Assembly: GCA_019096195.1 (NCBI GenBank)
Contig: JAGTXK010000025.1
Span: forward strand, 62,001-126,000
DNA from: Boletus sp. NGJ
Lineage: Eukaryota > Basidiomycota > Agaricomycetes > Boletales > Boletaceae
Direction of reading: 5' to 3'
DNA length: 64,000 bases
In this document: in pieces, positions 1-64,000 of the stretch
Numbering within the stretch: the stretch's first letter is position 1
How the letters are laid out: every line of letters begins with the position of its first letter
The notes under the pieces: model-generated
Databases searched by the model: none
What the model saw: the letters and a program-made list of their open reading frames with translations, nothing else
What the model was told of the DNA's origin: nothing
Made by a program: the position numbers and the translations under genes

Positions 1-603
1 CGCGGCCGTGGGCGCTGGACGTGCAAGCACATATAAAGGTTGATTTGATCCAGAATCATTGAGTTGCCGTTTAGTATACAATGCGGGTATCGCCCCATGA
101 TCTAAGCACAACAGCCCAGGGGAACTCGAGGGCAGAAATAAAAGGCAAGGGAAAAAGAGCATTTAAAATGACGATGCAACGTTGTAGCGTGAACGACACC
201 TGAAAACGATGACAGGATGCGAGGCAAACCAAAAAAGAAAAAGAGCAATGTGCAAGGTTTGAGAGCGGGACACAGAGATGGAGATGAGATTGAAACTTGA
301 GATTACAAATGACAAAGGAAAAAAAAACCAAGGCCGACGAGGACAGCAGTGCACATGACGACGACAACCAAAAAAAAAAAAAAAAAAAGGCAAAGCAGAC
401 ATTTCGTATAGCACGTCAAGTGGTCCAATCCCTCTCACCATAAACAGTGAATCAGCGGCGCCCGTTCTTGCGGATCATCCATGATCAACAACGTTCTGAT
501 GGGTTCCGGTCAGATATGGCAAGTGAGATGCGGCTCACCCTCTTGTTTAGGAAAAAGGAGGGTATGACCTCGATCATTTGGATCGTGCTTTGGCCGGCAT
601 CTA
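1..603. other. 3' flank of forkhead gene, no gene seen
   Basis: No convincing coding region. The stretch from about 130 to 390 is purine rich on the plus strand and ends in a run of 19 A (370-388), so on the minus strand it is a T-rich 3' flank of the forkhead gene. The short open frames here are low complexity (F/S/L-rich) and look like accidental translations of that composition. Confidence 0.5.
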
Positions 604-2607
<2,004 letters not shown>

Positions 2608-4281
2608 GGCAGCTTCGTTGTTTCATTGTTGGAAAAATAATTAGTGGACCCACAGAACCAAATACGAAGACAACAAGAATTGAGCCGTGACGTTGCATTC
2701 ATACGCGATGGTTGGTGAAAGCAACGCACGTGTCCATGATAAGATAAAAAAGCAATGAGGTAAGCAAAATTGAATCGGTAACCTCCGAGAAGTTAACCGT
2801 ACCAAAATTGTATGGGGGTGGCCCAGGCATAAAGAAAGAGGCGGGCACCAGAGAACAAGGGAGAAACATGCGGGTGGGTACTCGGTTGGGGGTCTTCCCC
2901 CTGCCGCTTCCTGGTGGGCGGTCCCCGCCTTTTAAGCTCGTCTGGCACCTGTGACACGCGGCTGCTTGTCACTCCTCAAAATTACCCCAAAAAGGCTAAA
3001 AGTGGAGGGATGCTGTACGGGCTGATTGCCTTGATTGTCTCTGAACATGGACCCTTGTGCGAAATGTGTTTGTCAGCTCCCCCAAGCTGACGCCTCGCAC
3101 CGTGGGGACTTGAAAAAGATGCCACTCTGGGTAATTCTTGGTGGCGATGTTGTTTGTGGGGCTCCCCTTACCGAATGAAGCAATTGACCAGGATTGCGTC
3201 GGACGTACTGTTAAAAATTACTCGTTATGGGCCGTCGGGGGTTTCCTTTCTGGTGGGGCCGACGCGGTACGCCTCACGCGTCGGGGCAGCATGTCAGGAT
3301 GCTCGACAACACCACAAGCCGGCTCGTCCGAGGCAGAGCTATATGTGTGACTACCTTCCGACTCGGTGTCGGGGCGGATGATCAGTAGGCACCGAGGGTG
3401 AGTTAATGAGCGCAAGTGTTCAAAGTAGAGAATCGCTGTCTTGGAAAAAACTAATTTGGGAAGCGTAGTGTTTAATCGCGGCGTTTGCCGACAAGGTCTC
3501 GAGTCGGAAGCTTCTTACTGGGTTTCCGTTATGCAAACATGACCCTTGCACGGCTCAGTGCTGCACCACCTCGACCAATGTCGCTATGGTGGTCGGCGGA
3601 GACACGAGGTTGGCTGCGAGTCTTTCACGTCAGTGTCAAACTTTGAGGACAGGCTAAACGACACCCAGGGGCACCCTCGAGACTCGGATTTGTCTCATCC
3701 ACGTCACAACAGTCGTCGACATGGGGTATCATGGGAGTTCATATGCATAGTGCAACCTGAAACAGTTCACCCCCAGTCAGTACGAATAACCTTTTTGATC
3801 GTGGTTGTGTCATACGCAAAATGTAGGATAAATCAGTTGGCGTAAGTACCTTTGAGGAGTCAATGGCACACCACTAAAATATAGACCCCCCACACGGGGC
3901 CGTAAGTTCAAGGGGTTCGACGCGCAATAGAACGGACGCTCCTGGATCAAAATGCCAGTGTGTTCTTATCCGGCGCTCTCTTCGTGAACGTTCTAATATT
4001 AGCGAGATCAAAGAATGTCACGGCGCACCTATGCCTTCAACGAATCGACTACTTGGTATTGACCATCCGAAGGTAGTAGTTTGTGCCCAGGCTGGAAGGG
4101 ATGTCACTGAGAAAAATGAACGACGCAAAGGGGATGTGACTCTAGGGGAGTATCTACTACACGCATCCACATTCGTAATTGAATCTAGCTCACTCTAACC
4201 ACCTCTTGTAATTTTAGGTCCAAAAAACATGTCTCTCCTGAACTTCTAGTTTTCTAAGCTGCGTTTCTCGGGCCCGTCAAC
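2608..4281. other. Intergenic stretch, no supported gene
   Basis: About 1.7 kb upstream of the forkhead gene and downstream of the membrane-protein gene. Only short open frames without family resemblance or matching splice sites. It presumably contains the forkhead promoter on its left side; I could not pick a specific element. Confidence 0.5.
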
Positions 4282-5005
4282 CTAGCCTGCTGGAGCCACC
4301 ACTTCACTCTCGTTTTGATTTGACACGACTGTAATTGTCGTATCAGAAGAACCCAAAAGGGTAGGTGATCGGCCCCGCATTCTCATAGGCAACGGCAGGT
4401 CCTCATGCCATCTTCCATGGTGAAGAATAGTGGTGGCGAATGGAAAGACGCTCAACAAGAGGACAATGACGGAAACAGAGAGCGATTGCACGTCAATGAC
4501 GAGCTCGACGCCGGCCATGCAGGATGTACCGAGGAGGGGTATAGCGTGAAGAAATCTCGATAGGGAGGGATAATTCTGAGGGCAACACGAGAAATCAAGA
4601 AGAGAACGGGTAACAGTTGGCGATGGGTGCTTACCCGGAGGAAGCAAACGTTGACGGCGAGACGGAGGCTGATAGTATAAATGAGAAGCGCCAGCGCCGC
4701 TGGTAGTAACGCTTTAGATCCCGAGATGGCAAACACGCTATGCAAGAAATGCGTCAGTAACACGCTGATACACATGGGATCCAGAGAAACCGACGCGAGG
4801 AGCGCCAAGAGCTATTCGACCAGGACGTATTATCTTAGTCGAGTTTGCGACCAGAAAACGTCAAGATGCATACCGAGCTCAATGAGAATTTGTGCAAGTC
4901 CTCTAGTTCTCTCAAGAGGTCGGAAGAGAGAGGGGGCACTTGTTCCGAGTTGATCTGCTGGGAGGCATGCAGCCTTCGGAAGGAGCAGATGATGCAGAAC
5001 GACAT
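4282..5005 (-). CDS. Small multi-spanning membrane protein, unknown function
   Basis: Not recognised as a known family. Three exons: 5005-4874, 4811-4635, 4575-4282, joined by two phase-0 GT-AG introns (62 and 59 nt), give a 200-aa protein with no internal stop. The exon junctions are supported because the upstream in-frame TAG before 4811 lies inside the intron and serves as the acceptor. Several hydrophobic segments are visible: about residues 45-62 (LLALLASVSL...), 74-93 (around LLPAALALLIYTISL), 110-124, and 133-150 (SLSVSVIVLLLSVFPFATT), followed by a hydrophilic C-terminal tail. This is consistent with a four-helix membrane protein. A TATA-like sequence lies about 70 nt upstream of the ATG. 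No homologous neighbour or operon-like context hints at the role. Confidence 0.6.
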
Positions 5006-5070
5006 GACGGGCCCGGGGTGGAATGGCCCGTCTCGAGGGGAGAATTTTTTTCATAACGGCGCCCCCCGTG

Positions 5071-5080
5071 TTATAAATAT
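5071..5080 (-). promoter_or_regulatory. TATA-like element of the membrane-protein gene
   Basis: Minus-strand ATATTTATAA, about 66-75 nt upstream of the ATG at 5005, a plausible distance for a TATA box plus a short 5' UTR. Position and sequence only; no transcript evidence. Confidence 0.35.
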
Positions 5081-5999
5081 GCATGCACGCATGATAAGAG
5101 TAGATTGGCGAGGTCTGATAGTGCGGCGCAGGACGGTGAGTGTATGCCTCAAAGGAAGAGAATAACCAAAAGTCTAATTTGTCGCGAGATATCGCGGGCG
5201 GACCAGGCTACTGATTGGTTGCGATGCAAAGTACAACATGGAAAGGAGCTGTACAAAGGTATCTGTCTAATAGGGCACCGGTCTTCCCGGTTCCCCATCT
5301 GCCAGCGGATCTGCCCCAAATCTTGTGGCAGATTCACCTGCAGAGACATGTTGGTCACTTTATCGTTTGGTCACTAGCCTTCCACAATTATCCGGTGAAT
5401 CTAATGTCAGCCATTTAATGAGAGTTATATGTATGGCCGTTGGCAAGCGTTCAAAGGTGAGGGGATTGCGAAAGCTTCGGCCACCTGCAATAATTCTGTA
5501 ATAAAGAATGTGAGTGGTACTGTTATGCGTGTTGCTCGTGTAGCACTCCAGCACTGACGGTGACGGTGGCTATCAACCCGTAACTGTCAATGGCATATGG
5601 AATTAGCCCCCTCACAGCAAACAATGAGCATGTCTTGAACAGTAGATGACACTTCCTCGATTAGCTTCATCACCTCCAACGCGATCTTCGTTGTCGGGTC
5701 CTGATCCTGTACCATATGGTTGTTGTAGGGTGGGAACCGGACCGGCAAGTGGGGGACGATAGGAGTCGGAAAGCCGGGGCTTTCACCAATACCCGTCTGC
5801 ATGCTCTCCTGGGATCAGTGTCCCGGAAAATGCTGGGTGTTGTGAGATGGCGTGGAGAGTACTTTCAAATGGTGGGTTCCATAGAAACGACTACGCACAC
5901 TACGCATGAGGAATACTTGATGAGCGAGCGCCGGGTTCGCTACCTTTGAGGCGTCCTCGCATGCTCATATATAGTGTTCCTCATCGATATTTGTAACCA

Positions 6000-6245
6000 G
6001 GCGGCGAGTCTCGACATCAGCCGAGCGATTTATTCTTCAGCATGGGCAACGCTTCAAGTACGCGTGTGTGACTTGACAGCCAGCAGGTGTGGGCAAAGGG
6101 CGATGAGGTCCCTAGCTGTACGCCGCTTTTGAAGAATGTCGGCGATGAAGCACAAACCTGTGCCGACAAACTGCTAGGAGTATACCATTTTCGTTGTAAA
6201 TGGCCCAACGTCCATCACCCTGAACAAGAATGGCTTTCGGCGTCC
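6000..6245 (-). mobile_element. Fragment resembling a KDZ-type transposase
   Basis: Minus-strand translation around 6230-6130 reads WAIYNENGILLAVCRHRFVL, which resembles the Y/F-N-E-T-G-I...CRHGF-x-L motif of fungal Kyakuja-Dileera-Zisupton transposases. A neighbouring frame continues with related-looking residues, so the fragment is frameshifted and short (about 250 bp). No ends or target duplications are visible. The family assignment is from memory of the motif and is tentative. Confidence 0.35.
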
Positions 6246-6858
6246 AACCGTGTTGTTAGCAAACATAAGCGTTCTCGTATAAAGTACATACCTGGGGCAG
6301 CATGAGCTTGCATTCACTGCGTTGTTGAAGCTGACATTGAATGTTAGCGTCGGCTTGATTGAATCGTGCCATCACTGTAACAGTCGTTGAATCGGGCGTT
6401 TGCAAGCCGACATGGGTAGTAATGCAAATCTATGGTATGTGTCAGTGAGGTCTGGGAGGACAGAATATTTAAAGCATCGCGAGTATGCCTGACAACTTGA
6501 AATGTGCCGTGTCCGTGCAATCATACGACAAGTTTGGGAGTTCACGAGTTCACACTCCAGCCTGGTCGACGGCTTTTTGCACTGAATGGGACCCCATGGA
6601 GCGCTTGAAGGCATGGAAATAAAGAAGTTAGAGACATGTAGCCTACTCGGATTTGGTTGAAGCGCGACGTCGCTGTGAGTCACCAAACAAGGCAAGCGTC
6701 GTCCCAACCGTTTCACGCGTCGACGACGCTCTCGGCAGCCGCGAACTCGCCACCTACATGACTGCCTAAACTGAATGTACGCTCGTTGTCCCATTCCCGT
6801 TCTCATTCCTCATTTTCGCGTTCCAAGTAACCTGAGCGCAAGGAGCGCAGCCAACAAC

Positions 6859-9297
6859 ATGTCTACCACGTCTTCCGATACTACTCAACCGACCTTGTTT
6901 GGCGATGAATCCGTCCCGGCCACGGATGTGACTTTTGATATCTCTCTTCCTGCGATTTCCGATCCTACCGAGTCTGGTGAGACGATGGGCTGTGCCCACT
7001 TTGCCGCCCTGCTCGCCGCTCCACAGGCAGGTGACGGCGTTCTGAAGAAGTACAAGACCGTTGTTGCCTGGCATGCACGTAGAATCCAGGATACCTCCCC
7101 CCCTGCAAAGCGACGAAAGGTGTGCCTTCATCCCTTCAAGCTTCAATCTTGGCCATGCTTGCCTAAATATATGGCACATGCGCGTCTCTGACCTATCGCC
7201 GCCCTAGGTTGCTGCGCCCACCTGTGACATCTGCAACGCAACCTTGTCACGCCCATTTGTGTGTCTATCCTGTTCCTTCGCGGGCTGCTGGCCGGGCGGA
7301 CACATCACCAGCCACCTCCATGAGACGGGCCACTCATTTTGTGCGTCCATCTCATTCTCCATTCCGGTCTTGCTCCAATGCTCACGCTGCCTCCGACCAT
7401 GCCTGGCGGCCACATCCCTCTCATCATCTACCCAGGTGTGGACACCCGATCTGGCTCGGTGTTTTGCGCAGATTGCGATGATTTCGTGTATGATACTGCT
7501 ATCGACGCAGTGTATCTATCGACCGTCATTTTGATCGAGGAGCAAATGACACAGTTTCAAGGTAGGTATTGGACGATCTCCCGGCTCGGTGATTTCATGT
7601 CGGTGCAGTGTCGAAAAGGCCAAGAGAACCTTATCAACCTTGGATGCCGAGTGAGAGTGAGTCTGCCGTGCTCAAAGAGGTGACTCTCCTCCCTTGCCAA
7701 AGTAGGGTTCCCTTGTGCTTCTCGTGTAGCTGATGCTCAGCACAACCCAAGGTCGTCGTGGTCTGCTCAACCTCGGCCAGACCTGTTTCCTCAACGTCAT
7801 CCTCCAATGTTTCATCCACAATCCATTATTACGAAACTATTTTCCTCAGTGATAGACACAACACGAGGCTATGCAAACATACGGACTGTACCTGTTGTGA
7901 GATGGACAACCTGTTTTCAGAAGTAAGTACCCTTACGACTACGATCTCAACCAATCTCCAGTGGCTCGTCCAAAATCCCATCGTGTGAAACAGGATCTGG
8001 GATCTAACCGCCACTCAGGTATACTCTTCGAATCAGACACCTTTCGGACCTACGTCGTTCCTCACCACGACTTGGAAAGTCTCTGCGGAAATGTCAGGTT
8101 ACTCTCAACAGGACGCCCACGAGTTTTTCATTACCGCACTCAACCAGATTCATGGGACATGCCGCGGGTCGACGAATATCTCGTGTAACTGTATCATCCA
8201 CCAGACATTTGCAGGACAATTGCAAAGCGATGTGACGTGTGAGCGGTGTGGGAATATGACCAGCACGGTCGATCCCATGTTGGATATCAGTTTGGAACTG
8301 AGGGGAAAGGGTGGGGAGGTGAGTGGAGTGGAGAACACGTTGGCGGGGTGTTTGAGGAGGTACATGGATGGGTTTGCCTGTTCCAAGAATTCGCTGATCG
8401 GATACCGTCTGCTAGGTTTCACCAAGCCCGAAAAGCTCGGCACGAAAGAGTATAGTTGCAGTAAATGCACGAAAGCGCACGAAGCGGTCAAGCGTCTGAG
8501 TATACGCAAGTTGCCGCCCGTGCTCAGCTTTCAGTTCAAGGTGTGCTCACTTGTTCGGTGAGATGTGTCGAGTCTAGTTGGTCGTTAACGTCCACGAATA
8601 TCACAGCGCTTCGAGCATAAGACGACCTCGAAAGGGGTCCCGCAAAAGATTGACACACCGGTCAGGTTTCCTGCATCGCTCAATATGGCACCATACACGA
8701 CGCTCGCGATGAACCACTTGGGCAAAGACGGAGACGGATCGACGTGGGGTCCTGCGGCTTTTTCCTTTGTGCTTGTTGACGATCGCGACGCGCATATAGG
8801 TACCCGGGACCAGATGCGATGTACGAGTATGACCTGTTTGCGGTGATCAACCACGAAGGTCAGATGGACAATGGACACTATACCAATTTCGCGCGGTTTC
8901 GGGACGAGGTGTGTTCGTTTTGAGGGGAGTAGGTATTTCCTGGCTGGTAGGCTGATGACAATCATACACAGTGGTATCGCTTCGACGATGACAGGTGCGC
9001 GTTTGGTTGAAGGGGCGACGGAACGACTGACGATGACACGATTCGCTTTTGCTATCTTTTTTTTGACACGTTCACTACAGAGTGACACTCTCCAACTTGG
9101 GTGCATGCCTCAACTCGAACGCGTACATGTGCTTCTACGTCAAGCGCCACCTCGACTACAAGCCTTACATGAAGCCAACATATCGCGTGACGAGAGACAA
9201 CGACATCGTACGCGAACAAGAACAGGAAAAGCTCAAGGAGATGGCGAGGATGAAAGAGGTGGATGATGCGCTCATGGCGACCATCGCCGGGGACTGA
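6859..9297 (+). CDS. ubp8: SAGA-type ubiquitin-specific protease (Ubp8 family), one-base frameshift
   Basis: Thiol deubiquitinase; family members remove ubiquitin from histone H2B as part of SAGA. Ten exons: 6859-7119, 7208-7340, 7436-7561, 7609-7679, 7730-7922, 8019-8540, 8607-8743, 8800-8908, 8972-8994, 9081-9297; about 596 aa. Order: ZnF-UBP finger at roughly residues 45-150 (CDICN, C-x2-C, GHITSHLHETGH, FCADC), then the USP fold. The Cys box is GQTCFLNVILQ (Cys about 216), followed by GYSQQDAHEFF, zinc-ribbon CxxC pairs, the His box DNGHYTNF (His about 507), and FDDD. Exon 5 is one nucleotide too long: after RNY near 7840-7848 (run TATTTTCC) the frame shifts and resumes as FLSDRH. All other exons fit exactly, so this is either a sequencing error in the T run or a recent mutation. 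An ATG at 6775 is in frame, but 6859 fits better. Its 3' end is duplicated inverted at the window's right edge. Confidence 0.9.
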
Positions 9298-9648
9298 GTG
9301 GAGAGGTGTTCATAGATAAGGTTGGGTAGACGAAAAAAGGGAAACATTCTTCAGTATACGTTCGACCTGTTATCTAATAGCCAATCTTTGTACTTGTGGC
9401 AAACCTGGATCCATACGTGTCGTAGCTCGAGTTCCCGAGTTGTGTATATATGTAACAAGCGGGGGACAAGAGATGGTTAAATAAACGGAAGTAGCGAGGG
9501 AAGGAGAAAGCGTGAGTTTAACGACATAGAAAGGACAATGTGAAAAGGGAAAGTTCTGTATGTATATTCCAAACGGGGTCCGCATTTGGATCATTAAAGA
9601 GTTGCATATCAGGGATGGAATGGGATGTGGAGGGGAAGGGAGAGTAAT

Positions 9649-10472
9649 TTAGGGGATGATATCGTAAAGCTCACCATCCCGTATTCGGATTTCTACTACC
9701 TCAACCTCATAATCTGTCATGGAAGACGTGGTGGAAGACCAGGAATTGGAGACGAAAGCTCTAGAACCAGGAGGAGAGGTAGACGCGACGTCTGTTAGGA
9801 AAATACCACCAAATATTTAATCCAAATCGGCCAAATACAACACGAAAGAAATGGACTGACATCGATCCTTGATATAAGGAGGGACGAAAAGATCCTATTT
9901 AAAAAGTAATACACCATTGAGCGGCTACGTCTCTCGAGAGGCAAACGAGAAAGCAAAATACAAACCTGGTTCCATACAAAGCCCTGGCTCTTCTGAATGG
10001 TCAAGATAGGGCGGAGGGTGTGAGTCGGGCGACGGTCGCGCTTGCGATGGCGCCTCTTGGTCGCTTCCGGCTCCGGATCAACTGCGCGCTGTTTTCCTTT
10101 GATGTCCTTTTTGAACTGAGCAGCGTTCTTCTCGTCGTTGGAAGCGGATGGATGAGTGTGGGTGTGGCGATCGGCTCCATCGATCTCCATGTTCTGGACG
10201 TGCGTGTCGTCCTGTGGGTCAGATGCAGTTACGGCAGGGACAGTGCGGTCGAGAGTGTGCTCATTGGAGGTGTGGTAATCCTCTGCGTCCTCTGAGCAGG
10301 AGTCGTCTTCAGACTGGCTATCAGAATAGTCTTCGTCTTCGTCGTCGTCGTCGTAGGGGATCTGCTCGTAGCAGGCCCACGTGGGGGGCGATGCAGCACG
10401 CCCGATGGTGCGCCGTCTGAAGTAGGAGGAGTAGGGCGAGTTCAGGGTGGATATAGCTGCTGGGCTAGTCAT
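9649..10472 (-). CDS. Acidic/basic low-complexity protein, unknown
   Basis: No family recognised. Three exons 10472-9966, 9894-9861, 9791-9649 (GT-AG introns of 71 and 69 nt) give 227 aa. The protein has an acidic, Ser/Asp/Glu-rich stretch around residues 45-70 (DDDDEDEDYSDSQSEDD), a basic stretch around 140-155 (RRHRKRDRRP), and a short conserved-looking C-terminal segment (DYEVEVVEIRIRDGELYDII). This composition suggests a nuclear or disordered protein, but that is inference. It is divergent from thg1, with only 156 bp between the two ATGs, and convergent with ubp8. A small piece of its last exon also occurs in the inverted copy near 63550-63600. Confidence 0.65.
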
Positions 10473-10628
10473 TTGGAAGACGAGCAAGGGTGGTGTGGAA
10501 GGTGTTTCTGCTGGAGTGGAGTTGCGTCCGTGAAGTTGCGGTGTGAGTTACGACTCACAGTGATCATTGTGAAAAGTGACTGCGTTGGCCACAGTTGCCT
10601 TTTTCGGTTCGTCACCCTTTTCTTGCTC
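10473..10628. promoter_or_regulatory. Short bidirectional promoter interval
   Basis: 156 bp between the start codons of two divergently read genes must hold both 5' UTRs and core promoters. No TATA box is obvious. A version of the thg1-proximal part survives in the right-hand inverted copy (about 63500-63550). Confidence 0.45.
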
Positions 10629-11728
10629 ATGGCCAACTCAAGGTATGCCTACGTCCGCAACTTTGAACTCCCAGACCCTCTCCTCCCAGGCTGTTTCTTG
10701 GTCTGTCGTCTGGATGGACACTCCTTTCATCGGTACGTGAACACACTCGGAATGGAACGCGACATCTCGACATCCGATTCGATGCAGCTTCTCCGAAGAA
10801 CATGCATTCACGAAACCAAACGACGAGCGTGCTCTACAGCTAATGGACCACGCCGCCAAGGATCTCATGACCAAGTTCAAAGACATCGTCCTCGGCTTTG
10901 GTGAATCCGACGAATTCAGGCAAGCACCTCGCTGCCCATCCCTCTATACTACCTAATCACTCCCAACCCAACTAGCTTTCTCCTCCGAAAATCCACCGAT
11001 CTGTATAATCGCAGACACGCAAAAATATTATCCACCCTCACGTCCTATTTCACGTCATGTTATGTATTCCACTGGCTTCGATATTTCCCAGATACGCCGT
11101 TGCGCTATCCGCCCTCATTTGATGGCCGGGTCGTCTTACATCCCGATGAGCGTGCGATACGTGATTACTTTGCTTGGCGACAAGCTGATAGTGCGTCCAT
11201 CTCCATATTTCCGTTCTCGTCGGTGCTGAGCTGAGCTGAGCGTCAGCATCGCAGCGCACATAAATAACCTCTACAACACTGTATTTTGGGCTCTCGTTCA
11301 ACAGGCCGGACTGACTACCGCCGAGGCGCACACCACTCTGAGGGTGATGTCTACCGTGCGTTCGGGTACGAGTCTGGGCTGACTTGGCTTTAGGGCACTG
11401 TCTCTGCACAAAAGCACGAGATGTTGTTTCAGCGATTCAAAATCAACTATAATGATATTGCGGCACGATTTAGGAAAGGAAGCGTGGTGGTTCGTGAGAA
11501 GGTGAGGTCGAATATGTCGTGGTGTCTCAGTCTAGATCTGTAATGACGCTCATCGTATGCCAGGCCGGCGAATCCAAGGACACACACGATACCGGCAGTC
11601 TAACTAAACCCGTCGGAATGCAAGCAAACGATAAATACGAAAAGCCGAAGATGACGATAGAAGTCTTGCACTGCGATATCGTTGGCGACGGATTTTGGGA
11701 TGCACGGCCATACTTGCTTAGTTGTTAG
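10629..11728 (+). CDS. thg1: tRNA(His) guanylyltransferase Thg1
   Basis: Adds the essential G-1 to the 5' end of tRNA-His by 3'-5' nucleotide addition. Six exons: 10629-10732, 10788-10919, 10976-11190, 11255-11343, 11394-11501, 11564-11728; 270 aa, the usual family length. The metal-binding residues fall at the expected positions: Asp29 in [11 protein letters not shown], and Asp76/Glu77 in GESDEF. The segments [19 protein letters not shown] and LNRFKINY-like [19 protein letters not shown] follow as in the family. Intron 2 starts with GC (TTCAG|GCAAGC) and ends in TAG; using it restores [14 protein letters not shown], so it is a genuine GC-AG intron. Housekeeping gene, expected to be essential. 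A decayed inverted copy lies at 62290-63550. The 3' flank runs straight into a CpG-poor repeat island. Confidence 0.95.
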
Positions 11729-12499
11729 TGTCTGTTCTACATCTCTTGAAATGGATCATACATATATTATCGATATTGCATGTTGGTAGCTCGATTTACA
11801 ATCATGAGTTTATGATCCGAAATACACCGCCATCGACAATATTTGGGAGATCTGACAGACGATGGACGTTTATTTGCACTTTTTTTTGGATAGATTCGTC
11901 ATAGCAAGGGGTTGCAAGCCGAACCTCGGCGAGGGGGCGACAAGATGGGATTACATCAGTAAAATTACATGCATCTTAATCTGGCATATTTTAGCTAATT
12001 CTGCTTGTCAAATTACAAAATATATTCAATACCATGATAATGCATCCCAGAACATCAGAAACATCAACTACAATCAAATTATTCTATTATTCAACAAAAT
12101 GAAGCTTAGAATTTGTCTCTATGTCAGATTTGGAAATGTTGTGCAAGTCAATAAGCTGGATATAGTAAGACAGATTGAGATGCATGTAATTTTGCTGATG
12201 ACTGGTGGCTGCTTACACTTAAGATACCATGTATCACTTGAATGCAACACAAACATGTTCCAAGCTCCCTATAGATGCTATCTCTGCATATCCATAGGGG
12301 ATTCTCAGTCCCATACACTTCTGCTGATTTCACATTGATGCATGCATTGATAAACATGCTGTCCATAAATTCAAGCTTCCTTGCCAGTGACATTTGTTGC
12401 ATACACCATCAGCAAATTAACACATTCAAGTTACTTACTTCACACTTATGGCTTGTTGTCCACTTATCCAAGTGCTTGAAGTTTGCTAACTCATAAATA

Positions 12500-13330
12500 A
12501 ATCTATGAAAGGAACTTGCTAAGGAATACAAAAAGGAAGCCTAAACCCAATATCTCAAGCATCACCAACTAAGGCAATATCAAGACTAAGGAAAGTACAT
12601 GATGGTACACTACTGGCCACTTATATACTTCTAATGGCTGAAATGACCAAACCCTATCTGGGGTTTAGCACAATCTCTGTGGCTTGCCCAGTAGAGTATG
12701 GGAAAGACCAAGAGGACAAGACTGAGGTCCTCTGGCAGCTCTTGGACCTTTATATACTGTCTAGGGGTTTACACTTGTGTACACTAGATTGAACAATATG
12801 CTATGCTATATGCATGATTGGTGAAGCTAATACGAGGATAACATGTATATCAGTATAGCCATGGAAGGGAAGGGAAGAATACAGTAGCATAAGGAGTACA
12901 TGAGGTGAGCAAGTCATAGATAGGGGCGTGAGGTGAGCATGAGGTAATATAGATCTAGGATGAGTCAAAGGGAATGGCATGAGGATAGCATGAGGTTTGT
13001 GGGTCTAGATTTAGGATGGACTTGAGCATTTATGAGGATTGGGTTGTAAGGGCTAAAGATAGGGGCTAGATGTGAAAGTCATTGTATAAAATTGGGAAAA
13101 ATGGTTCTGTAACAATAGTGGTGCACAGACTGTGCTATGCTATAACATACTAGGGTACTAGGTATGGCATTACAGAAATGAGAGATGTACAATAGAATGA
13201 GATGTGTATGATATACATATGTAAGTGAAATGATAGTCTAGATCATTGTAAGGACATGGCTACATTGTGATGTATCAGAAGGATCAATAGATTAGAATGG
13301 AGAGATGAAATAGTGTAAAGGAATGCATGA
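12500..13330 (+). repeat. Repeat copy A, inverted partner at 26590-27000
   Basis: Matches the reverse complement of 26590-27000, for example CAACTAAGGCAATATCAAGA, and the stretch around ACAATAGAATGAGATGTGTA (about 13190-13210). This copy carries about 470 extra bases (roughly 12635-13110) absent from the partner. No termini or target duplication could be defined, so the class is unknown. Confidence 0.55.
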
Positions 13331-14273
13331 GAGGTATGGCATAGAAGATCTATCTAATATGTATGACAGCTTTGAGCTAGCATCCATGCCAGTGAGCCTC
13401 TGGGAGGAGGCTTGGAGATGAGCTGATTGACAAGGGCATAGTTGAAGGGCAGGCATGTTTTTTGAACTCCAACTAAGTTATTTGAATTAGTGACCAATAA
13501 GGGCAGCTGAATTTCCATAGTGAATACCACTATTGATTAATCAGACAAGAGGTATTTCTTTTCCAATTGCATACCTTCTCATCTATAAAATCAATTGATT
13601 ATAAATATATAAAACTAATCTCACTGGCAATAAGACTTATTGGTCAAAGGTCGATTAGATTGCCAGATCTCCAAGTTATTGATCATTGAGTTGGGCTGAT
13701 TAGTAAACCTCCACTCACGTTTCAAATAAACCTTTATAGCCACAGCCAAGACATGATTTTGAGAAACCACTACTGGCCCAATCTGAGGGAGAAGTGCCAG
13801 TGGTTGAGTTGAAAGATTGTGTAATATATTCATATCTTGAAGTTCCACTGGCAAATCAGTGAAAACTTGGGCTGAATGCTAAAAAATATAGTATTTGAGA
13901 TATCTGTAATAGAGCATATTACCCACAGATGCAGGAAGGTCACTAACAGCTTGAAATCCCTCAAGCTGGTTATTAATAAAAGCTTGTAGTAGCTACAAAT
14001 GATCAAGTTTTATTGACAGTAGTGATTTAAACATAATTACTCTAAATAGACTTACATTGTCCATATTGGTAGAGCTAGTAGTGAAGGGATTGAAATTTTC
14101 TTCATAAGGAGTGAAGGGAAACATGATGGCAGAAGAAGAGATGTGTTATCTATTATCATTGATTCAATTCAATGAAATTTGGTTGATTATATGTTTTTCT
14201 CATGTAAGTCTGAGTCATGTTGAATTCAAAATCTACTACTCCACTGCCATCAACTTGACCAACTGACCCCTGG

Positions 14274-14650
14274 ACTATGCTATTACCCACATCCTCAAGA
14301 CAACTGTGCAACAACCAGATCAAGAATGTGGTTCAGCAATCTCATATGTGCATATCACTACTTCATATCTATAATCTCAGCTCACTCTGTTTTCCTCTAA
14401 TTGTGCTACCACCTATATCAATTACCTCAAAAAGATCATGCAACAACCAGATTACAAGGTTTAGCAATCCATAAGTGCATATTAGCACATCACATCTACA
14501 ATCTCAGCTCACCCTGTTTCCCCCAGACTGTGCTACTACCCACATCAAGTACCTTGAGACAACCACACAACAACTCAACTGAGAACAAGATTCAGAAATC
14601 CCACACATGCATATCACCACATCATACCTATGATCTCAGCTCACACTTCC
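14274..14650 (+). repeat. Minisatellite, three units of about 125 bp
   Basis: Three adjacent degenerate units starting near 14274, 14401 and 14527. Each contains TGCTA-(C/T)-(T/C)ACC, then CAACAACCAGAT or a variant, then a TGCATAT motif, and ends in ATCTCAGCTCA. The open frames across it are by-products of the repeat. Confidence 0.7.
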
Positions 14651-14942
14651 CCTGACCATTAACCTGCATTAAACTTGTTTCATGCAGTCAGAAGCTACCA
14701 TTTGAATGGAATTAATTCTGCAGCAGTTAAAATCTTTCAATATTCTAGAGCCTAATAACCTTTAGTATGACCTAGCACCTCTGCAATTTTCAGAATATTC
14801 CATCAAGAAACTCAGGGGAAATTAATGTTTTTCTACAATATATAGCTTCATACTGTCTACAAGTACATAGCTAATGGAATTGTAAATACTATGTATATAG
14901 TTAAGTGCCAGTGAGAGAATGTGACCATATGACCATATCCTA

Positions 14943-16515
14943 CAGTGACTTCCAAAATTGAGTCAATGTTTTGAGATTTTGGAGTATTAGCTATATAACT
15001 CAGGAACATGAACAATTAGAGCAAAAGTATAAGTGGGTACCTAAATGTGCCTGCCCCTGGCTATCTGTCACAAAACTATTTATGTAAGTTGAGTATGTAT
15101 CCATGGAGATATCATCAATTTAATTCAATATGTCATTGACTCAATTGTGTAACTACCTGTCAGATCTATTAAGGGTGGACAGCTGTCATATGTAACCCTT
15201 GATGGAAGTATGATAGATGGTTAGCATAGTTACTATATATTAGTAATCACTTCAACTGACACTATTTAAAGGCTAGTTTAATCTCTTATGCCTTTTAAAT
15301 TCACTATGCATTTTACTCTCTCTTCTCAAAAAGAAAACATCCTTTCTCTGGCCTCTAATGGTCATTCTACTTGTTATATTGCCTCCAAACTAGGTGTCAG
15401 CCAGTCTACTGTCTCCAGGATCTTCTTCCCAATAGATCTATACCTCTTTCTGGCTATCCCTCCAAGCTTTCAGCCACTTCTCAACATGCTATTATTACTC
15501 AAATCACCATAGGCAGAGCTGCCAATGCTGTCTAGGCTACCCATCATATCAATTCCATCATTCCTAGTCCAGTCTCCTCATAAACAGTGAGAAGAGTTCT
15601 TAAAAAATATTCATTCAAGGCTATAACAAAGAAGAAAAAGCCACTTTTTGCTGTAAGAAATAAGAAGCATTTAGCCTTTGCTCTAAAGTATCAGGAATGG
15701 ACTATTGAGGACTGAAAGAGGGTTATTTGATCAGATGGAAAGGAATGGGTATGGAAACAGGCAGGTGAGGGCCTTATTAACAAAGAGATTCAGGGAACAG
15801 TGAAGTTTGGAGGAGGAAATATCATGGTATGGGTTGGGAAGGTGTTGGGCACATTGCAGAGGTTGAGGGGAGGATGGATGCCAATCAATATGTGGACATT
15901 TTGAAGGACAACTTGCTTCCCAGCTTGGAGGAATCTGGAATTTTTCTAGAGGATGTGATCTTTCAACAGGATAATGGCTTCAAACATACCTCCAAAACAG
16001 CCAAAACATGGATGGAGGACAATGATATTAACCTCCTGGATTGGCCTCCACAATCTCCAGATCTTAATCCTATTGAACACCTTTGGCATCACATCAAAAA
16101 GGAGCTTGCCATGTATTCAAATCATATCAAAGGAGTATGGGAGATTTGGAATAGAGTGGCAGAAGTATGGAACAACATGGATCCAGAGGTGTGTCAGAAT
16201 TTGATTGAAAGCATGCCTAGGAGGATCCAAGCAGTGATCAAGGCCAAAGGAGATCATACAAAGTACTAGAATTGGCTGATTCTATGAATTTGATATACAG
16301 TATGGTTACAAAATTGAGTCAATGACTTACCAATTTGAATTGACTATATCTCTATGGATACTTATTCAAATTATATAAGTTGTTTTTTGCAACATAGCCA
16401 GGAGCAGGCACATTTGGGCACCCACTTATACTTTGGCTCTATTTGTTCATGTTCCTGAGTTATATAGCTAATACTCCAAAATCTCAAAACATTGACTCAA
16501 TTTTGGAAGTGACTG
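14943..16515 (+). mobile_element. Tc1/mariner DNA transposon, degenerate
   Basis: Flanked by TA at 14941-14942 and 16516-16517, the target duplication of this superfamily. Terminal inverted repeats begin CAGTGACTTCCAAAATTGAG on the left; the right end read inward is the same with one difference. Similarity between the arms continues for about 235 bp with gaps, long for a Tc1 element. Total length is 1,573 bp. One transposase gene, decayed, runs left to right. The element lies in the CpG-erased island and is itself nearly CpG-free. Confidence 0.9.
15288..16269 (+). pseudogene. Tc1-like DD34E transposase, broken
   Basis: The N-terminal piece (15288-15512) shows a helix-turn-helix with ASKLGVSQSTVSRI. 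The C-terminal piece (15829-16269) keeps FQQDN as the second Asp and PIEHLW as the Glu, separated by exactly 34 residues, with DWPPQSPDLNPIEHLW, the family signature. Between them the frame is broken: stops occur where Trp codons would be expected (TGG to TGA, for example before SDGKEW), and residues around the first catalytic Asp appear deleted. It cannot encode an active enzyme. Confidence 0.88.
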
Positions 16516-17514
16516 TATGTGTGAGGAATTGACAGTGACAAGGGTGGAGGATCCGGTGCTAGTGTAGATGGTGTCCGACATGAAGCACTTGTGGGAGGTA
16601 GGGCCACATGCCTCATGTGGTAGGCATTATTAGTGAGCTGAAATATGTGGGGTGGGAGTGGGCCACATTTTCAGCAATGTCCTAATAGTCTGTGGCATGT
16701 TTTTAAAGGATCAACTCACCATTTGAAGTGACATGTTTGTGGAGGTTGGCAGTGACAAGGGCCCATGATGGTCATCACATTGCCTGTGGTCATTGAATAC
16801 TGGTAGGAGACTGAATCTTAAGCAAAGTGAGTGTGAATTCCAGATGAACAATGATGTTGGATCATACCAGTTGCACCATGGCTGGAAGAGATGAGCTGCA
16901 TAGCTACCTATTCTTATCTTGTTGGAGTCATGCTCTAGTAACTATAGGCAAAAATTAGTGCATGCATTTTAGAACTTGTGAACTTGACTCATGCTTATTT
17001 ATGACACCACTCAATGACCAGGAAATGTGTGCACAGTATGTATAGTGCCCATGAAGGGGATCAGAATTTGTCTAAAATATCCCCTTGAAGTCTAATCAAG
17101 TTGTCATTGCTTTTGCCTGTGGGTCCAACTGTGATGCTCGAGTTGCTATTGGATGTGTTAGAGTGCAGATTTGAGTCTAGGGAGAACATGTCCTAAAATG
17201 TGTATGCTATGAAATAGAGTAAGGTGAGGAAGTAAGATGACAAGAAGGCCCATCTGTAGAGAAAATTCAGTATGGTGATGGGCCTTTGAGCCACTGTTGT
17301 AGGCTCATGCAACAATCTTCAGACTCTCCCAAGTGGTTGGGGATCATGCATCAACTTGCTGCAGAAGGACAAGTGTGGCAAACATGACAAAAGGGTGGAA
17401 CTTTGTCCTATGTACTTGAAGCATAGTAATGTTACAATAAAAAAGTGCATAGTATATTACACCATGACAATTGACTAGCTATTGTGTAACTGTATCATCA
17501 TAAATGTTACGCTG

Positions 17515-18490
17515 GGTAACAATATAACATGTTCCTGTATAATCAACCCTGTTTAATTATAGGACTAGCAGGACTTGAGGGAAAAATACCTCCAGAGGCC
17601 CAATGATTCCTCTGACTGGGGACCAACTGCTAGCTTTATGTAGAGTGTCCTGGTTGCCTCTATGACCAATGGTGAAGTCTTGGATTTACCTACAGTGGCA
17701 CAATCCTCCGAGAAGGAAGGCCAGACTGGATGCGGAGGCCAGAAACTAGATCTCTGGGCTTACATGGCCTAGTGCCGGTGGCAGAGTCCCGGGCTTGCGG
17801 GGTCAGTGGCAGAGTCCTGACCAATACAGGCCAACCTCTGTTGGCGTTTGTCAGTGGCGGAGTCCCAGGCTTGCATGGACCAACCTCTGTTGGTCGTTGG
17901 AGTTGCCAAAGCTTTAGAAGCGGGTTCAGACAGCAACGAGGCCACACAAGTGCGTGGTGATGAGGAAGACGATCACGAGCACAAGGGACGATCACCTCCA
18001 GAGCGGGAGCGAGGCTTCTGAGGTGAAGTGGAACTGGTAGCGGGAGAAGCTGGTAGATTACATGGGAAGGAGTGTAGATCTAGGTTAGAGTTACATGAAG
18101 GGCCAGTGTCCCTTTATATAGGCCATGCCCATATAGGGCAGGCTTTGTATCATATATGGTAATTGTAAGTCGCAGACTAAAGATTACCATAAAGGATCTA
18201 GGCATCAGTCAAATGGAGATTTGGAATACTAGGCTGTGTGTGAGAGAACACAGCCAAGGAGGCAATGTCTATGATCGAATCAGAGAAAGATGAAAGGCAT
18301 GTATCAATGAAATAGAAAGGTGGTGTCCAAACCAAATGGATAACTTCCTAGAAAGGGAGTTCCTAATGGGGCAATGCCTGAGTTGGTGTCACAGAGGAAT
18401 CCCTGGTCCAAGTTGAAGAACAAGTCGTTCCATAGTCCTATGGGGGGTGAAGGGAGAGGAAAAGATGTACCCCCTTCTGTAACTGTAACA
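17515..18490 (-). mobile_element. Solo LTR, family TGTTA...TAACA (copy 1)
   Basis: A 976-bp unit bounded by TGTTA and TAACA and flanked by a perfect 5-bp target duplication ATAAA (17510-17514 and 18491-18495). Its U3-like half matches, in reverse orientation, the units at 20869 and 24187. No internal retrotransposon sequence is attached, so it is a fossil left by LTR-LTR recombination. The middle (about 17690-18060) still has many CG dinucleotides, unlike its surroundings and sister copies, suggesting it is the youngest of the three. Open frames in it are not genes. Confidence 0.85.
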
Positions 18491-18592
18491 ATAAATGTGC
18501 ATGTTCTTTACAAGGCCTTGGCAAATATTAACAATAAATGTTTCAGTGTATTTAAACCCAGCACCATGATCAACAATCTGAAGTATGTGTAC

Positions 18593-19346
18593 TCAGCAAC
18601 CATCACTCATGTGTTCAAATTTCATCTCCTTGAAGCACTTGACAGCATCATGGTAGTGATGTGGATTTTTACCATCAAGTAGGAGGCAGCCCATACCATT
18701 CCAGCAGGCTAAACGCCAATCATTGGCACACTTTCTCAGATTTTGGCAATCATCTACATGAAACATAATGGTTGGCTCCTGCACAGTGATGAGCTGGCAA
18801 TGATGATTAAGAATAGCCTTGGAGTAAACCAATGAGACAAAGATGTCATGGCCCATTATTGACCTATGATTGCCATAGATCTCGGTGAGCGGCATTGCAA
18901 GAAGCTCCATGTGAACAATTTCTTGAGTTTGTGTGCATAGCTTAGCTAGATAAGCTCAGCCATGTGATAGTCATATTGTGCTACTCAGATTAAATTGACA
19001 AGAAACTCCTGCATTTGTTGGCAGTGATACTTGTCTGCAAACCACAGAAAATTTTGAAGTTCTTGATGGGTATAGGGTGACGTGCTTGTGCATGTACTAT
19101 AGAATTACCAATAGATATTCTAACTTCACATTTAATCAAGTTAGGCTACTTACTGGGAATAAATATGGTCAAGAAATAGGTCAAATATCTCTGAATGTTC
19201 ACCCTCCAGAATGATTGGGTATGCATCACTTTGTTCTTCTCTGGGCCAATGTTGACAGCAGAATGAGTGGATGGATCACAGGTTTCAAACATATCTTTAA
19301 AGAGGTCTGAGTGGGATGAGAGTATATCATCGTGCAGTTTGTACAA
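18593..19346 (-). pseudogene. Relic BTB/POZ-domain gene
   Basis: The minus-strand frame at 19346-19146 begins YKLHDDILSSHSDLFKDMF, which matches the start of the BTB/POZ fold common in Agaricomycete proteins (hydrophobic pattern Y-x-L-H...HS-x-x-F-x-D-M-F). A downstream minus-strand frame (18910-18593) has the Trp/Cys pattern (DWRLACWNG) that could be the C-terminal part. Intervening frames contain stops, the DNA is CpG-poor, and no continuous gene model exists. Confidence 0.5.
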
Positions 19347-20868
19347 TATGTGTTCAACCTGGTGAAATAGAGTTGTACTGAGTTAATGTCATGGTCTCAG
19401 GTGAAAGCACAAACATAGAAGATATGTGTTTCCTTTGGATAATAGTACTTCTTATGATGTACAATTCAAAGAGGCTGCATATCTGTCATTGGGTGTACAG
19501 TCATGATGGTATGACATGAGGAAAGATTACAGTATGGTGTGAATGCAGAGACAGTTTGTTGACATAAATGTAACATGGCCCATGTGATGTTGGCCTATTC
19601 TGAATCACTTCCAAGTTGCTTCCCACTATAGTAATTTTGTTTTCCTTCTCTCCAAGCTACATCTGAGTCAGGCCCATTGATGATCAATCATTGGTTGATG
19701 GCAGCCAGTACAATAGCTCAAACATTACCACTGCTTCCACAAACTACTGAGAACTCACCCAACATTCTTAGGGCACACATCACTCTAAGTGATATCTATC
19801 ACCACACTGTCCAGTTGTTCAATCAAGAGAAGGCAGACATTTTTCAGCTTGTGTTCCATCTAAACACCATTAGAAACAATGCTGTTCCACTCCTTCAAGC
19901 AATTGAATGCTCTACATTGGGGCTAAACAGTTGGCTCACACAAGTTACAATTTAGCTTGGTCACCTGTTCCATGCCCTCTGAAATTATCAAGATAGTGTA
20001 CAAAACCAGTAAGTCGTTAGTCCACCATCACAAATAATTAATGACACGTTCAATGGACCCTAATGTCATAATCCTGCAGCCTATTGAGGACATTCATACA
20101 GGGCAATGAGGCTATTCAAAGAAATATATTGACTCGGCTTTCCTTCATGAAGTGACTTCGAATTCCCACCACATCAAGTTGACAGAGCTTGCTAATGTTT
20201 TGGAGTACATCACAACACACTTTGCTTGTATATGAAATGACATGGAATTGAGCAGAAATACTCATTATTGAGCAGTAGTGAACTTGATCAGTTGGTTGCT
20301 TATTTCAAGGCCAAATGGCCAGAATCAGGCCTGCATTACAAAATGGGTTTCTTGTGACAATGTGGTTACCATGTACAATATTCTAGGGTATCCTATTCTT
20401 TGCACCAGTTGGACAGTGTGGGCCAGATACTGCATAATTGGAAGATAAAAAAACAGTGCAAGTACTATATAAAGCACCTGGATGCCCTTTGGCACATTGA
20501 CAGGCATCACAAACTGATCCAATGGGGTATCATCATTCACAGAATGATCGATGTATTCTGTTGGATGGTGTGTAATTATTCTTACTTTATATTTTAAGCT
20601 AGCTAAACATTGTCTGTTAGATTACTGCACTCCACACAAGTGACAACAACCATTCGACAACCGTTCTAGACTTATTTAAGTATACAATTGCCATGTATGG
20701 AATGCCATCAATGGTAAGGGGTGGTTGAGATGGTGAAAACATTAATATAGCAACATATATGGTGATAAATAGAGGTGCTCAACATGCTTCTTTTATGTGG
20801 GGCTTGTGAATATTGCTATTGAATACATCTCAGCTACTAATTATTGTTGATCAGTTCAACACACATAA

Positions 20869-21763
20869 TGTTACAGTTATGGAAGGGGGTATATCTTTTT
20901 TCCTACCATCACCTCCTCCTGGACTCTGGGACGACCTTCTCTTTTATTCTTCTGACACAGGATTCCCCTCCAACACCAACACAAGCATTGCCTTACCCTG
21001 CCTGCTTTTAGGTGATGCAATACTGCCCTATGGCTGTGACACACCCCTCTATTTCACCTCCTCTATTTCACCTTCTGATCTGATTATAAACATTGCCTCC
21101 TTGGCTGTGTTCTCTCATACACAGCCCAGTATTTCCAAAACCTCCATTTGTCTGATGATGTTCCAAGTCCTACTTATAGTAATATTAGATCTTCGATCTC
21201 ATATTACCTTATACAATAGGAAGCATGTCCTAAATTGAAAAGGTCTATTGATATGGATGCCCACCCTTCATGTATTTCCCTAACCTTGATCTATACTAAT
21301 CAACCTGGATGTACATATATCATCTCTGCTTTCCCACCAACTTCTGTTCCTAGAAGTTAATGCTGGACACATTGCTTCTCCTTGTGCTAGTGATTGCTGT
21401 AATCACTAGCTTCTTTGTTCGCTTCACTACCTGTTGAGGTTGAAGGCAGAGTCATACTCCCTGTTATTGGACCAGGGTTATAAGAGGCGTCTGTTCTACA
21501 AGGGTAGAACAGGTAGTAGAAACCTCATAGAGCATATGTCACACACAGTTGCTGCTCTGAGATACGTTGGAAGCTGGACATCTTTGTCACTTGTGTATCA
21601 GTGTTGGGTGATTATCCTATCACTTATAAAGCCTCACTACAGTACTCACTGGCTGACCAAACCCTTGCCTACCTAGAGGAAGAGAGAGTAGCAGGTCCTA
21701 GTGAAATCCAGATTGCCATCAGTTCACTTAGGTCACATGTCCCATTGTTACAAGGTCATAACA
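20869..21763 (+). mobile_element. Solo LTR, same family (copy 2)
   Basis: An 895-bp unit running TGTTA...TAACA, colinear and clearly similar over its length with the unit at 24187-25077 (for example CTTCTGTTCCTAGAAGT in both). Flanking 5-mers CATAA and CACAA differ at one position, compatible with an old, slightly eroded target duplication. CG-poor. A fossil without internal region. Confidence 0.8.
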
Positions 21764-21879
21764 CACAACTCATGTATTGAACGCATGTGGATTGAGATTG
21801 AAATGCAATTTGCATAATGCTGGCATGCATTTTTCACTTAACTTGAAAGATGCCTCATGCTTGATCCTCGCAATCCAGC

Positions 21880-22460
21880 CCATCTGTGGCTGTTATATAC
21901 ACTTTTCCTTAACATGGTCTCAACTTGAGTGGAACTACCATCTGATATGGGACCAGACACCAATAACTGGAGTCCACAAATACATGGTAATTAAATTTGC
22001 CTGTTATTTTTTTTTCTCATTACTTTAAGGATCTTCAGTTTCTGGGACAGGCACATTATGGTGTATATAATGATGGCTATCAAAACACATTGCCTAATCT
22101 TATTAATCAATTCTATGGCACACATGGGGCATGTGTTCAGCAGAGAGAGCACCAGACAGGAGCAGAGCATCCAGCAGACAAAAATGATGATAATGATGGC
22201 ACTGGCAATGGTGATGGTGATGCGCCTAATGGCCACAACTATTCAGCAGAGATCTCAATTAATTACTGGCAGCAGCAACACATTTACCATGAAGCAATTC
22301 ATTTCCAACACATAGAAGCCCATTCAATTGTTCTGACAATGAGGCTGCATTTTTCACAACATTGCACAAAGTTAGCATACTTGACATCATTCTGGAAGGG
22401 TTTGAACTTATGGCAACTAAAGGAGACAGTCTGGATCCCATGTTCAAAATAATCTCTGTT
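21880..22460 (+). mobile_element. Fragment resembling an integrase-core element protein
   Basis: Plus-strand translation around 22030-22300 includes FLGQAHYGVYNDGY and, further on, INYWQQQHIYHEAIHF, which recall the C-terminal part of integrase-core proteins abundant in Agaricomycete repeats. It is an isolated, broken fragment in CpG-poor DNA; element class and ends are unknown. The resemblance is from memory and unverified. Confidence 0.3.
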
Positions 22461-24186
22461 GGTTGTTGGAGAAGTAAGTAGATTGACATCTCACTAGCAG
22501 AGCCAATTTGGTACAATTGGGCACACCTTTGGTGCCAAGCATTATTAGTTTTACAATATTATTTGGACTAGTGGAATTGTCTACTATAAATTGTCCATCT
22601 TGAACTTGATACTGTTCTCTGGGCCTGGTGACCTCATGGCTTTGTTGTCTGTTTGCTCATTTACTGCTTTTTATCTACCCCACTGGTAGTGCCAATGGAC
22701 TCATCCACCATCTGCCAAGGTGCCAATGGTGCTTGAAACTGTGAAGAGTTCTTTCCCAGCAATGAAAATAGTTGTATTTGCCTGGAGTGTAGCCATGGGA
22801 TGAGCAAGCATTGTAATGCTGGTGGTGGTCCACTTGACCCACCCCTCTCAGTGCCACCACCCAAACTGCCACCACCAGCATCTTCAACAGTCGATATCTT
22901 CTGTGAAATCACTGGACAACAACCATTCTCAATTGACAGGGATTGAAAGCCCATACTATCATTTGCCAAAGCCAAGGCTGAAGTGCTTGCTGCATTATTA
23001 TCAAAGAAGCAAGTGGATGATTTCAAGCCAGTGGGACAGCCTGCATCTCACTGGCATTTCACACAAAGTGACAACATTCTTTTATTGTATTTAACTGACA
23101 TACATATCTACCTATAGGGTTGTGCATTAACCACTGACACAATGGAATTTATTAGGCACACTACTACTAGTACCTCCAGTATACATTCAAATGCATCAAT
23201 ATTTCATGTTCATTCTATAGGTATCAATATTGGCAGAATTGATGTATATATACACTTAAGCTTCCAGTGAGGTAACATGAATTATAACCCAACCATTTTT
23301 TTAGTGCAGTGGTAACCTTCAACAACCAAGAGCACCTCATGGAAAAGCAGCTCCAAGTGAAATTCAGGCTTTGAAAAATTGTGGTTGTTATATCACAGTA
23401 AATTCCAACAAGGGTATCTCCATTGACTTCACCTGGACATTTGTAGACATTGACAAGAAGAGGTGTGAGTGGTTTCCCAAGGTCTTCCAGTATATTGAGT
23501 CGATGAAACCTCCCTTTTGCTCTCACCATTAGAATCTGCCATTCACTCAGTTGTCTAACCCCAAACCACCAGACTGGTGTGTTATTATGATATATTTACA
23601 ATATTAGAAGTTGTTCAACCCAATGGGTCAATGCTAGTTGAGAACAAAGGTCGAAGTAAAGTGAGTATTGTGGACAGCCATCTCTGGTTTGGTGCATGAA
23701 TGATTCCACTATTGTTATTTCATTTTACCAATGCAATTCTCACTGTTTTCTAGCCACATGGAAAGCCATTGGCAATGATGTTTATGAATCATGGAACACA
23801 CAATCATTAATTGCCAGTTCAGACACTAAGAGCTACAATGGTTCTGATGATACTAAGCCACATGACAACTATGCTCCAGTGTCAGGATTCAGTGACAACA
23901 GTAGTATTGACAACAAGCTTTCAAGCCCTATCCAAATACTGGACATTTTGGATGACAATGACCATGTGATATCACACCATCTGAATGACAAAGGAAAAGG
24001 GAAGCTGAAGAATGTGTGTACACCACCTCAATACCAAGGTAAGTCTTTGACTACTGCACTCACTGTATGCCATTTTTTGAATTTGTTATTAGACAAGTGA
24101 CCCCATGTCATTCTTTCTCCAGAATCCCCCTCTGCAACAATTTCCAAGAGAATGAGAGATGGTATATTTGAAATTTCAGTCCATGC

Positions 24187-25077
24187 TGTTATGGTTATGG
24201 AAGGGGATATACCTTTTTCCCTTCCTTCACCCCCTCCTAGACTCTAGGATGACCTTCTCTTTGACTCCTATGACTTGGAATTCCCCTGTGATTCCCCTGT
24301 GACGCCCACATAAGCATCACCTCACCCAGAACTTCCCTTCTAGGTGATGCACCACCATGGCTGTGACACAGCCCCTTCCCATTTTATTGATATGTATATC
24401 ACCTCTGATTTGATCACAGACATTGCCTCCTCAGCTATGTTCTCTCACACACAGCCCAGTATTCCAAATTCCTTATTTGACTGATGTCTCTGATCTCCTT
24501 ATGGTAATACTCAGTCTGCAACTTATTATTACCATATACAATACAAAGCCTGCCCTAGATCAGGGAGATCTATTTATACAGGCGTTCACCCTCCATGTAA
24601 CTCTAATCTTGATCTACACAATTCAACCTGGTGTAAGGTCATATCTGCTCCCCCACTGACTTCTGTTCCTAGAAGTCAAAGCTGGAAGCCATGCTTCTCA
24701 TCCTGCTAGTGATCGCCATAATCACTAGCCTTGTTGTTTGTCTTGCCACCTATTAGGTTGTAGGCAAGACCGTCCTCCCCTATAGCAGACTGGGGTTATA
24801 AGAGGTGTCTGTATCTATAGAGGTAGACGGATTGTAGAAGCCTCACAGAGCATACATCATGGACAGTTTCTGCTCTGAGTATGTTGGGAGCTGGACATCA
24901 TTGTCGCTCACATACTAGGTCTTGGTGGTTATCCAAGACTCTATAAAGCCTGTTGCAGTACCTGCTCGCTGCCCAGACCCTTACCTATATGAGGAAGAGA
25001 GAGTAACAGGTCTTGGTGGAACTCAGATCACCTTTAGTTCACCAGGTCATGTGTTCCATTGTTACGAGGTCGTAACA
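24187..25077 (+). mobile_element. Solo LTR, same family (copy 3)
   Basis: An 891-bp unit TGTTA...TAACA with a perfect 5-bp target duplication CATGC (24182-24186 and 25078-25082). Direct orientation relative to copy 2. Because it has its own duplication, copies 2 and 3 are independent solo LTRs and not the two ends of one element. A fossil, moderately CG-depleted. Confidence 0.85.
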
Positions 25078-25479
25078 CATGCCATGGGACCATATTTATA
25101 TTTTTCAGCTTACAACAAAGCTATACCACCATTCCCCAAGCTCATCACAGTGCCTGAGTCTCCCAAGCTCCAGCTTCCACTGCCAGTAGTCCATTCCAAC
25201 ACCTTTCAAGCTGATGCAGCTGATATCCTCTGTGCCCATCATATCTTACCAATTTCTAGCCTCTGGGAGATGCCCCATGATCCTGGAGTTAATCCATACT
25301 TGCTTCCATACTCACTTCTTGACTATGCTACATTTTGCACCTGGTATTTGATCCCCACATAGTCTTTACATGTAGTTACTTTGATGCAATGAATATTTTG
25401 TTTGGAGTCGAGTTCGAATGTCTCAGAATGCAACAATCTTGCCAATTGAGTCTTCGCAAAGGGAGAGGTCCTACTCAGC

Positions 25480-25870
25480 ACCTGAAATGTTCACACTTGA
25501 TATCCATTATTTATCACTACCCTCTCCACACTTTCACACTACTCATAGATGACACTCTTGCCTATCATCTACCAATCTCCCTCCTTGCCACATATAAACA
25601 CACAACCTAGTTCCTATATAATACCACATCCATATTGTACACCATTCTACCATTCATATCCTTGTATTCCTCATTGTATCCTTCATCATACAATATAACA
25701 TATCATCACCCACACACCATGTACACTTTCATTAGCAGTATCCCCACCATATCCATTATAATACAATATCAAGTAGCCTTATGGCTCACCCTGGCATTCA
25801 CCATTACAAGCATAGGCCCACACACCTCTAAACTACACAAGACCCATGGACATACCTAATGCAGTGCTCA
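25480..25870 (+). other. Pyrimidine-rich low-complexity stretch
   Basis: Strongly C/T/A-biased plus strand with repeated CATAT, CCATT and ACCAC words and few G. No gene or element was recognised; the open frames only reflect the composition. Confidence 0.45.
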
Positions 25871-26589
25871 GTATCCACACAAGGTTACTAATCAGAAGCT
25901 AGCCTCCAGATCACCTGACCAATAGGACTTGCCTCACAGCGACCCTCCTTTCAATCACCCAATCCTCAATTCACACCATAGATCACCAATGCCATCCCAC
26001 GATGCTGTCATAAGGTTATTTATTAGATTTCATCATAGATACCTTAGACAAGATCTGATCCATCTCCCAATGTGACCTCATCTCAATACCCGATCCAATG
26101 ATCAATTTATGCAATGCCTTATGTTATGAACCTTTCGGAACAAACCACAAGGCTCAATGCTCACAGGCTACACAAGTCCTGGCTGAATGAATCAGGCGAG
26201 GAGTCTTAGTCCATACTATGCCAATCCTACAATGACCAGAGTGGTCAAGGCAATGGATTGTTGGAGCAGAATACAAATGGATTAGACTGGGGATTCCAGT
26301 TGTTAAAGTGCTACTTTATATATGTACAGGGATGGTGCACAGACCAAGCTATGTGTGTGATAAATTACTATGTATAGTAAAGTGGAGATTAATGAGGCTG
26401 TGTGAGAAAAGCAGAAATTAAAAGGTTGTGGATCACATGAGGTATAATGTCATCTGACATCATAGGTTCTAGACCATGTCATGTGATTGTTCCCATGGTC
26501 ACATGCACAGTCACATGACTTGAAAAGAAAAGAGTTGATGGAACAAAAAAGTAAGTCTCGAAGTGAAAAGTTTGAAATTATTGTATATT

Positions 26590-27000
26590 ATAACACCTTA
26601 ATCGTTCCTTTTTCATTCATTTCATCTTTGCATTCTAATCTATTAATCCCTTTGCTATGTATATCACAATGTAACCATGTCTTATCACACTCTGGGCTAC
26701 CATTTCACTTACATGTGCATAACATACACATCTCATTCTATTGTTCATTTCTTTTGCTGTTGCACACTAACACTTTCTCATTCCTGTGATGTCATATCCA
26801 GTACCCACAATGTCATAGCATAGCACAGTCCATGCACCACTGCCAGTAGTATATAAGTAGCCAGTAGAGTACCATGTTTTCTTTAGTCTTGATATTGCCT
26901 CTTGCTCTCACACACATTGTCTTAGTTGGCAACACTTGAGATATCAGATATAGCCCTCATTCTTTCATTCACTGGTTGTTTCTTTCAGCACCACTAGATA
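26590..27000 (-). repeat. Repeat copy B, inverted partner of 12500-13330
   Basis: The reverse complement aligns with the left copy in two blocks around a 470-bp gap. It ends close to a short imperfect palindrome at about 27048-27078 (CTGTCCAGT...ACTGGACAG). Confidence 0.55.
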
Positions 27001-27099
27001 TGAGATTTCTATCAATCTTAGCACATCAGTAAAAATTGGACCAACTGTCCAGTGCTGAACAGTACTGGACAGCAACATAGTGCTCATAGTGAGGGTCCA

Positions 27100-28020
27100 A
27101 CTCAAGAGTGGTTTGATAGTATGATGATAGTGTCTCATAGTCTGTTCATAGTGTGGCCATAGTCTATCATAGTATTCTCATAGTATCTTATAGTGTCTCA
27201 TAGTATTCTCATAGTACTTCCATAGTGGTCATAGTGATACCATAGTATACATAGTGTTTCCATAGTGGTCATAGTGATGCCATAGTATACATAGTGCTTC
27301 CATAGTGGCTTAGCAATCCTAATCCTAATCCAATTTCAAGCCAATTCTAATTCCAAATTCAATCAAATATTAATTCTATTAATTCTAACTCTAATCCTAA
27401 TCCTAATGATTTACAAAATGGAGTGTTGACTTTATATAATGAGTAGAAAAGGATAAAATTGAGAAATAAGAGAGTGTGGGAAAGTTTTTGAAGTCTGGCT
27501 TGTTTATATAAGAATGTTGGTACAAACATTGGCAAACAATGTCCGCTTTTTTAACACTAAGTGTGGGAAAATGGACTTGAATATTTTTTTGAGTGTAGGT
27601 CTACACTTTTGGTACACTTTGTTTGGTACACTTTTACTACACTTTGGTGTGCGTTTTTGGTACACTTTAGGTACACTTTGTTTGGTACACTTTTGCTACA
27701 TTTGGTGCGCATTTTTGCTACACTATACTACACTCTTTCCTATACTTTTTGTACACTTTTTGTATACTTTTGATTTAGGATTAAGAAATAGGATTAGGAT
27801 TAGGATTAGCTTAAAATTGCTACTATGACTATAACTACTATAAATCTACTATGAATGCTATGAAATGCTATGGTACTACATATATATGACACTATAATGC
27901 TATGGATACTATAAATACACTTTCGATACTATGACACTATGAACACTATGAACACTATGAGTTATCTATGAAACTACTATGACTACTATGAAACTACTAT
28001 GGCACTATGAGCACTATGAT
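27100..28020. repeat. Nested inverted microsatellite block
   Basis: The left arm has CATAGT-type repeats (27100-27310), then CTAATCCTAATCC words (27310-27410). The right arm mirrors it: GGATTAGGATTAGG (27779-27810), then ACTATGA-type repeats (27815-28020). The centre (27595-27770) is a run of TACACTTT variants. The order and strand of both repeat types are reversed between the arms, so the block is a large imperfect palindrome of simple repeats. Confidence 0.75.
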
Positions 28021-28499
28021 GAAATCCTATATTTACTGATGCAGTTTCACCTCACTCTCACTTTCACCCTTCAATCATTTCTGCCTGTCCTCACTCTCAC
28101 CCTCATTCTATTCTCACCCTCGCCCTTATTCTCACCCCCACCTTCATATCCTCTTTCTCACCAAGTCACCTTTGCCCTCATCTCCTTCACCCTCACCCTC
28201 ACCTCCTCATCCTTGGTGAGTTGCTGACTCACCTTTGCACTTGGTGTCTCACATACAAAATCTGGTTTTGCAGGTGGTCTTGGAAGTGCTTCATGACCTT
28301 GAAGTTGGCAAATGGCCAGTTGAGACATATGTGATAGCTGTAAAACAGATGGATTTTTGTTTACATTCTCTTGACATGCAGGTAGAGTTATTGGCCAATG
28401 TCTATGGCAGTCAATATTTTCCTCCCTTTGCTTTATTATTCAATGGAGACCATACCATGTGATTTCCAACTGCTCAGGGATCTGGGGATACTAGTCAGG

Positions 28500-29500
28500 T
28501 CATTGCTGAACAGGCAGTCTTGATTCTGCAAAAATATCTGCTGACTATCAGGGTGACATCACTGAGAACAAGGCCCCACTCTTGCCCCACATATTTCAGC
28601 TTGCCAACAATGCCTACTGCCATGCAAGGCACATGGCCTACCTCTGTGAGCACTTTATCCTGGACACTACTATACACCAGCATTGGATCTCCCAGGCCTC
28701 CAGGCCCTCATCACTGCCAACCCCACAAACACATTGCTTAAAATGGTGAGTTAATCCTCTAAAAACATGCCACAAACTATCAGAACATTGCTGAAAATGT
28801 GACCCACTCCTGCCCCACATATTTCAGCTTGCTAACAATGCCTACCACATGAGGCATGTGGTCCTATCTCCCACGAGCGCTTCATGTTGAACACCATCTA
28901 CACCAGCACTGGATCCTCTACCCTCATCACCATCAATTCCTCACACATATATCACTTCAAATGCCCACTCAATCCCCCAAGAATACGCCACACTATTGAT
29001 GAGAACAAGTCCCCACTCCTGCCCCACATATTTCAGCTCACCATCAATGCCTACTGCCACACAAGGCACATGGCCTGCCTCCATGAGCACTTTATCTCAG
29101 ACACTACTATACACCAGCATTGAATCCCCCATGGGCCCTTGTCACTGCCAACTCCCACAAACATGTCACTTCAATGGTGAGTTGATCCTCCAAAAACACT
29201 CCACAGACTATTGGGACATTGCTGAAAATGTGGCCCACTCCTGCCCCACATATTTCAGCTCACTAACAATGCCAGCTACCACACAAGGCAGATGGCCCTG
29301 CCTCCCACAAGTGCTTCATGTTGAGCACCATCTACACCACACTGGATCTTCCACCCTCATTGCCATCAATTCCTCATGAATATATCACCCCAAATGCCCA
29401 TTCAATCCCCCAAGAATATGTGACACTATTGATGAGAACAAGTCCACACTCCCGCCTGGGCCACCCCACATATTTCAGCTTGCCAACAATGCCTACTACT
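28500..29500 (+). repeat. Tandem array, about 220-bp monomers in dimers
   Basis: The landmark CCCACATATTTCAGCT recurs at 28586, 28814, 29023, 29245 and 29465 (spacing 228, 209, 222, 220). Monomers alternate between two types: one with a CACTTTATC...GACACTACTATACACCAGCATTG segment, the other with CTTCATGTTGA...ACCATCTACACC. The true unit is therefore a dimer of about 440 bp. Open frames inside are interrupted and not conserved between units, so I do not call a gene. Confidence 0.75.
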
Positions 29501-29744
29501 ACCACACATCATCATTAGGTATGTCTTGTTTTTTAGTTCATGCTTAGTTTATGGATTTCATTGGACACAGCTGTCATTCATAACATGGATGTTCTCAGTA
29601 TCATTGCCAAGTTCCTTGGTGTACAACCTTCAGCATTCGAGAGCACACACTATATAATCCCCCCTGTAGTGGAACACTTATTTCAATGTAGTATCATGGA
29701 CATATTGGGGTAGCTATTGTCTGACTCTGAGTGTGTAGTATGGG

Positions 29745-29890
29745 AGATCGAAAAAAAAACATGGTAGGGATAAAAGGTATGCAGCACACAGGTCGAAAAA
29801 AACTCCGGCAGGTCAAAGAAACGCGGTGAGGATAAAAAGTGCGCAGCGCGCAGGTCAAAAAAACGCGCTGGATTAAATGTGCAGATCTAG
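29745..29890 (+). repeat. Short degenerate tandem repeat at island edge
   Basis: Two to three imperfect copies of a roughly 65-bp unit with AGGTC(G/A)AAAAAA and GCGCAGCGCGCAGGTC words. CG dinucleotides reappear within it, so it marks the right border of the CpG-erased island. Confidence 0.5.
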
Positions 29891-29904
29891 CATCATAGTT
29901 TCCA

Positions 29905-30190
29905 TCAGAAAGGAGACGGAACAGGTCTGGCCAGGACGTAACGCGCGAAACGTGAAGTGTGTCAACCCGGAAAGTTTGAGGGTGAGATGGGCGTCATAGG
30001 GAAAGTTGCGGTACGGTACATACTAGTAAACATTGGTCTATGCCTGCTTACCTACACTCAGACTGGCTTCACTCGTGCCTCGCTACGCCACAGAGCGGTA
30101 CACAGTATACTACTGTACCACGCAACTAGCACGTTCTGATTCACAATTTAGCTTGTACGCCTTCGCCAAGTCCAGCTAGTTCATCCCCAC
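29905..30190. repeat. Chimeric duplicated segment (F-box piece plus acyltransferase 3' flank)
   Basis: The first about 95 bp match part of the F-box gene (33543-33660) with an internal gap. The rest matches the sequence downstream of the acyltransferase stop codon (50631-50740, inverted). The same chimeric junction occurs inverted at 60528-60793, so it was formed once and then copied. Confidence 0.75.
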
Positions 30191-31670
30191 CACTCTGCCG
30201 AGCCTGAGTCCGATGCGTCCGACCGAGGTACCACAACACCGCCCCCCTAACTTCGTCCAACCACTCCTTTACGACCCCTTCTTCAAACACGTTACCGTCA
30301 TAAAAAACATACATATTCAACCGTCCACGCGAGCTAGCCGCCCCGAGGTAAAGCTCAAAAGGACGCGTGTGGAGGAGTACCCTGGTGCACTCGACCGCGA
30401 TCTTTGGGCTCGTGTTCGCTTCAGCGACAGATGATGAAGGTGAGGGAGGCTCAAGATAGCCTCTTTAACGGGGTGTGGAACAGAAGAGTAGGGTGAGAGC
30501 GGGTGGGTGGGTGGTAAGGGGTACTCAGACGGGGAGATCAAGTCTACCTAACGACATACCAGCGGTGAGAATGGGTGATCGCAAAAGGGATACCAGACGC
30601 ACATCACCAGTGCTCGACCCTCCGTGAGCCCAGACCACAGGTATGTCCATGACCGACAGAATATCGTCCTCGTTCGAGTTTCCATGCGTGCCATCACCAT
30701 TGCCAGTCTCGACCTGTTTCATCCACTGGAGAGCAACGTGCCGCGTATGCTCAACGCGAAACAGACTCATCGCATGAATGATCTCGAAAAACAAGGGATG
30801 GCTGAAAAACGCCGTCGCTTGCTTCTTGACCAACCTCGCGCGATGCAAGAACCGGTCAAACGTGAGGAAATCCGAGAACGGCGGTGCGCCATCCGACAGA
30901 ACGCGTTCCGGGTCCGAGTGTTCGCGATGCTGTCCTCGTTCCGCCACTGCACCCAGCGTCATGAACGGGAGCTGGTAAAAGAAAACACTGATGGACAACA
31001 TAAACTCGCCTCCACCGCCCCTCTCGAACCACGACTTGTCAAGATGCGGACGCAAGTTGAGCGGACCCCCACTATAATGTGGTTGTCTCTTTCGATACGC
31101 CCATTCCTCCTCGGAAATCTCACCGCGCAGGTACCGTCGGTAGAGCACCCGGGTCATCGCCACTTGAGCGAGTGCGAGGTAGGCGTTTCCAAACGTGAGG
31201 TCGTGCAGACGACAATTGGCAATCACGACAGCGCGTTGCGTGTGCGTGAGCGAGGTGGAGACGCAGCCAGATCGTGCGGGGACGTGCGGTGTCGAGCGCG
31301 TGATGCGACAAGGAAGGGCATGCCCACCCTACGATATTGACCATAGACCCGTCAACGTTCCCGTCGAAAACGATCTCGGCTGTCTACTTGTATGAAAAGA
31401 CAACACCCACCTGCTTCTTTGCGATCATACCGCCCTTCGCCACCGTCGTCTTGCCGGACTGAGCGAGCGCACATGGATAGGTTCGAGTTCCACCAAAGGG
31501 ATGGCCATCGCCAATCTGTCCTCCAACGGGATCTGAGCAGGCTCCGAATGTGACCCTCCACCCCTTGCGAGCGTATCCAACAAACACCGCACGAACGTGT
31601 TGTTCGCTACCCCGTCTGTCACGCAATGCGCCATCAACAGTACCAAGTGGAGCACGTCCGTCCTGTCAGA
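30191..31670 (-). pseudogene. Truncated inverted copy of condensation-type acyltransferase
   Basis: Near-identical, inverted copy of 49128-50690. It keeps the HxxxD region (HCVTDG), the exon starting GGHTLPCR and the large central exon (30525-31226 frame), but homology stops at about 31670, upstream of HxxxD, so the first roughly 170 codons are missing. It also lacks 22 nt, relative to the intact copy, just before the exon 1 donor (about 31425-31440), which breaks the frame, and the 3' exon frame also appears altered. Not expected to give a functional enzyme. Confidence 0.85.
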
Positions 31671-32344
31671 GATGGAGGGGACGGGGGTCGTCGGGGGTCC
31701 TTCGTATGCTGTTACGGGCGTGGGTACGGGTCAAGCGGATCATCAAAGGATCAGTCGACCGTCGAGTTCGAGCTCGTCCTCGTCTTTGGTGCAGGCGTTC
31801 ACGGTGCCTACTTCGCAGTAGCACCTTCACCTTCACCAACACCACCATCACCTGTCACATGCACACGCACCGGTCTCTGGCGTGGTGAAGCCCCCGCCGA
31901 TGCAAGGTGCGTCGATTTCGGTGCTAATTCCACCCTCCATGTCCACGTCTGGGTTGCATTCGAGTCCACACTCACACGGTCACGGTCATTCCATCACCTT
32001 GGTTCCAACCCATCGCTCACATTCGAACCCGGTTCGCGGGCGTCGAGCGTGACGAGCGATGGGACGGGGACGGGTGGGAGTGGGTTGGCGTCAGTGAGGG
32101 GATTTGGCCGCGTACCTGGTGTGGCTCATAGCAAAGCTTGATGACAGGATGTGTACGGTCAATTTCGACCACGGATCTAAGGATACAAACGACGCGGTAT
32201 ATCTACACGACAAGTCCACTTGTCCGCGCAATGAATTGACCAAACGACACGGCACGCGTCATGGGTTATGGTATCACAAGAACCCGTAACCTATCCCAAA
32301 GCGAGAGCGACAAAAGAAAAAAAAAAGTCAAGCAAGATTGTTGA
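31671..32344. other. Unassigned sequence beyond the duplication breakpoint
   Basis: GC-rich, CG-rich DNA between the acyltransferase pseudogene and the F-box gene. Minus-strand translation shows a short plausible stretch (TQTWTWRVELAPKS) and Pro/Thr-rich segments, but no model with start, splice sites and stop can be built. It may be remains of another gene cut by the duplication. Confidence 0.35.
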
Positions 32345-34348
32345 TCAGACGGCCGCCGTGACGGGGTCCTGGATCCCCACGAGCTCCACCCTGGTATACA
32401 TCCTCGCACACTGCGCAAAAAAGCGAATATCCGAGCGGTCGAGCGAGCCTTCGACGATCAGCGTGGGCGCGAGGTGTCCCCGCTCGTATTCGTTGCGTAA
32501 CCAATCGAGGAGGACGCGGAGAGTCTCTGCGCGAGGTTGACGGAGCGTGAGGGTGTGGAGTCGTTGCCAGCATCCGAAGCGGGCGCAGGTGCAGTCACAT
32601 GGAGGTACGCCCGGTCCTAGTCTTGATACTGATCCCGCCACCATTCCTGACCTTGACCCTGACTCTGTTGTTCCTGCTGACCCTACGCCCACGCCCGTCC
32701 TCGCTCCAGACCCTACGTCAACGGCCGATCCTGCGCCGGCACGCAAGACGAGTGGGAAAAATCCAACGTCGACGCCCCCGAGGGTCACTTGCGTCGTTGA
32801 TGGAAACGCATGTATGAACGCCAGGGCTGACCCTGCGTTCGAAGCATTATGCAGGACTACCGTTTCGACGTACGGGAAACGAGGTCGTCGTTTGTTCACG
32901 TGTACCGCTGTCGCCGACGAGGACAATGGGTAAGAGGCATAGGAGGAGGATGGGTACGATGATGGCAATGACGACGACGACGAAGAGGAGAGGGATACAT
33001 CCACAAACAACTGCTGTACGATACTCTGCCCCGAGAGCTTTGAATCTGGAAAGACGAGTTCGAAATGCCGAAGTGCGGGTGCATGAATGGCAGAGATGGT
33101 GTGTTGGAGGTAACGCGGTTTCAACACCCCCGGGTGGAGCACGAGGGTGTGGAGATGTGGGAGGGTGATTGTCGCAGCATTGGCAGTAGAGCCGATGCCA
33201 CCCCCACCCCAAACGCCACCTCCGTGAGTATCCTGTTGGCCTTGCGGACCGCCAACCGGATCGGTACGAAAACGAAGAAGTTGCCCATGGAGTACGAGCG
33301 TCGTCAAATTAGGAATCGCGCCAAGCATCGCCCGAAACGCGCTGAAATCGATCATGATCCGGAAGGACCGCGCGTCGTTGCTGTGCCTCCTCAATGTCAA
33401 CGAGGACAGCCTTGAAAAATTCTGCGTCGCACACGCGCGTATGTTGCCAAGATCTCCAGTCAACATGAAGTTCTCCGCGTCGAGGGATTCAAGCGTGCAT
33501 GGAGACAGAGTCTGACTCTGAGGGAGAGATTGCGTCGTGGTGGCGGTTTCCATCAGAAAGGAGACGGAACAAGTCTGGCCAGGACGTAACGCGCGAAACG
33601 TGAAGTGTTTCAACCCGGAAAAGTGATGGATGTGAGAGAGTTTGAGGGTAAGGTGCGAGAGATGGGTGTCACAAACGGAGGCAATCGACAGGCTGCGCCA
33701 ACGACTGGACGAATCGAGCATCATCTCGAGTGCAGTGTCGAACCGTTGAAAATCTCTCCTGTCCTTCCACCCCCAGATTTCGATATCGAGCGCTCTCGAC
33801 CCTCTGGTTTTGTACATCTCCAACATACTCGGCGCGACGCGTGGGGTGACGCACACGCGCCGCCATAAGCGGGCAGAATGAATCGCCAGGTCTCGCCATC
33901 GACGGGACACCTTGGAAATGGTACACTCTGCACGTTGTTCCGTCCCCGGATTCTGACACACCACCGCCTCTTCGAAAATCGCGAGCAGCATCTCATTCGG
34001 GAGCCTCGAGATGGGCGCCAGAAAGTTCTGCATCTCGTTGGCCTTGTTGATTTTGGTGTACAGCACTCCTTGTACTTCGTCGAGTTCAGACCGGAATCGG
34101 TGGATCTGCCTCTGCAAATGGTGCTCGGTTGCTCTGAGCCTCTTGACTTCGTCGTGAAGGCCTGCTAGTGTTTGGACGGCGGAGAAATTGTGGTGGTAGA
34201 TCGTTGGGTAGACCAATTGGGGTAAGCACGATGGTTGCTCCTAAATATATGCATGTGTGTCTTTCAGAAAGGAGGGCACCTTGATACGAGTAAACCCTAC
34301 ATGATGTCTAACCGACGAATACGCCGTTGGAAACGTCCTTGAATGCAT
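32345..34348 (-). CDS. F-box protein with N-terminal coiled coil
   Basis: Probable substrate-recruiting subunit of an SCF ubiquitin ligase. Residues about 30-75 form a heptad-rich coiled coil (LHDEVKRLRATEHHLQRQI); the F-box follows (about 85-130: LAPISRLPNEMLLAIFEEAV, then SKVSRRWRDLAI-HSARLW). The remaining roughly 500 residues contain loosely leucine-rich strands, as in the many F-box/LRR-like proteins of Agaricomycetes, and a Gly/Ser/Val-rich insert near the C-terminus. The long frame (34240-32345) has no ATG upstream of the coil. A 16-codon first exon (34348-34301, starting MHSRTFPTAY) joined by a 60-nt intron fits in phase and gives 647 aa; this exon is inferred. A fragment of this gene is at 29905-30000 and an inverted pseudogene at 60728-61800. 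Confidence 0.85.
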
Positions 34349-36533
34349 GGCAGAACAACCAAGTGGACGTTGTGGTGACAAGAGAGAACCCGCACGCAAG
34401 TCATCCAAGGGAAAACTTAAATACACAGGGTCGTCGCATGTGCTGGCAAAGGCAAAAGCCAGCGGCCCCACGGTCGTCCCATGCGTTAAGCCCCCGCACA
34501 CCCTATATAACATGAGAGAGAGCGAGGGAATGGAGGGGCCCCCAAGGTCCGGGGAACCCCCTGGTAGTCCCACATGAGAGACACCCATGGTCGAAAAGCC
34601 ACCAATCTCTGCCGCGCGCTTGTCGCGTAGACGGTGTGCGTAGCATCGGAAATGAAGGCGGCGTCGTTAGTGAGGTGTCGAATAATCACAGGCTGCGTGG
34701 AGATGGCGTTGACGAGCAGTTCTCTGACTCCTTTGGCTCATGTGTGCGCGTTAAACGGAGTGGTGGAAACAACGGCGTCAGAGCGTGATGCCGCTACCCC
34801 AGGGCACTTCCCGATCAGGTCGATGCATCCGATTGCTTTGCTTTGAAACATGGAGCAAGATGGCGGTGACGCTGATACCTAGGCTGATGACTCCGGCAAC
34901 GTTTTGGGACGATGTTATCGACTCGGAAATCCAGACCGACATTCGGGGTGGCAAACTTAGGTTCGCAGAGAATGTCGCGTGTATGATATATCCTTAACTG
35001 GTGAGGTCCCATCCATCACCCGGCAAGTCAAGTTCAAACCTGCGGGGCTAGGTTCTATAAATTGCATTGATGTACCCCGCAACGGTCAGGTGTCAGGGCT
35101 TTGGGTTGTAGTATGAGCGTGGAAAAGGTTCAGGACTACGTTGATCAACGTGTGATTGGGGCAGAGTGTTGATGGGTGAGCCGTAAATCAAATGATAGGT
35201 CAGTATTGAAGGGCCAGATGTCAGTGGATAGGAGACGGGAGATTTAGTGTGTGTGTGAAAGGACCCACTGACGCAGACCCCTCATGCGAGGTACGTTTGA
35301 CTCAGAGTGCTGAATAGCGTTACGAAACGGCTTCGATAATGTGGAGGCGAAGGATTCCCTAAAAATAAATTCTCGAAGGAAATGTGGAAAGAGCAGGGTC
35401 CGGAGGACCCAGGTGGAAGCGATGAGTATTGAGAAGCTCGAGGGTGCGTAGAACTCGTGAGTGAGGTACGTCAATATTCAATCGCACATACCCGACACGT
35501 AGACGCCTCGACCAAAGGGGCGGTGATTGCTAATTGAAACGTTTGGTTTACGGAAGCGATCCTTGATGGTACCGTCAACCAACGAAATCTAAGTCAAGCT
35601 CAAGGGTGTTAGAGTGTTTTGAAATAGGGACGAAGATCGGTACCTAAATTGCATATGCAAAGAGCAGCGGCGTAGGAAGGACCAGGGATTGCCAGTAAGA
35701 CGCTGCATGTATGCGGGTGATCTCGACTCGTGGAGCACGAGTGACTGTAGACTGCGAATGCAAAAATAAATAGCGGCGTTGGAATCCTGGGGAGAGGAGA
35801 AACGGATGCGAGAGAGTTGTGGAGTTTGCTCAGCTTGACGACGCGTCTCTGTTGAGGGCAATGATATCGTCGCTGCTGAGCGAGTGGAGATTCTCCATCT
35901 GTCGACAACTCCAAGTCTTGTGTATACGCGATAACGTAGTCGACACCGACCTTAAAGGGCCGGTATCAATAGTATAAGACGCCTAGACTGCAAAGCTCAC
36001 AGACTTGTGACCGCGCAACAAATGGAACTCACCGAAGCAGTTTTGAAAGATGAGGAATAAGCACAGTTGGGGATATTTATGCGGTTCGACTTCTCAGGAT
36101 ATTAGATGGCGCAGAGGACACGTTGTAACCACACCATCCGAACTTCTTTGCCTCGCGGAGGTGGTTCTCGCGATGTATGCTACGTATTACATACTATGAG
36201 GAGAGCAGGACTTGCAGCGTTGTGATCTGCGATGATAGGGAACGAACACGTTGGTCACAAAAAGAGTGTTTTCGATTCATTTAAGCAACATGCCCGCGAG
36301 GAGGCAGTGAACCTACCGTAAACAATCGTTGATTCCGTTTATTATCTCATATGACTGGCCTCGAAGAAGCTGGGAAAAGCGTGCTTGTGCTGGCACAGTG
36401 GCGCTCGAAGGCGACCAAGATGAACTCTGCGAGGGAGTTCCGTCATTGGAACATTCGGCGGAGGTATGCCGAAGTCACGCTGGCACACATGTTTAGCGTA
36501 TCTCGGCAAACCCAATACAAAGAACAACAATCA
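34349..36533. other. Mostly non-coding interval, one doubtful gene
   Basis: Ordinary base composition with many CG. Apart from the uncertain minus-strand model at 35490-35898, nothing coding is supported. The left end is expected to hold the F-box promoter. Confidence 0.4.
35490..35898 (-). CDS. Possible small spliced gene or gene remnant
   Basis: An ATG at 35898 opens MENLHSLSSDDIIALNRDA, which looks like a real N-terminus. A likely acceptor (CTCCCCAG at about 35793) and a donor/acceptor pair near 35640 and 35590 suggest further exons, but the first donor is not clear and the reading frame cannot be fixed. Downstream minus-strand frames to about 35244 contain leucine-rich pieces (LLNTHRF), as in F-box/LRR genes. 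Treat as a hint only. Confidence 0.25.
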
Positions 36534-36539
36534 TATAAA
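36534..36539 (+). promoter_or_regulatory. TATA box of the small Ser/Gly/Tyr gene
   Basis: TATAAA 66 nt upstream of the ATG at 36605, followed by a C/T-rich leader, typical of strongly transcribed fungal genes. Confidence 0.5.
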
Positions 36540-36604
36540 GCAAGCCCGTCTCGCTGCTGCTCTTTAGCCCCCCTTTTACCCCAGCTCTACAGTACTTCTT
36601 CACA

Positions 36605-36961
36605 ATGCCGAACAACAACAGCGGCAGCTCTGGTGGCTACACCTACACTGGCAGTGGCACCAACAATCAGGTGAGTGACAACTCGTTCGTCGCTTCGCTT
36701 GGACAGGTGTCGACGACTTCACGACAGGGTAACCACTATTGCTCTCGCGATCATGGTGATGCAGGATCCGGGTATCACTACTCCAACAAGTGTGTTGTAC
36801 TCTCACGCAATTGCTCTGTGGGCTGACGTGAATTCGATAGCGACGGGAGCTACTACTACAGCAACCCCAACGGCTCGACTTATTACAACAGCGGCAGTGG
36901 TTACTCTCAATACACCTCTCCCAGCGGAGAAACGCACAAGTCTTCCGGCTCTTCCAAGTAA
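36605..36961 (+). CDS. 82-aa Ser/Gly/Tyr/Asn-rich small protein
   Basis: Three exons 36605-36670, 36728-36789, 36841-36961 with GT-AG introns of 57 and 51 nt; 82 aa, all phases consistent. The product is almost wholly Ser, Gly, Tyr, Asn and Thr with short repeats (YTYTGSG, HYCSRDHG, YHYSN, GSYYYSNPNGSTYY), no signal peptide and a single Cys. I recall similar short tyrosine-rich proteins widely conserved in Basidiomycota, function unknown; composition resembles prion-like or phase-separating segments, which is inference. The TATA box and pyrimidine-rich leader suggest good expression. It is an easily missed gene because each exon is only 62-121 nt. Confidence 0.75.
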
Positions 36962-37610
36962 TTGATCTTCTTGACCAGAGGTAACATTGGTTTTTCATAG
37001 TCCGTGTACCGGGTGCTCATGAACCTTGCTGCAGGTCTTGCATGTTTCTGAGGTGTAAGAGTAGATGAATGTTTTGCACTATGGAGATACGCTGTGATCA
37101 CGTGTAATTCTGATGATAAGAAAAATAAGATCAAACCTTGGTATGACATCATCACATCAGTCACCCCTATCACCGCTGCCCCTAGCTAATCGATTCGCAC
37201 TGAGCTCAGGCTACGAAATGTCGAGCCAGCACTCCGATAAATACGGTTGCTCCATACACACGCTCGTAAATTCGCCTATCAGATCATTCTCGGCCCGAGG
37301 ATTAAACCGCTTTCCTTCTTTGAGAGGCTCGTTCAGCCGGATTCGCATGTCTGGATTCATCGCCCTCAATACAAGTGCAGCTCTGTCCTGTGACACCTTC
37401 AACGAGATGACCAGAGATCCAAGTATCACCGTGGCAGTTCAACGTCAACATTTATTGTGAGCGACGAAGGCAGCAGGTCATCGGACGAGTTGACGGATGA
37501 CATCGTCCCCTGCTCCCGGATCAAATAGCCCGCCCCTATGATGATGAATGGTATTATAAGCTCTTGCATATTTGACACCCCCTGTAACACTCTTCTTGTT
37601 CACCCACACC

Positions 37611-38479
37611 ATGCCAGAATTCTCGTCAAGCCAAATACTCGAATTTTTTATCGTTCTTTGCACCGCACACCACTATCGCTATGACATCACTAGTTTCAGG
37701 TCCGCCTCTGCCCACGCCGAATCCAAAAGCGGCCCCGTCCAGTCCGCCTCCATGCCCACCCGTCTCTACCGCTTCATCACCCCACTCCAGGCTTTCACCT
37801 ATTTCCTTTTCCCCACGATCTACATCTTCACTGTCGTGAATGATCGATTTCAACAGCCATCGTGGATGGATGCATTTGCATTGCCAGAGATGGTGGGTGG
37901 GGTGAAGGTGGATGGCATCCGGAAGAATGCGGTGAGAGTGCTTGCATGTGTGGCGACTATCGCCTTGCAGCGTCTCTCCGATGATGTGTTCGAGCATCTT
38001 GGTGACCAGTTCCATCCAATCGGGGTACGTACGCGCCCGCCATTTCTCTATTTACTCTGTCAAGTCTGAATCGATCCTTCCTGGGAATAATGTCAGCGTC
38101 GCGAGAAACAGAGGGTCGTCCAAAGTGGTCCGTACGCCTGGGTTCGTCATCCTCTCTACGTGTATGCCTATTATCCCATTTTCCCTCGCCGATAATACGC
38201 AGACTGACGGCACGACGTAGCTGGATTCTGTTACAAGAAGCCCTCTTCTCCCTCATGTTCTGGTCTTATGCGCCCCTGTTCGCACTCGTCGCCACTGCAA
38301 CGGTACTCGTGGTCAAGATCCACATCGAGGTACGACACTTATCCTTGGAACTTGGTGACCTGTACTCATGGGTCTTTGTATGACAGGAGGAAGCTATTCA
38401 GAAAGACGAAACGATCGGGGAGGAGTATCGCACGTACATGCTAAAGGTGCCTGCAAGACTCGTACCGCACGTTTGGTGA
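37611..38479 (+). CDS. Isoprenylcysteine carboxyl methyltransferase-like membrane protein
   Basis: Four exons 37611-38024, 38097-38161, 38221-38329, 38387-38479 give 226 aa. The family signature is in the C-terminal half: RVVQSGPYAWVRHPLY, a hydrophobic pair of helices (SLMFWSYAPLFALVATATVLVVKI), then the EE...GEEYRTYMLKVPARLVP motif that binds S-adenosylmethionine in Ste14/ICMT proteins. Upstream are hydrophobic segments around residues 60-80 and 100-120. ICMT methylates the C-terminal prenyl-cysteine of Ras, Rho and pheromones at the ER; basidiomycetes have many divergent paralogues whose substrates are unknown, so the exact reaction is not certain. An in-frame non-ATG extension to 37572 exists, but the ATG at 37611 is preferred. 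Confidence 0.82.
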
Positions 38480-39093
38480 TTGGATTGCTGTATCTATGCC
38501 GTGGATCATGTGGTGTGATCTCAACAATGTCGTATGTCCGAGTATACAATGTGATTTATGTTAGAGTTCCCCCGCCGAAATAATCTGGCTGAAGTTGGTT
38601 TGCATTCCATGGGGTTGTTCTAAATGATCACCCAAGTCAAGGCGCGTCACCGTAACTGTTCCATGAGCACTCCTTCAATTTCTCGAAACTAGCCAAGGAC
38701 GAGAGATTCGGGTACCAACAATGTCAAAGATACTTGTTCGTGACTACGTTTCAAGGCCCCTATCCGAACGCTTAAAGGTACCGAGATATTTATTCACCGA
38801 GGTCAACGAACTCGATGTCCTGGGGAAGAAGCCGTTGAAGTTTAGTAACTGTTGTTAAATTGCGGATGCTAACGTAGGTATGCTTTTCGTCGACAACAAC
38901 ATTCACAAATCACCGATAGCGAATTATGGCAAGAGCACGACAACAACAAAAAAGAGAGAGAGAGAGAAATCTATGTGTAGTTTATCTACTCTATCAATAA
39001 GTGGGTAATGAGAGGTGGGAGATGGGAAGGAAAAGGAAAACTCAAGTCAGGGTCTTGGAGGACGATCATGGTGCAGAGGGTTTAAGTGCGGGT
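38480..39093. other. Intergenic, no gene seen
   Basis: Between two converging genes. A short GA microsatellite lies at about 38949-38967. It should contain both 3' UTRs. Confidence 0.5.
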
Positions 39094-42000
39094 TTATGAT
39101 CCAGGCATGAGTTGTTGCAGCTTGTCCACGTGCAACTTCCGACGTCGCACCAAATCCGCATGCGTCATCGTCGTTCTCAAGTCCAGCTCGATCTAACCAC
39201 TACACATTTAGCTACCGGCACGCCACCCCAAACAAAACACACACCTGCAAGAGCTTGTCTGGCTGCCACATCCGCGTCGGCAAATTCTCCAACGCAACAT
39301 AGACCGCCGAGATCGACTCGCACTGGACTAGCTCCTGTTCGTTGCCCTTCAAAATCCCAAGTGCGATCCGGAAGAGGACGTCTAAACCGTCCACGAGAAA
39401 GACATCCCAAACTCGAAAGAGTGTCTGCGCAGCACGTTTGTCCGCATGAGCGTACGTACATGTATGATACGGCGCGCGCGACGTACCTCGATAGGAAGGC
39501 AATCTGTAAACAGGGACAAGAACCATGAAAAACAAATCGCGGCGAGGTCCACGCCCAGATCAACCAGATGCGTATGCAACCTCGGAAGCAGCTCTTGCAC
39601 ATAGTCCAATAGTACCAGCGGACACGCGCGTGAAGGGAGGAGCGACGGCGAAAAAAAGTCGTCAGGGAGAATCCGCTCGATGATGGCCGCGAGGACCCAA
39701 AAGGCCTCTTCCTCGTCGGCGTGGACCAAGAGGAGGGTCGAGGTGACGAGGTTCATGCCTTGACAATAGCCCACGGCTGGGTTGCGCCTGCGTCGAGGAC
39801 ACATTGGGGGGCAATGCGCAGTGAGCGTGAGCAGCGCGCCAGGGATAACGTCGTATGCTTACCGACTATACGCCGCCAACACCCTACGAAGCTTCACCAC
39901 CCCTGCCCCATCTCCCCCAAAGAAAATATTCAACGGCATCGTCCGCCCGACGTCCTTCTCAATCTCGTTCCGCACCAACGCATGCCCCGCGTCCTCGCCC
40001 GCCTGTACCAACAAATCCCCAAACAGACCTGGCTCGCGCATCTCAAGTCCCCCACTGCATTCGAGCCAGAGCTTGGACCGGTAGACGAGGGGAATGCCCC
40101 CGCGGATCAGCTTGTCGAATTGGGTGCGTTCGTCGCGGTTGGAAGAGAGACCGAGTTGGGCGAAACCGATCAGGCCCTCTGTATGCGCGAGCTCTTCCTC
40201 TTCGTCGGTCGTTCCAAGCCCGAGGAGCGCTGCGGCTCCACCGACAGTCATCGTCGTTGCCGTCGTCGCTGTGGGCAATGCGAGCTTGGCACCTACCGTG
40301 ACTCGACTACGTTGCTTAACAAAGGCGTCCCAGTCTTTTCGCGTCGCCATCTGTCGTTCGTCATGAATCTTGGTCAGGTCCTCTAATAAAACTCGGATCG
40401 TGTTGGCGCAGACGTGGCGCGGCGTGCTCGCAGTGACGACAAGAACAGAAGTTGGATCTGGTGAGGACCCATCAAGTGGAGAGACCAATGTGGACCGGCG
40501 ATGTTTGCTGCGAGACGGTCTGGGGGAGGAACCACGCGATCTCTGTGACGACTGTCTACTGTTCTCGGCAGGTGGTGATGACGACAGAATAGACTTGCCA
40601 CTCGCCCCGTCCGGCGTACCGATACTATGCGACGAACTGCGTCCCTCACACTCACAGAATTCCTTGGTCACATGAATAACGCTCTTAGACACGTCCGCTT
40701 CCTCGTCCGACCACGAATTATTCTCCTTCCGGTCGGCAATCTTGACCCCAGTGAGACAGGCAGGCGCCGTACTCCCACATTCCTTAGCTCTCACGAGCAA
40801 CAACACGTCATATTGCGATACATCATAGATGAACCCATATCGATCCGTGAGCGGCTGCCTGCTCTCATCGTTATGGTAGACGCTGAACCGCGACGCCGCA
40901 TTCGGAAGCGGAATCGTGAAACGAAAGTCGGGCGTTGTCAGAGGGGCGTATTTACGCGAGAGATAGTGTGTCGGGGGCTTGGACATTGCTGGGATGATCG
41001 ACTCGAGTGGGACTGAACCGGGTTTGTTGGCAACAGGCTGGGGAGGGGGTGCGTTGGCATCTATGTTGGGCCTTGAAACGACTTCATGTCCACCCGTTGG
41101 TTTTCTTTGCGGAGGTGGCATCAACGCATTGAGAATGGGTGTCGTCAGAGAGGCCGTGATAAGTCCCCCCGTCCGCGATCGCGACTTGCGCACGACCTGG
41201 CCCTGGGCATTCAACGCGCGCGACAATGACTCGGTGGCAGCAACCCCTTCGACGGGACTCAGCGTCGCTCGGGCAACGACTTGATGTCCCTCCGCCCCCC
41301 CTTCTTTCCGCTCCCTTCTTTCCCTCGCCTTCGTAGGTTCACGAAAGATAATATGTTCGTCGCGCGCGGTTTGGACGAGATCGAGGGCAAGTCGGCGGAC
41401 TAGCGAACCGGCATCACGACCTTGGTCGACGAGGATACTGCCGGGGTCAGAGGTCATGACACGTGTGGCATGCGCGATGGCCCGTAATGAAGCGCTCTGC
41501 GGAAAACGCTTGTCATCCACGAAGGATGGGGACTGCATCGTGGACGTTTCCATCTTCGGCTCAGATGGATCCGTCGAGGTCGCCAGCTGAGGTGCCGATG
41601 GGGCTGGTAACGCTAATGTACTAGCAAGAACTGGCGAGGACGACACAGACGGGAGTCCATCTCGCACGGGCACCGCCAACGACGGACTCGGCACTCCCTC
41701 GACACCTTTACGCTGTTTTGCAAGGGCTGAGCCCGATGTGGTGGGATTCAAGATCGAGATGCCGAGTGACTCGAAGACGCTTTTGGAGTGTTTGCGACGT
41801 GCGACGCGTTGAGAACCGCCCGGAACAGCTTCAAGGTTGGAGTGCGGGGATGAGTCACGTGAAGATTCTTTGCTTGCCGCTTCTTCATTGATGACAGAGG
41901 TGGACAGCCCGCGGAGAGGTTTGGACTTGCCTCTGTGGAGCCAAGTCCCCACCCATTCGCCGATGGAGGCTCTATCCTGTCGGGGGTGGATGTCGTGGGT

Positions 42001-43159
42001 GTGATCAGTTGGAGCCTCGCTATGCGATGGCACCGGTGCTTCTTTGACGAGCGGTGAGACTGATGGTACATTATTGGTGGTGACATCCCCAAGGCGTGAC
42101 TCCGCACGCGCCGCAGGGTATGAAGATGGCAGGAATGTCAATGTAGATGACACGCTCTCGCCCACTGACACGTTCTGAGCTAGCGGCACCTGGTCCTCGA
42201 GCGCTTCCGTGAGGGATGTCTGCAAGGACTACAGGCAACATAACGTGAGCAACATCCGGGATAAAAGACGTCGCACGCACCGGAAGACTCTCCTGACGCT
42301 GGACGCAATGGCGACGTTCATCGTCGTCCGTAAAGACGGACAGTATAACACGTCGTGCGATCTCTTGTTCCGAAGGCAAAAGCTCCTGCAACAACGTCTC
42401 CGCGCGTTGCCTCCCAGCTGTCTGCTTCTCCTCCAACAATTTGCGATTTTCCTCGAGCTCGAGTCGAGCACGTGACAAATTGTGGAGAGCAGACGACAAG
42501 ATGCGGAGGGCGGTATGGTAGGGATGGAGATCGGCGTCAGAAGGTGACTCGACGGCACTCAGTCGCGCGATCGCAGACTGGATCGCCTCGTCCGAATACT
42601 CGTGCCATTTGTGTGCGAGGACCTGTGCCGCGGCAGGCGAGAGCGCCTCGGAAGGCCGTCGTATTCGCGCTGTAGGTCCCGTTGGACTTGGCGGGACGAG
42701 GTAGTTGGTATCATAGGGGGGTGCGACGACGAAACGTGGCGGGTGCGTTGGGGCAGACCGTTGGGATCTCTGCAGCAGGGACGCGGTGGACGGTCTTCGA
42801 TGGATCCGGGTCTGATCGCCACTCGACGAATCACGCCGCTCTGATTTCCTAAAGCCACGCACGCTGCCGTCCCAGTTTGATACGTGGTGGTGACTACCGT
42901 TGCCAGTGTGTGTATCTGCGCTGGTGCTGGGGTGGGCGTTGGGGGGTCCGATGGAGGGGGCGTCGGGGCCCAACTTGTCGGACTGCGCTTTGAGCGCGAA
43001 ATAGCTGTTTTGTGGCTTTGGTGTGGATGCATTCTCCGCGCCCGCACTGTCCTGAGTGGGTGCACGCAGTCGACGACCTCTCGGCGCTGGAGGCACTTCG
43101 TCTGGGGAGAGTGGGTGCAGCTGGACCGGTGTCGGGGCTTGCAGCGACGGTGAGGCCAT
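39094..43159 (-). CDS. Large TBC-domain Rab GTPase-activating protein
   Basis: Stimulates GTP hydrolysis by a Rab GTPase in membrane traffic. Five exons: 43159-42281, 42228-39863, 39787-39487, 39424-39245, 39186-39094; 1,272 aa, all phases consistent. The TBC domain covers about residues 990-1190: RGGIPLVYRSKLW, arginine finger IEKDVGR, glutamine finger GYCQGMN, then FFSPSLLPSRACPLVL and CLPIE. Both catalytic fingers are present, so the domain looks active. Residues 1-290 are Ser/Pro-rich with a predicted helical segment (LELEENRKLLEEKQ). Around 690-760 a conserved-looking block (TDRYGFIYDVSQYD) precedes the TBC, as in fungal and SGSM-type GAPs. A long disordered middle separates them. It is divergent from COA6 with 152 bp between the ATGs. 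The target Rab cannot be inferred. Confidence 0.92.
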
Positions 43160-43311
43160 GGCACTATGTCGATTTGTGTTTCTTTTACACTCCAACGACC
43201 ATATTGAGATCGTCGACGAGAGAGGTGCGTAACTTAAAGCTGGTCGGGTGGAGGAAGACCGTGTGAGTGCATTGCTGTATCAAGACGGTCCGTTCCTTGC
43301 TCTTCACCGCG
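43160..43311. promoter_or_regulatory. Bidirectional promoter between TBC gene and COA6
   Basis: Only 152 bp separate the two start codons, so both core promoters and 5' leaders must lie here. No canonical TATA or CCAAT site stood out. Confidence 0.45.
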
Positions 43312-43662
43312 ATGGCCTGGTTCACCACCTCGAAGCCAGACGTCTCCACCGTCTCAAGGGATGACAGGAAGCAATGCTGGGAAGGCAGAGACATCTATTT
43401 TGCCTGCCTCGACCACGCAGGCGTTCTCGAAGCCGGGAAGGAGGGGAACGCATGTGCAAAAGAAAAGTCGCGGTACGAAGCCAGTTGCGCCAAAAGCTGG
43501 GCAAGTCCCACTCCTCCTCTCAAGTGCTTCTTTGTGCGAAACCGCTCGTTTTTCACTGCACTTTAGATTGCGTATTTCAACAAACGCCGGATCTTGGCTG
43601 AACAACAAAAGGATCTACTGGCGCAGTCCAAGATGCAGGCTCAGGCGGCTAAGCAAGCATGA
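43312..43662 (+). CDS. coa6: Cytochrome c oxidase assembly factor Coa6
   Basis: Twin-CHCH protein of the mitochondrial intermembrane space that helps deliver copper to the CuA site of cytochrome c oxidase (family knowledge). Two exons, 43312-43500 and 43567-43662, give 94 aa. Cys22-x9-Cys32 (CWEGRDIYFAC) and Cys48-x10-Cys59 (CAKEKSRYEASC) match the COX6B/COA6 fold exactly, followed by SWIAYFNKRR and a charged C-terminal helix. The intron (43501-43566) begins GCAAGT and ends TTTAG: a GC-AG intron, supported because only this splice continues the family's C-terminus; reading through gives an unrelated tail. No in-frame GT alternative fits. Confidence 0.9.
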
Positions 43663-45193
43663 GGCTGACCCTTTTTTTGCATTTGTCGGTTTACGACACA
43701 TAAGCTATTCTGCGTTGATGTGTTGATATCTCCACACCCATTCAATTCACAAACATAGCGCTCAACGTTTCCATGGTAGAGAGAAAGTAAAACAACTAAC
43801 AATGGGGTGCTACAGGATCCCTGTGTATATTCGGATGTCATCAAGAGCCTCTTCTGATCCCGATGATGACGGACGAGTATTTTTGTGCTTCATTACCCAG
43901 CGTCCGGCAGTCGTCCCCCACAACCAAGCACCCACGCCATCCGCACGCGCAGTACATGACGTTTTCGGTACGCCTTTACGCCTAGCCATTCATTATCTGC
44001 TACGTATCCAGTGAGTCGTTGATAACAACTACCACTCGGGTAGTTCATTTAAGCCCCCAAAGCCTATCGGCGTCCGACTGCTGCCTTTTTCGTGACTTTT
44101 GGTCGCCCTCTTTGGGTGGTGGGTTGGCTGTGTGTTCATATGTTTCGATTTCGATTTCTATTTCCTGCTAGCCCCATCAGCACATGGACTGGCCCATCAT
44201 TCTTTGCACAACACGCAGTATCGTATCGCCATAGAATATTTTTACCTGCGCACACACGGCGGCATGCACATCGATCGTCACGTTGTGGCTTTGTGGAGGT
44301 AACTCTGCTTTGTTCATGAATCGAAAATAATTTTTCCCTACCACTTCCCCGTGTGAGGGCAGTTGACGGGATCTGTATTGAGAAAGAATGAGGCGAACGG
44401 TACGATTCCTATCACTTTTCGCACATGGGAAACAAAAGCTACAGTACTTGTTGCAACGCATAGCGTAAGCTAATTTAGGCTTTCCCTGCTTTCTGACCTT
44501 TCTCCCTTAATGATCGCAAGTAAGCACCGGAACCTAGCCAGTCGACATGCCCGTTTTGCGCGTATGGATAGCCATCCATAACAGCGGAACCTGGGCCCGG
44601 CGTTGGCTGGACTCGACGCCTTTGCCATTGAACGCTATGGGAGGCGCAATGGTCACCCCCGCGGAACCGTTGGACGTTCTCATGAAGGTCCTTGGATACT
44701 CCCAGTACCAACTCTCAGCAGTCTCTCTCGGTGCACCTTCGGGAAACGATAGGCGGAAATTTCAGCTGTATTACTCTCCGAGGGCCCGCAAATTCTTCTC
44801 ATTGTACAAAGATATCATCCACCATCATGACTGCGAATCTCGCATGATCTGGCTAGCCTGAGTCGGGGAGGTTGATCATATCGTTTATATCTAGATGCGT
44901 TGCCGTTGGGGACTCGAATCCAATTACTGTCAGCACTGCAGTGTCACTGCCCTCCTGGTTAACGCTCGAGTATTTTCTTTTTGGCTATTCATTGATTCAG
45001 GCTTCTTAAAGCCTCCGCGACTTGACTGGCCATCATGATCCTCACGACCTTGCTGAGATAGAAATTGCCAGGGATACATATAGCGCAACCCCATCGAACT
45101 ACCCACTTGCGCGTTGGCTCTCACCCCCGGCCGAGACGATCTCCACTGTTGTTTTGTTGGCACGTTCAACCGGGTCGCTCGTACGCTCTGTCG
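43663..45193. other. 1.5 kb without a confident gene
   Basis: Several short frames overlap on both strands near 44475-44861. The minus-strand reading has one plausible stretch (ESWYWEYPRTFMRTSNGS, about 44700-44650) and the plus strand an uninterrupted 104-codon frame (44547-44861). Neither has family resemblance, and they exclude each other, so neither is called. Confidence 0.4.
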
Positions 45194-46069
45194 ATGTCTT
45201 GGTTAAAGGCAAAAGATTGGGCGACAGGCGTGGAGTATTCAAGTCTGTTCCATTCGGGACTCCGGGCCATTTCAGGAACGCCACGTGCCCGTCGTGCTCG
45301 GGCACATTCGTCGAGTTCGTCCTTACAGGAGAAGAGTTCGAGCGGGGGAACGTTTTCGATGGTGCCCGTGTCCTCTCGCTTGCTCAAGCGGAACACGACA
45401 CGGACACGTCAGGCGTGCCAACCCATGTCCACATCCACAGATCCAGGTCCGACATCTCCGCCACACACACCCAAAGGCGCGCGCCCACGACCATCGTCCA
45501 TGTTTGTTCGGCCGACGAAAGAGATGACAGATGCGTGGTCATCCGGAGGGGGCTTCTTCGAGATTGGGGAATTCCCAAAGTTCCCGTAAGTCGCTGGATC
45601 GTTCAAACATGCCAACGCGCTCATGTTCTGAGACAGCGAAGAGGGCCACCGCCATGCGGGGCATCTCATGCCGCCGATCGAGATAGATACGGTTCGCTCC
45701 CTGGCAGGATCCCGGCCATTCATTGTGAATCTGGGAGAGATGGATGCGACTGCGGTTCCACAGATAGGGGGAGAGTCGTGTCTCCTATTGTCGAGTGATC
45801 AGGATGGATGCCTGCATCATCCAGTTCCGCAGCGTGAACGCCCTGTGTCGATGCAGACGATGCCCCTCCCATCGCGCCGTTCCTCGCTACACCACCGCAC
45901 GCGCGAGACGAGAAGGGAAAGGGGCGACTGTGCGTGGATGCTGGAGGAGTCGAGTCCGGAGCTGAAGGCGTATGAGCTCGGGGACGAGGAATTGCGATTG
46001 GACGACGAGCGCCTGGACGTGGCAGACTGGCGACAGTTCCATGTCGATTGGCTCCAGACAATACGTTGA
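45194..46069 (+). CDS. Hypothetical Ser/Pro-rich protein
   Basis: Not recognised. Two exons 45194-45585 and 45637-46069 with a 51-nt GT-AG intron (phase 2) give 274 aa. The first exon is rich in Ser, Pro, Thr and Arg (disordered), ending GGGFFEIGEFPKFP. The second contains a conserved-looking block (GSRPFIVNLGEMDATAVP) and an acidic C-terminus (DEELRLDDERLDVADWRQF). The ATG at 45194 is the first sensible start; more exons upstream are possible. It lies about 160 bp ahead of the TPR gene on the same strand. Confidence 0.45.
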
Positions 46070-46230
46070 ACTCAGCTAAATGAGTGTATTACATAATACA
46101 ATTATTACCACAAAGTACGCTTGTCGCGGTCCATCCGCCGCATTGTCTGCGCACAGATCAGACCCGATTCTGGCGTCGAACGAAGCAGCCCAGTCACTGA
46201 CCTTCATCGACGACGCGGACAATAACGACA

Positions 46231-48290
46231 ATGCCTGCCAAGTACTCCCACGTCAAGAAGAGAACCGCAGGACACAAGAAAAAGTCGGCCAGTGCCAGCT
46301 CAACTAACGTCGCCGGGTCAAGAGACCACGCCAAGGACCACCACAACCACAAGCGCATGCCCACCCACATCGACCGTGGTATCTCCAGCGCCATGACCGC
46401 AGTCTCCCAACTCGAGCGCGCCATCGCACGCATATTCTTGCTCCGCTTCGAACAAGACATTACCCGTCTCTTCTCTACCCACCTCTACTGCGTTGCCCTC
46501 ATCCATCTTCCCACCTTTGTCATGCGTTGTATCACTGTGGGTGGTCCAGGTTGGGTCGCCCACAACGCGGACTGCGAAGACATCAGAGACTTTTTCCGCT
46601 CCGTCGTCAGCATGGAGCTCCGTCAATCTGGAGAACGTGTCGCCACTAAGAGCGTGCTGTGGTCTTACACAGCCCTGAGAGACTTCGTACGCCTTCCCCT
46701 TTTTAACCATTGGAGCACAGACCCGTGCTGACGTGGCTTTCCGTTGTGATCGGCTAGGCCCTCTCAAACAACGTTCCCGTATGTCGTAACCGTGGCCTGC
46801 ACTCGCTGCGTTTGTTGCCTTATTATGACGCTCTCAAGGCGCATCTCGATGTATTGGAGGCGATGCCCCATGCCATGTTTGCGAAGCCACCTCATCTGGG
46901 AACGCTCGCCGAGGGTCTCGAAGCGCTAGAAGAAGCATGCGAACTCAAATATGGCGAGAAATCTCTTTTGAGGTCGACCCCTCCGTCCGGTTGGGATCAA
47001 CATTGGCGCCTCAAAGTCCGTCTTGGCTATGAGCGTGTCTCGCAGACGCTGTGGCGCGTCGCAAGAGAGTTTGACGTCAGTGGTTACGGCAACGTGTTGC
47101 GGGAAAAGTTGACGACCAAGTGGTGTGATTGTGGGTGTTCGACGGATCATTTGGGTGAGGTGTGTGAGAAGACGGTGAGGGAAGATGAAGAGAATAGTGG
47201 GGTTCGGTCGGGAAAGCAGAGGGAGTGGGATGGCCGAGGTGAGGTCGATCCGTTTTGATATCTGGGGTGATTAGACACGCGTTTTGTAGGGAGCGGCGTC
47301 CATGGATGGGAGACGGTGGAGGAAGAGGACGTTTGGGACCTGGATCTGGACTTTACGGGGAACGAGTCCGAGGAAGAGGCAAATCCAGGATCGACAGCAC
47401 CAGAGATGACCATCGCCGAGATCATGGAGGTGCGCTATCTTAGGGCCGAGAAAGAAAAGGAATTGGTATGTGTTCAAGATCTCGTTTTTCGTTTGGGGTT
47501 GTCCTTGACAGATCCGTGGAGGGCAACGTTGCGTTTCGTCGCGGCGACTTTGAGATTGCGGTGAGCCACTATCAAGCGGCACACGCGGTGGAGCCCGAGA
47601 TGCCGCATTACCAGCTCAACATCGCGGCAGCGTATTTAAAACTTAGCAAGTAGGCGAACTTACTCCTCGTTGTCTCACTCGTATCAAGTTGTGTTTCAGT
47701 TGGATCGAAGCGGAGAATGCATGCTCAAAGGCGCTCAGTCAACATCGAAGCATCAAAGGGTATTATCGGCGGGCTAAAGCTCGGCGAATGATGGGACGTA
47801 TAGAAGAGGCAATAAAAGGTGAGTATGTACGTAGAACTTTACGACAGCATGTCTGAGGTTCCATTCAGATCTCCGCGCGGCACTGAGGATACAGCCTTCG
47901 AACACAGAAGCAATGGAAGAGATGCTTTCTCTGTTACCGTCACAGTCGTCTCCGTCACCTACCCCGTTGTACCCGGACGAAGCAACATCTTCCTCGGTGG
48001 GCGGCACGTCCGCTACGCCGCGCAACATACCCCTGTCCGACCACAGTCATCTCCAGATCCCGAAACCAAAGTCTCCAAAACAGTTACCGTTTGCGCGTAC
48101 CAAGGCAGACGACCGAAAGCTCAAGATCATGTCGATTCCCGTCATGTTCGAGGTGCCAGAGTACATTCCTGGAGATCCCTCTTCGACATGGAAGTCGACG
48201 CGCGCACAGAAAGTGAAGAACGTCACGACCAAAACGGAGACGTTCATCTATCCGAGCTGGGAAAAGTATACTGTCAAACAAGTAGGGTGA
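46231..48290 (+). CDS. TPR-repeat protein with unknown N-terminal domain
   Basis: Six exons: 46231-46686, 46758-47238, 47290-47465, 47522-47649, 47700-47818, 47869-48290; 593 aa. From about residue 360 a charged helix (MEVRYLRAEKEKEL) leads into three tetratricopeptide repeats: GNVAFRRGDFEIAVSHYQAA; NIAAAYLKLSNWIEAENACS; RRAKARRMMGRIEEAIKDLR. This arrangement resembles co-chaperones of the RPAP3/Sgt/TTC type that bind Hsp70/Hsp90 tails; a chaperone link is inference. A 120-residue Ser/Pro/Lys-rich tail follows. Residues 1-350 have no recognised domain: a basic start, a hydrophobic-aromatic middle, and a Cys-rich motif near 305 (WCDCGCSTDHLGEVC). The acceptor of exon 4 was placed at 47522 because it restores the first TPR in phase. 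Confidence 0.75.
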
Positions 48291-48601
48291 CAGAGGTGGG
48301 CTTTTATGGCACCTCTCAACCCCTTCAGTCATTGTTTGTTTCCGATTTTGTACTGAAATGCTCGTTTTCGGGTGTCTTCTTTTCTTTCTCTTGCTTTTCT
48401 TTCTTTCGCAAATGCTTTGATGCTTAACATTGTACGTTTGGTAATCTTTGTCCTTGCGCACGTGGTCAATGATCAGTCGGTCGGCCACTTGTAGGGGCCC
48501 GGCCGATCTCAAGACTTGATAGTCACACTCGTAAATCGGCTACTCGTGCACATGCGGGAGTCCGCTTGAAATTAATCCCAGGCTTCCCGTTCCACCATAT
48601 A

Positions 48602-50673
48602 ATGCCTGGCTGGACTTTGGTGGATACCCATCCGGCGCAAGGGCGCACTTTCCAACGACCTCTGGACACGTCCGAACTCGGTTTTCTCTGGGATGGCCTC
48701 TTCAACGGGACCGCTGACAATATACAGCACTTTGAGCTCCGTCTTTTGAATGGTTCTCAGGACGTACATCTGTTTTCAGTGGCCAACATCGTGCGGGCGT
48801 GGTTGTCTACAAAGAGGCGTTTCCCGCTGGTGGGGGCCACCGTACGAGGTTCTAGCGCTCTACTCAGCTTGAGAGAAGCTACTGACTGGAAAGCAGAAGG
48901 TGGGGATGGTCGTAATGGCGACAACAGCACAGGATTCGCGTCGCAGCCCCACTTTGTTGTCCGGGAACACGACCTTTTTGACCTTCGCCCGCGCGAGATT
49001 GTCTTTGGGTCGGTGACCGGTGCAGAGGAGGCACAGCGGCGGATGGCTGCGATCTTGGATGGTCCGCGTCCGCTTTCGGAGGAGTTGCTGGTGCAGCTGT
49101 ATGTCCTTCGCGAGACTGACTCTGACAGGACGGACGTGCTCCACTTGGTACTGTTGATGGCGCATTGCGTGACAGACGGGGTAGCGAACAACACGTTCGT
49201 GCGGTGTTTGTTGGATACGCTCGCAAGGGGTGGAGGGTCACATTCGGAGCCTGCTCAGATCCCGTTGGAGGACAGATTGGCGATGGCCATCCCTTTGGTG
49301 GAGCTCGAACCTATCCATGTGCGCTCGCTCAGTCCGGCAAGACGACGGTGGCGAAGGGCGGTCGGGATCGTGATATTCCAGTTGAGGATGGCAAAGAAGC
49401 AGGTGGGTGTTGTCTTTTCATACAAGTAGACAGCCGAGATCGTTTTCGACGGGAGCGTTGACGGGTCTATGGTCAATATCGTAGGGTGGGCATACCCTTC
49501 CTTGTCGCATCACGCGCTCGACACCGCACGTCCCCGCACGATCTGGCTGCGTCTCCACCTCGCTCACGCACACGCAACGCGCTGTCGTGATTGCCAATTG
49601 TCGTCTGCACGACTTCACGTTTGGAAACGCCTACCTCGCACTCGCTCAAGTGGCGATGACCCGGGTGCTTTACCGACGGTACCTGCGCGGTGAGATTTCC
49701 GAGGAGGAATGGGCGTATCGAAAGAGACAACCACATTATAGTGGGGGTCCGCTCAACTTGCGTCCGCATCTTGACAAGTCGTGGTTCGAGAGGGGCGGTG
49801 GAGGCGAGTTTATGTTGTCCATCAGTGTTTTCTTTTACCAGCTCCCGTTCATGACGCTGGGTGCAGTGGCGGAACGAGGACAGCATCGCGAACACTCGGA
49901 CCCGGAACGCGTTCTGTCGGATGGCGCACCGCCGTTCTCGGATCTCCTCACGTTTGACCGGTTCTTGCATCGCGCGAGGTTGGTCAAGAAGCAAGCGACG
50001 GCGTTTTTCAGCCATCCCTTGTTTTTCGAGATCATACATGCGATGAGTCTGTTTCGCGTTCAGCATACGCGGCACGTTGCTCTCCAGTGGATGAAACAGG
50101 TCGAGACTGGCAATGGTGATGGCACGCATGGAAACTCGAACGAGGACGATATTCTGTCGGTCATGGACATACCTGTGGTCTGGGCTCACGGAGGGTCGAG
50201 CACTGGTGATGTGCGTCTGGTATCCCTTCTGCGATCACCCATTCTCACCGCTGGTATGTCGTTAGGTAGACTTGATCTCCCCGTCTGAGTACCCCTTACC
50301 ACCCACCCACCCGCTCTCACCCTACTCTTCTGTTCCACACCCCGTTAAAGCAGGCTATCTTGAGCGTCCCTCACCTTCGTCATCTGTCGCTGAAGCGAAC
50401 GCGAGCCCAAAGATCGCGGTCGAATGCACCAGGGTACTCCTCCACACGCGTCCTTTTGAGCTTTACCTCGGGGCGGCTAGCTCGCGTGGACGGTTGAATA
50501 TGTATGTTTTTTATGACGGGAACGTGTTTGAAGAATGGGTCGTAAAGGAGTGGTTGGACGAAGTTAGGGGGGCGGTGTTGTGGTACCTCGGTCGGACGCA
50601 TCGGACTCAGGCTCGGCAGAGTGGTGGGGATGAACTAGCTGGACTTGGCGAAGGCGTACAAGCTAAATTGTGA
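48602..50673 (+). CDS. Condensation-domain (HxxxD) acyltransferase-like protein, intact copy
   Basis: Three exons 48602-49402, 49485-50253, 50354-50673 (introns 82 and 100 nt) give 629 aa. The active-site motif HxxxD is at His188-Asp192 (MAHCVTDG), as in the CoA-dependent acyltransferase/NRPS condensation fold. Exon 1 ends in RRAVGIVIFQLRMAKKQ and exon 2 opens GGHTLPCR. A helix with THTQRAVVIANCRLHDFTFG matches the part of the fold that follows the linker between the lobes, and the C-terminal lobe has RGRLNMYVFYDGNVF. Substrates are unknown; relatives include alcohol acetyltransferases and secondary-metabolism enzymes, but no biosynthetic cluster surrounds it. The nearby non-ATG extension to 48566 is ignored. 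An inverted, truncated copy is at 30191-31670. Confidence 0.82.
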
Positions 50674-50740
50674 ATTAGAACGTGCTAGTTGCGTGGTACA
50701 GTAGTATACTGTGTACCACTGTGGCGTAGTCATGTTAGTC
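49128..50740. repeat. Inverted duplication arm (partner 30075-31670)
   Basis: About 1.6 kb nearly identical to the reverse complement of 30075-31670. The left breakpoint lies inside exon 1 of the acyltransferase at about 49128; the right end is just past its stop codon, where a third partial copy (60528-60640) also matches. Confidence 0.88.
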
Positions 50741-52210
50741 ATCGCCGATGAATGGAGGTGATCACATGGCGAGATATCCGGCAGGACAACCTATTGCGAG
50801 TCGGACCCGAACATTGGCGAATAGATCTTGCGTTGATGACGCGTGTCCACGACCAAACGGATCAGCAATGTAGGCAAGACGACGGGCGGACGCCCGTGCC
50901 TGTCAGAGGTGTTGCCAACTCCCACCCGAAACGACCGCCGAAGGATGGGGAACAACGTCTGAGATTGTCAAGTGTCTGAGCTCGGGTGTTTTGGCCTGTA
51001 TGCGTGCATGTGTTGTGGCGAGGGCCGCCACGGAAACTTGGTTGCATAAGTACGGTGATTTTTGAAGGGGTAGTTCCTGGTGGCGAAAACATGCGCCTTT
51101 GATGTATGGGTAGGACGGCGACGAGACGTAGGCCGATCGAGCATAATACCTGTCGTTGTTCGACGCGTGGATGAAATTGGTCTCGGTGCTTGTCAGTCGG
51201 GGAGGACAAGCACACTTGCAAATCGTGACGCGACAACCTGGGGCCATGCCCGCGCCGAAGACGATCGCCTGCTAAACAACTCTCAAACCACACGGCGAAG
51301 GCCCGCGTCGGATTCATAATCCCGGAATGATAAGTTGTGCGAGACTGCGAGCGAAAGTAGACCACTATCTCCGGTGATGGTGTCCCTGATCGAGATTTGA
51401 GAGAAAGACACGCGTGTAAACTGCCAACGAGCACCCACATACGACAAAGTCCGGTTTATCGTACGGCCTGTCGTCGCCGTTTAGCTCGTATCCAGATGGA
51501 TCGACAACCCGACGACTTTCCAGACCGCGTGGGTCCCTTGAGTATCTGCTCATGTGAGTCATATTTCGCTAACCCGTCAGACGTAGATGGTAACGACACA
51601 GCGACAGCAGGGCGAACATATCTTTTTCCGCGTCAAGCTGGACACGAGAACGTCATCTATCTCGAACGCACGATACACGATGAGAAGGTCCCTGCAATGG
51701 AGGAGGGTTGCATGTAGCCGCTGGGGTGCCAGCCCTGGACTAAGCGGAGACTCGTATTTTTGGAAACAACGATCGGTGACCCGGTGTTGAAAGAGAGGCC
51801 CAGACATTTCTAAAGCACCAGGCCCGATTGGAAACCCGATGAGTATCTGGAAGAGAGCTAGAAGCAACCGTTTGTTCCCACAGGATAGCGGCAAATGCAA
51901 GAGACAACGGAAATCGGGGTGAATGAAGCATCTTGAAAATTGCAATGAACATCTTGACGTGTAAATGAATTCTAACTGCCACATTTCTGCCTTTGCGCAG
52001 AATATGGCGAGTCGGACAAATGTGGATTGTAAATTCGTCGTGAATAGTCTCGCAGCGTAGACACGATAAGCAATCACAGACTGAACTTGGAAACGAGGGA
52101 AGGTCTCACTGATGTTGACAGTCATCGCAATTAAGTCATGCAGCCGGGATCCGGGTAAGAATAAGCGCCAAAGTTACAAGGCAGTGTGTGAACAGACCAC
52201 ATTGAGAATA

Positions 52211-55200
52211 CTGTAGCCGTCTGTATGGAAGCAACCGTAACGCGTAACGCTAGGTGGTTGCGTCGCTAAAAATAACGCATAACGGTGTGCTGGTTGCTAA
52301 AATTTTCTGGCGTCACGCAACTTGGCCAGCTTGGTTGCTAACGATAGCAACGTAACGCATAACAGTGGGTAAAAGTAGTTACAAGCATTCATTGAAGTTA
52401 ATAAAAGCCCAGATGTCCTCGTACTCCCCTGCAGCCTCCAATGAATTGTTAGGACCTTTTACTGTGCTTTGAACACAAAGTGGGGCGCTGTCCACCTCGG
52501 CAGGAATCTGAGCCACATCTAAGCCAAGGGCATCGTGAATCACCGCACTCGATGGGACATCGGCGTCATCGGTGTCATCATCGTCATCATCACAGTCCGC
52601 AGGGTTGTTGAGTCCATGGACAACACCCATCCGATCTTTGATCTCTTTGTGGAGTGTGGAGTGAGTGCGAAGGTAATCAATGAGAGCCATCTGCGCTCGT
52701 CTACTTGTAAGACACTCTGCAGATAAATCCCATCCCTTGACCTGGCACCGTGCCCAAGACTATAAAAATTTATTAGAACAGTGTGAAAAACAGAAAAATG
52801 ACAACCTTTTGGACTAGTTCATGCCCGAATGGTCCAGTCATGAACTCGTATACACTTAAGGTGCCAGCGACCGACACATCCCGTAAGACAGGGAGTGATG
52901 TCGTGAACTTAGCCTGGTCAGCAGTCAGCCCACTCTTCATCTGCTCCTGGTGCGAATCAACAAGGTATTGGGTCTGGTGTTGTTTGAGGCAGTGTTTGAT
53001 GACTCGATTCAAACCTACGTCGGCGGGCTGAAATATGCCTGTGCCTGATCGAAACATGAAAGCAAGGTGAAATTGATGAATAGTGTGAGTACGAGCAGCC
53101 ACTGCAGCACTTACAACCAGCTGGAACAAAACACAGGATGACGCATGGAAATTCCTGGATAATATAAGAACGGAACTCTTGACCAGCATGAACGGGATAG
53201 CAGTCGAGATAAATGATGGCATATTGGTCATCGCTGAGATCTGGATCAGACTCAATGACTTGACGGCGGTAAGGCTCGAAGATATGCTCAACCCACTGTA
53301 GATTGTTGTCAGTACCTCAATCTGATATGTAAAAATTAAAAATACTTCTTTCATTGTCTTGAGCGTGCTGAAATGGCTCCCCTTTTTATCGCTCTTTGCA
53401 AATGCAAAGTCAAATCCATTCGCGCGTGCTTCAGCCATGCCACATGCATTTGCTGAGGGAAGGGACTGTACAGACACACCGGCCCAAACCTGTTGGAAAG
53501 GTAAAAAAGTACCATCGGGGGTACTTGCAACAAGTAATGTAAATGCCCGCTTTTCATCTTTGGCGACAATGTCCACTTGTCGCGATCCACGTTCTGCAAA
53601 TGTTGTGCCATTGCTTGGAAGGACATAGGTGCTGATTTGGTCAAATCCAACAACGAGCTATCATTTAAAAAAATCATTAACAATGTAATATATAATCGCG
53701 CGTGTATATACCTTTGGTGGCACGGAATGCCACTTCATTATGTAGACAAGCCTAAAAAAGGCTTCCTCACACTTGTTGTCTGCATTTGCAGGGAGCTTTG
53801 CGGCCGTGCGTGTCCCTTTGCGGGGAGACCAGTTAAGAGTGCTATCAAAAAAGGATCGAACAAATTTCTATCTTAACGTTAGTAGAGTACGAACGAACAA
53901 ATTTGAACTGACCTCAGAACATTTGAATGTCGCCAGCAAATTGGGGGCATGGTTCTGAATCACCGCTAGCATGATAGATCTTGCTATGACAACATTGATC
54001 GGGATGCCAGATGCACGCAGGGACTTGAGCTTTTTGACAATTTCTTCTTTAATTTGGGGATATCGGCAAAGAATGCCAGACTGTCCAGATCCAGCGAGGC
54101 TGTGTCCATTCTGAATATTGACGAGTGTTGCCGCCGACCACTGCTGCTTGGTCTTGTCGATCCATTTGGAGATGGTTCCCTTGTGCAGACAAGAAAACAA
54201 CTTCGGTTGTTCTTTTTGAAGTGCATTGATCATTGCCTGTGGTGACCAGTCATGGACTTTGGCTGCTCAATCGATGTGCGCCCAGAGAAATGGGTGGTAC
54301 CAATTCGTCCGTTTGTGGCGCTGCTGTTTGGTACCACCATGTTTCCCACTCCGCTGCTCCTTCCAATCCAAGTGGCCTGAGCGTGATACTGCGGCCACGT
54401 CAAGCTCACTTGAATCCGCAGGTAAGTCCTTTAAAACCTGTAATAGTGACTCCATTGGATTTCATCCATTGTCAAGTTCAAGTCCGAGCTACTTACATTA
54501 TTGATAGATTGACGACAATCCTTGACTTTATCGGTAGCCAGCGCACGCCGACGATTGCGCAATCGTTGTTGTCGTCTGGTGGCAAGCTCACGTTGGTGGT
54601 CCTTCTGTCGAGCCTTTTTCTTTGCCTCCTTGAAATCCACTTCTCGCCACATCTCCTTGTCTAATTTCGCCAATCTCTTCCACTGAAGTGCCTTATCCTT
54701 GTCAGTCTCGAGCGGTTTCCACTTCAAATCATGAAAGGTGAGCTGTCGCTGTGGCTGAATGCTGTCCCACCCTTTCGGAGCAGTGTGTATGCTGTCCCTA
54801 ATGTGAATATTAACATATTCCTCTCGAGATTGGGCCTGTGATCTTGCTTCCAACAGCTCGACCTCTGACTCAGAGTCTGAGTTGGCATCCACCCCAGACC
54901 CTAACTCAGGCTCGGTGTGCAACCCACTGGAGGTGCACGCTCGCTTGTCCAACCTGGTCTTGTCCTCATTCTCAGCAGCAGCCGCTTATCTATTGCATGC
55001 AGCACCCACCCGAGTGAGTAATTGATCTCGTGTCTAATGATAGTGATGTGAACTCACTTTAAAACCTTGGCACCCTGTAGTTCTGCTGCCTTTATCAGGC
55101 GCTCGAGCCATACCTCATGGAAAAAGGTATGTTCTTTTGTTGGAAGCGCTTTTACAGTTGTCTTCATCATCTTGATCAGGGCATTGTACCGGTCACCACG

Positions 55201-55749
55201 CTCTTGGAAAACAATGGTTTCCCCGCCATGAAGCTTATGTGTTTCAAAGCAGGCTTCAAGATTCCTATTGAAGGCATACCACACCCCCTTGTCATCGATA
55301 AAGTCTGTGTCCAGGCCAAAATGGTAATTGGACTCCTCGGGATTGAGAGGCAGAGTATTTGGAAGGTGTTCAAGCAAACTCTGTAGATGATGGATCCGTG
55401 AGATGAGTTCTGAGGATGGGCCTTTGTGAGTCGGAGAGGTCATAGTTGAGCTACAAGTCCATAGCAGCACAAAGTGCTGGTACTAATTTTCTGAAAATTT
55501 CGCTCATGGCTGTACTATCATTCTGTTAGCAATGATGACATAGAATGTCCATTCCTATATAACCATATACTGTTACTCCGAGTCCAAGTCTGAGTCTGGT
55601 TGCTAAAGGTTCCCCCATAACGCCAGCACTGGCCACCAGGTTGCTAACAATGGCAACATAACGCATAATGGGGGTCCGGTTGCTAAGCACGGAGTCAGGG
55701 GTAAGCGTAACGCACTCCCACCCGGTTGCTTCCATACAGACGGCTACAG
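52211..55749 (-). mobile_element. Pogo-like (Tc1/mariner superfamily) DNA transposon, 3.5 kb
   Basis: The ends are an inverted repeat starting CTGTAGCCGTCTGTATGGAA on both sides, with TA on each flank (52209-52210; 55750-55751). Subterminal zones contain many copies of GGTTGCTAA and CGTAACGCATAAC-type words, probable transposase-binding arrays. Inside is an intron-containing DDE_1-type transposase gene on the minus strand. The insertion is confirmed by the uninterrupted second repeat copy at about 60285-60300. The interior keeps its CG dinucleotides, so the insertion is young compared with the central island. Confidence 0.88.
52379..55443 (-). pseudogene. DDE_1 transposase of the pogo-like element, nearly intact
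   Basis: Read on the minus strand from MTSPTHKG (55443): an N-terminal domain, a coiled basic region (KEAKKKARQKDHQRELATRR), a helix-turn-helix-like part (FSCLHKGTISKWIDKTKQQW), then the catalytic core. The acidic residues are visible in VVGFDQ, in YLDCYPVHAG, and in GIFQPADVGLN. Four or five short introns interrupt it (for example at 53885, 53700, 53340 and 52770). One in-frame TGA sits at about 54265, where an Arg CGA codon is likely, between PFLWAHID and AAKVHDWS. The first intron's donor is also ambiguous. Otherwise it is open to the end (NFNECL). Confidence 0.78.
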
Positions 55750-55890
55750 TAAAGGAAGTGACAAGTTTGCGTGCCACAAGTAAACCGAAACACCTTGTTC
55801 TTCCACTCTTCAAAGCCGACAACTGTGTACCATTTGTGAGGATGTCATCGACGAACACCGGTGGGTAGTAGCTCGAGGCGTGATTGAGCA

Positions 55891-57168
55891 ATGCTGACAA
55901 TCCAAGAAGACCAAACAATAGTACTTGACACCGGTCGATCTGGATGGGTATCTGCAATCGCTTTCCAGCCTGATGGAAAGCATCTTTTGGGCGGGAGCGA
56001 GGATGGGATTCGACGATGGCGACTTTCAGACGGTCAAGAGGTCACAATGCAGATGGGAACAAGGGTGTACAGCATTTCTGTGTCGAGAGATGGCAAGTGG
56101 ATAGCGTGTGGGGCGGAGAAGGGGGCAAGCGTGTGGGACGGAGAGATGCGTGAAAAGGTCATCGACATGGAGGGCAGAAATGAGGTGTGGGCAGTTGACA
56201 TTTCCCTAGATTCAACCAGGTTTGCCACTGGAACTAACGAGGCTGCAAGCATTTGGAGCCTCAAAACTGGAGAGCGACTTGTTGGTCCACTCAAGCATGA
56301 CAATATTGCTGTCACCGGAGTCGAGTCCTCTCCAGGTGGCGAACACATCGCGACTGCCTGTCGGGGTGGCTCCGAGATCCGCATTTTCGACAGTCGCAAT
56401 GGGGACGAGCTCATCACCATCGACGCCATCACACCAAAATTTGCTGCAGCCACACCGCTTGCATGGTCAAGCGACGGTCAGCAAATCTTTGCCACATCCA
56501 AGGACAACAAAATCAAGTCTTTTGATGTGTCCACTGGGTCACAGCTTGCTGAATTGCAAACTTTGAGTCAGAGGTACTATGTCCACTCTCTCGCTCTCGC
56601 CCCGAATGGCAAATTCATTGCCACCTTTGGGGACCGTTCGATCGTGTTCCTGGACACATTAACACTCTCTCGGACGGGCCCTGTCATCGAGGAAAATGAT
56701 CTGATACAGTCGATCGCCATTTCTCAGGACAATAGCTATCTCGCGACTGGGCGAGCTGATGGAACAATTGTCGTTCGTCACCTCAACGGCGTGCTCGCAG
56801 ACAGTCCATTTGTAAGTATTTGTACCTTCTTGGCCCTCTCACGTTGACAAACTACATAGGTAGCTACTCACGAGGAAGACGAGCGGCCATCAATATCTGG
56901 CAGCCACAACAGCAAAGTACGTGACTTCACCACATGTCATTTCGTCACCAAAGAGTTTCGCTCACTCCGTCATCAGGAAGATAAGTCCAGTCACATTGAG
57001 TCCGACGGCAATGGTGATCTCCCCGACGTACGAGTGTATTCGTTTCCCCCCTCGAACTGAGTTCTCATGTTAGCATAGGATGAGGTGCCGTCGAGCACCC
57101 CCGCCCCTCAATCGTTTGACTATGACGAAGTTGGTGGTTATTTTATTCTCCTCTTGCTGCCGTGTTGA
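55891..57168 (+). CDS. Seven-bladed WD40 repeat protein
   Basis: Four exons 55891-56811, 56860-56916, 56977-57027, 57079-57168, all introns phase 0; 372 aa. Exon 1 alone encodes seven WD40-like blades, each with the x-x-S-x-D/P-G/D-x-x-x-A/L-T/G-G pattern (GWVSAIAFQPDGKHLLGG, RVYSISVSRDGKWIACG, and so on, ending SIAISQDNSYLATG), enough for one closed propeller. A short acidic linker and a hydrophobic C-terminal tail (GGYFILLLLPC) follow. In Agaricomycetes such propellers are usually the C-terminal part of NACHT/NLR-like proteins; here there is no upstream NACHT or effector domain and the start codon lies in a duplicated segment. It could thus be a stand-alone derivative of an NLR. Function probably protein-protein interaction. 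Confidence 0.8.
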
Positions 57169-58012
57169 CGCTACTGAAGTCTCTGTCCCCGGAATCCTCT
57201 GCCGATCCCCGGGAGGATGAGATCCCGCCGGTTGGCTCATCTCATGTCGTAGCACAGTCATCAGATCACCTGCCAGTGACCTACCCTCCAGAGGCACGTC
57301 GAGAGGAACATCCCGAGTCATCCAAGGGCACCTCGGTGGTCAAAAGGTGGCTGCAGACGAGGTTGAGTAACAAGGACCCAGTGCCACGCAAGCCCGATCG
57401 ACTTTCCGGAGAGTCACGCGAGTCCTGCTCGATCGCCGACCTCCTTCCCACTCCCCAGCGAGAGTGGATGACAGGCACGAGGGACCTTCGTGGATGGCTG
57501 CAGGTCAACTTACGCCAGTGGGTACTGTTCCTTGATAGGGCGATTGAATCCGACGCAATGTGTCGAACATATCTTAGCCGAGCGAGTGGCTGCAAGATCC
57601 ATCAGAATGACGAACGGTTCGTTGTGCCTCGGGTTTGCATGCAGGAACTCATCATGTGTTACAGGATAATTCACGCACCAAGACCACTACACCCAAACGC
57701 CCGAACGAAGGCGCTTCTCGTAGTGGGCAAGGTGCTGTGGGTGCAACAGAAGCGGACCCGGTGCGTCTCTTTCCGGTGATGATGACCCTCGTCACGTCAG
57801 CTCACGTCCCATCAGACACAACAGGCGACCAATCCATTTCAACCCTCGGCCGCGGGGGTCCAACTAATGGTGCGCATTATTTTCCTTTCACCTGCGATGC
57901 GGGACTTACATTCGATCAGCGTCAGGAGCAATCAGGCTACGCTACTCTCGCAGTTACGTTTCCCGCATGGTTGTTGTGTTTTCGCTCAGGTACACATGAT
58001 GAGCCACATTGA
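57169..58012 (+). CDS. Hypothetical coding region downstream of the WD40 gene
   Basis: Plus-strand frames 57169-57657 and 57670-58012 look coding (SSKGTSVVKRWLQTRLSNKD; RDLRGWLQVNLRQWVLFLDR) and could be joined by a short intron with the acceptor at TGTTACAG (about 57665). They may be extra exons of the WD40 gene through alternative splicing or a separate gene; no start codon with good context was found. No family recognised. Confidence 0.35.
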
Positions 58013-59764
58013 TTGAGGTGTTTGAATGCATTGCATGTCGATACCACACTGTACCGTCGAGAGCAAGTGGAACATTCACCACGAATTCGTTGAGTTCGTG
58101 TATCTCACAGCATGATCAGTACGAGTGATGATAGGCCTGCCCCCGGTGAAGATGGCTTTGTAGATCCATGAGCTCCAAACTTCACCGCAGGCTCGTGACA
58201 CACCGTGCTCAACCGAAGACGCAATCACTAAGTCTTCTGCTGCCCGTTTCCCCTCAATCGCGCATCTGTTGACCTTTACATTCCTCATTTGTAGAAAGGA
58301 GGTGTGTGATCGAGCCAAATGAATGAGAGAGCGTCCAAGAAAAATGCTAGAAGTTTGCGCCAGTCATGATGCGAGTCGGCAACGAAATGATAACAGGAAA
58401 GAAAGGAACGAGGAAGCAAGACAAATCGATGAGGATACACAAAAAAAAAACGATGCTGCGAGAGATCAGGGAGAATATTGATAATCAAACCGAGTCACTG
58501 GTGGCCGTCGTTGCGGTGCAAACGTACACATTACGAGTACTAGTGCAGCGTCGATCCATGAATATCAGGATCCAAAGAAGGTGGGATCTGCGTAGGGTGG
58601 TGAAGAGACATCACCGGCTATTCTTCCAGCTCGACGGTGGTGCCGCTCGACTCCGTGCTGGGGTTTTCCCAGACGCTCTTGTCGACTGCCCTGATGATGG
58701 CGATGGAAGCGTAACGCCTGTCCAAGCGCGAGGTCTCGAGCTACCCCCATACGCGCTCGCAGCACTATTGCCCGCGTGGTTCGGACGAGAGGAGGAGGGC
58801 CTAAACGAGTCGCCAGAGACACTCCGCGTGCCCCAGCATAGACAGGCAGTGGCGCTCGGGAAGGCCACGAAGCTTCATGCCCATTGGTGCCATGCCATAG
58901 CTCTCCCGACTCCCTCCACCGTAGCCCTCCGCCGTATGTACTCCCCCCGCACCCTTCGTACACAGAAAATCTGCTCCAAACCCGACATTCGAGCTGCGTT
59001 TCCATTCTTCACCCGTCAATCCGTAGCGAGGATCGTTGTTGCTGAAGTTGACCCATCAGGGTCATGCCACTGGCCATGGGCTACTGCGGGGTGACTTGAC
59101 GGAAGGTTGATCCGACTCATTATTCAAAACGCCGGCGAACCTAATTGCATTCACGGGATCCTTATCGCGGTCAAGTCTCACGTCGCTGCTAGATCTGCAA
59201 TGATACACTGAAGATGCGGCCTTGTGAACTAGAAGATGATTTGTTCGCTGCCAGGATTGATACCCAGCGTGCCATTCCACTTGGCGTCAACGTACCTGTC
59301 GAAACGGAAGCTCGTGGGCCCAATCTGACTGAGTGGCCACGCTGATCTGGACAACTGCCAGTGAGGGAGATCTTGTCGTGGGTGTGATTTTTGTTCAATA
59401 GAACTAGGGACAAGGGAAGGAACGGGGAGTTGGCACGGCTGTGAGTTAGTGCTTCCCTGAATGCCGCAACGGATATCCTTCGGGAAGAGTCCGACGCAAC
59501 GCTATCGCCTCCTTGTTGCTGGCGAGGCGGAACGGGTGAATGTTTGAGGGTAATTCATTATGGACAAGAAGGTCGACGGCCGTGAACAGAATCGGACGTC
59601 GCGGAGATGGTGCATCTATTGGGTTATGGGACAACGGATGACCACCTGGAAGAGATCATTTGTACCCATAAGAAATTGGCAAATTAGAGGCGAAGTAGGA
59701 GACAAAAATGTTGTTTCTTCAGCGCACACTGTCATTTGAGGAAGCCCAAGGTGATTTTCGTATG
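58013..59764. other. Unassigned region with a possible relic gene on the minus strand
   Basis: At 59019-58565 minus-strand frames carry Gly/Tyr/Ser-rich, protein-like stretches (AEGYGGGSRESYGMAPMGMK; SSSRPNHAGNSAASAYGG) in different frames, suggesting a low-complexity gene with frameshifts or unseen introns. A short A-run lies at 58440-58450. Nothing else supported. Confidence 0.35.
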
Positions 59765-60497
59765 ACGAGAGATATCCAGCAGGACAAACTATAGCGAAGT
59801 ATGGAGATCAGTGGCCGATAGATCTCGCGTGGATGACGCGTGCGATCAGACGGATCGACAGAGTGGACAAGACGATGGTGCCAGAGGTGTTGCCAACTCC
59901 CCTCGAAACGACCGCCGAGGGATGGGAAACAACGTCTGAGAGCATCAGGTGCCTGAGCTCGAGCGTTTGGGCCTGAATGAGTGCATGCGTTGTGGCGAGA
60001 GCCGCCATGGAAACTCGGTGGCAAAACTAGGACGGTTTGAATAGGTAGTTCCTGGTGGCGAAAACAGTTTAATTTCTACCTTTGCGCAGAATATAGCGAG
60101 CTGCGCGGATTGTAAACTTGTCGTGAGTAGTCTCGCGGTGTAGACACGACAAACATTCACAGAATGCGCTTGGAAACGACGGAATGTTTCGCAGACGTTG
60201 ACTGTTTACCTGGTCGTCGCAACGAGATCACATAGCTGGGAAAGACACGAGGCAGTGTGCGAACACACCAGCGACACCACATTGAGAAGAAGGAAATGTT
60301 TTTATAGAACAAATTTGCGTACCATGAGTAAACCGGAACACCTTATTCTTCCACGCTTGAAGCTTCAAAGCCAACAACTGCGTACCATTGGTGAGGATGT
60401 CGTCGACGAACACCGGTGGGTAGTAGCTCGGAGGTGTGATTGAGTAATGCTGACAATTCAGGAAGAACAAACAATAGTACTTGACCCCGGTCACTCA
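59765..60497 (+). repeat. Direct repeat, copy 2 (short, transposon-free)
   Basis: Second copy of the 50755-55935 unit with an internal deletion of about 880 bp. It preserves the empty site of the pogo-like transposon (CCACATTGAGAAGAAGGAAA, about 60279-60298). It ends at GACCCCGGTC, just where the WD40 coding sequence of copy 1 continues. Confidence 0.8.
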
Positions 60498-60527
60498 TGA
60501 GAGGGACGAGTGAAGCCAGTCTGAGTG

Positions 60528-60793
60528 GGATGAACTAGCTGGACTTGGCGAAGGCGTACCAGCTAAATTGTGAATCAGAACGTGCTAGTTGCGTGGTACA
60601 GTGGTATACTGCGTACCGCTCTGTGGCGTAGCGAGGCACGAGTGAAGCCAGTCTAAGTGTAGGTAAGCAGGCGTACCCGTACCGCGACTTTCCCTGTGAC
60701 GCCCATCTCACCCTCAAACTTTCCGGGTTGTCACACTTCACGTTTCGCGCGTTACGTCCTGGCCAGGCTTGTTCCGTCTCCTTTCTGATGGAA
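60528..60793. repeat. Second copy of the acyltransferase-flank/F-box chimera
   Basis: Reverse complement of 29905-30190: the acyltransferase 3' end (GATGAACTAGCTGGACTTGG...) joined to a piece of F-box coding sequence with the same internal gap. From 60728 on it reads through into the larger F-box pseudogene. Confidence 0.78.
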
Positions 60794-61800
60794 ACCGCCA
60801 CCACGACGCAATCTCTCCCTCAGAGTCAGACTCTGTCTCCATGCATGCTTGAATCCCTCGACGCGGAGAACTTCATGTTGACCGGAGATCTTGGCAACAT
60901 ACGCGCGTGCGCGACGCAGCATTTTCCAAGGCTGTCATCGTTGACGTTGAGGAGGCACAGCAACGACGCGCGGTCCTTCCGAATCATGGTTGATTTCAGC
61001 GCATTTCGGGGCGATGTTTGGCGTGATTCCTAATTTGACGACCCTCGTACTCTATGGGCAACTTCTTCGTTTTCGTACCGATCCGGTTGGCGGTCCGCAA
61101 GGCCAACAGGATACTCACGGAGGTGGCGTTTGGGGTGGGGGTGGCATCGGCTCCGCTGCCAACGCTGCGACGATCACCCTCCCACATCTCCACACCCTCG
61201 TGCTCCACCCGGGGGTGTTGAAACCGCGCATTCATGCACCCGCACTTTGGCATTTCGAATTCGTCTTTCCGGATTCAAAGCTCTCGGGGCAGAGTACTGT
61301 CCAGCAACTGTTTGTGGATGTGTCCTTCTCCTCTTCGTTGTCGTCATTGTCATCCTTTTCGTATCCATCCTCATGTTATGCCTCTTATCCATCATCCTTG
61401 TGTGCAACAGCAGTACACATGAACAAATGATGACCACATTTCCTGTACATTGAAATGGTAGTCCTGCACAATGCTCCGAACGCCAGGGCATTCATACATT
61501 CGTTTCGATCAATGACACAAGCAATGTTGGATTTTTCCCATTTGTCTTGTGTGCCGGCGTAACATCGGCCGTTGGCGTAGAATCAGTGGGAACAACAGAA
61601 TCAAGGTCAAGGTCAGGAATGGTGGCAGGAACAGGAATAGGATTAGACACAGCTCCATGCAACTTTGCCTGTTTCAAATGCTGGCAATGACTACGAGCAT
61701 GGATGCATTGTAACATGCTCATTGTTGAAGGCTCACTCGACTGCTCAGACATCTGTTTTTTTGTGCAGTGTACAATTCATTGTACACTAGTAAGCTAAAG
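60728..61800 (+). pseudogene. 5'-truncated F-box gene copy, CpG-decayed at its 3' half
   Basis: Matches the F-box gene from its residue ~225 (TFRALRPGQACSVSFLMETA) to close to the stop (IVEGSLDCSDI at about 61720-61752). It has a frameshift at about 61010, a deletion in the central region (after VLKPR) and several stops after 61430. The N-terminal coiled coil and F-box are absent. CG dinucleotides are intact up to about 61300 and then progressively converted to TG/CA relative to the source gene. Confidence 0.85.
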
Positions 61801-61937
61801 TACAACACTGAGATAAGTTGTAAAACAGGGCTGTTGTAGGGCATCAAAGTCCAAGATAGGAGAACACAGTCATTTCCTGCATAATTTACCAGATTAAATC
61901 AAATACCTCACCAACTAGAATGAACTCACCAGTGGCT

Positions 61938-62279
61938 CTACTCGGCTTGGAGAGCATGCACAACTGCAAGCACCTGCTGCTGCTGCTTTCTGACCCCCTG
62001 CTGGATCTGTATGACCCCCTGCTGCAGCTGTATGAGCCCCTGCTGCAGCTGTATGAGTCCCTGCTGGACCTGTATGAGCCCCTGCTGCAGCTGTATGAAC
62101 CCCTCCTGGATCTGTGTCAATTGGTCCTGAAGCTGTTGTTGAAAACAATGCTCTTGCAAGATGATTTCATTGAAATGTATGTCCATTTCATTCAGTAGTT
62201 GTTGTCCATCTGTGATCACAGGGATGTGATGGACAAGCGGCAGTTGCTCTGCAGCAACAATGTCAGGTTGTTGTGTCAT
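61938..62279 (-). CDS. 113-aa heptad-repeat coiled-coil ORF
   Basis: An uninterrupted ATG-to-stop frame. The N-terminal half (MTQQPDIVAAEQLPLVHHIP) is ordinary; from residue ~50 it consists of seven near-identical heptads of the form G-(L/V/F)-I-Q-(L/V/I)-Q-Q, giving a hydrophobic a/d pattern typical of a coiled coil. The heptads come from a 21-bp tandem repeat. It lies in CpG-poor repeat DNA, so it may be an ORF of a non-autonomous element, not a host gene; its open frame amid decayed sequence is notable. No homologue named. Confidence 0.45.
   Translation of the reverse strand: MTQQPDIVAAEQLPLVHHIPVITDGQQLLNEMDIHFNEIILQEHCFQQQLQDQLTQIQEGFIQLQQGLIQVQQGLIQLQQGLIQLQQGVIQIQQGVRKQQQQVLAVVHALQAE
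61982..62125 (-). repeat. 21-bp coding minisatellite
   Basis: About seven copies of CTGCTGCAGCTGTATGAGCC-like 21-mers (plus-strand reading); the period is a multiple of three and sets the heptad repeat of the overlapping ORF. Confidence 0.8.
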
Positions 62280-62289
62280 GATGGTGGGT

Positions 62290-63550
62290 GATGAATAGCC
62301 AATTTAAACATCCATTGAATATTGGTCGATAGGGGTGTCTTGCGGATCATAAATGCTTGATTGTAAATTGAGCTACCAGGATGTAATATCGATAATATAG
62401 GCATGATCTATGCTTAAGAGATGTAGAACAGACACTAACGACCAAGCACGTATGGTCGTGCATCCCAAAATCCGTTGCCAATGACATCGCAGTGCAAGAT
62501 TTCTATCTTCGGCTTTTCGTATTTATCGCTTGCTTGCATTCTGACGGGTTCAGTTAAACCGCCGGTACCGTGTGTCCTTGGATTCGCCTGCCTGGCAAAT
62601 GATGAGCGTCATTACAGACTGAGACACCACGACGTATTCGACCTCACCTTCTCACGAACCACCACATTTCCTTTCCTGAATCGCGCCAGGGTATCATTAT
62701 AGTTGATCTTGAATTGCTGAAACAATATCTCATGCTTTTGTGCAGAGACAGTGCCCTAAAGCCAACTCAGCCCAGACTCATACATGAACGCACGGTAGAC
62801 ATCACCCTCAGAGTGGTGTGCGCTTCGGTGGTAGTCAGCCCGCCAGTGTTGTGGAGGTTATTGATGTGCGCTGCGATGCTGACGCTCAGCTCGGCTCAGC
62901 ACCGACGAGAACGGAAATATGGAGAGGGACGCACTATCAGCTTGTCGCCAAGCAAAGCAATCACGTATCGCACGCTCGTCGGGATGTAAGACGACCCGGC
63001 CATCAAATGAGGGCGGATAGCGCAACGGCGTATCTGGGAAATATCGAGGCCAGTGGAATACATAACACGACGTGAAATAGGACGTGATGGTGGATAATAT
63101 TTTTGCGTGTCTGCGATTATACAGATCGGTGGATTTTCGGAGGAGAAAGCTAGTTGGGTTGGGAGTGATTAGGTAGTATGGAGGGATGGGCAGCGAGGTG
63201 CTTGCCTGAATTCTGGATTCGTCGGATTCATCAAAGCAAAGGACGATGTCTTCGAACTTGGTCATGAGATGCTTGGCAGCGTGGTCCATGAGCTGTAGAG
63301 CACGCTCGTCGTTTGGTCTCGTGAATGCATGTTCTTCGGAGACGCTGCATCGAACCGGATGACGAGGTGTCGCATTCTATTTCGAGTGTGTTCACGTACC
63401 GATGAAAGGGGTGTCCACCCAGACGACAGACCAAGAAACAGCCTGGGGGGAGAGGGTCTGGGAGTTCAAAGTTGCGGACGAAGGCGTACTTTGAGGATGA
63501 CGAACCGAAAAAGGCAACTGTGGCCAATACAGTCACTTTTCACAATCATC
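62290..63550 (-). pseudogene. Inverted decayed copy of thg1
   Basis: Reverse complement of about 10545-11880, covering all six exons and the 3' flank. The region around the initiator ATG is deleted (about 20 bp, near 63505), the metal-binding Asp29 is Gly (VCRLGGHPFHR), and the 3' exons contain further changes. It retains the GC donor (TTCAGGCAAGC). Not functional as Thg1. Confidence 0.88.
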
Positions 63551-63660
63551 ACGGTAAACTTTCGTTTCCTGGTTTTCCACCACGTCTTCCATGACAGATT
63601 ATGGGATTCAGAGTTTCTCTCAAGTACAAAGATCGGTTATTAGATAACAGTTCGAACGTA
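63550..63660. repeat. Scraps of the 9649-10472 gene and ubp8 3' flank
   Basis: A roughly 55-bp piece (ACTTTCGTTTCCTGGTTTTC...) matches the last exon of the unknown acidic-protein gene; next to it is the sequence matching 9351-9410 inverted. So the right arm has lost about 280 bp and about 780 bp relative to the left arm. Confidence 0.7.
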
Positions 63661-64000
63661 TACTGAAGCATCTCTCCCCAACCTTAGCTACGAACATCTC
63701 TCCATTCAGTCCCTGGCGATGGTCGCCCACCATGAGCGCACCATCCACCTCTTTCATCTTCGCCATCTCCTTGAGCTTCTCCTGTTCTTGTTCGCGTACA
63801 ATGTCGTTGTCTCTCGTCACGCGATATGTTGGCTTCATGTAGGGCTTGTAGTCGAGGTGGCGCTTGACGTAGAAGCACATGTACGCGTTCGAGTTGAGGC
63901 ACGCACCCAAGTTGGAGAGTGTCACTCTGTAGTGAACGTGTCAAAAAAAAGATGGGGAGAAATAGCAAAAGCGAATCGTGTCATCGTCAGTCGTTCCGTC
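63660..64000 (-). pseudogene. Inverted copy of the ubp8 last exon, continuing past the window
   Basis: Reverse complement of about 9023-9350: end of intron 9 and the last exon (VTLSNLGACLNSNAYMCFYV). The C-terminus is changed (frameshift after MKEVDGALM). Homology reaches the window edge, so the copy may extend further right; without that sequence I cannot say whether the rest of the gene is present. Confidence 0.85.

What the first reader, a model, noticed from the sequence alone, without database searches (positions are those of the whole stretch)
9020..64000. Nested inverted duplications fold the window into a hairpin-like layout
Seen directly: 9.02-11.88 kb matches 62.29-64.0 kb inverted, 30.1-31.7 kb matches 49.1-50.7 kb inverted, and 32.3-33.6 kb matches 60.7-61.8 kb inverted; one copy in each pair is truncated or broken. 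Repeated inversion-duplications of gene-sized pieces around a repeat island suggest template switching, break-induced events, or mis-joined haplotypes of a heterokaryotic fungus.
Basis: partly seen in the sequence, partly recalled or inferred. Interest (0 to 1): 0.75.

Follow-up and report, generated by a model that had tools for sequence, protein, structure and literature searches.

The report
Decayed inverted gene duplicates around transposons
A stretch of a fungal genome holds several genes copied nearby in reverse orientation, with copies truncated or broken and interleaved with transposon islands; it looks like real but largely ordinary genome churning rather than an assembly error or a folded structure.

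Summary
The inverted matches are real and local to one 177-kb contig (C42) of a 32.8-Mb, probably basidiomycete, assembly. Mismatch divergence is 1.2% (acyltransferase-like gene, 30.1-31.7 / 49.1-50.7 kb), 4.6 and 7.4% (USP and Thg1, 7.8-11.8 / 62.3-65.2 kb) and 10.8% (F-box gene). The layout is not one nested hairpin: the acyltransferase and full F-box pairs cross. The right block (60.5-65.2 kb) reads as a compressed mirror of the left order USP, Thg1, CpG-poor slot, F-box', filler, acyltransferase end. That slot is a 17.7-kb CpG-depleted transposon island on the left and about 0.7 kb on the right. The right Thg1, USP and F-box copies look decayed. For four query stretches no second locus was found off C42 except one distant F-box relative, so mis-joined haplotypes are unlikely; no reads were available. 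Best reading: recurrent local inverted segmental duplication by repair or template switching, then decay, perhaps with gene conversion. This is a known kind of process. The neatest detail is the CpG-poor slot in the same place in both copies.

The parts
6775..9412 (+). Left USP gene (zf-UBP and UCH domains; ends approximate); 7831-9412 is the duplicated part
   Evidence: Pfam UCH 1.4e-19, zf-UBP 9.5e-07; inverted match to 65177-63604
10557..11944 (+). Left Thg1 gene (tRNA-His guanylyltransferase) and 3' flank; lacks the lesions seen on the right
   Evidence: Pfam Thg1 exon by exon; PDB Thg1 matches; inverted match to 63555-62318
11944..29638 (.). CpG-depleted transposon-rich island A: no CpG between 11938 and 12833; CpG frequent again from about 29638-29749
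   Evidence: CpG o/e 0.00-0.24 in all nine 2-kb bins from 12001 to 30000; CpG positions; DDE_3 transposase fragment 15781-16266; 20860-21770 has at least 47 matches in the genome, itself included
29898..30082 (.). F-box' remnant plus about 110 bp of filler, shared with the right block
   Evidence: 29898-30187 / 60795-60527 inverted, 11 mismatches in 269; two small deletions relative to the 33.5-kb F-box gene shared with the right copy, read by eye
30083..31671 (-). Truncated inverted copy of the acyltransferase-like gene; the second long frame (267 aa) is still open
   Evidence: 1.2% mismatches to 50729-49120; tblastn 98.5% over 267 aa
31671..32084 (.). Inverted copy of a fragment of a long frame at 83.75-84.15 kb, joined to the acyltransferase copy with 1 bp shared
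   Evidence: 20 mismatches in 399; source frame
32345..34240 (-). F-box gene, open frame of 631 aa
   Evidence: Pfam F-box-like 1.6e-07
48473..50729 (+). Acyltransferase-like gene with its 5' part; frames 48473-49426 and 49485-50285
   Evidence: frames; no Pfam hit over its cut-off; the name rests on an HxxxD motif seen by eye, recalled
59769..60492 (+). Compressed mosaic matching 50771-51091, 51983-52122 and 55761-55936 (around the start of a WD40-repeat frame)
   Evidence: 35 of 40 listed genomic matches of 60300-62330 fall in its first 197 bases (capped list)
60501..60659 (.). 105-bp acyltransferase 3' end fragment between two 27-bp direct repeats (60501-60527 and 60633-60659, 92.6% alike)
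60720..61692 (+). F-box' pseudogene (matches in two frames), CpG lower from about 61.3 to 61.7 kb
61600..62300 (.). CpG-poor slot between F-box' and Thg1', same position as island A; includes a 139-bp minisatellite of 21-bp units and a 121-aa frame with one other genomic relative, at 76.9-77.1 kb
62318..63555 (-). Thg1' pseudogene: start codon absent, a conserved Asp changed, a small frameshifting insertion, a short in-frame deletion; one 172-aa frame remains open
63604..64000 (-). 3' part of the USP' copy, which continues to 65177 beyond the window

Best explanation
The region is a hot spot of local segmental duplication, in this window mostly inverted, in a fungal chromosome. Shown: gene segments of 0.1 to 1.6 kb recur on the same contig at 1 to 11% mismatch divergence (17% for a longer pair outside the window). 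The right block 60.5-65.2 kb has, in mirror order, the same sequence of parts as the left (USP, Thg1, a CpG-poor slot, F-box', filler, acyltransferase end). The Thg1, USP and F-box copies in it look decayed. Inferred: one inverted duplication of a once contiguous segment made the right block, by break repair or replication template switching. Transposon insertion then expanded the CpG-poor slot on the left to 17.7 kb (or deletion shrank it on the right) and most of the left F-box' was lost. The young acyltransferase pair reflects either a later copy or gene conversion. CpG loss in the islands fits cytosine methylation and deamination of transposons better than CpA-directed RIP.
For: Mirror order with the shared F-box'/filler/acyltransferase junction; CpG-poor slot in the same place on both sides; lesions and frame changes on the right; introns kept in Thg1', so copied as DNA; no locus off C42 for the four searched stretches except one C89 F-box relative, Thg1 only on C42; third, older USP-Thg1 remnant (11.4% from the left; 38 mismatches in about 313 from the right); 11 inverted pairs against 1 in one control; CpA+TpG ratio 1.24-1.65 in the nine island bins against 0.93-1.38 in the other 23.
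Against: Divergence is not uniform along the supposed single block: USP 4.6%, Thg1 7.4% (Fisher p 0.002; 0.001 without the end bins). The acyltransferase and 84-kb fragments joined at 31671 differ (1.2% v 5.0%, p 1e-5), so they are not one simple event. The 49-kb gene has more derived changes than the truncated 30-kb copy (6 v 1 with the 103-kb outgroup, p 0.125; 8 v 1 pooled with the 60.5-kb outgroup, p 0.04), against a plain 49-to-30 copy. Thg1' still holds an open 172-aa frame that gives the genome's best Pfam Thg1 match, and its middle is less diverged than its ends, so it may have decayed late. The CpG asymmetry seen in F-box' is absent in Thg1 (17 v 9, p 0.17) and USP (8 v 11, p 0.65). 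One junction only was resolved to the base against both sources. A minisatellite makes up 139 bp of the right CpG-poor slot.
Confidence: 0.72

Rival explanations
1. Assembly artefact: two haplotypes of a dikaryon were joined head to head, so the right block is the other nucleus's allele.
For: Mirror order of several genes; the assembly holds homeodomain matches in two clusters, on C130 and C132, which could be two alleles.
Against: Right genes look decayed and end mid-gene; DNA between the arms is not mirrored; divergences differ between arms; a third remnant exists; no second copy of the 39.9-43.3 kb gene was found in the genome.
Confidence: 0.08
2. The arms are gene fragments captured and moved by transposons (Helitron- or MULE-like), not segmental duplications.
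For: Transposon island next to the arms; 27-bp direct repeats around the 105-bp fragment at 60.5 kb.
Against: The arm queries match C42 only, plus one C89 F-box relative; I saw no copy of that 27-bp repeat at 31671 and BLAST of 29.6-32.4 kb listed none there. Element ends were not searched for.
Confidence: 0.12
3. The 30/49 kb pair is an older duplication kept alike by gene conversion between inverted arms.
For: The filler junction shared with 60.5 kb is 4.1% diverged while 30/49 is 1.2% (p 0.002); the adjoining 84-kb fragment is 5.0% diverged (p 1e-5); more derived changes at 49 kb.
Against: Nine informative sites pooled, all in the 3' part; no conversion boundary seen other than the ends of homology (bins).
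Confidence: 0.4

Closest known systems
Intrachromosomal segmental duplications (low-copy repeats)
   Same: Gene-bearing blocks copied locally as mosaics of pieces; the mosaic nature of human segmental duplications is in the abstract start of PMC2820476 (search listing)
   Different: Arms are short (0.1-1.6 kb) and in a compact fungal genome
MMBIR / template-switch rearrangements (PMC2621351, start of abstract seen in the listing)
   Same: Discontinuous pieces joined in mixed orientation; one junction with 1 bp shared
   Different: Pieces differ in divergence, so several events or later conversion; one junction resolved
Foldback inverted duplication in yeast (PMC10622511, abstract and section list seen)
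   Same: Inverted orientation
   Different: I did not look for a short inverted repeat as primer, and the arms are about 17-55 kb apart rather than joined at a centre
CpG-depleted, presumably methylated transposon islands of basidiomycetes (recalled)
   Same: CpG o/e near 0, transposase fragment and repeats, raised TpG/CpA
   Different: Nothing distinctive except graded CpG loss into F-box'

Membership tests
Segmental duplication | At least 1 kb at 90% or more (common cut-off, recalled) | tested here: met
   By mismatches, gaps left out: acyltransferase 98.8%, USP 95.4%, Thg1 92.6%; F-box 89.2% falls short
Segmental duplication | Low copy, not a transposon family | tested here: met
   Arm queries match C42 only, plus one C89 F-box relative (the tool scores only its best candidates)
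Palindrome / hairpin | Arms in strict mirror order with a common centre | tested here: not met
   Acyltransferase and full F-box pairs cross; pair centres run from about 36.5 to 47 kb (worked out by hand)
Uncollapsed or mis-joined haplotype | Continuous allelic mirror with intact genes | tested here: not met
Uncollapsed or mis-joined haplotype | Half read coverage or no spanning reads | not testable with these tools
   no reads held
MMBIR template switching | Microhomology at junctions | tested here: inconclusive
   1 bp at 31671; other junctions not resolved against both sources
RIP (Neurospora type) | Raised TpA/ApT together with a lowered CpA+TpG ratio (indices recalled) | tested here: not met
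   In the nine island bins (CpA+TpG)/(ApC+GpT) is 1.24-1.65, raised rather than lowered; TpA/ApT is 0.57-0.93, somewhat above the 0.43-0.74 of the other 23 bins

The most novel reading that the evidence does not exclude
The silenced CpG-poor islands themselves provoke the inverted duplications (for example by stalling forks), since a CpG-poor stretch adjoins each of the three USP-Thg1 copies, and CpG-directed mutation spreads from them into new copies (F-box') while sparing a 1.6-kb, 98.8% identical inverted gene pair next door.
Probability: 0.12. Interest if true: 0.5.

Novelty: new member of a known kind. Interest (0 to 1): 0.3.

Why it matters
It is a readable case of how gene copies are made, joined, decayed at their edges and lost beside transposon islands in a fungus. 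If the islands cause the duplications, it would link transposon silencing to local gene duplication.

Tried and rejected
Mating-type locus: the 24 STE3 and 7 Homeobox_KN matches listed lie on other contigs, none on C42. Retroposition: introns are kept in Thg1'. Acyltransferase family: no Pfam hit over its cut-off for either frame and no PDB hit at E up to 10 for the first frame, so the name rests on a motif seen by eye. The 103-kb match of the acyltransferase 3' end lies mostly beyond its second frame, and neither frame matches there by tblastn, so it is a copy of the 3' part only. Whether the 61.6-62.3 kb slot is a piece of island A: BLAST gave nothing better than E 0.87; its frame resembles one at 76.9-77.1 kb only. 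Paper searches listed no paper whose title showed this case; I read none of these beyond what is stated and make no claim that none is in print. CpG loss in basidiomycetes: a listing and two passages of PMC12543289, which did not treat CpG; that comparison is recalled.

Full report
Setting. The window is C42:62001-126000 of an unnamed 32.8-Mb assembly in 141 contigs. Many STE3 receptor matches and homeodomain clusters and intron-split genes suggest a basidiomycete (inference). The contig is 177,383 bases; I fetched it all and compared it with itself.

Observation. The three inverted pairs are real. Their mismatch divergences, gaps left out, are 1.2% (acyltransferase-like, 19 of 1587), 4.6% (USP, 71 of 1543), 7.4% (Thg1, 91 of 1229) and 10.8% (F-box, 105 of 972). 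By one rule, the window has 11 inverted and 5 direct pairs; the single control (C89:300001-364000) has 1 and 1. Six of the 11 inverted and one of the 5 direct pairs lie inside the transposon island. Five overlapping 64-kb stretches of C42 have 3, 9, 10, 9 and 7 inverted and 15, 18, 1, 6 and 4 direct pairs: the whole contig is rich in duplications, and its left part is rich in direct ones.

Layout. The pairs are not one nested hairpin. The acyltransferase pair and the full F-box pair cross. The left partner that shares the right block's F-box/filler junction is a 76-bp remnant at 29898-29973, which with filler and the acyltransferase 3' end (29898-30187) matches 60795-60527 with 11 mismatches in 269 and shares two small deletions against the F-box gene at 33.5 kb (by eye). 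Read in mirror, the right block is USP', Thg1', a CpG-poor stretch, F-box', filler, acyltransferase end: the left order, with island A in the same slot. The left also has 288 and about 810 bp between USP and Thg1 that the right lacks.

Islands. After 11938 the next CpG is at 12833, and CpG becomes frequent again from about 29638-29749. CpG o/e is 0.00-0.24 in the nine 2-kb bins from 12 to 30 kb, against 0.65-1.21 in the other 23; the CpA+TpG ratio is raised (1.24-1.65 v 0.93-1.38) and TpA/ApT is somewhat higher (0.57-0.93 v 0.43-0.74). The island holds a DDE_3 transposase fragment and an element with at least 47 genomic matches, itself included. A second island spans about 65.2-77 kb. On the right, the six overlapping 200-bp bins that start from 61600 to 62100 have o/e 0.00-0.22; 139 bp of this is minisatellite. 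CpG loss extends into F-box' (33 transitions at CpGs kept only on the left against 8 kept only on the right, p 1e-4); Thg1 (17 v 9) and USP (8 v 11) show no significant bias.

Decay. Thg1' lacks its start codon, has a conserved Asp changed (its catalytic role is recalled), a small frameshifting insertion and a short in-frame deletion; introns are kept. Against a long-dead copy: it still has an open 172-aa frame, which gives the genome's best Pfam Thg1 match (1.2e-30; the left gene is split over exons), and its middle is less diverged than its ends. The UCH-bearing USP frame and the F-box frame each match the right copy in two frames. All four Pfam Thg1 matches in the genome are these two loci. 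The 30-kb acyltransferase copy keeps its second frame open (267 aa, 98.5%).

More copies. Both ends of USP-Thg1 (6809-7022 and 11530-11944) sit side by side at 77255-77848, 11.4% diverged from the left in the Thg1 flank. 31671-32084 matches 84153-83754 (5.0%), joined to the acyltransferase copy with 1 bp shared. A 105-bp acyltransferase end at 60.5 kb lies between 27-bp direct repeats. A more distant match of the acyltransferase 3' part (76%) is at 103 kb.

Haplotypes. DNA queries from 9.0-11.9, 30.1-31.7, 32.3-34.3 and 39.9-43.3 kb found matches on C42 only, save one 73% F-box relative on C89. With decay, unequal divergence and arms ending inside genes, a mis-joined second haplotype is unlikely; reads would settle it.

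Order and doubts. The junction shared by 30 and 60.5 kb must be at least as old as the right block. Unequal divergence along the block (p 0.002) and between neighbouring pieces at 31671 (p 1e-5) means several events or gene conversion. The 49-kb gene has 6 derived changes against 1 at 30 kb with the 103-kb match as outgroup (412 sites), and 2 against 0 with the 60.5-kb fragment (103 sites); p is 0.125 for the first and 0.04 pooled. I therefore hold later conversion open for that pair.

Verdict. Real, local, recurrent duplication, inverted in the gene arms of this window, with pseudogene decay around CpG-depleted transposon islands: a known kind of process, of moderate interest.

Noticed in passing
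C42 -18.5 to -2.7 kb, 55.8-58.0 and 111-115 kb in window coordinates: A gene family with four tandem copies left of the window; the 55.9-56.8 kb frame has strong WD40 matches and the others match it or its surroundings at DNA level.
   Followed up: partly
C42 window coordinates -61999..-58206 and -39882..-36088: A 3.8-kb inverted repeat at 99.95% identity, one arm at the very end of the contig; possibly two copies of a transposon.
   Followed up: no
C42 78.2-83.0 and 96.8-101.6 kb in window coordinates: Another inverted pair of about 4.8 kb, 17.4% diverged in its longest part.
   Followed up: no
window 27022-28044 and C42 67079-68142 in window coordinates: Complex AT-rich minisatellites shared in inverted orientation by both CpG-poor islands.
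   Followed up: no
window 61941-62303: A 121-aa coiled-coil-like frame (by eye) with a glutamine-rich 21-bp repeat; one other relative in the genome, at 76.9-77.1 kb on the same contig.
   Followed up: partly
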